Shown here: positions 1 through 64,000 of the stretch, in pieces
Layout: the number at the start of each line of letters is the position of its first letter
How positions within the stretch are numbered: the stretch's first letter is position 1
Assembly: GCA_963965975.1 (NCBI GenBank)
Contig: OZ014412.1
Coordinates: 1,056,501 to 1,120,500 of the forward strand
From: Xestospongia bergquistia
Lineage: Eukaryota > Porifera > Demospongiae > Haplosclerida > Petrosiidae
Direction of reading: 5' to 3'
Length of the DNA stretch: 64,000 nucleotides
The notes under the pieces: model-generated
Database searches by the model: none
What the model was told of the DNA's origin: nothing
What the model saw: the letters and a program-made list of their open reading frames with translations, nothing else
Position numbers and translations under genes: made by a program

Positions 1-1986
1 AGAAATATATAATGTATAATATCATATAATAATTATTTTACTGGTACTAAAGTAGGTCTCATCACTTGATGTCATGCCTGTAGCAATAAAATTATAAAAT
101 AAAGGCATACAATAGTGACTTACTTATAACAATAACAGTCTCAGTAGAAGATGGTAATAGTATAATTGATGTAATACCTAATACATTACTATAGAAAAAT
201 GTAAAATAGTACAATATAATACTTACTGGTAATAATAATAGTCTCAATAGGATCCGGAGATGGTAGTATTAAGATATATTCCAGTACTTGAGGGTACACA
301 ACAGATGGGTTAGTTATAATAGTACCATCTACTATATCATGAGCTGTCACAGTATAGTTACCACTAACTGGTAGACTTATATACTGGTATACTGTGCTCT
401 CCTCTATACTGGATTTACTCATATTAATAGACTTTATATTTCCTTTAGAAGGCTCTCTAAATATCACATGACATCCATCAGCAGTAGATCTCTCAGCAAA
501 CCTACACTCTACAACAACTGATCCATTATCAGAGTAGTACTGTAGAGTGAGTCCTTGAACATGATAGGTTGCTATGGTGACAAGGGATTAAGTTATTGAA
601 CACTATAAAATATATAAACCAACAAATTATTAACTTACAAAACATAATATAGTTTTGATCTTTTATGTTGTTAAATAAATCCATAATATATGTAGTAAAT
701 GTATAATTGAGAGATGGATGTAGTCCAGTTATATTATAATATATTGTTGTTTCATTAACATCAGTAACATTCTTAATATAAACATGATGATAGGTTGTTG
801 TCTCATTGTTAACATTATCCTTTGTTATACCATATATGGTACTATTACATAGGTGAGGAGAACAACTGATCTGGATCATAAGAAATAACGTTATATATTT
901 TTTTATTGGTCCTCACTTTTATAGCAAATTGTATTTGTATCATAGAACTGTTTAAATAGTTATTAAATTTTACAACATGGTCAAGTATATCAATAGTACA
1001 ATCTGATAACAGATAACATTAATATATTAAATAAATAGTTGTAATAATCTTACTTCCAGTATATTCCAGTAATAGTTGTAACAAGTGAACTGTATTGTTC
1101 AATAAAGGCTCCATCACTAGCAGTATAAATATCACAGACTGTGAGGTTACTAGGTAACTGATAGAATGTATTAGTTGTATTATCATCTACTATTACAGAA
1201 CCATCACTATCCTTAACAATAACATGATATCTTGTAATACTGCCTTGTGGAATATCATCAGAGTAAAATGATGGAGGAGACCACGTTAAGGAGATATTCT
1301 TAGTAAAATCCAAATCAAGGCAGTTGACAGGTGAAATACCTATAATGTTATATATAAATAATGATTTCTAATATATTTATAATAATAATCAAAATGTTGA
1401 ATTGATACATTCATTTTTAGATATTTTAATTTAGCCATTTATATCACTTATATTTTGTTAGTTACATAAAATAAGATGAACTGACATAGTCTAACTGTAC
1501 ACATCAAATCAAATATACAAGATGGACAAATTAATTAAATATCTATCAATTATTTTTTGTTGTACCTTTAACTGTTATAGTAGTTCCTTTCTGTTTTAAA
1601 TTAAAAGGATTATAACTGATCACAGTACATTGAACAGTTATCCCATCATTAATAGGTAGTGCTCTTATAGTTAGTACTGATGACCACACATCAACTGATA
1701 TATTGTTAGTAGTTACTGATATCTCTCTATCTTGATTACTGGGATCACTGACCGAATTACCATGTACTGTCCAAGACAATAAATCTCCTATACCCACACA
1801 GGTAAAGTTAGCCAATGTGTAAAGTGGAAAAGATAGTGATGAAGGAGTTAATGTGATGTTAGCTATAACATAATCTCATAATATATAATATAGACAAGAT
1901 ATAAACTTACCAGCTTCATTTACAAACCAAGGTTTAATGATAATTATTACAAAAATTGTTTTCAGAATGATTTCAGCTACTTCCAT
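1..1986 (-). CDS. Ig/FN3 receptor gene, 3' end beyond the window, possible frameshift
   Basis: Most distal array member; it continues past the left edge, so tail and membrane span are not seen. Exons: signal 1911-1986 (starts MEVAEIILKTIF), Ig 1566-1862 (FTC...W...[11 protein letters not shown]...C), FN3 1054-1339, second FN3-like unit 917-1002 plus 639-870, HVQG exon 227-571, stalk 124-177 and 42-77. The 54-nt and 36-nt stalk exons match the class B genes at 46490-48830 and 56225-58571, so a class B tail is expected. The FN3 exon is the most divergent of the array. Its last ~30 nt carry one base more than paralogues, so it leaves the donor in phase 2 while the next exon is phase 1. Reading on meets a stop within a few codons. 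Either the gene is broken or an unusual splice site is used. Confidence 0.75.
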
Positions 1987-2400
1987 TTTTACTGCAGTGA
2001 CTTCTGTATATGCTACTTACTACATGTATAGCACATAACATATGTTAGGTATATACATAATATTATAATTGTAGTATATATATTGTATATAGTATTATAT
2101 AGTATCATGTATAGTAGATATGTATAGTAGTATCATATATAGTACATATGTTATATATAGTATGATGTCTATAGCTATAATCACTACCTTATCATATCAT
2201 CAGTTTACATAGCCTACTTCATAACAGTTTCATAATAAATTTGTAAATCAATAACAATATATTATACAATAGAGTCGGTTATTAGTCTTTGTATATTAGA
2301 TCTCTCACTTCTCTGAGACTGTAGGTGGAAAGAATTAAGATATGTTTGTACATATGAGATATAGTATGAGTCACCATTATGACATATATATTGACATAAC

Positions 2401-4140
2401 TCTAGCAAAAAAAATCTGGTGATACTGGTAATGCTAATGGTTTAGGTCTACCCGTACAGATAGAAATTGAGTGTTAAGAACATGGATATTACTCTTCTTG
2501 TAGATAGACTTTAGGATTGCTGTCATGATCTAATGAATTATTTGCAAACAAAGTCTTTTCATGACTATCTTTTCTCTCTGATGACACAAGACTGGTATTA
2601 GGTATAAGGATTGGGTATGAGACTAACTATTTATACTAGATGAAGGTATATAATGATGTGACTGATCAGATAGGACTGGAGCGTGAATAATATAGGATCT
2701 CACTCTTCTTGTAGGTGGAGTGTGGAGTTTTAGTACTGTTGTGACAATGTAATGATAAGTCATCTTGTGAATGAAGTACCTTATGACTATCTCTCCTCTC
2801 TATAATGACATGAGACTTGTATTAGGATTGTGTATATATAAGACTGGTATCAGATCTAACACTAAACATAATAGAAATATCATTACATATACTAAGTATA
2901 TATAACTAGTTATTGTGGTAAGTCATTATTTTAAAGGAGCAGAGGTAACCTCATTGTTCTCTTTTCTTGTTACCATAGTGATTGATGAAGGAGGTGGGAC
3001 AAATGATGGAGATGGTGTAGATGGTGTTATATCACTGTTTATATTAGATGGAGATATTTCATGTTGTAACTGATCTTGTAGTTGACTATCACCTCCTTCA
3101 TATCTATAATACATATATTAACATGTAATGATCAGTTATAACTTACTCATTAGTAGGTTTACTTTGAAATGAATCAGTTCTCTTTAAAGTACCTAAATAT
3201 ATGATGTCATATATATGATGATGTCATTGTCACATGACTAGCTACCACTGAGTTACCAGTTCTTTCTCCTCTTCTTTTTAATACTATAATAATATAACTA
3301 GTACTAATACTAATAATATGATCACTATAGCTAGTGGAGAGAGAGAGAGATTATATTAATGTGTTATTATTTACATTACATACCAGTATCTATGTATGTA
3401 GTGTGTACTGATGTAATAAAACTCGTACTGTCTCATGATCCTGTTGTCATGGAAACTATAAAACAGACAAGTTCACTATATGACATATCACATGATTCTC
3501 ACATGACACAGATGTCTCTCTAATATTATTATACTTGTAGTAGAAACATTTGTTGGTGTAGATTGATTTGGAGGAAAGACTTGAAAGACTTATACTGGTG
3601 ATACCATTACAGCTGTACCAGACGAGTCTTTTTGTCCATTATTGTTAATATCAAATATATTAACATTATATATTCCAGTCTCTAGACTTGTAATACAACC
3701 AGTAACTATCCATTAGTATGACTAATATGTAGTGCAGTATATCCTGAACCTGATATCATCTTCATTTCAACAAAACACCCTCCATTATCAGACCCTATCA
3801 TAAATGTACATGATATACACAAGACCCCATTATCAGTAGATATAGAGGCACTCTGTACTCCATAACTACCTGTAGTGTAATATTTGGGAGAAAAAAGAGA
3901 GAGATAGTTATAATCTGATATTATAACTATATTACTGGTATTATAAGTATTACATGTAATGAGGTGTTGTTTTCTCTATTGTTACTATGGTTACAATAAC
4001 AATAGTCACAGGAGATAACAGTGATAGTACATAATGAACACAACTGATAATTAAACACACACAATATATATATATATCTAGTTCTATGAGATTGTTTTGA
4101 TTTGAGAGATAGATAATATTTAAATTATTTATTAAAATAA
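2401..4140 (-). pseudogene. Relic of a second receptor family (TDNG domain, different tail)
   Basis: Minus-strand exon remnants just 3' of the gene at 4599-6717. The exon at about 3600-3868 reads GVQSASISTDNG...CISCTF...GGCFVEM, a divergent cousin of the HVQG exon. Relative to the copy near 19206-19397 it has a 7-nt deletion (around 3713) that gives a stop. Tail remnants follow: a transmembrane-like stretch at about 3260-3340, out of frame with its basic end; TLKRTDSFQSKPTNE near 3148-3195; and a terminal exon at 2926-3114 with YRYEGGDSQLQDQ and a Ser/Pro-rich end. The frameshift and out-of-frame span mark it as dead. Alternative 3' exons of the neighbouring gene were considered, but the breaks argue against this. 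Confidence 0.65.
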
Positions 4141-4500
4141 TCAATTGAGTTTTACATGTATTGTAATAATTACCAGTAGTACGATAATATAAATTATACT
4201 AACACAATTGAATGAAGCTAGCATTGATGATTACTAGCTCCACCCACAGTCTCATTCTATATAGTGATGTCATGGAAATGTCACAGTCATCTATATGATA
4301 ACTCAATGACACCATTTATCATCATAAACCATATTATAATTTATATACTACAATACAATACACTATATTCATATATCAGTACTAATGATATCATTATTGT
4401 TATGGTAAATATAGAAAATCTACATTACCTGTAGGCCCCATGCAGGTAAACTTAAAATACAGTTCCCATGACAACAACATAAAGATTACTGGTCATAATC
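4020..4500. repeat. Conserved 3' flank of short-tail genes
   Basis: The block begins with GTACATAATGAACACAACTG and a run of ACACAC/ATATAT, and includes TTCTATGAGATTGTTTTGAT. It recurs near 8030, 20393, 35850, 42515, 50133 and 59820, nearly always downstream of a class A tail or the scar of one. It marks the joint between a short-tail gene and the relic second family, so it helps delimit the ancestral array unit. No coding potential is seen. Confidence 0.6.
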
Positions 4501-4598
4501 TCAGTACTCAATAACTGACAGTGACCAGTTATATAGGGAGGATAGTTGCTAATTACTAATTAAACAATAATATTTTAATTATTAATAATGTAATATAA

Positions 4599-6717
4599 TT
4601 ATATTATAATATTTTCATAGTCGGCAGTACATGTCCTACTAGGTTGTACTGTTATATATGATGGATTAGTCTTTAACTCCACTCTTCTACTTCTCATCTC
4701 TAATCTGTGTACTATGTAATGATCATAATATGAACTATATAAAGTTATAATATGAACATAGTTACCTTCATCATATGCAGGATTATGAGTAATAGTTTGT
4801 GGATTAATTTGATTAAGTGTCATGGACCGTTTCTTCTTCACAACAAGACAACTACCAACTATTACTGTCAATACTATTATTATAATTACAATAACACTAG
4901 ATAAGATCGATATAGAGTAAACATAGAGAGTCCCAATAGCTATATATAGCACAAATAATATATTTAACTCGTTCATTAAAACTTACAATCAGATGTTCTG
5001 CTAGTAGGCCTTGTGGATACCAAAGTATTAGGGACATTCACTGTAGCACCTTGTAAAATATAATAGAAAACAGTAAAAATATTCTACAAAATATTTATAG
5101 TACTTACTAGTCTCAGTAGGAGATGGTACTAGTAAGATATACTCCAGTACTTGAGGGTACATAACAGATGGGTTAGTTATAATAGTACCATCTACTATAT
5201 CATGAGCTGTCACAGTATAGTTACCACTAACTGGTAGACTTATATACTGGTATACTGTACTCTCCTCTATACTGGATTTAGTTATATTAATAGACTTCAC
5301 AGTTCCTTTAGAAGACTCTCTAAATACCACATGACATCCATCAGCAGTAGATCTCTCAGCAAACCTACACTCTACAACAACTGATCCATTATCAGAGTAG
5401 TACTGTAGAGTGAGTCCTTGAACATGATAGGTTGCTATGAGCAAAAGTCATTGATTAGATATTTTCATCTTACTTATTTTAACTCACTGAACATGATGTA
5501 AGTTTGTTTCTTTTTTTTCTTAATACTGTTTGTAATGTATATAGTAAAGTTGTACTTCATAAAAGAGATCAAATCAGTTATAGTATAATTGTATATGACC
5601 ATATTTTGGTCAATGTTTGTATTATTAATATTCAAATCAAAATAATTTGTTATTGTATTGTTGTGTTTAATATTTCCAATCAGGTAACTATTACATAGTC
5701 TAGGATCACTATCAACCTAAAAATTGTTACAAATTAGTAATGATATTTTGTTAATTCATTTACCATTATAATAAAAGTACTATTGAAGCTGTTAATAACT
5801 TCATCAAATATTACAAAATGATAGCATATGCTAATATTATAATCTATAGGTAATATTAAAAAACAAATAATCTTATAATTAATCTACTGACCTCCACTAT
5901 ATTCCTCTTGTATAGTAACATTACTAGAACTATATTCTCCACTATGAGCTATAACAGTAGCAGTGTAAATATGACAGACTGTGAGGTTATATAACTCATA
6001 AGATGTATCCTCAGTGATATCATTATATAGTAACTGGCCATGTTGGTTCTCTATATAAATATGATATGATAGTGGGTAGTTCTTAAATGGATGAGACCAG
6101 GTCAACCTGTTTGAAGAACTGGTAACATCAAATATGAACTGGAGGTTTTCAATGGGTATAATACCTGTATTGAATAATGAAAATAATAAACTGTGATTAT
6201 AGAAACTGTGTACCTTTAACTGTTAAAGTAGCTCCTCTTGATATAATATTAAAGTTATGACCAATTACATTACATCCAATACTTATTCCATCATTAATAG
6301 GTAGTGCTCTTATAGTTAGTACTGATGACCACACATCAAGTGATATATTGTTAGTAGTTACTGATATCTCTCTGTACTGTTTGATGGAGTCACTTAATGA
6401 ACTACCCTCTACTGTCCAAAATAGTACATTTGCCATACCCACACAGGTAAAGTTAGCCAGTGTGTAAAGTGACGCAGTAACTGATGAAGGAGCTATTGTG
6501 ATGTTATCTGTATAATATCAAATAATGACTTTATTTAGCTATACAATAAATAGAAATTGTATCATGTTATTATAATTATGTTATAGAGCACAAAAATTAA
6601 GGCAACTCGATCATCCATCTGTTTACCAGCAGCATCTGTATCTTTTAAAGTGACCAGAAGACTTCCTAATACAACTGTAACGAGCATTAGAACTTCTTGA
6701 CAGTCTTTGTCAGTCAT
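4599..6717 (-). CDS. Short-tail Ig/FN3 receptor, class A tail
   Basis: Single-pass type I membrane receptor of unknown ligand. Phase-consistent exons: signal 6627-6717 (MTDKDCQEVL, hydrophobic core), Ig 6214-6507, FN3 5892-6164, second FN3-like unit 5764-5843 and 5488-5716, HVQG exon 5108-5434, stalk 4987-5049, transmembrane plus first tail part 4766-4939, last exon 4599-4711. The model gives about 547 residues. The transmembrane stretch SSVIVIIIIVLTVIVGSCLV is followed by KKKR. The tail has NPAY, NPSY and a C-terminal YENIII. Unlike other class A genes it has no intron between the transmembrane and NPAY parts. The final 54-nt intron (4712-4765) is open in frame. Its signal peptide and second FN3-like exon match the gene at 60039-62202, marking a subgroup. 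Confidence 0.88.
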
Positions 6718-6719
6718 GG

Positions 6720-8030
6720 TTAATAGGCCACCCACTCGTCATTAACTGTATGATAATTGATCTAATTTTTGTTGTTAGTGTTCTGAGTGCTACTGTGACA
6801 CTATAGATAATAGAGCAATAATAGCTAATGACTATTCTCTATTACCAAATATGATTATTCAAATTCCATTTGAATGTTCATTATTAATATGTTACTTTCT
6901 AGACTTGTAATAGCAGTTGAGAGAACAACCTTGCTGTTTACAGAAGGAAGTAATTCTCTTTCACACATAATTTAAAGGCACACAATAATTCAATGATTAT
7001 CAATACTATTTATAAACTAGATAGTTAGCATCAGAAGTCTTGATAATAGTTTTAACACATAAGACATAATGCTTTGTTGATTTCCTTATTATGGTTACAA
7101 TAAATGATGAGTCGATGAATAAATTTAATTTTTTAAGTAGTGGTTTAGTCTTGTACCCAGACCTACGTTGAGGGGGAAGCTGGTCTAGTGAATCGAGTTG
7201 ACACTTCCTGTGCCAAGTCAAGAATGTACTGCTGGTATTGGTATGCTATTATCAACAATGTGTGAGCTCCAAATATTGTTAAATCTAGGGACATGGCTGC
7301 TAAATAGTAAATATGGATTTGTTTTATGAATATGATCAATATTACTCTGACTTGATGCAAATGAATTTCACAATATTATAGTTCCAATTGAAGTTGTTCT
7401 AAATGGCTCTCTCCATCATCCTGTTGTCCTTCTTTGGAGTCATTCCCAGAATGTCTAATCCCATACTAATGGTAATAGAAACATTAACTTGTACATTTCT
7501 ACAATTAGGCACTGTGTTGTTTCACTTGATTTTTAGATATACCTTTTTAGAGTAGATAACTAAATTACAATCAATTCATTATCACTCATTTATCACCTGT
7601 TAGACATTTTGGGATTAAACATTCTGCATTTTCATGTGTGTGGCGCCGACATTAACATTTGCCCACAAAGCTAAATATAATTTACAAAAGAAGGAAAGGA
7701 AAGAAAATTAATAAAAGGCTCATTAAAAGAGAAAATGTTTAAACTTCTTCCGCCAGGAAATAATCAATGGTATTTATCAGCCGAAGAGGTTGTTTCTGAT
7801 CCCATCAGAGTCTGCTAATTTTTCAGCTGGTTGAACATTGGTTTAACTTTGATAGTACTCTTATCTGGAACTGTCCTTGGATAAGAAGAGGATAAGAAGA
7901 CAAAAGAATTTCAACCAAGACATGACAGTGAGACTCAGGATTGTTTTTTCCATTATTAGAGGACGGCTTAAATAATGTATTAGAATAACATGTTTGTTTA
8001 CTTTAATTACTTGTGACTTTTTTGTTAATG
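6720..8030. other. Intergenic, no gene recognised
   Basis: Upstream flank of the gene at 4599-6717. Its first ~60 bases resemble the flank upstream of 62202, consistent with a shared promoter type. Open frames here are short, unlike any array exon, and lack splice-site context. The stretch at 7620-7830 is slightly richer in GC than its surroundings but was not recognised. Confidence 0.5.
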
Positions 8031-8660
8031 AACACAACTGATAATTAAACACACACAATATATAATATATATATAGTTCTATGAGATTATTTTGATTTGA
8101 GAGATAGACAATATTTATATTGTTTATTTAAGAATCAATTGAGTTTAATAATCATCATTAGTAGTATGATAATATGAATTATACCAACACTAGTATTTGA
8201 AGCTAACATTGATGATGTTACTGACTCCACCCACAGTCTCATTCCATATAGTGGAAGTGTCACAGTTATCTATACAATAACTCAATGAGATCATCCATCA
8301 TTAGAAACCATATGATTATCAAGTAATTTATATACTCTACCATATATAATATAATACACTATATTCATATATCAGTACTAATGTTATCATTATTATTATG
8401 GTATATTTAGAAATTTACTTTACCTGTAGGCCCATACAGGTAAGCTCAAAAGACAGTTCCCATGACAACAGCATCAAAATTACTGGTCATAATCTCAGTA
8501 GTCAGTAACTAACAGTGACCAGTGATAGTAAACTCAAAATAACAAGGAGGATATTTGCATACTTACATGATACCCTTGAATTTAAAGATTCAAGAAGTTC
8601 TACAGATATAGTTATGTTCTTATCATCACTACCTATCAATAGTAATTGCTGCTGTGACAC
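8030..8660 (-). pseudogene. 3' flank and stalk-exon scar of a deleted short-tail gene
   Basis: 8030-8570 matches the conserved 3' flank found after the class A gene at 4599-6717. Beyond it, at about 8570-8640, is one stalk exon on the minus strand (GSDDKNITISVELLES), closely like the stalk exon of the genes at 42735-44892 and 60039-62202. Transmembrane and tail exons that should lie between are absent, so the middle of the gene was deleted. Confidence 0.55.
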
Positions 8661-8916
8661 TTTAGTCCATGTTTGATCTGAGCAAAAGAATGTGTACTTA
8701 AATGACAAGTGGGCGATTGAAGAAAATGACTGAGAAAGTGTAGCAACTAATACTCATTACAATAGTATTAGAGTCTTGTTCTCACTTTTAGAGATACAGA
8801 TGCTGTTGGTAAATAATTAAATAATAACATTATATGCTCTGATATCTAACAAACTCAGTATTAGGTAGCTAAGCCCTTTAAACAGTATTCATACAATGAT
8901 AGATATCACAGAATAG

Positions 8917-9540
8917 AAATATAGTTTTTGTTGTTGAATATCATAATGGCTGTGAGTTCAAAGTACTACTGTAATAAAATGTACTATTACAATATCAGCA
9001 TTCAAATGTTTCATTTGAATGTCCAAAATTTATGTATTAATTTTTAGAATTGTAATAGTGGATGAGAAAACAACCCTGTTGTTTACAGAATAAAGTGATT
9101 GTTCCTTATAACAATACTATGTGGTTTAATACATTTGTTTTGACAACCTGATATGTTATCACAATAAAATAAAAGATTGTTTTGGTTGAATGGTTGATGA
9201 TATTGAAGAGTTATTGTAATAAAATAACATTACAATATGAAAATTGTTAATTAATTATTAAATTGACTAATGACTATTTTCATCATCTTCCTTTGTACCA
9301 ATGATACATAGTATTGTTAATGTTGCTGGTCATACAGTCCCACTATGTCATGTGTTCATCTTATAGAATGAGGTTATAGAAGTGGTCATCTATAAAGATC
9401 ATTTATGATAAACTCTTCTTTTTATAATTAGTAGTCCTCATGAGTAAGTGAACATATTTTAGTTGATATAATAAGAAATAAACTAATTATAAAGGTACAA
9501 TAAAACTAAATATAATAGACAATATAGTAGACATATTAGA
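8917..9540. repeat. Segment duplicated at about 52022-52640
   Basis: The non-coding stretch downstream of the long-tail gene at 9543-14606 is repeated with small differences at 52022-52640, joined there directly to a truncated Ig exon. Shared landmarks are TTGTTGTTGAATATCATAAT, a TTTGAATGTC stretch and a direct run into the last tail exon. No gene is seen in it. Confidence 0.6.
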
Positions 9541-9542
9541 GA

Positions 9543-12500
9543 CTAGAAAGTAGTCTCAGAGACAATGGTATCAGTATTATTTAACTCAATATGAGGTTCT
9601 ATGAAACTTTCTTCTTTCATGTTGAAACCACTAGTATCTGGAATAGGATCTTTTGGTTGTTTATCATCTAATGCTGATGTATTTAGTGGGAGGGGTAACA
9701 CATCTCTTGGAGATAACACATCATCAGTAACCATGTCTGATGGAATAACATTAGATGATTCAGCAAGTTCTGGTCTTGCAGTACTTGTTGTGCCCTGTTT
9801 TCTTTTAACTATAGAGAAAGAGAAAGAGAATGATTAATAAAACTATTTTACACATGATCTTACACTCATTAGCATATGAATTAATTCCGGGCTCAAATTG
9901 TTCAGACTTCTTATTAATGTTATCGCTTTCTGTATGTTCAGAAACATACTCCATTGATGTTGACGGTGGCCATGATACTGATGATGTTGTAGTGACCATT
10001 TCCTTTACATAAGAGAAAAAGTGACAATATTAATTTATTAAACTTACAGAGTTGTTGACATCTTCATAGATAGAAAGTATTGAATCACTAGTATGAGATT
10101 CACATACCAACAGAGACTCTTTAACTTGATGAGGATAATGACTCTATGATAAATAAGAGCCAAATAAATATTTATCATTAAAGTATCCATCTACCTGTTC
10201 AGGTTCAACATACAGTGTTTCACTGCTAATAAGTTCATTATCAGTGGGTGTGGTTACTGAGGTTATACTTTTAGTATCATTCTATATATCAACAAAGACA
10301 ATAATATTATGACATCAGTAATTGCTTTATTCAGTAAAGATCAATTAATGTCACAACGTCATAAAGCTACTTAATCATATTGAATCGTTACATTTACATG
10401 GTGAATTCAAACAGATATTATTAATCTATTGTTTAATACTTGTATGTACTTCTCAAGTAATAGTATTAACAATATTGTACTTATAGAAGGTTAGAGTATA
10501 CATTAATGTGGTCAGCTAATTAGAGTGTATAGTATTTTATATAATTTGTTTATCATCTAGTGTTTATTAAACATACAAATCAGAACTATAGTACTACTAA
10601 TATATAATTAGATTTACCTCATTAGAACTACTATGACAAGCTTCTAAGGATGCAGAAGTATTTGTTCTCTATAAAGATGCAACTAATAATAAAGTGTTCT
10701 TGACATCTATATTATTGTTATTACCATAATAGGATGTTCACCAACATCACTATGCTGTGCAGGAACATCAGTAGTGGGTGGAGCTATGAAACAAGGCAAA
10801 CCCATTTCAACATATTGAGGTACACAGTACACACTTAAGAAATGTTTTTGATAAAACATTACTGTTAGTTTTTAAGACAATTGATTTTATGTTTGTATAC
10901 TTATCTGGTGATTTATTGGTAATTACCATTGACAATAGTAGTAGGTATGATCATTGTTGGCTCTTCCATTGATTCACTTATGATCTGTTGCTGTGAATAC
11001 TCAGAAAATGATGTTTCTTTAATGTTAGTTCCACAAGAGTTAACATGATCACACTATATGGATTAATAATATTCATGAAAATTAATATTGAAACTTATTT
11101 AAATAATTCAATCTGTGTTAACATAATGTATAATTATTATGAGATTACCATTCCTGATTTCCATTATCTACTGCTTATATAGGATTGTCTATAGCAATGT
11201 CCTAGTATGTAAGATTATACATAACTGAAAAGATCATTATATAATTGTTTTGGAAGATGCTGACTTCATAGTAACCAGAGCTACAAGATTAAATAATTAG
11301 AAGTAAAGAGAAGCAAGCTAGCAATGTATGTCATAACTTTAACTTTGATAATAGTTAATTACATGTGCATGCATGACATTGTCTATTACTATATCATGTA
11401 ATGATTACAATTACTATTACATCATGATTACCTCATTTATTTACATGTAATTACATATATCTACATGTAGATATATGTAATTACATATGGTTATAGTTAG
11501 TGACAACTATAAATTAAAATTTCTTTATAAGCAAGTCTTGATATGTATTAGGTTTCATGGGCAAAAACCAATAAACAATAAACAATAAAATCACTAAAAT
11601 TTATCAAAATAAAACTTTAATTTTAACTTGGTTAGCATATATTAAAATGTTTTGTCACTTACTAAAATATATTTTAGTTTTGGTTTGGAATTTGCATATC
11701 ATCCATGATCACTCACACAAGCATTCTCTAGCCTAATTAAGTGTGCCAGACAGTAAACATCTCTTACAAAATCAATCGCTAATATTACGCAATAGTTTTT
11801 ATAATTTAGCTTTGAAATTAATGAGCTATTTACCCACAGGAAACTCCTACACTATTACCACAATTTAGTTGACAATTATTAAGCATATGAATAATTAAGT
11901 AGTCCTTGTATCTATCCCATATTGTATACTTGTGTTCTATGATGATTTGAATTTATACCAGTATTGATAACCAGTCTATAAATAACACTAACAGAAATAA
12001 TTAGTTTTATAAACTAATAATTATCAATAACAGTATGTTATAATAACAAACATTAATAAAGTGGCACATAACATGTAATCACTCACATTATTAGATGTTG
12101 CTGGCACTATGACAACAGTAATATTACTAGGAGTAGTAGCAATAGATGTATCCTCATTACTTGCTAATGATGAATCATATTCTATATGTGTGCTAGTAGT
12201 ACTGTTAACAAAAGACTATAGAAAAGAATCATGATAACATAAAACAGAGGTTATCTAGAGTATTAAAATATTAGGTAAATATAATTATGTTAACAAGTTG
12301 ACAATCTACATGTCCTGTATATTTGTTAACAACCAGTATGATGAATGTAACCTCTAGTGATTAAGTTATACATATAAAGAACAATTGAGTTAATAAACTC
12401 ATATCTCGTTGCTTATACTAACAATCATATAAGAAAGTATGATAGTAACAATGAAATTGTTACTAAAATGTCAACTTACATACCTCATCAATATTAACAA

Positions 12501-14606
12501 GTACTGTTGTAGTGGACTGAGTTGCATCATCATAGCTAATATAACATATAGGTTGTGAAGAATTTACTATTACTCTCTCTATTAGTAGAAATTTATAGTG
12601 AATGTGTTAGCATTATTGTAACATCTTATACCTTTATTTGATTTTTTCTTTCTCAGAGCAAATAGACATTTAAATTTCATGATCAATGGTATCAGTAGTA
12701 CTATCACAACTGATACAACAATAGCAAATATCCAAATGATTTGTGAAACTAAAAAAACATAAATAATTTGTACATTTAATATATAATACCATTATATGGT
12801 CCACTAGTAGGTTCTGTTGATGTCATTATATCAGTAGTACTAGTATTGTTAGTAATCAGAGAAACACTTTCTTTTATTGATGCAGTACCTATAATAGTAA
12901 ATTATAATACATAATAGTACAATAATTGTACAGTATTTACCAATAGTCTCATCTTTACTGTCAGTAGTACTAGTATTGTTAGTAATCAAAAAGACACTTT
13001 CTTTAATTGATGCTGTACCTATAATAGTAAATTATAATACATAATAGTACAATAATTTATTACCAGTAGTCTCATCTTTACTGTCAATAGTACTAGTCCC
13101 ATCAATAGATGGTAAGATATATTCCAGTACTTGAGGGTACACAACAGATGAGTTAGTTATAATAGTACCATCTACTATATCATGAGCTGTCACAGTATAG
13201 TTACCACTAACTGGTAGACTTATATACTGGGATACTGTACTCTCCTCTATACTGGATTTATTCATATTAATAGACTTCACAGTTCTTTTAGATAACTCTC
13301 TAAATATCACATGACATCCATCAGCTGTAGATCTCTCAGCAAACCTACACTCTACAACAACTGATCCATCATTAGAGTAGTACTGTAGAGCGAGTCCTTG
13401 AACATGATAGGTTGCTATGGTGACAGAGGAATGAAATCTTATATCAATCAAGAACATTGTACTTACTAAAATTTGACTCATTCTTAGCTTTAGATTTTTT
13501 TAAAGAGTCCACTACAGAAGGACAAAAGATATACCTTCGTTGAGGACCAATATTTGGTGTAGTATAGTTAACAGTCTCTGACTGACAATTTTCTGAAGAA
13601 CATGAAATATCTAGTTCCATTTCTGTTTCATCCAATTGTGATATATCTCTTGTAATAGCACGTAATGTACTATTACAGAGTGTAAAATGACTTAAAACCT
13701 ACATATATAAAATAAACTATAACAAACTAGTGTTTACTTACAATAACTCTGAATTGTACATTGCATGAATTGTGTTCATTAAAGATGACCTTGTGATCAG
13801 GCAAGACAGTAACATAATACTCTATAGTAGATAGTTAATGTGTAAATAGACAACCTATCAACATACCTCCACTAAATTCCTCTTGTATAGTAGCATTATT
13901 AGAACTATATTCTCCATTATGAGCTATAACAGTAGCAGTATAAATATCACAGACAGTGAGGTTATATAATTCATAAAATGTATCATTAGTGATATCATTA
14001 TATAGTAACTGGCCATGTTGGTTCTCTATATAAATGTGATATGATATTGGATAGTTCTTAAATGGATGAGACCAGGTCAACCAGCCTAATGAAGAATTGG
14101 TCTCGTTGAAAGTTAATTGGAGGTATTGTACTGGTGAGGTACCTGTCATTATTAAATAAATGAAAGTAATAAAATGTCATACTAGAAACTTTTACCTTCA
14201 ACTGTTAAAGTAGCACCTTCAGATGCAAAATCAAGATTTTGATCTAAAACAGTACATTCAACAGTTACTCCATCATTAATGGGTAGTGCTCTTATAGTTA
14301 GTACTGATGACCACACATCAACTGATATATTGTTAGTAGTTACTGATATCTCTCTGTCTTGATTACTGGGATCAGAGATTGAATTACCCCCTACTGACCA
14401 CTTCAGTGCACCTCCTTCACCCTCACAGGTAAAGTTAACCAGTGTGTAAAGTAAAGCAGACATTGATGAGGGAACAACTGTGATTACTGCTGTATTTAAA
14501 ATGATACAACTTACAAACTGTTATTAATATTTTATTATCATTTACCAGTAGTATCCGTCCCTTTCAAAGTTAAAAGAAGCACAGTCAAAAAACGAATTAG
14601 ATCCAT
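9543..14606 (-). CDS. Long-tail Ig/FN3 receptor
   Basis: Type I membrane receptor with a very long cytoplasmic tail. Exons: signal 14546-14606 (MDLIRFLTVLLLTLKG), Ig 14196-14489, FN3 13867-14142, second FN3-like unit 13742-13821 and 13467-13698, HVQG exon 13064-13414, two near-duplicate stalk exons 12941-13018 and 12790-12888, transmembrane 12632-12748 (WIFAIVVSVVIVLLIPLIM then KFK...RKKK), then tail exons 12484-12578, 12087-12215, 10927-11053, 10725-10783, 10618-10668, 10195-10281, 10048-10143, 9864-10002 and 9543-9808. Phases agree throughout and give about 878 residues. The tail is Ser/Thr/Glu-rich without a recognised domain. The exon at 10725-10783 (PPTTDVPAQHSD) aligns with [12 protein letters not shown] of the gene at 27665-34496, with His in place of its Tyr. 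Confidence 0.83.
12790..13018 (-). repeat. Duplicated stalk exon
   Basis: Two successive exons of the long-tail gene, with the intron next to each, are near copies. Both encode GTASIKESV.LITNNTSTTD followed by different ends, and both introns share ATAATAGTAAATTATAATAC. This is an exon-plus-intron tandem duplication that lengthens the Ser/Thr-rich juxtamembrane stalk. Confidence 0.75.
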
Positions 14607-14920
14607 TATTGATGACGGTTGATGTCCGTGTGGGTCTGTATATTTCCGCTATAAGACTTCCAGAAAATTACAAAAAGCGGTCAAACATATAGATACCGAA
14701 TCTCTTCAATTCTCCCTAAAATTCGAATAATGGAAATTTGGAAATATACACGTGAGTCCGTCTGGTTTTTCGTGATGATAGGCGTGGTGAGTAAATTCAT
14801 TTTCACAATAGAGTTGTTTACATTAATTTTTTTAAAAATAAGTTTGCAATATTTATTACTTATTAGAATAATTATAATTAATATTTGAGAGGGGTTAGTC
14901 TTTGGACACAAATACCAAAC

Positions 14921-15890
14921 AGAGGCAGAGTTGACACCACTCAAAATGTGGGGGGCTCAGTAAAAAAAATTCATATATGTAGAATAAACAATATTTTTTA
15001 AAGAAAAAAAAAGATAACTTGAAACACATTTAAAAGCACACAGTATACATCTTTATGAGTCCAAAAAGTTACCAAAGTACTTTTTTCGTTCATCGTATTT
15101 AGAAACAAATTCTCATGCAATGGAAGGTAAATCTAATAAATCTGTGAGTTCTTTATGGATGTGCAGCTATAGGCAGTTATTTAGTTGTTTTTCTCTCATC
15201 GTTGATTGAACAAGTATAAAGGTGCTTCAGAGCTGAAAATGTTCTTTCAGATGTTGCAGACGTTATTGGTGAAGTTAATGTTAAACAAGGCACAAGATGT
15301 ACTGATATATGTCCTTAAAGATATCATTTATGTTCATTGCGTCACATATAGTATTAATTGAAGTGACCAACTTCACAGTTAGCAAGGCAGTTTTCACCAT
15401 ATCATGAAGAAGTGGAGGTTGCCTGCTTAGCTCTGAAAAGGCAATATCTTTTGAAAAGCATAACTCTTGCATCTTTTTCACCTCACTTTCAATTGACCAA
15501 GACCTACATGGCTAACAGTTTCTTCACTAGAATGTAAACTCAGAGAATTTTCTCCATTAGATGAAGTACTCATTTCATTTATTTCAACAGTATCAGTTTC
15601 TTCCCTGAATACAGTAAACAGATCTAGTGTTGCTTGCCTCTTGGTTTCCATCACTCACCACATAACTGAGTCCTACACTTAACTATTGCATGCATGAGTG
15701 TATAACTCGTATATTATTTTAGTGTAAAAAATGAAATTGCAGCTGTCAGACAGTTCAACCTTATACTGACTATATCCCACCTACGTATATAATTGCCTTC
15801 TTTGTAAAGTGGGGGCCATGCCGCCACAATTTGAAAAGTGGGAAGCTCAAGCCCCCCTGCCCCCCCCCCTATATCTCTGCCAATTAATGC
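14921..15890 (-). mobile_element. hAT-family DNA transposon relic
   Basis: The minus strand at about 15200-15270 reads TSATSERTFSALKHLYT, the conserved C-terminal dimerisation motif of hAT transposases. It is followed by HKELTDLLDLPS and KYDERKKYFG, with interspersed stops. An N-terminal-like stretch starting METKRQATLDLF lies at about 15480-15655. The middle of the transposase is largely missing. G/C homopolymer-rich ends (near 14950 and 15865) and a shared GGCAGAG at both margins fit element termini. No convincing target duplication was found. Not functional. Confidence 0.6.
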
Positions 15891-16369
15891 CAAAGATTGT
15901 ATAGACTATGCAACCAAGATGATCTGTGTATTTTTCCTCCTACAACAATGCTTCATTTTCAATCCATAACTGAATTTTTGCATTGTATAGCTTGGTACAA
16001 GCATCAAAGTGAAAGTACAAGTACTTCATTAACCATTTTATTGAATTTAACATTAAGTGAAAGGAAGACATTGGCTTATTAAACGTTATTGGCTTATTGT
16101 ATTGTAAATTGTATTCCTTAATATTATTTATGTTTAAATATTTCAGTATTAATGTTGTAATTACTTTAAGAAACTGGAGGAATTGCTGATATACACCAAA
16201 AAGTGTCCTCGGCAGCCAAGATGCAGGATATAACAATACCATGGTAAATGATATACCTTACATTAGAACCACCCATTGACATCATTACTAAATTTATTTG
16301 TATTTTAAGTCTTTGAAGTGAAGAATGACAGGTGTCATGTGTTCAAACATATTTATGTATTCATTGCAT
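15890..16369. other. Intergenic, nothing recognised
   Basis: Lies between the hAT relic and the 3' end of the gene at 16370-18450. Short open frames occur on both strands but have no splice context or known motif. Confidence 0.4.
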
Positions 16370-18450
16370 TTACAATATAATTTCTTCATAATTGCATGTA
16401 TTTCTAGTTAACTGTACTGTTGTATATGATGGATTAGTCTCTAACTTTACTCCTCTTCTCCTCATCTCAAATCTGTGTACTATAGTTAATATAATTTAAT
16501 GACTAAACCCAGATTAAACTAATAATTAAACATACCTTCATTATATGCTGGATTATGACTTATAGCTAATTCATTAACGATTCCAAAGTGTTGTACAGAT
16601 AATAGATAATGACTTCTAGTTTCTCTTACTTTCAATCTGATGTTGTTGACTCCTCTTCTTAAAATAAGCAGCGATACTAACTCCAGCTATTATCACTATT
16701 ATAACTATTATAATAGTTATCCCAATGCTAGTAATGATCACCATGGCATCTGTGTAAAAAATAAAGAATGAATGTTGTTAAATTATTTTTACACGATGTC
16801 CTGAGAGAAGGTTCAGTCATGATGGTAGTTTCTCCAGATTTCACAGAACTAGTTATATCACCACTTGTTATATCACTTGATGTAGTACCTGGTCAGATAA
16901 AACAGTACAATGATCAATATACCACTTACTGATAGTAATAACAGTCTCAGTAGGATATAGTAGTAGCAAGATATACTCCAGTACTTGAGGGTATACAACA
17001 GATGGGTTAGTTATAATAGTACCATCTACTACATCATGAGCTGTCACAGTATAGTTACCACTAACTGGTAGACTTATATACTGGTATACTGTACTCTCCT
17101 CTATACTGGATTTACTCATATTAATAGACTTCACTGTTCTGTTAGAAGACTCTATAAATATCACATGACATCCATCAGCAGTAGATCTCTCAGCAAACCT
17201 ACACTCTACAACAACTGATCCATTATCGGAGTAGTACTGTAGAGTGAGTCCTTGGACATGATAAGTTGCTACAAAGAAGAAAATAGAATTTATGAATATT
17301 AACATACACTCACTGAAATATATTTCATTCTTTATTTTAGAGTTATTAAAATGATCAATTATATCAGCAATGAAGACATAGTTCAGTTGAGGACCAATAT
17401 TCAATACAGTATAATTAATAGTCACTGACTGATAATCTTTTGAAGAATATATGATCTTTTTACTAGAATTTTCTGTTTCTGTTCCATTCTGTTGTGATTC
17501 CTGATATCTTATAATACCCAGTAACGTACTAGTACAGAGTCTAGGATAACCTATAACCTATAATAACAAATATTTTTAGCATAAAATTAATACTCTGTTT
17601 TGACTTACAGTAACTTTAAATTCTATATTAAAGGAATCATTATGATCATTAAAGATGACCTCGTAATCAGGTAAGATTATACCATAGTATTCTTAATAGA
17701 ATAGTTATCGTGTAAAAAACAAGGTTTCAACATACCTCCAGTATATTCATCCCAAGTGGTAACATTTCTAGAACTATATTCTCCACTATGAGCTATAACA
17801 GTAGCAGTGTAAATATCACAGACTGTGAGGTTATATAACTCATAAGGTGTATCCTCAGTGATAACATTATACAGCAACTGGCCATTTTGATTCTCTATAT
17901 AAATGTAATATGATAGTGGATAGATCTTAAATGGGTGAGACCAGGTCAACCAAGAATTGTTGACATTAAAAATAAACTGGAGATTTTGTACTGGTATGAT
18001 ACCTATCATTGAATGAAATAATTAATAAACCCTATGTATAACTAACCTTTTATTGACAAAGTAGCTCCTTTGGAAGCAAAATCAAACTTCTGATTGAAAA
18101 CACGACATCCTACAATTATTCCATCATTAATAGGTAGTGCTCTTATAGTTAGTACTGATGACCACACATCAACTGATATATTGTTAGTAGTTACTGATAT
18201 CTCTCTGTCTTGATTACTGGGATCATCTAGTTTGTTACCCTGTACTGTCCAAAACAATACATCTCCTGTACCATTGCAGGTAAAGTTAGTCAGTGTGTAA
18301 AGTGAAGTGGTAACTGATGAAGGAGCTACTGTGATCACAACTTTAACATAACAGTACATATTTGCATAAGATACTGATACAATGAAACCTACCAGCTCCA
18401 TTCACAGATAAGGGTAAGGTCATCATCATCAACAAGGTGGCTTCAGCCAT
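16370..18450 (-). CDS. Short-tail Ig/FN3 receptor, class C tail with YEEI
   Basis: Complete type I receptor, about 546 residues. Exons: signal 18393-18450 (MAEATLLMMMTLPLS), Ig 18047-18340, FN3 17736-18002, second FN3-like unit 17609-17691 and 17314-17557, HVQG exon 16930-17268, stalk 16793-16888 (Ser/Thr-rich), transmembrane 16630-16749 (a long Ile/Val run ending AAYFKKR), a 30-nt tail exon 16536-16565 carrying NPAY, last exon 16370-16479 with NPSY and terminal YEEIIL. YEEI is the classical preferred ligand of Src-family SH2 domains, and NPxY is a PTB or endocytosis motif; their use here is inference. The last intron (16480-16535, 56 nt) contains stops, unlike its class A counterpart. Sequence upstream of the tail differs from classes A and B. 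Confidence 0.87.
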
Positions 18451-18752
18451 CATTGATATTGCAGTCTAATTTGTGGTGTTGGATACTACACTAGTGTATG
18501 CATAGAAAAATTCCCCAAATATTTGGTAATAGTCTTTAAAGTTAAACACTTCAATAATGAATTTTCAATTCAATAACAATAACAATGTATTATACAAGAG
18601 GGTCAGCTATTGGTCTTTGTATATCAGTTCTATTATGACCAATATGTAGTCAATAACTATATTGATAATAACATATTCAACTCCACCCACTGTATATACC
18701 ATGAATCTATTAGGAAGGTGTGATCTGTACAACTGAGGACAGTCACTTTAAT

Positions 18753-20440
18753 CCCAACTGAGCATATTCAATAGCATCTCTTTGTCTTTTGGAGAAAAAG
18801 TCTGTTAGACCAGTGTCAAAATAACTCTTACTTATCTACAATTAGGTACAAAGAGACATATATAAAATGACAAAAGAGATATAATACAAGTTACCAATAA
18901 TAGCTCTGTGAAGTAATCATCATTTGATGATACATTTTCATATGGAAGTGGTCCTTCTGGTAATACTGATAATGCCAACAGGTTATTGCTGCCCACACAG
19001 ATATGACTGACTTGGACTGAAGTTTCTCACTCTAATAGCTGGATAATTAAATATAATAATATAGGGTCAATCAATATGTCACATGACACTCACATGACAA
19101 TTGGTGTCTCTTTTATACTATCATACATTGTACTAGACACATCTGTAGGTGTAGATTGACATGATTGTGAGAGAGGGAGGACTTGTACTGGTGATATTAT
19201 TACAGCTATACTAGATGAGTCTTTCTGTCCATTATTGTTATTCCAGTCTCTAAACTTGTAATACAACCAGTAACTATATTCTCTCCATTATTATGACCAA
19301 TATGTAGTGTGGTATATCCTGAACCTGATATCATCTTCATTTCAACAAAACACCCTCCATTATCAGACCCTATCATAAATGTACATGATATACACAAGAC
19401 CCCATTATCAGTAGATATAGAGGCATTCTGTACTCCATAACTACCTGTAATATTTGGGAGAAAAAAGGAGATAGTTTGTAATCTGATATTATAACTATAT
19501 TGTGTATCATTTACTGGTATTAGTATTATATGTTACGTGTAATGAGATGTTTACCAGTATTGTTTTCTCTAGTGTTACTATGGTTACAATAACAATAGTC
19601 ACAATGAGATATCAGTAGATATAGAGGCACTCTGTACTCCATAACTACCTGTAGTGTAATATTTGGGGAAAAAAAAGAGAGAGATAGTTTGTAATCTGAT
19701 ATTATAAGTTAATAACTCTCTATATATGATTTACTTGTAGTAATATTAATATATTATATATTAATTATATATATTATATTTATTAATATATATTATATTA
19801 ATTTTAATATATTATATATGTGTAGTATTATATATACATTTGCACTAAGGGACCACTTCTGGCAAATTTGATTTGATTTATGAAAAAGGACCACTGTTAA
19901 AACACCTCAAAAACAATTTTGTATATATCCAGTTGTTATATATTCATAGCAACTATATATTTATAAAAATGTTTTTAATATGTTTTAACAGTGGTTCCTT
20001 TTTAGAAGTTTGCTATATGCATTGTTACTGGATATTAAGGATAATATAATACACAGTACAATTTCAAATAAATGATCAAGAACAAACTTCAATAAATCCA
20101 ATTCACTTCTTTGATCCAATAAAGGATGACTATAAACATCAGATATTAAAATATTTAAAATTATTATAATTATAGTACATAAAAATATGAGACATTGAGT
20201 TGTACTAATGGTATCAAGTCACAAATGTTTTGAAAGAAATGGTTCCTTATTGCAAATCAGGTCACCATTATTATGCATCATTTACTGGTATTAGTATTAT
20301 ATATGACATGTAATGAAATGTTACCAGTATTGTTTTCTCTAGTGTTACTATGGTTATAATAACAATAGTCACAATGAGATAACAGTGATAGTACATAATG
20401 AACACAACTGATAATTAAACACACACAATATATATATCTA
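18753..20440 (-). pseudogene. Relic second-family receptor with ITIM-like tail end
   Basis: Best-preserved copy of the dead second family. The TDNG domain exon at about 19200-19445 keeps both cysteines (CISCTF, GGCFVEM) and the GHNNGENIVTGC stretch. It then lacks about 25 nt present in other copies, which shifts the frame. Tail exons still read open: around 18900-18980 LPEGPLPYENVSSNDDYF, and 18753-18838 ending FFSKRQRDAIEYAQLGLK then stop. IEYAQL fits the ITIM consensus (I/V/L/S-x-Y-x-x-L/V). The upstream half of the gene is missing; its place is taken by a MITE-like element and then relic exons of another type. Confidence 0.6.
19850..20270. mobile_element. MITE-like element, copy 1
   Basis: Left end contains AGGGACCACTTCT and right end contains AGAAATGGTTCCTTATTGCA, approximate inverted repeats. 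Inside, GTTAAAACACCTCAAAAACA faces an inverted match in the second half. The ends match the element at 27345-27545, including the outer TGACCTGAT..GCAA motif. There is no coding capacity. An AT dinucleotide-rich tract (19740-19830) borders it. Confidence 0.5.
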
Positions 20441-20479
20441 GTTCTATGAGATTGTTTTGATTTGAGAGGTAGATAATAT

Positions 20480-22450
20480 TTACTAAATAGTTAACACATT
20501 GTAATAACAGTCATTATCATAACAACACATAAAATACATATTATTATTGTTTATTTCCATCTTTGTATGGTTATTATGAAATGGGATATGGAAGTGGAAC
20601 AAAATCATTAGATGTATATTACAGTCATCAATGATTGACATTTCAGATTGTTCAGATTTATTGCAAGTAATATAAAATCTAGGAACATCTTTATCAGAAT
20701 TTTTGCAAACATCAATAGATTTAGAGAAGTTGTTCATAGCTATTGATGCTGCATGGGAGCAATGACAATAATGCAAAAATGACAATTTTTCCTTTATAAA
20801 AAGGAGAATGAGTTACTAATGTTAATAAAAATGAATATGCTATACTTACAGATTTATTTTTGTGTTGGCTGTGACAATGTACTGAATTCTAGTTCCATAT
20901 ATCAAGGCTTTATTTCATCATCTTGCTAAGGAGATCAGTCCTGTAACAACACATCAGTAATAAAAATTTGAACTAGATCATAATTTAAACTCATCCTGTA
21001 ATTTCATTCAATAACACTTACTGAAGTAGCCTAACAATTTGTAACTTATTAAATTTAGTTAATTATTAATGTAAAGACTTAATAGTGTTCATCTAATCCT
21101 AATTCATGTAATATCATTTTGTCTAATTAAATGTATTGGTGTCACATTTTGTATAATATTTAAAAGTTTATAGTACATTTAAAAGTCTCTTTAAATTTTA
21201 ATGAAAAAAAGAATGACAATACATTTTGTCAGACAAATGGGATTACATGAATTAGTAGTATGTTTCAATTAGTATTATAAACAAGTCACTTGCTGTTACT
21301 TTATCAGGATTAATACAAGAAAGGTCTGGTACCTGTAATGATATAACTAATAATAATAATGTTATGACAATATTCAAATTATTACCATTGTATTAAGGTG
21401 TCTACTAAATAACGCTGTATTGTACTGGTACATCACTAGGGGGTGGAGCTATAGACAATTGTAGGAAATTGCATTATATTCTGATCTTCGTCAAATAATA
21501 GTTGTTCCTCATTACTTGCTCCTTCTTGATCTTTTTCTTTTGATATAGTTTCTGAACATCTACTGTCTATAACATTACTTGGCCTGTCTTCATCAGGAGT
21601 AGAAGATACAGTTACTTCTGTATATTTAACAGGACTTTCATCTCTATTAATTTCAATTGTTATATCATGATCATTAGTGGATGAGATACTGGCAATGTTT
21701 TCATAAAAAGGATTACAGTTGTTAACAGCTATACTCTATAGGATGTAATTATATTTGTAACTATTATGAATAGATTTTTTATAAGATCAAAAGAAAAGCA
21801 GTCAAATACAATTTTGTCCAATCAAAATTGCTCTAAAGTTTGCCTTAAAATTATCTTTTTAAAATTGTAACATTGTAATTTTAGAAGAGTTATAGTATAA
21901 TGTTGACACAAAACCCAATTTCCTAATACCCAGTCATTTCACTTCCTCCATAAAATTATATAGAGTATTAGATGCCTTACACAATACAATATACTGGGTA
22001 TATCAATGCTTAGGTATCTAGAGTATAGTGTATTAAAATTATTTCAGTCACATTGCCCTTGATAACACACATCATAAAACAAAATTTTGTCACAATTGAG
22101 TACTAAAAGGTCAACAATTTATAATGACAAACTTTAATGAACATTCTTCCTGTCAAGTTGACATCTACAATAGCAAATAGCACAATACATTTGCTTTAAT
22201 CATTGTATCAGCTGTTAAGGCCATATAAGAACAACTGAACTAGTAAACAGACAAGTTGTACACAACCATTTACATCATCATTTGATAAGGACTTTGTTAG
22301 ACTACAAGTAGGAAATATAGCATTATTTTCTGATATTAATAGATTATGCTCTCTGATTTCTGATACTTTAGTAAATTTTTGTGAGGTGGATGTAGCTTGA
22401 TGTGTTATAAAAGGAGGTGATATAGACTGTGGAGGAGAATGTTGACGTTG
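20480..22450 (-). pseudogene. Degenerate long-tail cytoplasmic exons
   Basis: Minus-strand stretches resemble tail exons of the long-tail genes. 22370-22440 carries SISPPFITHQA, like [11 protein letters not shown] of the gene at 27665-34496. 21470-21740 is an open acidic/Ser-rich stretch with FYENIAS and KYTEVTV. 21425-21465 carries APPPSDVPVQYSVI followed by two stops, where the paralogue reads [13 protein letters not shown] and continues. About 21300-21335 carries VPDLSCINPDK. No matching transmembrane exon was found, so this is scored as a relic; a live alternative end for an unseen gene is less likely. Confidence 0.5.
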
Positions 22451-22787
22451 AAGTGGTTATCTTCTCACTTCAACTATATAATATGGTAATGAATATGTTA
22501 TAATTACTCACAATTAATGTACACACATTGTAAGACAAAGCATGTCTTCATAATGTGGGTATTAATGTTGTATTAAGTAATACTTAATATATGTCATATA
22601 CCTCAATATAAATTAATGCATGTTTACAGTTTACATAATACTCTGAGTGTCATTTGCTATATAAACAGTACTATGAACTTGTTTATCTCATAAGTGGTCA
22701 ACTTGTGTAGTACCAAGATACTAATGAGGATGCTTGTCATATTAAATGAAGTGGTACCATAGATTCTAATACAATATCTAAGTTAAC

Positions 22788-23075
22788 CTTTAACTGTAAA
22801 ACTGAACCCTTTAGTTGCAAAGTTAGGCCTCAAAAGAATACATTGAATAATTACCCCATCATAAATAGGTAGTGCTCTTATAGTTAGTATTGATGACCAC
22901 ACATCAACTGATATATTGTTAGTAGTTACTGATATCTATCTGTCTTGTTTGATGGTATCAGTAAGTGAGTGACCACCTACTGTCCAAAACAGTTCATCTC
23001 CTGTACCCACACAGGTAAAGTTCACCAAAGTGTCGAGTGCAGCTGACGCTGGTGTGGGAGCTAGTGTGATAAAGT
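22788..23075 (-). pseudogene. Isolated Ig exon with stop codon
   Basis: A lone Ig exon matches the family core ([20 protein letters not shown]) with FTC..GTGDELFWTV upstream. The conserved DREISV reads DR-stop-ISV through one base change near 22937. No signal exon is found upstream and no FN3 exon downstream; at about 23080 it runs into unrelated sequence. Broken remnant of an array gene. Confidence 0.75.
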
Positions 23076-23394
23076 AGCACTTATTCCCACGAAGGTTAGT
23101 AGTACCTTGTCTCTCTGAATAGCACTTTAGGTTGGGGTGGAGTTTCGAGGCCTGGCAAGGCCAGCCCCTTTGCTTATGTCAGTAGTGTGTGGCGTTGTTG
23201 CTCCTTCAGAAAATGAGCTGCAATGCCAAACTATAGTGCATGTATTCTGCCTACCACTCGTCAAACAACAAGTAGAAAAAAAGTTCAATTGGTACTATAA
23301 TCCAGCAGTGATTTCGGTAATTTGTAAAAAATAATTATATATAATAACAATCCAAATCCCATTACATATTGCTTGACGGTATGTCAGGTCCTAA

Positions 23395-25940
23395 TTATAG
23401 CTGGTAGTCATATACTTCAAAGTTCAAATTATCTGCCTCAGGACTTGTCAGGTCAAAGTCAATGGCAGCACCAGCAGATCTAAAAATGTTACTATTCGGA
23501 AACAATCTTGCTGCTAAATAAGTCAAATAATTAAAATCACATGATATTAGTGAATATCTTACAAGAAGGGTTGCTAGAAAATACCAGATCATGTGACATT
23601 TGATCAATATTGGACTCTACACAATATCCTAAGTCATCTTGAAGTTGGTCCTGTAATAACAATTTTAACTGACATACATGTTATTTAACACAATATAGAT
23701 CAAGTGAATTATTTTAAAAAATAATAATAATAATAATACATCATTATTTCGTCAACTGCTTGCAAATACAATTAAAGTTTATATTTTAGTTATTAGTTTG
23801 AACACTTATTCAATACTTACTTTATCAAATGTTTGTAATTTCATCTGTGAATCTTCAACAGATGTAGGTTGTGAAGACTGAAGTTCAGATGTAGGTTCAT
23901 GTAACTATAAAACATTATTATATAGTTAAAAATAAACTTAAGATTGTTAGTTAAATGCTGATACTAATAGTATACAGTACAAAATGCATTAAAAATAAAG
24001 TTGTACTGCATATGAAACTCACCTGAGTTCCTTCATTAATTGTCTTCTGGTGTTTTTTACAGAAGCAAACAATAAAAAGTATTACAACCACCAGAATCAG
24101 AACAAGAAGCACTAAAGATACTATAATTAATATCACTACCTCAAGCTCTACAACAGGGCTTCTTGTGTCTACTAATAATAAATAAAATATTATATGCATT
24201 AAGTGTACCTGGCTTCTTTAAAGATGAAGACATACTTGTAACAGAGGTACTTGTCAAAAGATTCATCATGTCTAACACTGAGTCTAGAAAGATATTATGT
24301 TAATAAAAATCTATATATTTCTTACCAGAAAACTTAGTAGTTTCAATACTAATATTAGTCTTAGTAGGAGATGGTAGTAGTAAGATATATTCTAGTACTT
24401 GAGGGTACACAACAGATGGGTTAGTTATAATAGTATCATCTACTATATCATGAGCTGTCACAGTAAAGTTACCACTAACTGGTAGAGTTATATACTGGTA
24501 TACTGTACTCTCCTCTATACTGGATTTACTTATATTAATAGACTCGTTAGTCCCTTTAAAAAACTCTCTAAATATCACATGACATCCATCAGCAGTAGAT
24601 CTCTCAGCAAACCTACACTCTACAACAACTGATCCATTATCAGAGTAGTACTGTAGAGTAAGTCTTTGGACATGATAGGTTGCTAAAGTAATAAATATAA
24701 TAAAGTGATAATAGTAGTAATGTTGTCAAATCATTCAAATAAATATAAGATACTCACTAAAATATGACTCATTCTTTGCTTTAGAGTTATTAAAATAATC
24801 CAATATATCAGCAATGAACACACAGTTCAGATAAGGATCAATATTTGAAGCATAATAGTAAAGACTCATATTTGATAATGGACTCAACACATTTTTATAA
24901 GTATGTTCTACTTCTGATCCATTCAATGACATCTCTCTAATGATCCTTAATATAGTACTGTTACATATCCTAGGATAACTTATAATCTATCATATATAAT
25001 AATAAATCATGTATTAGTAATGTTGTTAACTTACATTAAGTTGAAATTGTATATCAAATGAATTATGTTTATTAAAGATGACCTCATGATTTGGTAAGAT
25101 AATAACAACATAATACTCTATAATAACAGACAAGTTAAAGGAGCATTAAATAGGAACATACATACCTCGATTATACTCTCTTTGTATAGTAACATTACTA
25201 GAACTATATTCTCCACTATGAGCTATAACAGTAACAGTATAAATATCACAGACTGTGAGGTTATATAACTCATAAGATGTATCCTCAGTGATATCATTAT
25301 ATAGTAACTGGCCATGTTGGTTCTCTATATAAATATGATATGATATCAGAACGTTTTCAGAAGAAAAAAATGGAGGAGACCAGGTCAACCAACTTGAACT
25401 GGTGAGATTAAAATGAAGCTGAAGGTTTTCTACTGATGTGATACCTGTTCATTTGTATAAAGTACACATATATGTATGATAAATAGTATAATTAACATTC
25501 TTTATCAAGATTAATCTATAACCTAACTAACCTTTAACTGTCAAAGTAGCTCCTTTAGAAATAAATGTAGAATTTTGGCCTACTATATTACATCCAACAC
25601 TTATCCCATCATTAATAGGTAGTGCTCTTATAGTTAGTACTGATGACCACACATCGACTGATATATTGTTAGTAGTTACTGATATCTCTCTCTCTTGATT
25701 ACTGGGATCAGTGAGTGAACTGCCCTGTACTGTCCATAACAGTATATCTCCAATACCTTCACATGTATAATTGACAAAAACATAAATTAGAGCAGATTTT
25801 GATATTGGAGCTTTTGTGACATTAACTATAGAAAAGGAAAAGAAAATCTCACAAACAACTTTCTATTGTTGTTGTTGTTGTTATTATTTACCATGACCAT
25901 CTGTAAAACTGCTGAGCAAAACAATAACTAGAACAAACAT
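23395..25940 (-). CDS. Ig/FN3 receptor with unique mid-length tail
   Basis: Complete type I receptor, about 601 residues. Exons: signal 25892-25940 (MFVLVIVLLSSFTDG), Ig 25532-25825, FN3 25166-25444, second FN3-like unit 25035-25117 and 24758-24986, HVQG exon 24326-24682, stalk 24209-24283, transmembrane 24023-24171 (VVILIIVSLVLLVLILVVVI then CFCKKHQK), tail 23821-23904, 23563-23650 and 23395-23513. All phases agree. The tail is not seen elsewhere in the window: it is Ser/Gln/Asp-rich and ends NLNFEVYDYQL, lacking the NPAY/NPSY/YENI triad. Its Ig N-terminal part (VNVTKAPISKSALIYVFVNYTC) is the most divergent among intact genes while the Ig core is identical. Ligand and signalling partner are unknown. 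Confidence 0.85.
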
Positions 25941-26314
25941 GGCTTCAAAGGGTAAGAAAGAGGTTGGATTAGATACACCCACTAATATTTTTATTAAAGG
26001 ATGACAAAACTAGTATGCTAAACTGACACAACAGTACTTTTCTTTCAATGAGAACTGAAAGGTAAGAGTTAAAAGGTTGTTTCAAGTTCTAAAGTCACAA
26101 AATATAAGTGCTACAGAGAAATTTCCAAAGAAATTGACTTTAAACCATGGCCAATGTAGTTAATTACACTTATTTTTTAAAAATATCAGTAACAATGTTA
26201 CTTTAAGAAACAAGAGTGCCAACAGTGTCCTTTTTTGTAAACATTTATGATGTATTATAGACAAAAAATATATAGACAACACATTGATCAATAGAAATGA
26301 GTTTGATTCTTTAT

Positions 26315-27005
26315 GTACGGAAGCCAAAGCCGGCCATCCATTTTTATTTCGTAATTTCATATTCTGCTTTGAAGTTTTCCGAAATACTGAAGCCGCAGAC
26401 GGACATTCCAATTCCTATTTCTTATTTCTTCCGCGAACGTTGGCGCATTTAAAAATCCCAATTAACGACCCAGTTAATGGATTCTAATTCCTTATTCCTA
26501 TTTCCATTTTTGGCATGTGCGGCATTCTAGGTTTTTCTTGTTACTTAATAAAACGTGGAGCGTGAGTACCACGAGCCGTCTCTTAGAATCGAGCGCCAGC
26601 GAGATGTGTCCAGTTAGGTTGCGTCCCTGATTTTGGTCGTATATTGTAGGTCTATTATTTAGGGAAGCCGATATAATCCCGTTTAATTGAAATAGGAAAT
26701 AGGAATTGGAATGTCCGTCTGAGGCTTCCGTACGAAAATATATAATTCTACTTTACAGTTTTCCCAAAAAAAATCCAACTCCAATTTTATTTCTATCCTT
26801 CGATGGGATATTTAACAACTAAAATTCTATACTCCCACCCTAACTGGAACCATGTCGCTTTGTTCAATTCTAAGAGACAGCTCACGGTTCACTTCATTGA
26901 AGGGTAGACAATAGAATTGGAATTGGAATATTTTTGGAAAACTCCAAAGTAGAATATGAAATTACGAAGTAGAATTGGATGTCCGCCTTCGGCTTCCGTA
27001 CATAC
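26315..27005. mobile_element. Fold-back (long inverted repeat) element
   Basis: The left end starts GTACGGAAGCC and the right end closes with GGCTTCCGTAC. The outer ~70 bases on each side are inverted matches (TTCGTAATTTCATATTCT on the left faces its complement near 26955). A second nested pair occurs inside (GACGGACATTCCAATTCC near 26397 and its complement near 26700-26725), as does a pair around TCTTAGAATC / AATTCTAAGAGAC. It is clearly richer in GC than its surroundings. There is no transposase, so this is a non-autonomous fold-back element. The first ~20 bases of an open frame at 26284-26487 enter it, but that frame is not considered a gene. Confidence 0.7.
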
Positions 27006-27344
27006 AAGTCCGTTTTGACCCGTGTTACGCTATGAAAATATTCGCCTTATATTTGGTTGTGTAGTGAATAAACATAGCCTATTGATTCGTCATTTATATA
27101 AAATATTGCATAATTATGACGTAAAAATTTGCAATGACTACGCGCATTCACAAGCAGTAGTTACAGTTACCAGGCTTTCTTTTCCTTCGCGAACGCCTGC
27201 TGAGTACGAGGTTAGCGTCGTCTTGCTACTGATATGTGGTATTAGGAAGTAACCTTCTAGACTGTACACATGTGATTTGAGCTGTGAACATAGCTATAAT
27301 ACAATAACTATTTTAACATTGATAATAGCCTGCTCCGTTTATAT

Positions 27345-27545
27345 GTGACCTGATCTGCAAATAGGGACCACTTCTGATTTGTGAAAAAACTACTGTTAAA
27401 ACATTTCAAAAAGCATTTTTCTATACACATAGAATAGTTATGCATAATATATCAACTTTATGTATACAAAACTGTTTTTTGAGATGTGTTTTCTTCACAG
27501 ATCAGGTCACGAATGTTTTGATAGAAGTGGTTTATTAACCTGAAA
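27345..27545. mobile_element. MITE-like element, copy 2
   Basis: A short element with ends TGACCTGATCTGCAAATAGG...ACCACTTCT and AGAAGTGG...TTAACCTG in inverted orientation. Internal sequence GTTAAAACATTTCAAAAAGC faces an inverted partner. Related to the element at 19850-20270. It lies just beyond the 3' end of the long-tail gene at 27665-34496. Confidence 0.5.
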
Positions 27546-27664
27546 TAAAGCAATGACAGTCAATAACATAATCAACATAACAATTGAAAACAAAAACACA
27601 ATTACACTTGTCATTGTTGTTTTCATTAATTACAGTCTTGGTCTTGTCATTGTCAGTGTCTGTA

Positions 27665-30600
27665 TTAAAGTGTAGTTAATTCTTCATAAGTTGAAGGATG
27701 ATCCTATAGTATGTATATTAATATCATTGTTCAATATGTACTCTACATATTTAGACTTACTTGGTTTTCTAATGATAATTGTTCAGATTTAGGATACATA
27801 ACAATATCTTCTTTCCTTATAGCACAAGGTACTTCAGTACTCTTCCCTGTTTCCTGTAATAACATTACTAATATTTAATATATTATTAATTTCTTATTAC
27901 CACTGTATTAAGGTGTCCACAAATATTAGCATATTGTGTTGGAACATCATTAGTGGGTGGAGCTCTAGGATGACTAGTGGATACTTCCACTTCAACATAA
28001 TGAGATGTACTCTTTTCTGTTTCTGAGGAATTACTTAATTTGTTGTTACTTCCAAAAGTCACTGTTGGTCTCTTCTCATAACACATCTTATCATCAGACA
28101 TTAATATAGCATTATTGTCATAATGTTCAATGTGTGTTGTTGTTGTTGGATTAGCAATAACAGAACCATCATCTAAATGGTCCTGTAAGATAAGAGCCTA
28201 AGTCATATATTAATTAAAAGTTATTTACTTTTCTTTTCATTTGTTTACATTGACTATATGACATATCATGTTCTGTAATATTCTCAGTAAATGATGTTTC
28301 TTGTACATCAGATGTAAGAGGGATGTTATTACCTTCATCTTGATCAATAATAGTTGGGTTAACAGCCTCACCCTGTAATATTAATTATATTTATTACTAT
28401 AGGATTGTATGATACCATTAGTTCAATGAACATTTAGTATAGAATGAAGATTGACAATAATTATGTTATGGTTAATGTCATTGGTATAATATTATAAACA
28501 CAGATACTATAAGGAATATTTTGAGTAGAGTGTTTTGAATTATTCAAGTCATTATTCCCTTGGTAATACTAAAATTTACACATCACAAAACAAACTATTA
28601 TAGTAATAATACACTCTAATTTGTGTATACATGATCATATTCTATATTGCAATGCAAAAACTATCATAAGCCCTTGAGAAAAAGTATTCAATCACTAATT
28701 GTGGAATTTGTTCATGAATGATAATTTTTGTGATTGATAAATTGTTAATGTAATAATTTATTTACACATTCTATAATTGTATAATTAATTTTTTTTTAAA
28801 ATCTTCAAATTTAAAAATTATGGGGAAGAAGAATATTAAATTGTTTACTTTATGTTAAGATTAATTCTAAGCAATAATGGCTATACAGAAATTGTTGACA
28901 AATGCAACATTTCTAGTAATAACTGGAAATGACTAGTAATTTATAGTAAATATTTCCAAAAGAGTAACAATTTGATACACTAGCAATGTCACTGCGATCA
29001 TATACTCGTAATCCAATCATATTATGAGCATACACTAATGAGAGAGTAATGGTAATGACTAATTGTAATTGAATATTATTAATTACAATTTTTATAGTAA
29101 TTCTAATTAGCCACAATTACATCAATTGCTAGGAAACTTGATATTCAATTATGAATTTAGTTGAACACATGTTCATTTCTTTTTTTTAATCCAAGCATGG
29201 CTTATAGAAATAAGACCATTGTATTTTAGTATAAGTCTGATTTTGTTAATGATAATGGTAATGGTAATTGGTAATGGTAATGGTAATGTAATGTAGTGGT
29301 AATGTTAATGTTAATGCTAATGCTAATGCTAATGCTAATTGTAATGCTAATAGTAATGTTAATGGTAATGGAAATGGTAATGGTAATGTTAATGGTAATG
29401 GTAATGCTAATGCTAATTGTAATGCTAATAGTAATGTTAATGGTAATGGAAATGGTAATGTTAATGGTAATGGTAATGCTAATGCTAATGCTAATGCTAA
29501 TTGTAATGCTAATAGTAATGTTAATGGTAATGGAAATGGTAATGGTAATGATAATGGTAATGGTAATGGTAATGGTAATGGTAATGATAATGGTAATGAT
29601 AATGGTAATGGTAATGGTAATTGGTAATGGTAATGGTAATGGCAATGGTAATGGTGATGGTAATGGTAATGCTAATGCTAATGCTAATGCTAATGATAAT
29701 GCTAATTGTAATGCTAATAGTAATGTTAATGGTAATGGAAATTGTAATGGTAATGATAATGGTAATGGTAATGGTAATGCTAATGCTAATGCTAATGCTA
29801 ATGCTAATTGTAATGCTAATAGTAATGTTAAAGGTAATGGAAATGGTAATGGTAATGTTAATGGTAATGGTAATGGTAATGGTAATGATAATGGTAATGG
29901 TAATGGTAATGATAATGATAATGGAAATGGTAATGATAATGTTAATGGTAATGGAAATGGTAATGATAATGGTAATGGTAATGGTAATGGTAATGGTAAT
30001 GGTAATGGTAATGGTAATGGTAATGATAGTGGTAATGGTAATGATAATGGTAATGGTAATGGTAATGTTAATGGTAATGATAATGGTAATGGTAATGGAA
30101 ATGGTAATGATAATGGTAATGGTAATGTTAATGGTAATGGTAATGGTAATGGTAATGGTAATGGTAATGGTAATGGTAATGTTAATGGTAATGATAATGG
30201 TAATGGTAATGGTAATGTTAATGGTAATGATAATGGTAATGGTAATGGTAATGGTAATGGTAATGGTAATGATAGTGGAAATGGTAATGATAATGGTAAT
30301 GGTAATGGTAATGGTAATGATAGTGGTAATGGTAATGTTAATGGTAATGTTAATGGTAATGATAATGATAATAGAAATGGTAATGTTAATGGTAATGATA
30401 ATGATAATAGAAATGGTAATGGTAATAGTAATGGTAATGATAGTGGTAATGGTAATGTTAATGGTAATGTTAATGGTAATGATAATGGTAATGGTAATGC
30501 TAATTGTAATGCTAATAGTAATGTTAATGGTAATGGAAATGGTAATGTTAATGGTAATGGTAATGCTAATGCTAATGCTAATGCTAATTGTAATGCTAAT

Positions 30601-33600
30601 AGTAATGTTAATGGTAATGGAAATGGTAATGGTAATGTTAATGGTAATGGTAATGGTAATGGTAATGGTAATGATAATGGTAATGGTAATGGTAATGGTA
30701 ATGGTAATGATAATGGTAATGATAATGGTAATGGTAATGGTAATTGGTAATGGTAATGGTAATGGCAATGGTAATGGTGATGGTAATGGTAATGCTAATG
30801 CTAATGCTAATGCTAATGCTAATGATAATGCTAATTGTAATGCTAATAGTAATGTTAATGGTAATGGAAATGGTAATGGTAATGATAATGGTAATGGTAA
30901 TGCTAATGCTAATGCTAATGCTAATGCTAATTGTAATGCTAATAGTAATGTTAATGGTAATGGAAATGGTAATGGTAATGTTAATGGTAATGGTAATGGT
31001 AATGATAATGGTAATGATAATGGTAATGGTAATGCTAATGCTAATGCTAATGCTAATGCTAATGCTAATTGTAATGCTAATAGTAATGTTAAAGGTAATG
31101 GAAATGGTAATGGTAATGTTAATGGTAATGGTAATGGTAATGGTAATGGTAATGATAATGGTAATGGTAATGGTAATGATAATGATAATGGTAATGGTAA
31201 TGATAATGTTAATGGTAATGGAAATGGTAATGATAATGGTAATGGTAATGTTAATGGTAATGGTAATGGTAATGGTAATGGTAATGATAGTGGTAATGGT
31301 AATGATAATAGTAATGGTAATGGTAATGTTAATGGTAATGATAATGGTAATGGTAATGGAAATGGTAATGATAATGGTAATGGTAATGTTAATGGTAATG
31401 GTAATGGTAATGGTAATGGTAATGGTAATGGTAATGATAATGGTAATGGTAATGGTAATGTTAATGGTAATGATAATGGTAATGGTAATGGTAATGGTAA
31501 TGGTAATGATAGTGGTAATGGTAATGATAATGGTAATGGTAATGGTAATGGTAATGATAGTGGTAATGGTAATGTTAATGGTAATGTTAATGGTAATGAT
31601 AATGATAATAGAAATGGTAATGTTAATGGTAATGATAATGATAATAGAAATGGTAATGGTAATGGTAATGGTAATGATAGTGGTAATGGTAATGTTAATG
31701 GTAATGTTAATGGTAATGATAATGGTAATGGTAATGGTAATGTTAATGGTAATGGAAATGCTAATAGTAATGTTAATGGTAATGGTAATGGTAATGCTAA
31801 TGCTTATTGTAATAACAAAAACACAATAGATCTAATGAAGAGATTTATACAGATCACATATATCATACTCACATTATCATATGATGATGACTTCATTAAT
31901 AATGGAGGTGATTCTTCAAAAAAGGTATTACAAGTTACAGCAAGAGGTGTGTCTTTACTTGGTAATAATAGGTCATGTTCATTAGCACAACTCATTTCAG
32001 ATGTTACAGAGGAAATAGTCTGAATGTTCAAGGTACTGGTATGAGAGAACTCTAGTGAAATGGGTAGTGCTTCATGTGGTATAACAGGAGGTGATATTGA
32101 TTGTAAAGGTGGAGTTTGTACTTGAGGAGATATAATTGATTGATATTGTCTTCTTATATCAAGTAACTATATATGGAAAAAATGACATCATCACTGTTTG
32201 TCATTATTTATAACTATAAGACAAACATCTATTCACTAGTTATACATCATATTAACATCTGTTAGTTAGGAACAGAAAACAAAAAAATATAATGTAATGT
32301 ATTCACTGTTTACAAAACACTCTATTGAAACCTTTGACATATATCTTCCCACAATATACACTAAAGTAATATACTATATAGTAGTAACAAGAGTACATAC
32401 CTCATTGTGACTTATATGGTAAGGATCAGCTACTACTGAAGTGCTTGTAGCAGCTGTAGGTAACTGAACTGGATCTTCATAACTAACATAAGGTGTAATA
32501 GGGTATTGATAGTAATATATAGTAGTAATATACTTGTTGTTATGAGCTTGTGGATAATGAACTACTGCTCTCTCTATTAGTAGAAATATATAAAGTGAAT
32601 GTATTAGTATTAATAATTCCACATACCTTCATTGAGTATTATCAATGGTCTCTTTCTCCTCCTCAATACAATAATACAAACAAATGCAATCATGGATATC
32701 ATAATTATCAACAGTATAACCATAGCAACTAGTATACCAGATATCAAATGCATGTAGATATTTCCTGGGCCTATAAATAATTTCAGCATAACCTAACATG
32801 TATAGTATTTAACTTACTGTTTGGCTTTATATCATTTGTTATATGAGTAACACTAGTAATGTCACTAATCAGAGAGATTTTTGCATCACTTGATGTTATA
32901 CCTAGTAAAGTACCACATGACAGAGTACATGATTTGCTGGTAGTGTTAACAGTCTCAGTAGGAGATGGTAATAGTAAGGCATACTGCAGTACTTGAGGGT
33001 ACACAACAGATGGGTTAGTTATAATAGTACCATCTACTATATCATGAGCTGTCACAGTATAGTTACCACTAACTGGTAGACTTATATACTGGTATATTGT
33101 ACTCTCCTCTATACTGGATTTACTCATATTAATAGACTTTACACTTCCTTTAGAAGACTCTCTAAATATCACATGACATCCATCAGCAGTAGATCTCTCA
33201 GCAAACCTACACTCTACAACAACTGATCCATTATCATAGTAGTACTGTAGATTAAGTCCCTGGATGTGGTAGGTTGCTATATTAGTGCTAAAAAGTATCA
33301 ATTTCAATTAAAAACTCACTAAATGATGACTCATTCTTTGTTCTAGACATATTAAAATAATCCAGTATATCAGCAATGAAGATATAGTTCAGTTGAGGAC
33401 TTATATTTGACACAGTATAATTAACAGTTACTGATTTATCTTCTAAAGAAGAATGAATATATTTTTTATTGTGTTCAGTTTTTGTTCCATTCAATGTGTC
33501 CTCTCTTGTAATACCCAGTAATGTAATATTACAAAGTCTAGGATAACCTGTAACCTTTAATACCACATAACACATCATGTAATGATAATATTATTAACTT

Positions 33601-34496
33601 ACAATAACATGAAATTCTACATCAACAGAATTATTATATTCATTAAAAATAACATCATGATCAGGTGAGATCATAACATAGTACTCTGTAATTCATTCGA
33701 AATGAAAATGAAAAAATTAACATACCTCCACTATATTCCATTAGGATAGTAACATTACTGGAACTATATTCTCCACTATGAGCTATAACAGTAGCAGTGT
33801 AAATATCACAGACTGTGAGGTTATATAACTCATAAGATGTATCTTCAGTGATATCATTATATAGGAACTGGCCATGTTGGTTCTCTATATAAATATAATA
33901 TGACATCACAGAATGTTCAGATGAAAATAATGGAGGAAACCAAGTCAACCAACTTGAACAACTGATAAGGCTAAAATTGAGTTGAAGGTTTTCTACTTGT
34001 GTGATACCTGTACATTGTATGAATTGTATGAAGTGACATTGAACTATTAATTTCTAACCTTTAACTGTCAAAGTAGCTCCTTTTGATATAACATTAATGG
34101 TCTGACTAACAACATTACATCCAATACTTATTCCATTATTAATAGGTAGTGCTCTTATAGTTAGTACTGATGACCACACATCAAGTGATATATTGTTAGC
34201 AGTAGTTACTGATATCTCTCTGTACTGTTTGATGGGATCAGTCAGTGAATCACCCTCAACTGTCCATGTCAATGAGTCTCCAGTCCCCACACATGTAAAG
34301 TTAGCCAGTGTGTAAAGTGAAATAGTAACTGATGAAGGAGCTACTGTAATGACAGCTGTAAATGAACATATGAGTTTACAGTGACATAAATACACATACC
34401 ATCTTAGTAACACTTAACTTACATACCAGCTTTATTTATAGAACAAGGCAAGACAATAGCCATAATGAGAATGTTTCTTAAGATGATTTCAGCCAT
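27665..34496 (-). CDS. Long-tail Ig/FN3 receptor ending in ITIM-like motif
   Basis: Type I receptor, about 864 residues. Exons: signal 34427-34496 ([19 protein letters not shown]), Ig 34059-34355, FN3 33726-34007, second FN3-like unit 33603-33685 and 33320-33554, fused HVQG-stalk exon 32818-33276, transmembrane 32627-32770 ([20 protein letters not shown] then RRRKR), tail 32401-32573 (Tyr-rich, [15 protein letters not shown]), 31873-32166, 28229-28372, 27901-28182, 27761-27853 and 27665-27703. Phases agree throughout. Tail motifs: QYANI (Grb2-type YxN) in the 27901-28182 exon and C-terminal STYEEL, which fits the ITIM consensus. The 3.5-kb intron 28373-31872 holds the hexanucleotide array. 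The HVQG and stalk exons, separate in paralogues, are fused here. Expression across that intron is unproven, so the distal tail exons are slightly less certain. Confidence 0.82.
29250..31810. repeat. 2.55-kb TAATGG-type hexanucleotide array
   Basis: Almost every base falls in six-base units of the form NNTAAT, mostly GGTAAT with GCTAAT, GATAAT, GTTAAT, GGAAAT, AGTAAT and TGTAAT variants. A composite block (several GCTAAT, then TGTAAT GCTAAT AGTAAT, then GTTAAT GGTAAT GGAAAT) recurs about ten times. The marker GGTAATTGGTAATGG occurs near 29268, 29621 and 30744; the last two are 1123 bases apart and start near-identical ~1.1-kb halves. The long open frames in all phases (Asn-Gly, Val-Met, Ile-Thr repeats) result from stop-free units and are not genes. 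It lies within an intron of the gene at 27665-34496. Confidence 0.95.
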
Positions 34497-34560
34497 TATC
34501 AACTCCTATACTCCTCAATACTGCTGCATTGACACTATATATATATATATAAACACCTTT
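34497..34560 (-). promoter_or_regulatory. Core promoter of long-tail gene (TATA tract)
   Basis: An alternating TA tract ending TATAAACACC on the plus strand lies about 40 bases upstream of the start codon at 34496. It is followed by a conserved leader (GTCAATGCAGCAGTATTGAG in transcript sense). The same arrangement stands before the genes starting at 44892, 48830 and 58571. A TATA box so near the ATG implies a very short 5' UTR. Confidence 0.55.
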
Positions 34561-34789
34561 TAACATACATTGACACACAACAGTTATCTAGCAATTATAT
34601 ATAGCTACTGAAATTTTAATTTCATAATGAACTTGTAAGTAATACAATAACAATATATAATTTATATTACACAAGAGAGTCAACTAATGGTCTTTGTATA
34701 CATCAGTTCTATTTATGACAGTTCTATTGTGACTAATATGTAGTCTACAACTACTGAAAATAGTGTATTAAACTTTACTCACTAAAGTA

Positions 34790-35950
34790 CATCAGATGAC
34801 ATATGAGATATAATACAAGTTACTATAATAACTAGTATTTACTCTGTACTACTAACACTATTTACTCCTTCTCTTTTTAATACTATAATACACTAACAAT
34901 ATAACTGTACTATTACTAATAATATGATCACTATACTAACTGCTAAAACTAGTGGATAGATTATAGATTCTATAAATATGTTAATATTTACATTATATTG
35001 TGTCTCTGTATGCAATTTGTACTGATGTCATAGAACTAGTACCATCTTCTGACTCAATTGTTATAGGACATATAAAAAAGAATAGTTAATTATACAAGAC
35101 TCTCCATTACTTTCAAATGAATTAGTTCTCATTAAAGTACCTAAATATATGATGTCATATATATGATGATTTCATTGTCACATCAGTTAGCACTAACAGT
35201 ATGATGACTATACTAACTGCTATAGCTCATGCAGAGCAAGAGAGAAAGAGAAAGAGAGATTATATTAATGTGTTATTATTTACATTACATACCAGTATCT
35301 CTGTATGTAGTATGTACTGATGTAATAGAACTAGTACCATCTCCTGATCAGTTGTCATGGGAACTTTAAAACAGAGTAGTTCATTACATGACATACCAAA
35401 TGACACTCACATAACATATTTGAACTTAGTATATCTCTAAAGAAATTATCAAACATCATTCTTTTGTAGGTATAGATTGACTTGATAGTGAGAGAAAGAA
35501 GACTTGTATATAGTTACTAGTTGTATTACAAGTCTAGAGACTGGAATATGTTGTTATATTCGATATAAACAATAATAGAGTGAAAGACTCATCTGGTACA
35601 GCTGTAATAATATCAACAGTACAAGGAGTATAGCAATAATGTTTTCTCTGGTGTTACTATAGTTACAGCAACTATAATCATAAAGAAACATCTTACAATA
35701 AACAGAACTGAAAATTGTACTATATCAAGTTATTCACATTTAATTGTTCAATTTCTATGTATATTATGTTGAGATGTTACCAGTATTGTTTTCTCTAGAG
35801 TTACCATGGTTACAATAACAATAGTCACAATGAGATAACAATGATAGTACATAATGAACACAACTGATAATTAAACACACACAATATATATCTAGTTCTA
35901 TGAGATTGTTTTTGATTTGAGAGATAAACAATATTTACTAAACATATATT
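34790..35950 (-). pseudogene. Relic second-family cassette, decayed
   Basis: Fragments of the dead second family: transmembrane/tail pieces at about 34860-34940 and 35100-35220, a short piece near 35520-35600 from the end of the TDNG domain (the transcript strand shows a DESFTLLLF-like broken reading), and the conserved 3'-flank block at 35850-35940. Lacks most of the domain exon. It sits directly upstream of the gene at 27665-34496. Confidence 0.5.
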
Positions 35951-36361
35951 ATGTTATTATCATTATCACTAGTACATCATATGATAGTTGTAATAAGTAA
36001 TAAATTACATGTTTTTAATTACATATATTTAATCAGTTACATATCAATTACATTTATACATGTAATTAATTAATTAAATGTATTACATAATATCATAAGA
36101 TCACTTATAGTAACCTAATGTGATCATCTATCATTATAAACCATATTATTATCCAGTAACAAATATACTCTACCATATATAATACACTACAATGATATTA
36201 TCTGTTGTTAACTTGAAAAACAGTTCCAATGACAACAACATCAAGATTATTTGTCATGATCTCAGCACTCAATAACTGAAAGTGATTGAGTATAAACTTA
36301 GAGCTCAGCTGATCACTAATAATTAAACAATAATATTATAATTATTAATAATGTGATATAA

Positions 36362-37437
36362 TTATAATATAATATTTTCATAGTCATCAGTACATGTCAT
36401 ACTAGGTTGTACTGTTATATATGATGGATTACTCTCTAACTCCACTCTTCTACTTCTCATCTCTAATCTGTGTACTATGTAATGATCATAATATGAACTA
36501 TATAAAGTTATAATATGAACATAGTTACCTTCATCATATGCAGGATTATGAGTAATAGTTTGTTGATCAACTATAGAAGAAACCACTTAAAATAATAAAT
36601 ATCGTCTTACTCTCTCAGCTCCAACTTCATGTAGTTGATGTTTCTTCTTCAAATATACAATACTACTAACTACTAGACATATCACTATTATGACAATTAC
36701 TACTACCACACTAACTGTACTAGTGATAATGATGAGAATGGTCTTGTTATAAGCTGTAGAGATAACTTGAAAATTATACAAAAATTTAACGCATACTTAC
36801 ATTTAAATTGAATTTAAAGGAGATTCAGAAAGTTCTACAGATGTAATGTTCTTATCGTCACTACCTATCTTCTCAATTGATGTAGTACCTAATAGATTAT
36901 TATAGAACAATAAAATACAATACAATATAGTACTTACTGGTTATAATAATAGTCTCAGTAGGAGATGGTAGTAGTAAGATATATTCCAGTACTTAAGGGT
37001 ACACAACAGATGGATTAGTTATAATAGTACCATCTACTATATCATGACCTGTCACAATATAGTTACCACTAACTGGTAGACTTATATACCGGTATACTGT
37101 ACTCTCCTCTATACTGGATTTACTCATATTAATAGACTTCATAGTTCCTTTAGAAGATTCTTTAAATATCACATGACATCCATCAGCAGTAGATCTCTCA
37201 GCAAACCTACACTCTATGACAACTGATCCATTATCAGAGTAGTACTGTAGAGTGAGTCCTTGGACATGGTAGGTTGCTATATTAGTGATAAAAAATATTA
37301 ATTTCAATTAAAAACTCACTAAATGATGATAATTCATTCTTTGTTCTAGACATATTAAAACAATCCAGTATATCAGCAATGAAGATATAGTTCAGTTGAG
37401 GACTTATATTCGACACAGTATAATTAACTGAGGATTT
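36362..37437 (-). pseudogene. 5'-truncated class A receptor pseudogene
   Basis: Carries class A tail exons (36362-36474 and the NPAY exon), the transmembrane exon (IVIIVICLVVSSIVYLKKKH), stalk, HVQG exon and part of the second FN3-like exon ([16 protein letters not shown]). Three independent lesions are visible. It ends abruptly at about 37437 inside that exon, with no Ig, FN3 or signal exon beyond. VVYPQ reads VVYP-stop near 36994. The donor after the transmembrane exon reads GGAGCTGAG where paralogues have GGAGGTGAG, which destroys the GT. Confidence 0.85.
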
Positions 37438-37870
37438 TTGCAGATTCCTCTCTTTTAAGGTCAAGAGAAATTGGTTTCATTTAGCCTTTGAATTTGTCGT
37501 CATTATTATTATTTGGATTGCAGAGTGCATATGCTATATTCCAGAACATGCAGAACATATTGGACATTGTATTAAAGGACAGCACAGAATGTTGTCATGT
37601 CTATCTTCATGATCTTGTTGTATCTAGTCAAATATGGGATGATTATCTTGTCAACTTAAATCCATCTTCACTACTTTAAAAGAAGCTGGACTCATTGAAG
37701 ATGGACAACTATTACCAGATCCCAAAAAGGTGAAGGTCATAAAGAAGTATAAAAAAACAACTACTAAAAAAGTTGTACATCATTACAAACAAACATTACT
37801 AATGTGAAGGCTACAAAACAATAATACATGTTAAATTGTACACAATAATTGTTGTAGGGTCACAATCAAA
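37437..37870 (+). other. Inserted fragment with plus-strand coding look, unrecognised
   Basis: Begins at the breakpoint of the truncated pseudogene. The plus strand at 37488-37679 is open and reads LKDSTECCHVYLHDLVVSSQ before a stop. A second frame, shifted, continues KEAGLIEDGQLLPDPKKVK to about 37740, then becomes Lys/Thr-rich. A continuous protein could exist if a small frameshift or intron lies near 37675. The family is not recognised. Possibly a piece of an unrelated gene or element carried in by rearrangement. Confidence 0.35.
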
Positions 37871-37914
37871 TTGATTTCATATTGGTATATGAACATATTT
37901 AGATGACAAATAAT

Positions 37915-38410
37915 AAGAAAATAAATAAATGTAAATGTAAATGCAGAAATAGAAAAAACAATAGAGTAAATAAAATAACAACATTGAATTCAATACACTT
38001 AGACATTATTCACACTTACTGGCTATTATATTTATAGAACACTTACCGACTATTATATTGTAAAGGACATGTTCAGATGACAAGTAATCATAGCAATGTA
38101 AATGTAGAAATAGAAAAAACAATAGAGTAAACAAAATCACAACATTAAATTCAATACACTTAGAAATTATACTACATTATATCGCACTTACCTCCTGTTA
38201 TATATTATATTGTAATGGACACATTCAGATCACAAGTAATCATAGCAATGTAAATGTAGAAACAGAAAAAACAATAGAGTAAACAAAATGATAACATTAA
38301 ATTCAATATACTTAGAAATTATACTACATTATATCACACTTACCAACTATTATATTGTAATGGACACATTCAGATCAGAAGTAATCACAGCAATGTAAAT
38401 GTAAAAACAC
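37915..38410. repeat. ~150-bp tandem repeat, about 3.5 copies
   Basis: Units contain AATGTAAATGTAGAAA, ACAATAGAGTAAACAAAAT, TTAAATTCAATACACTTAGA, ACTACATTATATC and CTATTATATTGTAA.GGACACATTCAGATCA in order, at about 150-base spacing. One or two further units lie at 45590-45860, 55255-55530 and 62320-62480, always between genes. No coding potential. Confidence 0.75.
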
Positions 38411-38929
38411 TAATTTGGACATGTTTCAGTTCTAAGTTTTAGTGGATGTGTTCTAAGTAATAGTATATATTTACCATCATTTCTGAACATGTAACTAACC
38501 AATCAGATTCCTTCATTAACTCAGTTTGTGTCATTAACTACTTCCTGCCATTACCATATGAATCTTGTTTAATCCATGCTTTTCCTTATAGTAATACAAC
38601 CATATGATAACAATAACATGACAAGTAGATACATACATTAATTTTATAAACCTGATGTATTTTTACAATAAAGGTATTAGTTTGAGAGTTAGATGATAAT
38701 GTAGAGTTATTATAATTGAATAACATAACAATAACAATTGTTAATTGCCAATTCATCAAATGACTAATAACATCCTTGATCAGACTATGTGTATTACTTA
38801 GTATTGTTGATATTACTAGTTTCGTAATCCCACCTATGCCACAGTCTCATACCATATTTAGAAGTGATCATCTATAAACTGTCAACTAGTGGTCCCTATC
38901 ATGAGTGGGTGATCATTCACTTGAGTTAA

Positions 38930-39500
38930 TATAACTAATAACTAAATTGAATGGATTACACAGTGACAAGGCAACATCTTTTATCTTTTCTATTACAACA
39001 TCTCAGTTACTGCTACAACGACAGAGATATAATATAATAGAGAAAGTAATTCTCAGAGACAGAAACAGTATGTATGCAAAAATCTTACATGGTGAAATCA
39101 TCAGTATTGGAACAGAATCTTTATCATCTAATACTAATGTATCTAGTGGGAGGAAAATCACATTTTGTTAAAGATAATATATAGTCAGTAACCACATCTG
39201 ACAAAGTATATTATTAGATGATTCACTGTGTTCTGGTCTGGCAATACTTGAGAAGTAGTGACCATTTTTTATATGAGAAAAAAGTGATTATTTTAATTTA
39301 CAGAATTGTGATAATTTTATAGTCATAATGTACTGAATGAATCACTTAGTATGAGATCTACACACCAACAGAGACTCTTCAACTGATGGTGACTCTATTA
39401 ACAAGTAAAAGTGTTACATCATACAACATACTTGATTAGGTTTAACATATAATGTTTTATCATAAGTCTGATCATGTACAATTAGTGAGAAAGGTAGCCT
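38930..39500 (-). pseudogene. Relic of the last exons of a long-tail gene
   Basis: Minus-strand sequence at about 38940-39250 matches the final tail exon of the gene at 9543-14606 (the part encoding SSNVIPSDMVTDDV and the Asp/Pro-rich end) with many changes. 39300-39480 resembles its preceding tail exons (the YPHQVKESLLVCES region). Frames are broken by short indels and no upstream exons are present. Confidence 0.5.
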
Positions 39501-39509
39501 TAAGATTAT

Positions 39510-40540
39510 ATCAGAGTTGTCCTACAATCAATATAATAATATCATAATGTCATCACTATCCAATGAAGATCAATTAATGTCACAATCTAATCAACTTATA
39601 ATGGGGTAGGTGGAAAGCATGGACAAATAAGGAAATGTGAACAGCAAAAGTAAACTAATCATAAAATATTATTTATTTCTATGTTGTGAACATTGTATTT
39701 ACTGATAACACTATATTCTTGATTCCCTACTGACTGACATTTCAGAATCTACTCATACAATCAAATGAAAGTTGACAAACTTTTATTTATTCATTTTGTT
39801 TTTAATGTTGACCCAATAGTCCCTGTACTTAATTACTTTTTTGTCCTTGTTGTAAAGTCATGTTACCTCCAACCCTTGTTTTTATCCCTTCAGAATGTTA
39901 GCAACTGCTAACATTTCTTCAGATCTGTCCGACTCTTTATTGTTACTTTATCTCTCATTTTACCTCACTTGATGTTAGTTGTGTAAAGCAAAAATTATTA
40001 ACCCATCATGTTGTTCACAAACATGGATATGAACTAGACTATATTATACATGTATTCTAGTCTCATTTACTTTTTAGTTCTAAATTGAATTTACAAGTGA
40101 ATGCACTAACTAATATACTCAATACCACTGCACAAACTATATATAGTATTGTCTCAATAGTAACATTTCTGATATAGTCCATACTGTTATCATAACATGA
40201 GTATTAATAATATTGGTCACATTTAATGAATTGATGCTCCTCACTTGATCATGACCATTTGAACTATCCCTGGTATGACACCTTAATTGAGTTTGGTATC
40301 TTTGTTGACAGAAATGTTAGTGTCTAAATATTAAATTTTGTTCACAATCTAAGCACTAAAAACATTCAAGAACTTGCAACAAGTCTTTGTGATGAGCAAA
40401 GTCACAATCAAGAACATAATTAGCTACATATTTTATGGAAAGTTTATCAAATATTCTTAGCAAAGTCATTAAAATTTAATACATACCAGTACAAGTTAGT
40501 CTCAAATTATAATTACAGTACATATAACATTAATAGTATA
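39510..40540. repeat. Intergenic segment shared with 45865-46490 and 55530-56225
   Basis: From about 39835 the sequence matches the flanks 3' of the class B genes, with landmarks TGTTACCTCCAACCCTTG, GCAACTGCTAACATTTCTTC and TGGTATGACACCTTAA. This places the pseudogene at 40552-41468 in the same duplicated unit as the class B genes. 39510-39835 shows nothing recognisable. No gene is seen. Confidence 0.6.
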
Positions 40541-40551
40541 GTCACATTACA

Positions 40552-41468
40552 ATATTTTCATAGTCAGTACATGTCCTTTTAGTTTTTATAATCAAATATG
40601 ATGGATTACTCTCTAACTCTAATCTTCTTTTCATCTCAAGTATGTGAACTACATTATTAAAATAATAATTGAGTTATTAAGATTAAAACATACCTTCTTC
40701 ATAAGCAGGATTATGTTTGATAGCTTGTTTTTTCACTATAAACACAGAACTAAGATCTTATTTGTTAGTTCCTTTATTCTAATTACCTCCAATCTCATGT
40801 TCTTGTCTTCTCCTCTTCTTCCTCTAAAACAAAGTAAGAACAACTACTAAAACAATTATAGCAACAATTATTACTAGACTACTGAGTGTAGTACAAATAG
40901 TTACAAGAAGGAATGCAGTAGCTGTAAACAAAGAATATATTAATGACTAACATATAACAAACATACATGATGTTTTAAGAGTAAGCTCCACAGTTGATGT
41001 CATTAGTGATTTCTTTATTGATGTAAAATCTAGTAATATATAATGTATAATATCATATAATAATTTAGTTACTGATAGTAATGAAAGTCTTATCACTTGA
41101 TGTCACACCTTTAGTAATAAAATTATATAATAAACAATACAAATAAACAATTATTACTAATAGTAATAATAGTATCAGTATGAGATACTAGTAGTATAAT
41201 TATAAAATAAACAATACAATGATGACTTACTAATGGGAATAACAGTCTTAGTATGAGATGGTAGTAGTATAATTGATGTAATACCTAATACATTATTATA
41301 GAACAATGCAACCAATACAATATAATACTTACTGATAATATTAATAGTCTCAGTAGGAGATGGTAGTAGTAAGATATATTCAAGTACATGAGGGTACACA
41401 ACAGATGAGTTAGTTATAATAGTACCATCTACTATATCATGAGCTGTCACAGTATAGTTACCACTAAT
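40552..41468 (-). pseudogene. 5'-truncated class B receptor pseudogene fused to relic tail exon
   Basis: Class B tail (NPAYEE, NPSY, YENIVM), transmembrane exon, stalk exons and only the last ~150 bases of an HVQG exon ([20 protein letters not shown]). The transmembrane exon has TAG where class B genes have TGG (LTLF-stop versus LTMFW), just before the basic anchor. At 41468 the HVQG exon is joined, in frame, to the terminal exon of the relic second family (YRYEGGDSQLQDQ). All upstream exons are missing. Confidence 0.85.
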
Positions 41469-42640
41469 GACAAATGATGGAGATGGTGTTATATCACTGT
41501 TTATATTAGATGGAGATATTTCATGTTGTAACTGATCTTGTAGTTGACTATCACCTCCTTCATATCTATAATACATATATTAACATGTAATGATCAGTTA
41601 TAACTTACTCATTAGTAGGTCTACTTTGAAATGAATCAGTTCTCTTTAAAGTACCTAAGTATATGATGTCATATATGATATATCTGATGATGTCACTGTC
41701 ACATGACCTACCACTGACTGATTTCCTAATTCTTTCTCCTCTTTTTAAAATTATAATACCAATAATAATAATACTATTACTAACAATATGATGATTATAC
41801 AAACTCCTATAGCTAGTGGAGAGAGAGAGATTATATTAATGTGTTATTATTAACATTATATACCAATATTTCTATATGCAGTGTGTACTGATGTAATAGA
41901 ACTAGTACCATCTCCTGATCCTGTTGTCATGGGAACTATAAAACAGACAAGTTCATCACCTAACAAATCACATGACACTGTTGAACTTGGTGTCTATCTA
42001 ATACTATCATACATTGTACTAGACACATTTATAAGTGTAGGTTGACTTGATTTCGAGGGATCAAGGGAGAACGTGTACTGGTGATATCACTACAGCTGTA
42101 CCAGATAAGTCTTTCTGTCCATTATTGTTAATATCAAATATATTAACATTATATATTCCAGTCTATAGACTTGTAATACAACCAGTAACTATCCATTAGT
42201 ATGACCAATATGTAGTGCAGTATATCCTGAACCTGATATCATCTTCATTTCAACAAAACACCCTCCATTATCAGACCCTATCATAAATGTACATGATATA
42301 CACAAGACCCCACTATCAGTAAATATAGAGGCATTCTGTACTCCATAACTACCTGTAGTGTAATATTTGGGGAAAAAAAGAGAGAGATAGTTATAATCTG
42401 ATATTATAACTATATTAGTGGTATTATAAGTATTATATGTAGTGAGGTGTTGTTTTCTCTAGTGTTACTATGGTTACAATAACAATAGTCACAATGAGAT
42501 AACAGTGATAGTACATAATGAACACAACTGATAATTAAACACACACATTATATATATCTAGTTCTACGAGATTGTTTTGATTTGAGAGATAAACAACATT
42601 TATATTGTTTATTAAAATAATCAATGGAGTTTTACATGTA
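41469..42640 (-). pseudogene. Relic second-family cassette
   Basis: Terminal tail exon 41469-41575 (start lost to the fusion at 41468), TLKRTDSFQSRPTNE near 41610-41655, a basic RGERIRKSVSG stretch near 41710-41740 with an out-of-frame hydrophobic run, and the TDNG domain exon at about 42100-42355 with the same 7-nt deletion as the copy near 3700. The conserved 3'-flank block follows at 42500-42640. Broken. Confidence 0.65.
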
Positions 42641-42734
42641 TTGTAATAATCATTAGTAGTACAATAATACAAATTATATCAACACACATATTTCAAGCTA
42701 GTATTGATGTTGTTAATTATTAATAATGAAATAA

Positions 42735-44892
42735 TTATATTATAATATTTTCATAGTCATCAGTGCATATCCTACTAGGTTGTACTGTTATATATGATGG
42801 ATTACTCTCTAACTCCACTCTTCTACTTCTCATCTCTAATCTGTGTACTATGTAATGATCATAATATGAACTATATATAGTTATAATATGAACATAGTTA
42901 CCTTCATCATATGCAGGATTATGAGTAATAGTTTGTTGATCAACTATAGAAGAAATCACTTGAAATAATAAATAATGTCTTAATCTCTCACCTCCAACTT
43001 CATGTAGTTGATGTTTCTTCTTCAAATATACAATACTATTGACTACTAGACATATCACTATTATGACAATTACTACTACCACACTAACTGTACTAGTGGT
43101 AATGAGGAGAATAGTCTTGTTAGGAGCTGTATAGATAAATTTAAAATTCATATAAATATTTAATGCATACTTACATAAGACACTTGAAATTACAGGAGAT
43201 TCAAGAAGTTCTACAGATGTAGTTATGCTCTTGTCATCACTACCTCCTATCTTTTCAATTGATGTAGTACCTAATAAATTATTATAAAAAATACAATACA
43301 ATACAATATAATACTTACTAGTAATAATAACAGTCTCAGTAGGAGATGGTAGTAGTAAGATATATTCCAGTACTTGAGGGTACACAACAGATGGGTTAGT
43401 TATAATAGTATCATCTACTATGTCATGAGTTGTCACAGTATAGTTACCACTAACTGGAAGAGTTATATACTGGTATACTGTACTCTCCTCTATACTGGAT
43501 TTACTCACATTAATAGACTTCACAGTTCCTTTAGAAGACTCTCTAAATATCACATGACATCCATCAGCAGTAGATCTCTCAGCAAACCTACACTCTACAA
43601 CAACTGATCCATTATCAGAGTAATACTGTAAAGTGAGTCCTTGAACATGATAGGTTGCTATAGTGATAATTATAGAGAATTACATCAATCAAAAATACTA
43701 TACTCACAAAATGATGACTCATTCTTTGTTTTAGAGTTAAAAAAATAATCCAGTACATCAGCAATAAAGATATAGTTTAGTTGAGGACTTATATTTGACA
43801 CAGTATAATTAACAGTTACTGATTTATCTTCTAAAGAAGAATGAATATATTTTTTATTGTGTTCAGTTTTTGTTCCATTCAATATGTCCTCTCTTGTAAT
43901 GCCCAGTAATGTAATATTACAAAGTATAGGATAACCTGTAATCTTTAATATCACATGACACATCATGTAATAGTAATATTATTAACTTACAATAACATGA
44001 AATTCTACATTAACGTAATTATTATATTCATTAAAAATAACATCATGATAAGGTGAGATCATAACATAGTACTCTGTAATTTAGTTAAGTTCAAAATGGA
44101 TATTTAATAGAAACATACCTTCATTGTATTCTCTTTGTATAGTAACATTACTAGAACTATATTCTCCACTATTAGCTATAACAGTAGCAGTGTAAATATC
44201 ACAGACTGTGAGGTTATATAACTCATAAGATGTATCCTCAGTGATATTATTATATAGTAACTGGCCATGTTGGTTCTTTATATAAATGTGATATGATATC
44301 ATAGAGTTTTCAGAAGGAAATAATGGAGGAGACCAGGTCAACCAACTTGAACAACTGATAAAACTAAAATTGAGTTGAAGGTTTTCTACTTGTGTGATAC
44401 CTGTACATGGTATGAATTGTATGAAGTGACATTGAACTATTAATTTCTAACCTTTAACTGTCAAAGTAGCTCCTTTTGATATAACATTAATGGTCTGACT
44501 AACAACATTACATCCAAGACTTATTCCATTATTAATAGGTAGTGCTCTTATAGTTAGTACTGATGACCACACATCAGCTGATATATTGTTAGTAGTTACT
44601 GATATCTCTCTGTATTGCTTGATGGGATCAGTAAGTGAATCACCCTCAACTGTCCATGTCAATGAGTCTCCAGTCCCCACACATGTAAAGTTAGCCAGTG
44701 TGTAAAGTGAAGTAGTAACTGATGTAGGAGGTACTGTAATGACAGCTGTAAATGAACATATGATTACATATTGACATAAATGTATATATTATAATTACAT
44801 ACATTTAATTAGTAACACTTAACTTACATACCAGCTTTATTTACAGAACAAGGTAAGATGATAGCCATAATGAGAATGTTGATTTCAGCCAT
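42735..44892 (-). CDS. Short-tail Ig/FN3 receptor, class A tail, with stop-free introns
   Basis: Complete type I receptor, about 559 residues. Exons: signal 44832-44892 (MAEINILIMAIILPCS), Ig 44452-44745, FN3 44119-44400, second FN3-like unit 43991-44073 and 43708-43942, HVQG exon 43319-43657, stalk 43175-43270, transmembrane 42992-43126 (VSVVVVIVIIVICLVV then YLKKKH), NPAY exon 42902-42943 and last exon 42735-42847 (NPSY, YENIII). The last four introns are 48, 48, 48 and 54 nt, all multiples of three and all open, so 43657 to 42735 reads as one frame. Its Ig domain is nearly that of the long-tail gene at 27665-34496 ([20 protein letters not shown]) although the tails differ. Confidence 0.9.
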
Positions 44893-44950
44893 TATCAACT
44901 CCTACACTCCTCAGTACTGCTGTGTTGACGCTATATATATATATAAACAC
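44893..44950 (-). promoter_or_regulatory. Core promoter (TATA tract)
   Basis: A TA tract ending ATATAAACACC lies about 40 bases upstream of the start codon at 44892, followed by a leader like that of the genes starting at 34496, 48830 and 58571. Confidence 0.5.
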
Positions 44951-45169
44951 CTTTGTAGCATATGAATTGACACTCAACAATTATATATAGGTATATATAG
45001 AAAATTTTAATTTCATAATGAACTTGTAAGTAATACAATAACAATATACATAATTTATATTACACAAGAGAGTTAACTATTGATCTTTGTATATATCAGT
45101 TCTATTATGACCAATATGTAGTCCATTACTACTGATAATAACATATTGAACTCCACCCACTAAAGTATT

Positions 45170-46489
45170 CTGTATTGACTAGAAGCTTAAATTTTGGTGG
45201 TACTATTTTCATTTTGTCTGTGATTTTTTGCTTATAATTTCGTAATATTGTAAGATTTCTTACTAGATGGTACACTTAAATTAATACAATTAATTAATAA
45301 ACTGATAAAACCACTTACACAAAATTAATTAACAATAGAAGATTTAACAATCAAACAGTTAGTTACAAGCTAACAACACATTGATAGTCTACATTTTTAA
45401 ATTTATTAATAAAATATTTTAGTATACTGATACAATTGTTATAATACAAAGTAATATAACAAACTCATTTAGTAATGGAATGTATAATGATACTAAAATC
45501 ACTTTAACATGATGATCTGAGGAGAATAATAAATTCTAAACTATAATTAAATAAGATATCCTACATCATAATAACATTAAAAACAATAGAGTAAACAAAA
45601 TGACTGTATTAAATTCAATAAACTTAGACATTATACTACATTATATTACACTTACCCGCTATTATATTGTAAAGGACACATTCATATCAAAAGTAATCAC
45701 AGCAATGTAAATGTAAAAACAGAGAAAGAATAGAGTAAACAAAATGACAAAATTGAATTCAATACACTTAGAAATTATACTACATTATATCATACTTACC
45801 ATCTATTATATAGTAAAGGACACATTCAGATCACAAGTAATCACAGCAATGGAAATGTAGAACTCTTTGTCCTTGTTGTAGAAGTCCTGTTACCTCCAAC
45901 CCTTGTTTTTATCCCTTCAGAATGTTAGCAACTGCTAACATTTCTTCAGATCTGTCCGACTCTTTATTGTTACTTTATCTCTCATTTTACCTCACTTGAT
46001 GTTAGTTGTGTAAAGCAAAAATTATTAACCCATCATGTTGTTCACAAACATGGATATGAACTAGACTATATTATACATGTATTCTAGTCTTGTTTAGTTT
46101 TTAGTTCTAAATTGAATTTACAAGTGAATGCACTAACTAATATACTCAATACCACTCCCCAAACTATACATGGTATTGTCTCAATAGTAACATTTCTGGT
46201 ATAGTCCATACTGTTATCATAACATGAGTATTAATAATATTGGTTACATTTAATGAATTGATGGTTCTCATTTGATCATGACTATTTGAACTATCCCTGG
46301 TATGACACCTTAACTTGTATCTTTGTTGACAGAAATGTTAGTGACTAAATATAAATTTTGTTCACAACTTTACACACACTTTATGAACAGTTCATCAAAT
46401 ATTGTTATAAAAGTCATTAAAATTTAATACATACTAGTATAAGTTAGTCTCAAATTATAATTACAGTACATATAACTATAATAGTATAG
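45170..46489. repeat. Intergenic part of a ~3.6-kb segmental duplication
   Basis: Matches 54843-56224 nearly base for base from TGTATTGACTAGAAG onward, including two units of the ~150-bp repeat (45590-45860) and the TGTTACCTCCAACCCTTG block. The match continues into the class B gene next to it. No coding sequence is seen. Confidence 0.8.
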
Positions 46490-48830
46490 TCACATTACAA
46501 TATTTTCATAGTCAGTACATGTCCTTTTAGTTTTTATAATTGAATATGATGGATTGCTCTCTAACTCTAATCTTCTTTTCATCTCAAGTATGTGCACTAT
46601 CTCATCAAAATAATAATTGAGTTGTTAAGATTAAAACATACCTTCTTTATAAGCAGGATTATGTTTGATAGCTTGTTCTTTCACTATAAACACAGAACAA
46701 AGATCTTAATTACTAGTTCCTTTATTCTTATTACCTCCAATCTCATGTTCTTGTCTTTTCCTCTTCTTCTTCCAAAACATAGTAAGAATAATAACTAAAA
46801 CAATTATAGTAACAATTATTACTAAACTACTGAATGCAGTACAAATTGTTACAAAAAGGAATGCAGTAGCTGTACACAAAGAAAATAAAAATAGATTAAT
46901 GACTAATATAACAAAACATACATGATGTTTTATGAGTAAGCTCCACAGTTGATGTCATTAATGATTTCTTTATTGATGTAAAATCTAGTAATATATAATG
47001 TATAATATCATATAATAATTTAGTTACTGATATTAATGAAAGTCTTATCACTTGGTGTCATACCTTTAGTAATAAAATTATAAAATAAACAATACAAATA
47101 AACAATTATTACTAATATGAGAGACTAGTAGTATAGTTATAAAATAAACAATACAATGATGACTTACTAATGGGAATAACAGTCTTAGTATGAGATGGTA
47201 GTAGTATAATTGATGTAATACCTAATACATTATTATAGAACAATGCAACCAATACAATATAATACTTACTGATAATATTAATAGTCTCAGTAGGAGATGG
47301 TAGTAGTAAGATATATTCCAGTACTTGAGGGTACACAACAGATGAGTTAGTTATAATAGTACCATCTACTATATCATGAGCTGTCACAGTATAGTTACCA
47401 CTAACTGGTAGACTTATATACTGATATACTGTACTCTCCTCTATACTGGATTTACTCATATTAATAGACTTCACAGTTCCTTTAGAAGACTCTCTAAATA
47501 TCACATGACATCCATCAGCAGTAGATTTTTTAGCAAACCTACACTCTACAACAACTGATCCATTATCAGAGTAGTACTGTAGAGTGAGTCCTTGAACATG
47601 ATAGGTTGCTATAGTGATAATTATAGAGAATTACATCAATCAAAAATACTATACTCACTAAATGACGACTCATTCTTTGTTTTAGAGTTATTAAAATAAT
47701 CCAGTATATCAGCAATGAAGATATAGTTTAGTTGAGGACTTATATTTGACACAGTATAATTAACAGTTACTGATTTATCTTCTAAAGAAGAATGAATATA
47801 TTTTTTATTGTGTTCAATTTTTGTTCCATTCAATATGTCCTCTCTTGTAATACCCAGTAATGTAATATTACAAAGTATAGGATAACCTGTAATCTTTAAT
47901 ATCACATAATACATCATGTAATGATAATATTATTAACTTACAATAACATGAAATTCTACATTAACGTAATTATTATATTCATTAAAAATAACATCATGAT
48001 CAGGTGAGATCATAACATAGTACTCTGTAATTTAGTTAAGTTCAAAATGAGAATGAAATATTAACATACCTCCACTATACTCCATTTGGATAGTAACATT
48101 ATTAGAACGATATTCTCCAATATGAGCCATAACAGTAGCAGTGTAAATATCACATATTGTGAGGTTATATAACTCATAAGATGTATCCTCAGTGATAATA
48201 TTATATAGTAACTGGCCATGTTGGTTCTCTATATAAATGTGATAGGATATCAGAACGTTTTCAGAAGAAAATAATGGAGGAGACCAGATCAACAAACTTG
48301 AACAACTGATAAAACTAAAATTGAGTTGAAGGTTTTCTACTTGTGTGATACCTGTTCATTGTAGAAGTGACAATGAGATATCAATTTCTAACCTTTAATT
48401 GTCAAATTAGCTCCTTTCAATATAATGTTAAAGCTCTGACTAACCACAGTACATCCAATAGTTATCCCATCATTAATAGGTAGTGCTCTTATAGTTAGTA
48501 CTGATAACCACACATCAACTGATATATTGTTAGTAGTTACTGATATCTCTCTGTCTTCATTACTGGGATCAGTAAACGAACTACCCTGTACTGTCCAATC
48601 CAGTACATCTCCTTCACCCTTACAAGTAAAGTTAGCCAGTGAGTAAAGTGAAGTGATAACTGATGAAGGAGCTACTGTGATCACAGCTGTAAATGAACAT
48701 ATGAATGTACATTGATATAATTATATATATTAAGTTAGTAACAATTAACTTACATACCAGCTTTATTTACAGAACAAGACAAGATAAGAATAGCCATTAT
48801 AAGAATGTTTCTTAAGATTGTTTCAGCCAT
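46490..48830 (-). CDS. Short-tail Ig/FN3 receptor, class B tail
   Basis: Complete type I receptor, about 580 residues. Exons: signal 48758-48830 ([20 protein letters not shown]), Ig 48393-48686, FN3 48070-48351, second FN3-like unit 47942-48024 and 47659-47893, HVQG exon 47270-47608, stalk exons 47168-47221, 47028-47063 and 46922-46984, transmembrane 46735-46869 (LVIIVTIIVLVIILTMFW then KKKRK), NPAY exon 46642-46683 and last exon 46490-46596 (NPSY, YENIVM). The last intron is only 45 nt and has stops. Duplicate of the gene at 56225-58571. It lacks that gene's 30-nt stalk exon, whose place is partly deleted. Its HVQG exon has CRFAKKSTADGC where most members have [12 protein letters not shown]. 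Confidence 0.9.
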
Positions 48831-48900
48831 TATCAACTTTTACCCTCCTCAGTGCTGACACTATACATATATATATAAATATATATATATATAAACACCT
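48831..48900 (-). promoter_or_regulatory. Core promoter (expanded TATA tract)
   Basis: A longer alternating TA tract (48861-48894) than in sister genes, ending ATATAAACACC, starts about 31 bases upstream of the start codon at 48830. The leader between is shortened relative to the copies at 34496 and 58571. Confidence 0.45.
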
Positions 48901-49149
48901 TTTAATATACATTGACACACAACAGTTATATAACAATTGTATATAGCTACTGAAATTTTAATTTCATAATGAACTTGTAAGTAATACAATAACAATATAC
49001 ATAATTTATATTACACAAGAGACTCAACTACTGGTCTTTATATATATCAGTTCTATTATGACCAATCATTATGTAGTCCATAATTACTGATAATGGTATA
49101 TTGGACTCCACCCACTGAATGTACCAATAATCTATTAGGGAGATATGGT

Positions 49150-50230
49150 CTATATTATTGAGGAGAATGACATTATATACTCTACTCTTAGACTTGTAAC
49201 ACATCCAGTAACTATATTCTCTCCATTATTACAACCAATATATAGTGCAGTATATCCTGAACCTGATATCATCATCATTTCAACATTATATACCCTCCAA
49301 TATCATATCACACTCATCTGTTATAACTTACTCATTAGTAGGTTTACTTTTGAAATAAATCAGTTTTCTTTAAAGTACCTAAATATATGATGTCATATAT
49401 ATATATGATGATGTCATTGTCACATGACTTACCGCTGAGTTCCTAGTTCTTTCTCCTCTTCTTTTTAATACTATAATACATTACCAATATAACTAGTATT
49501 ATTACTAACAATATGATCACTATACTAACTGCTATAACTAGTGGAGAGAGAGAGAGAGAGAGATTATATTAATGTGTTATTATTTACATTATATATCAGT
49601 ATCTCTATATGCAATGTGTACTGATGTAATAGATCTAGTATCATCTCCTGATGCAGTTTGTCATGGGAACTATAAAATAGAATAGTTCATCAGAAACATT
49701 ATCAGACCCTATCATAAATGTATATGATATACACAAGACCCATTATCAGTAGATATAGAGGTACTCTGTACTTCAGAACTACCTGCAGTGTAATATTTAG
49801 GAAAAAGAGAGATAGTTTATAATCTGATAATATAAGTTAATAACTCTATACAATGATTTACTGGTAATAATATTAGTATTACGTATACATAGAAATGTAT
49901 CAATAATGTTTTGTCTAGTGTTACTATAGTTACAATAACCACAATCACAAAGAGAAACTTTATAGTGAACACAACTGAAAATAAACTATATCAAGTCAAT
50001 TCACATTTAATTGTTGAATTTTCAATATATTATATTACATTACATGTAATGAGATGTTTACCAGTATTGTTTTCTCTAGTGTTACTATGGTTACAATAAC
50101 AATAGTCACAATGAGATAACAGTGATAGTACATAATGAACACAACTGATAATTAAACACACACAATATATATCTAGTTCTATGAGATTGTATTGATTTGA
50201 GAGGTAAACATTATTTAAATTGTTTATTTA
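49150..50230 (-). pseudogene. Relic second-family cassette, scrambled
   Basis: Pieces of the TDNG domain exon lie at 49190-49300 and 49690-49790, separated by transmembrane/tail pieces (49320-49550). One piece holds a good hydrophobic run (ILLVIILVILVMYYSIKKK) that meets a stop after KKKRRKN. The order is disturbed and the domain incomplete. The conserved 3'-flank block closes it at 50110-50230. Confidence 0.55.
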
Positions 50231-50689
50231 AAAAATCAATTGAGTTTTACATGTATTATAATAATCATTAGTACAATAATATGAATTATACCAACACATG
50301 TATTTGAAGCTAGTATTGATCATGTTACTAGCTCCACCCACAGTCTCATCCCATATAGTGATGTCATAGAAGTGTCACAGTCATTTATATGATCATCATA
50401 AACCATATTATTGTCATGTAATTTATATACTCTACTATCAATACTATATAATACTCTATTTTCATATATCAAGATATCATCATTATTATGATACATATAG
50501 AAAATCTACTTTACCTGTAGATCCATGCAGGTAAACTTGAAAGACATTTCTCATGACAATAACATCAAGATTACTGGTCGTAGTCAATAACTAACAGTGA
50601 CCAGTGAGGAATGAGGGTAAACTTAAAATAAGGAGGATATTTGTTGGTCACTAATAATATTTTAATTATTAATAATGTGATAATAATAT

Positions 50690-52021
50690 TTTCATAGTCA
50701 TCAGTACATGTCCTACTAGGTTGTACTGTTATATATGATGGATTAGTCTCTAACTCCACTCTTCTACTTCTCATCTCTAATCTATGTACTATGTAATGAT
50801 CATAATATGAACTATATAAAGTTATAATATGAACATAGTTACCTTCATCATATGCAGGATTATGAGTAATAGTTTGTTGATCAACTATAGAAAAAATCAC
50901 TTTAAATAATACATAATTTCTCACTCTCTCACCTCCAACTTCATGTAGTTGATGTTTCTTCTTCAAATATACAATACTACTGACTACTAGACATATCACT
51001 ATTATGACAATTACTACTACCACACTAACTGTACTAGTGGTAATGAGGAGAATAGTCTTGTTAGAAGCTGTAGAGATAACTTGAAAAACATATAAAAATA
51101 TTTAATACATGTTTATATGACACCCTTGAATTTAAAGAAGTAGTTGTACAAATGTAGTTATGTTCTTTTCATCACTACCTATCTTCTCATTGATGTAGTA
51201 ACTAATAAATTATAACAGAACAATAAAATACAATACAATATAATACTTACTAGTAATAATACATAATACTAGTCTCAGTAGGAGATGGTAGTAGCAAGAC
51301 ATATTCCAGCACTTGAGGGTACACAACAGATGGGTTAGTTATAATAGTACCATCTACTATATCATGAGCTGTCACAGTATAGTTACCACTAACTGGTAGA
51401 GTTATATACTGGTATACTCTACTCTCCTCTATACTGGATTTACTCATATTAATAGACTTCATAGCTCCTTTAGATGACTCTCTAAATATCACATGACATC
51501 CATCAGCAGTAGATGTCTTAGCAAACCTACACTCTACAACAACTGATCCATTATCAGAGTAGTACTGTAGAGTGAGTCCTTGGACATGGTAGGTTGCTAT
51601 GATGATAATAAAAATATTTTAGTATCAAAATAAAAATAGCTACTTATACTAAAATATGATTCATTCATTGTTTTAACATGATCAAAAGAATCCACTATGC
51701 CAGCAATAAAAAGACAATTCAATTGAGGACCAATGTTTGTTATGTTATAGTTAACAGTCATGTTGGTTCTCTATATAAATGTGATATGATAGTAGATAGT
51801 TCTTAAATGGATGAGACCAGGTTAACCATCCTGATAAAGTGCTAAGACTGAAAGTAAGATAGACATTTTCTACTGGTGTGATACCTGTGATTAAACAAAG
51901 AGATTACATTGATTATATACAATACATAAATTAACCTTGAACAGTTAAAGTAGTCCCTTTTGATACAAAATCAAAGTTTTGATCTAATACAGTACATCCA
52001 ATACTTATTCCATCATTAATA
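50690..52021 (-). pseudogene. Class A receptor pseudogene with internal deletion and 5' truncation
   Basis: Class A tail, transmembrane, stalk and HVQG exons (51260-51600) are present. Lesions: the second FN3-like exon (about 51650-51755, NYNITNIGPQLNCLF) is joined at about 51757 to the middle of an FN3 exon, deleting everything between. The Ig exon is cut at about 52021 after its last ~80 coding bases and joined to the segment duplicated from 8917 on. The terminal stop is lost, so the tail reads on about 28 residues past YENIII. The HVQG exon reads AKTSTADGC. Confidence 0.8.
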
Positions 52022-52644
52022 GAATAGAAATCTAGTTTCTGTTGTTGAATATCATAATTGACTGTAACTTCCAAGTACTACTATAATAAAATGTGTTATT
52101 ACAAAATCAGCATTCAAAAATTTTGTTTGAATGTCAAAAATTAATGTATTAATTTCTAGACTTGTAATAGTTGATGAGAAAAGAACCATGCTGTCTACAG
52201 AATAAAATGATTATTCCATATAACAATACTATGTGGTTTTAATACATTTATTTTGACAACCTCATATGTTTCATAATAAAATAAAAGATTGTTGATTGGT
52301 TGATTGGTTGATGATACTGAAGAGTTATTGTAATTAAATAACATTACAACATAATAATTGTTAATTAATTATTAAATTGACTAATGACCATCTTCCTTTG
52401 TACCAATGATACATAGTATTGTTAATGTTACTGGTCCTACAGTTCCATCATGTCATGTTATCATCACTGTTTATCTTATATATAGAATGAGGTCATAAAA
52501 TAGTTATCTATAAAAATCACTTGTTATAAACTCTTTTAGTCTTCATGAATGAGTGAAGATATTTTAGTTGACATAATAACAAATAAACAAATTATAAAAC
52601 TACAATAAAACTAAAGGGAATATAATAGACAATATAATAGAGAT

Positions 52645-52900
52645 ATTAGAGATTAGAAAGTAGTCTCAGAGGCAAAGGTATCAATACTATCTGACTCAGG
52701 ATGAGGTTCTATGAAAGCTTCTTCTATCATGTTGAAATCACCAGTATCTAGAGCAGGATCTTTGATTGTTTAATTTGTTATCTAATATAGATATAACAGA
52801 GGGAGAGGTAACATATCTGTCGGAGATAATGTATCATCAGTAACCATATCTGAGAGCATATTACTAAATGATTCAGCATGTTCTGATCTACAGTAATTGA
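52645..52900 (-). pseudogene. Relic last exon of a long-tail gene
   Basis: Matches the final exon of the gene at 9543-14606 (the reading MVTDDTLSPTDMLPLPL parallels MVTDDVLSPRDVLPLPL), with indels that break the frame. It belongs to the duplicated segment starting at 52022 and is cut off by the minisatellite. Confidence 0.65.
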
Positions 52901-52911
52901 TATAACCTGTT

Positions 52912-53460
52912 TGCATTATATGCTCCCAATAAATACAACCCACTGTCCAGTATATAAAGTACACATTATACACTCCCAATGAATACAACCCACTGTCCAG
53001 TATATAAAGCACACAGTATATAAAGCACACGTTATACACTCCCAATGAATACAACCCACTGTCCAGTATATAAAGCAAACAACCCACTGTCCAGTATATA
53101 AAGCACACATTATACACTCCCAATGAATACAACCCACTGTCCAGTATATAAAGCACACGTTATACACTCCCAATGAATACAACCCACTGTCCAGTATATA
53201 AAGCACACATTATACACTCCCAATGAATACAACCCACTGTCCAGTATATAAAGCACACGTTATACACTCCCAATGAATACAACCCACTGTCCAGTATATA
53301 AAGCACACGTTATACACTCCCAATGAATACAACCCACTGTCCAGTATATAAAGTACACATTATACACTCCCAATGAATACAACCCACTGTCCAGTATATA
53401 AAGTACACATTATACACTCCCAATGAACACAACCCACTGTCCAGTACATTAAGCACATAT
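52912..53460. repeat. 50-bp minisatellite, about 11 copies
   Basis: Repeat unit: TATACACTCCCAATGAATAC, then AACCCACTGTCCAGTATATA, then AAGCACACGT. Units are nearly identical, with AAGCACACGT/AAGTACACAT variants, one shortened unit near 53075-53100 and one duplicated AAGCACACAGTATATA. The repetitive open frames (YILDSGLYSLGVYN type) follow from the repeat and are not genes. Confidence 0.95.
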
Positions 53461-54840
53461 ACACTCTACCTTGTGCTGAAGTTTGTCTATCTCCACCAAA
53501 AAAAGGACTTATGCCATCAATCTTGTCATGATGGATATCTGCTATATAAAAGCCATCCTAAAAGATATATGATCATATAAAACATGGTCCATCAAAAAAG
53601 AAATAATCAACTAAAATATTTACATAATAAGTAATTAGTTACTACAAGAATTTGATGAGAAAAAGAGATGTACTATATCATATTTTTTATAATTTATTAT
53701 ACTTGTATTCCAAATATAATAAGGTCATTGTTCAAACAGTTAATATTTGATGCAGTAAATGTTAGGATTCCTAAGTCAGGAATGTCTTTATTCATTTTTT
53801 GCCAAATTATGAGTTATAGATGTTTGAAATGGTTTACACAATCCAACACATGTGTATATATACTCCTGCAATCCTTATACATGCAATAATGATGAGGGTT
53901 ACTTACACTCCAGCAGACATTACTTGTCAAATCAACAGTATATGTACTATCAATTAACACTTATACTGTGATAATGAGTAATGGTAATGAGTAGAGTACT
54001 CTTAATGAGTGTTGTGGATGTTCATATGATACAGTTAATTTAAACTGGAAATATAATAGCTCAAAGTAGGCAAGAAAGTAAACATCACTCCAACAATAAT
54101 ATATGAATGCTGCTGCTAAGAAAAAACTCAACACAAATATTCTCCACATGTTATAGTCTCTTAATGGTATATATTAGTGAGTATGTAAGACCTTCAGATT
54201 TCACAAGTGTTCTAAGATGAAAATATCAGCATATTTTTATAAGCAAAAAGTTATTGTCCTGAGGTTATATGTTAAATGTGACAAAATGAATAGTTTGATA
54301 GTGACCTCCATTTGTAGCAAAGCTGTCTTGTATCAAAGTAATAATATTTAATAATAAAAGCCTTAAATAAACTTTGGAATAAGTATAAATTTGTTGTTTA
54401 TTTAAGTACTAAAGTTTGCTTTGCTTTGACTTGCAAAATTTTTTAACACTGGTGTAATCCAAACTTTTATTCAAAGCTTTTATTATACGTACAATTCTTT
54501 CTACATTATATCACACTTACTGACTATAACATTATAAATGATATGTTTGAATAATAAGTAGTCACAATACCACAATATAAAATGATGCAGTAATACTAAT
54601 GAAGGATCAAAGTGTTTATATAAAGCAATTGTTAAAAATATAAGTCACATCAACTACTTTAATATTAAACAAACCACTCTCAATAACTGTCATAATAATG
54701 TCATCAATACAAATGAAAACTATTACAGAGCAGAAACCTCATCACTACAGCTAGTGAGTTAGTGTTAATAGACATAAATTAAACAAATATTGATGAAATT
54801 TAGAATAAAATTCTCACATTTGTTTTACATATTCTTCTAT
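53461..54840. other. Intergenic, nothing recognised
   Basis: AT-rich sequence between the minisatellite and the segmental duplication boundary at 54841. Short open frames on both strands have no array similarity or splice context. A CACATT..CTGACTATAACATTATAAATGATATG stretch near 54505-54545 is a faint match to the ~150-bp repeat. Confidence 0.4.
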
Positions 54841-56224
54841 TCTGTATTGACTAGAAGGTTAAATTTTTGTGGTACTATTTTCATTTTGTCTGTGATGTTT
54901 TGCTTATAATTTCATAATATTGTAAGATTTCTTACTAGATGGTACACTTAAATTAATACAATTAATTAATAAACTGATAAAACCACTTACACAAAATTAA
55001 TTAACAATAGAAGACTTAACAATCAAACAGTTAGTTACAAGCTAATAACACATTGATAGTCTACATTTTTAAATTTATTAATAAAATATATTAGTACACT
55101 GATACAATTGTTATAATACAAAGTAATATAACAAACTCATTTAGTAATGGAATGCATAATGATACTAAAATCACTTTAACATGATGATTCTGAGGAGAAT
55201 AATAAATTCTAAACTATAATTAAATAAGATATCCTACATCATAATAACATTAAAAACAATAGAGTAAACAAAATGGCAAAATTAAATTCAATAAACTTAG
55301 ACATTATACTACATTATATTACACTTACCTGCTATTATATTGTAAAGGACACATTCAGATCACAAGTAATCACAGCAATGTAAATGTAGAAACAGAGAAA
55401 GAATAGAGTAAACAAAATGACAAAATTGAATTCAATACACTTAGAAATTATACTACATTATATCATACTTACCATCTATTATATTGTAAAGGACACATTC
55501 AGATCACAAGTAATCACAGCAATGGAAATGTAGAACTCTTTGTCCTTGTTGTAAAAGTCCTGTTACCTCCAACCCTTGTTTTTTATCCCTTCAGAATGTT
55601 AGCCACTGCTAACATTTCTTCAGATCTGTCCAACTCTTTATTGTTACTTTATGTCTCATTTTACCTCACTTGATGTTAGTTGTGTAAAACAAAAAATTAT
55701 TAACCCATCATGTTGTTCACAAACATAGAAATGAACTGGACTATATTATACATGTATTATAGTCTTGTTTACTTGTTAGTTCTAAATTGAATTTACAAGT
55801 GAATGTACTGACTAATATACTCAATACCACTGCACAAACTATATATGGTATTGTTTCAATAGTAACATTTCTGATATAGTCCATACTGTTATCATAACAT
55901 AAGTATTAATAATATTGGTTACATTTAATGAATTGATGGTTCTCATTTGATCATGACCATTTGAACTATCCCTGGTATGACACCTTAACTTGTATCTTTG
56001 TTGACAGAAATGTTAGTGACTAAATATAAATTTTGTTCACAATCTGAACACTAAAAATATTCAAGAACTTGCAACAAGTCTTTGTAATAAGCAAAGTCAC
56101 AATCAAGAACATAATTTATGAATAGTTTGTCAAATATTCTTAGCAAAGTCATTGAAATTTAATACATACAAGTACAAGTTAGTCTCAAATTATAATTACA
56201 GTACATATAATTATAATAGTATAG
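54841..56224. repeat. Second copy of the intergenic segmental duplication
   Basis: Counterpart of 45170-46489, with the same order of landmarks and few substitutions. It contains units of the ~150-bp repeat at 55255-55530. No gene is seen. Confidence 0.8.
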
Positions 56225-58571
56225 TCACATTACAATATTTTCATAGTCAGTACATGTCCTTTTAGTTTTTATAATTGAATATGATGGATTGCTCTCTAAC
56301 TCTAATCTTCTTTTCATCTCAAATATGTGAACTATCTCATCGAAATAATAATTGAGTTGTTAAGATTAAAACATACCTTCTTCATAAGCAGGATTATGTT
56401 TGATAGCTTGTTCTTTCACTATAAACACAGGACAAAGATCTTAATTACTAGTATATTTATTCTTATTACCTGCAATCTCATGTTCTTGTTTTTTCCTCTT
56501 CTTCTTCCAAAACATAGTAAGAGCAATTACTAAAACAATTATAGCAACAATTATTACTAGACTACTGAGTGTAGTACAAGTAGTTACAAGAAGGAGAACA
56601 GTAGCTATACACAAAGAAAATAATAATAGATTATTGACTTACATATAACAAACATACATGATGTTTTATGAGTAAGCTCCACAGTTGATGTCATTAGTGA
56701 TTTCTTTATTGATGTAAAATCTAGTAATATATAATGTATAATATCATATAATAATTTAGTTACTGATATTAATGAAAGTCTTATCACTTGGTGTCACACC
56801 TTTAGTAATAAAATTTTAAAATAAACAATACAAATAAACAATTATTACTAATAGTAATAATAGTATCAGTATGAGATACTAGTAGTATAATTATAAAATA
56901 AACAATACAATGATGACTTACTAATGGGAATAACAGTCTTAATGTGAGATGGTAGTATTATAATTGATGTAATACCTAATACATTATTATAGAACAATGC
57001 AACCAATACAATATAATACTTACTGGTAATAATAATAGTCTCAGTAGGAGATGGTAGTAGTAAGATATATTCCAGTACATGAGGGTACACAACAGATGAG
57101 TTAGTTATAATAGTACCATCTACTATATCATGAGCTGTCACAGTATAGTTACCACTAACTGGTAGACTTATATACTGATATACTGTACTCTCCTCTATAC
57201 TGGATTTACTCACATTAATAAACTTCACAGTTCCTTTAGAAGACTCTCTAAATATCACATGACATCCATCAGCAGTAGATTTTTTAGCAAACCTACACTC
57301 TACAACAACTGATCCATTATCAGAGTAGTACTGTAGAGCGAGTCCTTGAACATGATAGGTTGCTATAGTGATAATTATAGAGAATTACATCAATCAAAAA
57401 TACTATACTCACTAAATGATGACTCATTCTTTGTTTTAGAGTTATTAAAATAATCCAGTATATCAGCAATGAAGATATAGTTTAGTTGAGGACTTATATT
57501 TGACACAGTATAATTAACAGTTACTGATTTATCTTCTAAAGAAGAATGAATATATTTTTTATTGTGTTCAGTTTTTGTTCCATTCAATGTGTCCTCTCTT
57601 GTAATACCCAGTAATGTAATATTACAAAGTATAGGATAACCTGTAATCTTTAATATCACATAACACATCATGTAATGATAATATTATTAACTTACAATAA
57701 CATGAAATTCTACATCAACAGAATTATTACATTCATTAAAGATAACATTATGATAAGGTAAGATCATAATATAGTACTCTGTAATTTAGTTAAGTTCAAA
57801 ATGAGAATGAAATTAACATACCTCCACTATACTCCCTTTGGATAGTAACATTACTAGAACTATATTCTCCACTGTGAGCTTTAACAGTAGCAGTGTAAAT
57901 ATCACAGATTGTGAGGTTATATAACTCATAAGATGTATCCTCAGTGATATCATTATATAGTAACTGGCCATGTCGGTTCTCTATATAAATTTTATATGAT
58001 ATTACAGATTTTTCAGAAAAAAATATTGGAGGAAACCAGGTCAACCAACTTGTAAGACTAAAATTGAGTTGAAGATTTTCTACTTGTGTGATACCTGTGC
58101 ATTGTATGAAGTGACCATAAGCTACAAAATTCTAACCTTTAATTGTCAAAGTAGCTCCTTCAGCTACAGGATTAGAGTTTTGACCAAAAACAATACATCC
58201 AATAGCTATCCCATCATTAATAGGTAGGGCTCTTATAGTTAGTACTGATGACCACACATCAACTGATATATTATTAGTAGTTACAGATATCTCTCTGTCT
58301 TGATTATTGGGATCAGTGAGTATATGACTTTCTACTGTCCATGACAGTTTAGTTCCCATACCCTCACAGGTAAAGTTAGCTAGTGTGTAAAGTGGAGTTA
58401 TAACTGATGAAGGAGCTACTGTAATGACAGCTGTAAATGAACATATGAGTTTACAGTGACATATGTACACATACTATTTTAGTAACACTTAACTTACATA
58501 CCAGCTTTATTTACAGAACAAGGCAAGACAATAGCCATAATGAGAATGTTTTCTAGGATGATTTCAGCCAT
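56225..58571 (-). CDS. Short-tail Ig/FN3 receptor, class B tail
   Basis: Complete type I receptor, about 586 residues, 13 exons: signal 58502-58571 ([19 protein letters not shown]), Ig 58137-58430, FN3 57822-58094, second FN3-like unit 57696-57778 and 57413-57647, HVQG exon 57024-57362, stalk exons 56922-56975, 56849-56878, 56764-56799 and 56658-56720, transmembrane 56470-56604 (LVIIVAIIVLVIALTMFW then KKKRKK), NPAY exon 56377-56418 and last exon 56225-56331 (NPSY, YENIVM). All phases agree. The 30-nt stalk exon (56849-56878) is the least certain. Its Ig exon differs from its duplicate at 46490-48830 in the two flanks (GTKLSWTVESHILTD; VFGQNSNPVAEG) but not in the core. Confidence 0.9.
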
Positions 58572-58630
58572 TATCAAACTCCTACTCTCCTCAGTATTGT
58601 TGCATCGACACTGTATATATATAAACAGCT
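58572..58630 (-). promoter_or_regulatory. Core promoter (TATA tract)
   Basis: A short TATATATATAAACA tract lies about 42 bases upstream of the start codon at 58571, with the same leader as the genes starting at 34496 and 44892. Confidence 0.5.
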
Positions 58631-58849
58631 ACAATATACATTGACACACAACAGTTATCTAACAATTATATATAGCTACTGAAAATTTTAATTTCATAAT
58701 GAGCTTGTAAGTAATTCAATAACAATATACATAATTTATATTACACAAGAGACTCAACTATTGGTCTTTGTATATATTAGTTCTATTATGACTAATATGT
58801 AGTCTACAACTACTGATAATAACAATTGGACTTCACTCATCAAAGTACA

Positions 58850-59940
58850 TCAGATGATGTGCGAGAAATAATACAAGTTACCATAATAACACTTTGAGGA
58901 TGATCAAAGTAGTCATCATTTGATGATATCTCTTCATATGGAGGTGGTCCTTCTGGTAATACTGGTAATGCTAACAGGTTTATTGTTGTCCATGCAAATA
59001 GGACTGAAGGTGGTTTAACTGGATAGTTAAGTAATTAATTAAAGATCCTATATTATTAATAATATAGGATCTTACTCTTCTAGTTGGTATGGAGATTTAG
59101 GACAATGTGACAATGAGTCATCTTACAGATGAATGTAGAGAGAGATTACATTAATATGTTATTATTTACATTACATACCAGTATCTCTGTATGATGTAAT
59201 AGAACTAATCCCATCTTCTGATCCAGTTGTCATGGGAACTATAAAACTGACAAGTTCATCACATAACAAATCACATGACACTCACATGACAGAGTTGGAT
59301 TTGGTGTCTATTTAATACTGTCATACATTGCACTAGACACATCTGTAGGTGTAGAGGGAAGGAGGGAAGACTTGTACTGGTGATATTATTACAGCTGTAC
59401 CAGATGAGTCTTTCTGTCCACTATTGTTAATATCAAATATATTAATATCATATATTCCAGTCTCTAGACTTGTAATACAACCAGTAACTATATTCTCTCC
59501 ATTTTAATGACCAATATATATAGTGCAGTATATCCTGAACCTGATATCATCTTCATTTCAACAAAACATCCTCCATTATCAGACCCTATCATAAATGTAC
59601 ATGATATACACAAGACCCCACTATCAGTAAATATAGAGTCATTCTGTACTCCATAACTACCTGTAGTGTAATATTTGGGGGAAAAAAGAGAGAGATAGTT
59701 ATAATCTGATATTATAACTATATTAGTGGTATTGTAAGTATTATATGTAGTGAGGTGTTGTTTTCTCTAGTGTTACTATGGTTACAATAACAATAGTCAC
59801 AATGAGATAACAGTGATAGTACATAATGAACACAACTGATAATTGAACACACACACAATATATATATCTAGTTCTATGAGATTGTTTTGATTTGATAGAT
59901 AAACAATATTTATATTGTTAATAATCAATTGAGTTTTACA
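58850..59940 (-). pseudogene. Relic second-family cassette with PPPYEEI tail exon
   Basis: The TDNG domain exon at about 59400-59670 is shifted in frame near 59505-59515 (reads into a stop at the GENIVTG position). 59160-59230 holds a juxtamembrane piece. 58905-59010 is an open tail stretch reading LPEGPPPYEEISSNDDYFD. PPPY fits a WW-domain ligand and YEEI an SH2 ligand. The conserved 3'-flank block is at 59800-59940. The frame shift makes the copy non-functional. Confidence 0.6.
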
Positions 59941-60038
59941 TGTATTGTAATAATCATTAGTAGTACAATAATATAAATTATATCAACACATATATTTCAA
60001 GCTAGTATTGATGTTGTTAATTATTAATAATGTGATAA

Positions 60039-62202
60039 TTATATTATAATATTTTCATAGTCATCAGTACATGTCCTACTAGGTTGTACTGTTATATATG
60101 ATGGATTACTCTCTAACTCCACTCTTCTACTTCTCATCTCTAATCTGTGTACTATGTAATGATCATAATATGAACTATATAGAGTTATAATATGAACATA
60201 ATTACCTTCATCATATGCAGGATTATGAGTAATAGTTTGTTGATCAGCTATAGAAGAAAACACTTAAAATAATAAATAATTTCTCACTCTCTTACCTCCA
60301 ACTTCATGTAGTTGATGTTTCTTCTTCAAATATACAATACTACTGACTACTAGACATATCACTATTATGACAATTACTACTACCACACTAACTGTACTAG
60401 TAGTAATGATGAGAATTGTCTTGTTAGAAGCTGTAGAGATAACTTGATAATTATACAAAAATTTAACGCATACTTACATGACACCCTTGAATTTAAAGAA
60501 GATTCAAGAAGTTCTACAGATGTAGTTATTTTCTTGTCATCACTGCCGCCTCTCTTCTCAATTAATTTAGTACCTAATAAATTATCATAGAACAGTAAAA
60601 TACAATATAATACTTACTAGTAATAACAACAGTCTCAGTAGGAGATGGTAGTAGTAAGATATATTCCAGTACTTGAGAGTACACAACAGATGGGTTAGTT
60701 ATAATAGTACCATCTACTATATCATAAGCTATCACAGTATAGTTACCACTAACTGGTAGACTTATATACTGGTATACTGTACTCTCCTCTATACTAGATT
60801 TACTCATATTAATAGACTTCACAGTTCCTTTAGAAGACTCTCTAAATATCACATGACATCCATCAGCAGTAGATCTCTCAGCAAACCTACACTCTACAAC
60901 AACTGATCCATTATTAGAGTAGTACTGTAGAGTGAGTCCTTGAACATGATAGGTTGCTATAAGAAGAAAAGTCAGCACAATAAAATTATTTTATAATGCT
61001 TTAATTAACTTACAGAATATGTTATGATCTTGATTTTTAATTTTGTAAAGACTATTTATAATGTATACAGTAAAATTGAAAATCATAAAAGGACTTAGAT
61101 CAGCTATAGTATAATAAGTGACCAAATCGTCTTTACTATCATTAACATTGATAGTGAGAAAATTATAAATCAATTTCTCATTAATTTTTACAAACAGTAC
61201 ACAATTACAAAGTTTAGGATGACCTTTCATCTATAAAGTAATACACACAATATAATATCAACATTTAATTCATTTACCATTATACTAAATGTCACATTAA
61301 AATTGTTCTCCCTTACATCAAATATTACAGTATGATTCTGTATGCCAATAGTGTAATCTACATGGAAATTGAACTAATGACCTTTAGTAATTCTACTGAC
61401 CTCCAGTATATTCCTCTTGTATAGTAACATTACTAGAACTATATTCTCCACTATGAGCTATAACAGTAGCAATGTAAATATCACAGACTGTGATGTTATA
61501 TAACTCATAAGATGTATCATTAGTGATATCATTATATAGTAACTGGCCATATGCATGTTGGTTCTCTATATAAATGTGATATGATAGTGGATAGTTCTTA
61601 AATGGATGAGACCAGGTCAACCAGCCTGATAAAGTGGTAAGACTAAAAGTAAGATAGACATTTTCAACTGGTGTGATACCTGTGATTAAACAAAGAGATG
61701 ACATTGATTATAAATACAGAAATTAACCATGAACAGTTAAAGTAGCTCCTTTTGATACAAAGTCAAAGTTTTGACCAAACACAGCACATCCAACGCCTAC
61801 CCCATCATTAATAGGTAGTGCTCTTATAGTTAGTACTGATGACCACACATCAACTGATATATTGTTAGTAGTTACTGATATCTCTCTGTCTTGATTACTG
61901 GGATCAATAAGTGGATTATTCTGTACTGTCCAAAACAAATCACTACCTGTACCCTCACAGGTAAAGTTAACCAGTGTGTAAAGTGAAGTGTTGATTGATA
62001 AAGGAGCTACTGTGATTATTGCTGTATATATAAAATTTGTATATGAAAAATGAATATAAAATTAAATACTGAGTTTGTTAGACATCAGAGCATACAATAT
62101 TGTTATTTAATCATTACCAACAGCATCTGTATCTCTACAAGTGAGAACAAGACTTCCTAATGCAATTATAACGAGTATTAGTTGCCAGTCTTTGTCAGTC
62201 AT
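60039..62202 (-). CDS. Short-tail Ig/FN3 receptor, class A tail
   Basis: Complete type I receptor, 559 residues by the model. Exons: signal 62118-62202 (MTDKDWQLILVIIALGSLVL), Ig 61728-62021, FN3 61401-61679, second FN3-like unit 61278-61357 and 61014-61230, HVQG exon 60618-60956, stalk 60478-60573, transmembrane 60296-60430 (VSVVVVIVIIVICLVV then YLKKKH), NPAY exon 60206-60247 (42 nt) and last exon 60039-60151. Introns in the 3' half are 44, 47, 48 and 54 nt. The tail is NPAY-x17-NPSY-x12-YENI. The signal peptide and second FN3-like exon are of the type in the gene at 4599-6717, while transmembrane and tail match the gene at 42735-44892, so the gene is a mosaic of two subgroups. The FN3 exon has a two-codon insertion (QHAYGQ). 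Confidence 0.92.
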
Positions 62203-62319
62203 TTGTTAACGTTAATAAGCCGCCCACTCATTATTATTATAAATACACACAATTATATACGGACGAATTGGTCAATGCCGCCTCTTTTTTGTAACAGCAA
62301 TCATATAATAATATTACTA

Positions 62320-62480
62320 ATTATATCGCACTTATCGCCTATTATATTGTAAAGGACACATTCAGGTCACAAGTAATCATAGTAATGTAAATGTAGAAAC
62401 AAGATCTAGAGATACAATAGGCAAACAAAATGTTAAAATAGAAATTATACTATATTATATTACACTTACAAACTATTACA
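62320..62480. repeat. Single unit of the ~150-bp dispersed repeat
   Basis: Contains CTATTATATTGTAAAGGACACATTCAGGTCA and AATGTAAATGTAGAAACA in the same order as at 37915-38410. It lies upstream of the gene at 60039-62202. Confidence 0.6.
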
Positions 62481-62689
62481 TTATAAATTACTGTCACAAA
62501 GTAAGTAAATTGGTCCAGAAACATGTAATTACTGTAGGGTGGAATAGGCTTTTTCACATAGGAATTCTACACAATTTCATCAGGGCATTCCTTCTTTAAG
62601 AGATCTATAAGGGGAACAGCAATATTTGCATAGTTTAGGAAAAGCAAGGACAAACGAATTGAAGAATTGCTCACAGAGAACCTATAATT

Positions 62690-64000
62690 TAGCAAAAGGG
62701 AGAACATTAGCACAACACAGCTCTTGGAGTTGATTGTGAAGATGTAGGAGAATCAAACTAAGATGCAGAGAGAGTCTCAGTAATGTCTTCTAGCACAGCA
62801 GGAGAGACAGTAAGAATGGATGAGACAACAAAAAGAAGCAAAGTGAGAAGTTTGGTCCAAATTACTAAAGGCTTGAGTGAAGCCACCCCGACCCATGTTC
62901 CAAAAGTTGTCAGCAATGATGATATTGAGAACTATCTTATGTCTTTGAGAGAGCAGCAATGCAAGAAGAATGACCTAAAGCAATATGGGCTACTACTCAG
63001 TTAGCAGGATTGCTTTTGGGAGATGCATTAGATGCCTATATGTCCAAGTAACTACTGCTGCTAAAGAATATAGTGAATTAAAGAAAGTATTACTCTCATA
63101 GTACAAGGTTAATATGGGAGTCACTGACAGAAATTCTGTGGGAACAGTCAAAAACAAGGAGAGTTACACAGGGCTTTTTTGGCAAGCAAATAGACAACCA
63201 GAACTGTTGGTTAACAGCAGTAAAGATGAATTACAAGGAGCTAAATTAAATGCTAATAAAGCAATCCTCTAGTCAATTGATTCAGACATTGTTGTATGGA
63301 TTCAAGAAAAAATCTAAATCAGCCCAGATAGTTGATAATATGGCAAACAACTATGAATTAGCTTGAGGAGGAACAGGATATACTCAAAAAACACCCTTTT
63401 CTACAGGGAGCTCAAATGGAGTTTACTACCCATAACTGGGTAACCCAGGCAAACTGAAGCTGTTAAAACCCAGTCATCCAGTGTTCTCACACCTAAAGCC
63501 AACACACAAGGAGATGTCCTTTGTTATTGTACCAACTACATGTCCTCTGCAGTGACATAGCTATAAAGAAAAGGCTAAAGCTAGACTTGTTCTTACTGCT
63601 GGTAGAACCCATTGCAGCACAAGTGATCAAGTTTTTGTGTAATGGGAGTCTGGATAAGTATCTTTTTAAAATAAAAAAATGTTAAAATAGAAATTGTTTG
63701 ATTGGATGTAGTAGAAGAAAGTAGCAATCACTTGTGTTCATGAAGACCAACTTAAACAATGGAATACAACTTGAGTATCCATTTGCAAATGTCGATATGC
63801 AAATTGGTTATTGGACCAATAAAGGTTCTTGTTACTAATATACCAGTAGATGTTTTTCTCAGTGTGAATTACAGATACAGCCAGTCTAGTGGTTCTGACT
63901 CAGGCTCAGAGGGAGAAAATGGAAAGTGCTCGGATTAGAGATCAAGAAGAAACAAAAAGAGAAAGAGCGAAAGCTGAATCCAATCTCCTGTCATCACAGG
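62690..64000 (+). mobile_element. Decayed Ty3/gypsy-like gag-protease relic
   Basis: Plus-strand reading. 62783-63004 is open with DDIENYLMSLREQQCKKND. After a frameshift near 63000 the text continues AGLLLGDALDAYMSK and EYSELKKVLL, the pattern of metazoan gypsy gag (a W/L-rich stretch, then a Y..LK..LL helix). Around 63520-63540 there is a poor CYCTNY remnant where a zinc knuckle would be. 63780-63830 reads PFANVDMQIGYWT, like the segment that follows the protease in such elements. Stops interrupt all frames. It continues beyond the right edge. Family call is from pattern memory only. Confidence 0.5.

Follow-up and report, generated by a model that had tools for sequence, protein, structure and literature searches.

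A tandem array of type I Ig-FN3 receptor units in a sponge genome, with signs of exchange between copies

The Alr genes of Hydractinia encode clustered type I receptors of the immunoglobulin (Ig) superfamily, accompanied by pseudogenes and bearing diversified tails, and the KIR/LILR arrays of vertebrates are tandem Ig receptors with copy turnover and with shuffling of domains and tails. In sponges, the aggregation factors are candidate self/non-self molecules; they are secreted and have a different domain make-up. To our knowledge, the genes by which sponges discriminate self from non-self are not settled. Here, we describe a receptor array found in 64,000 nucleotides of the Xestospongia bergquistia genome (the window; contig C2, positions 1,056,501 to 1,120,500). 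As in the Alr complex, its units encode Ig-domain type I receptors that lie clustered together. Compared by description, however, they differ from Alr in combining an I-set Ig domain with fibronectin type III (FN3)-type domains, in numbering about 90 copies, and in having a homogenised membrane-proximal domain. They resemble KIR/LILR in being tandem Ig receptors with turnover and shuffling of domains and tails, but they carry FN3-type domains and NPxY-type tyrosine motifs, and among the transmembrane (TM) types A, B, and long we saw no short-tailed forms with a charged TM residue. Unlike the aggregation factors, again compared by description, the units carry TM exons, the mark of membrane receptors.

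Several published systems offer further points of comparison. Passages of PMC12018476 and PMC8242945 deal with sponge surface receptors that have Ig domains (Ig receptor tyrosine kinases and Ig-TIR proteins); in contrast, neither of the two tails that we scanned, tail A and the long tail, had a Pfam kinase or TIR match. The sea urchin Sp185/333 genes are presented in parts of PMC5103432 as a clustered, repeat-rich, fast-diversifying immune family, but they belong to a different protein family, whereas the present units encode membrane receptors built on Ig and FN3 folds. Aggregation factors are mentioned in PMC5450542, a grafting transcriptome of Amphimedon queenslandica, the main text of which does not contain the words "immunoglobulin," "fibronectin," or "receptor," and in three sponges, according to sections of PMC8242945, immunoglobulin-domain genes are among those regulated by microbial molecules; neither has a direct bearing here. 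No description of the present family turned up in the literature titles and abstract openings searched, which is no proof of absence.

The receptor array and its units

The array exists and extends far beyond the window, which lies inside a cluster of about 510 kb (cluster 1, C2:904,958-1,413,741, as delimited by a genome search with the HVQG exon). The original prediction, which had the array run from position 1 to 62,202 of the window, was in this respect too narrow, since units run on at both sides. Genome searches were run with single-protein queries against 146.46 Mb in 21 contigs. The HVQG exon gave at least 130 matches, at least 95 of them covering at least 95 of 101 residues. These near-full-length copies comprise at least 52 in cluster 1 (C2:0.90-1.42 Mb), at least 34 in a second cluster (cluster 2, C2:2.10-2.43 Mb), and at least 9 elsewhere (five at C2:6.55-6.58 Mb, two on C7, one on C4, and one at C2:5.67 Mb); among the matches listed, 89 of the 95 are free of stops. 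The Ig exon gave at least 126 matches, mostly at the same places. These counts are lower bounds, because only part of the candidates were scored (150 of 259 in the HVQG search and 150 of 188 in the Ig search). A sister array lies farther along the contig, at C2:3.0-4.03 Mb. A tandem array of another kind lies at C9:1.50-1.52 Mb, where 21 kb hold many papain-like protease exons that match sponge silicatein. The best PDB match of one exon pair was silicatein alpha (E 1.1e-29; next, 1.4e-26). Given that the expected active site has Cys where silicatein has Ser, this piece is silicatein-like rather than a proven silicatein, and a literature search for a silicatein motif gave no hit. On the evidence of this protease array, a demosponge source is likely though unproven.

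Clustering of open frames in the window recovered recurring minus-strand exon families, namely, Ig, FN1, FN2, HVQG, TM, and tail. There are 12 near-full-length HVQG exons, one with a stop (37280-36951), and an HVQG fragment lies at 41346-41468. The Ig exons also number 12, made up of 13 open reading frames (one is split by a stop and one is partial). Where HVQG is open, Ig, FN1, and FN2 are open too in 10 of 11 units, and a phase-1 signal-peptide exon lies upstream in 9 of the 10 units with all four ectodomain exons open. Ectodomain exon borders read as phase 1. We also applied a strict model (signal peptide-Ig-FN1-FN2-HVQG with all junctions in phase 1, no stop, and a generic donor score), which was passed by 5 of 11 units in the window. 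Of the 29 units in the unbroken 264 kb (C2:896,501-1,160,500) that we examined unit by unit, 14 passed. Ten of the 15 failures fell at the FN2 acceptor, which decay or the start of the alignment may explain. When donors were scored with a matrix trained solely on the Ig and FN1 exons, 0 of 29 units passed, and the generic score was used in its place.

The strict model was passed by unit 1 (60042..62202), which reads signal peptide-Ig-FN1-FN2-HVQG-TM-tail A, and by four units with a complete ectodomain and a TM exon: units 2 (56225..58571) and 3 (46490..48830) with tail B, unit 4 (42738..44892) with tail A, and unit 5 (31804..34496) with a long, DPYHIS-type tail of predicted exons. A signal peptide likewise accompanies four open ectodomain exons in units 6 (24032..25940; unrelated TM), 8 (13113..14606), and 9 (4602..6717; another TM exon and tail A), which missed the strict model at the FN2 acceptor, and in unit 10 (255..1986), which missed it at the FN1 and FN2 splice sites and whose tail B falls just beyond the window edge. 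Unit 7 (16373..18338) has four open ectodomain exons and a variant tail C (NPAY, NPSY, NYEEI); no signal-peptide exon was found for this unit, at 17-18 kb. Four relics lie among the units: at 52.1-50.7 kb (50679..52077), Ig, FN1, and FN2 are truncated while HVQG is open and is followed by TM and tail A; at 41.5-40.5 kb (40548..41468), there are an HVQG fragment, a stop-bearing TM, and tail B exons; at 37.4-36.4 kb (36365..37431), a partial FN2, an HVQG interrupted by a stop, and then TM and tail A; and at 23.1-22.8 kb (22786..23073), a lone Ig exon with an in-frame stop. Every unit and relic is on the minus strand, as is the GSYG element at 3709..3885, a relative of the HVQG domain, of which other copies lie at 19284-19448, 42192-42368, and 59515-59676 and pieces at 49222-49798.

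Much of what had been predicted for the array is borne out by these units: a location on one strand, a tandem type I architecture of the signal-Ig-FN3-FN3-like-HVQG kind in which like ectodomains are joined to unlike tails, and pseudogenes and turnover among the units. The figure of at least nine phase-intact receptors holds at the level of exons but shrinks to five at the strict splice level. An assembly artefact was judged unlikely, the longest listed repeat in the window being 4,046 bp at 90.7% identity (matches of at least 350 bp, outside two simple-repeat stretches).

Ectodomain folds and cytoplasmic tails

The model of the Ig exon is a confident I-set fold (pLDDT 94) with an Ig beta-sandwich, and the structures closest to it are I-set domains of LAR, contactin, titin, and DSCAM. 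At the level of profiles, the Ig exon retrieved only weak antibody light chains among solved structures (best E 0.12). The FN1 query passes Pfam fn3 (one spliced unit falls below the cut-off), and no other ectodomain domain had a Pfam match above the cut-off. The HVQG model, of moderate confidence (pLDDT 75.8), is a sandwich of seven strands, for which FN3 domains and the sandwich domains found in glycoside hydrolases ranked equally; in the profile search, no solved structure was a convincing relative (best E 1.3). HVQG models as an FN3-like sandwich outside any Pfam family, and FN1 and HVQG were classed as fibronectin type III by FN3 fold or Pfam match.

Downstream of HVQG, most units have a TM segment and then basic residues. 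Tail A occurs in the window at 60, 50, 42, and 36 kb and, with the other TM exon, at 4.8 kb; tail B occurs at 56, 46, and 40 kb and again just outside; variant C is at 16 kb, the long tail at 33 kb, and other tails at 24 and 13 kb. Stops in the reading of tail B fall inside a short predicted intron. Gene-finding gave doubtful tail models for most units (none for 19 of 29 when a TM was required), and its models were used only where a tail recurs. The cytoplasmic exons at the end of tails A, B, and C are homologous and share the motifs NPAY-NPSY-YE[NE]I, so that the tails are less unlike than originally thought: diversified tails are indeed present, but within the five types that had been distinguished, A, B, and C are mutually homologous. 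The NPxY and YE[NE]I tyrosine motifs are presumably docking sites for PTB- and SH2-type adaptors. Within the 264 kb, tail exons of the NPSY and YE[NE]I type were counted at 15 places (setting aside a chance match at 986387); both clusters and C7 have many more. Such exons are also present at C2:793-830 kb, a region with no HVQG or Ig among the matches listed. Matches to the long DPYHIS-type tail fell at two places in cluster 1, and five weaker ones lie in cluster 2, leaving out an eighth match that is the adjoining exon of the query's own gene. A paralogue on C12 has predicted open frames with NPAY and YEQI behind a TM segment.

Silent divergence, homogenised islands, and mosaic units

Silent divergence varies about nine-fold between adjacent exons of these genes, the pooled values being 0.90 for FN2 (28 copies), 0.35 for Ig (26 copies), 0.35 for FN1 (27 copies), and 0.10 for HVQG (29 copies). 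Inside the Ig exon, pS falls to 0.02-0.08 over codons 49-72 and rises to as much as ca. 0.35-0.47 on either side; FN1 and HVQG have broader dips, and FN2 has none. Permutation of fourfold sites supported the Ig island (2/5000) and did not support a within-exon dip in FN1 (1034/5000) or HVQG (539/5000). The 40 bases upstream of HVQG are practically unalignable (p 0.58, 30 copies), meaning that the homogeneity of HVQG stops abruptly. Of 118 candidates, the 40 that were scored match the HVQG DNA of the query copy at 95-100% identity, and they include copies in cluster 2 and at C2:5.67 Mb. The C7 copy is near in the Ig island (p 0.06) and in the HVQG stretch (0.06) and far in FN2 (0.43), and its FN1 likewise lies outside the shared stretches. 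Examples on the minus strand of the window are the Ig island at 44525..44611 (REISV...INNG) and the HVQG stretch at 47340..47576. In the Ig model, the island corresponds to two strands (residues 47-55 and 58-66), which come after the helix, together with the loop that follows them; the variable parts are the remaining strands, which may make up the binding face.

The Ig and HVQG islands do not share the genealogy of their neighbours. Measured against simulations on the same tree (which presuppose a clock-like tree without selection), the correlation between island and flank distances was -0.04 for Ig and -0.13 for HVQG, both below 200/200 simulations; the FN1 island follows its flank (r 0.57), although this value too is below all but 3/200. 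Incompatible site pairs in HVQG (39/231) exceeded the simulated maximum, and there was no excess in the Ig island (3/15, within the simulated range) or in FN1 (14/300). The Ig flank, FN1 flank, and FN2 are mutually incongruent as well (r ~0.3 versus simulated means of ~0.9; 0/100 each). Individual units are mosaics to match. The units at C2:1131377 and 1030235 differ at only 3/213 positions in the Ig flank and at 10/246 in the HVQG island, near the family mean. Between the two window units at 57.4 kb and 47.6 kb, there are differences at 3/255 positions in FN2 and 2/246 in the HVQG island but at 47/216 in the Ig flank. Furthermore, a single FN2 type is found in six units that between them have three tails (1113866, 1104112, and 1030235 with B, 1100161 with A, and 1089780 and 1131377 with the long tail). 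Taken together, the spread of divergence between exons, the islands that depart from their neighbours' genealogy, and the one FN2 type on three tails point to ectopic recombination among copies, and it is these three features that we believe to be new. Exchange would be ongoing where homology persists, and the conserved exon islands are perhaps the recombination joints.

Explanations and a possible role

Silent and replacement change are low alike in the islands, as might be expected if they stemmed from functional constraint on DNA or protein and not from exchange between copies, and the FN1 island is slightly nearer the C12 paralogue than its flank is (50% versus 45% identity), a small difference in the reverse direction to the other islands. 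The Ig and HVQG islands, however, are no better kept in that paralogue than their flanks (42% versus 46% for Ig, compared with 92% and 57% within the family; 36% versus 40% for HVQG), their distances depart from the genealogy of the units, and dN/dS in the islands is 0.46 (Ig), 0.79 (FN1), and 0.76 (HVQG). We consider constraint an unlikely cause and give it very little weight. The original prediction also spoke of paired receptors, in which like ectodomains are joined to opposite, activating or inhibitory, signalling tails. That one FN2 type bears tails A, B, and long, and that A and B alternate along 60-40 kb, would fit such an arrangement, but it is unsupported, because A, B, and C are homologous and have the same three tyrosine motifs. 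In TM types A, B, and long, moreover, no segment was seen to carry a charged residue, and no short-tailed activating form with such a residue was found among them. We consider the paired reading about as improbable as a role for constraint.

A weightier alternative is that the family is an ordinary lineage-specific expansion of adhesion- or guidance-type Ig-FN3 receptors, shaped by birth and death with incidental gene conversion and having no self/non-self or immune role. The likeness of the Ig model to I-set domains of LAR, contactin, titin, and DSCAM is in keeping with this, as are the other FN3 arrays in the genome and the fact that dN/dS exceeded 1 in no segment tested (0.35-0.79, and up to 0.97 in nine close Ig-flank pairs). 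In our judgement, though, it would be unusual for developmental receptors to come in at least 95 copies, with relics, swapped tails, and strong mosaicism, and we regard an ordinary expansion as possible but rather improbable. The DNA itself shows units arrayed in tandem, cassette exons of phase 1, homogenised islands, mosaicism among units, and several tails per ectodomain type, and on these features we lean towards a large family of type I cell-surface receptor genes that recombine with one another and whose likeliest role is recognition of self/non-self or of microbes. Allorecognition, as one form of recognition, or immunity is plausible.

Under this recognition reading, each unit would consist of a signal peptide, an I-set Ig domain, an FN3 domain, a variable FN2, an FN3-like HVQG domain, a TM segment, and a cytoplasmic tail. 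Copies probably trade segments, whether through unequal crossover or through ectopic gene conversion. The near-identical Ig-core and HVQG stretches are likely to serve as the homology joints, such that variable outer faces and tails would be reassorted with the reading frame preserved. More speculatively, the outer Ig/FN3 part may bind ligand, and the tyrosines of the NPxY and YE[NE]I motifs may recruit PTB- and SH2-type adaptors. We prefer this division of labor, in which the variable outer face would recognise and the tyrosine motifs would signal, judging from architecture and evolution. A narrower proposal, which we put forward only tentatively, is that the C2 complex is a sponge allorecognition or immune receptor region in which the Ig-core and HVQG joints reassort ectodomain segments with tails in the germ line.

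The family offers what appears to be a clear case of exon-segment mosaicism and a candidate region, defined by its sequence and holding about 90 receptors, together with a proposed route of diversification. If the proposal is true, receptor diversity by cassette shuffling would be found near the base of the animals.

Repeats and other open frames of the receptor cluster

Within the window, a TAATGG satellite of some 428 copies (29247-31813) begins next to the end of the predicted long tail (the DPYHIS type) of the receptor unit at 33 kb, and a minisatellite comprising 11 copies of a 50-base repeat lies at 52914-53457. An additional family of glycoprotein-like open frames is scattered through the receptor cluster at C2:910-972 kb (C2 being contig OZ014412.1; stretches L028, L030, L031, L033 and L034), and one of these frames gave an fn3 match slightly under the cut-off. 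Open frames that by eye alone resembled fragments of retroelements were seen at C2:1,050.9-1,053.8 kb (L042) and C2:1,150.5-1,154.4 kb (L046), one of them 1183 codons in length.

FN3 and protease arrays on other contigs

Dense arrays of FN3 exons were found at C5:0.27-0.77 Mb (including highly alike repeats spaced about 450 bases apart at C5:326-336 kb), C7:3.17-3.33 Mb, C8:1.2 Mb, and C10:1.0 and 5.0 Mb. Silicatein-like proteases form a tandem array at C9:1.502-1.523 Mb (L050), and the one copy read retains Cys at the expected active-site position.

Tail A exons and distant ectodomain relatives on C2

Exons for tail A, one of the cytoplasmic types with NPAY-NPSY-YE[NE]I motifs, are present at C2:793-830 kb with no HVQG or Ig match nearby among the matches listed; perhaps a different ectodomain is joined there to the same tail. 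A genome search placed remote relatives of the membrane-proximal HVQG domain and its relative GSYG, at 26 to 32% identity, in 22 places across C2:3.00-4.03 Mb, all but two of them on the plus strand. A separate search with the HVQG exon added two more, for an overall span of C2:2.88-4.03 Mb. The single relative read (L051) carries the C-x-F...GC core of HVQG and GSYG followed by a transmembrane frame. These relatives probably constitute a sister receptor array.
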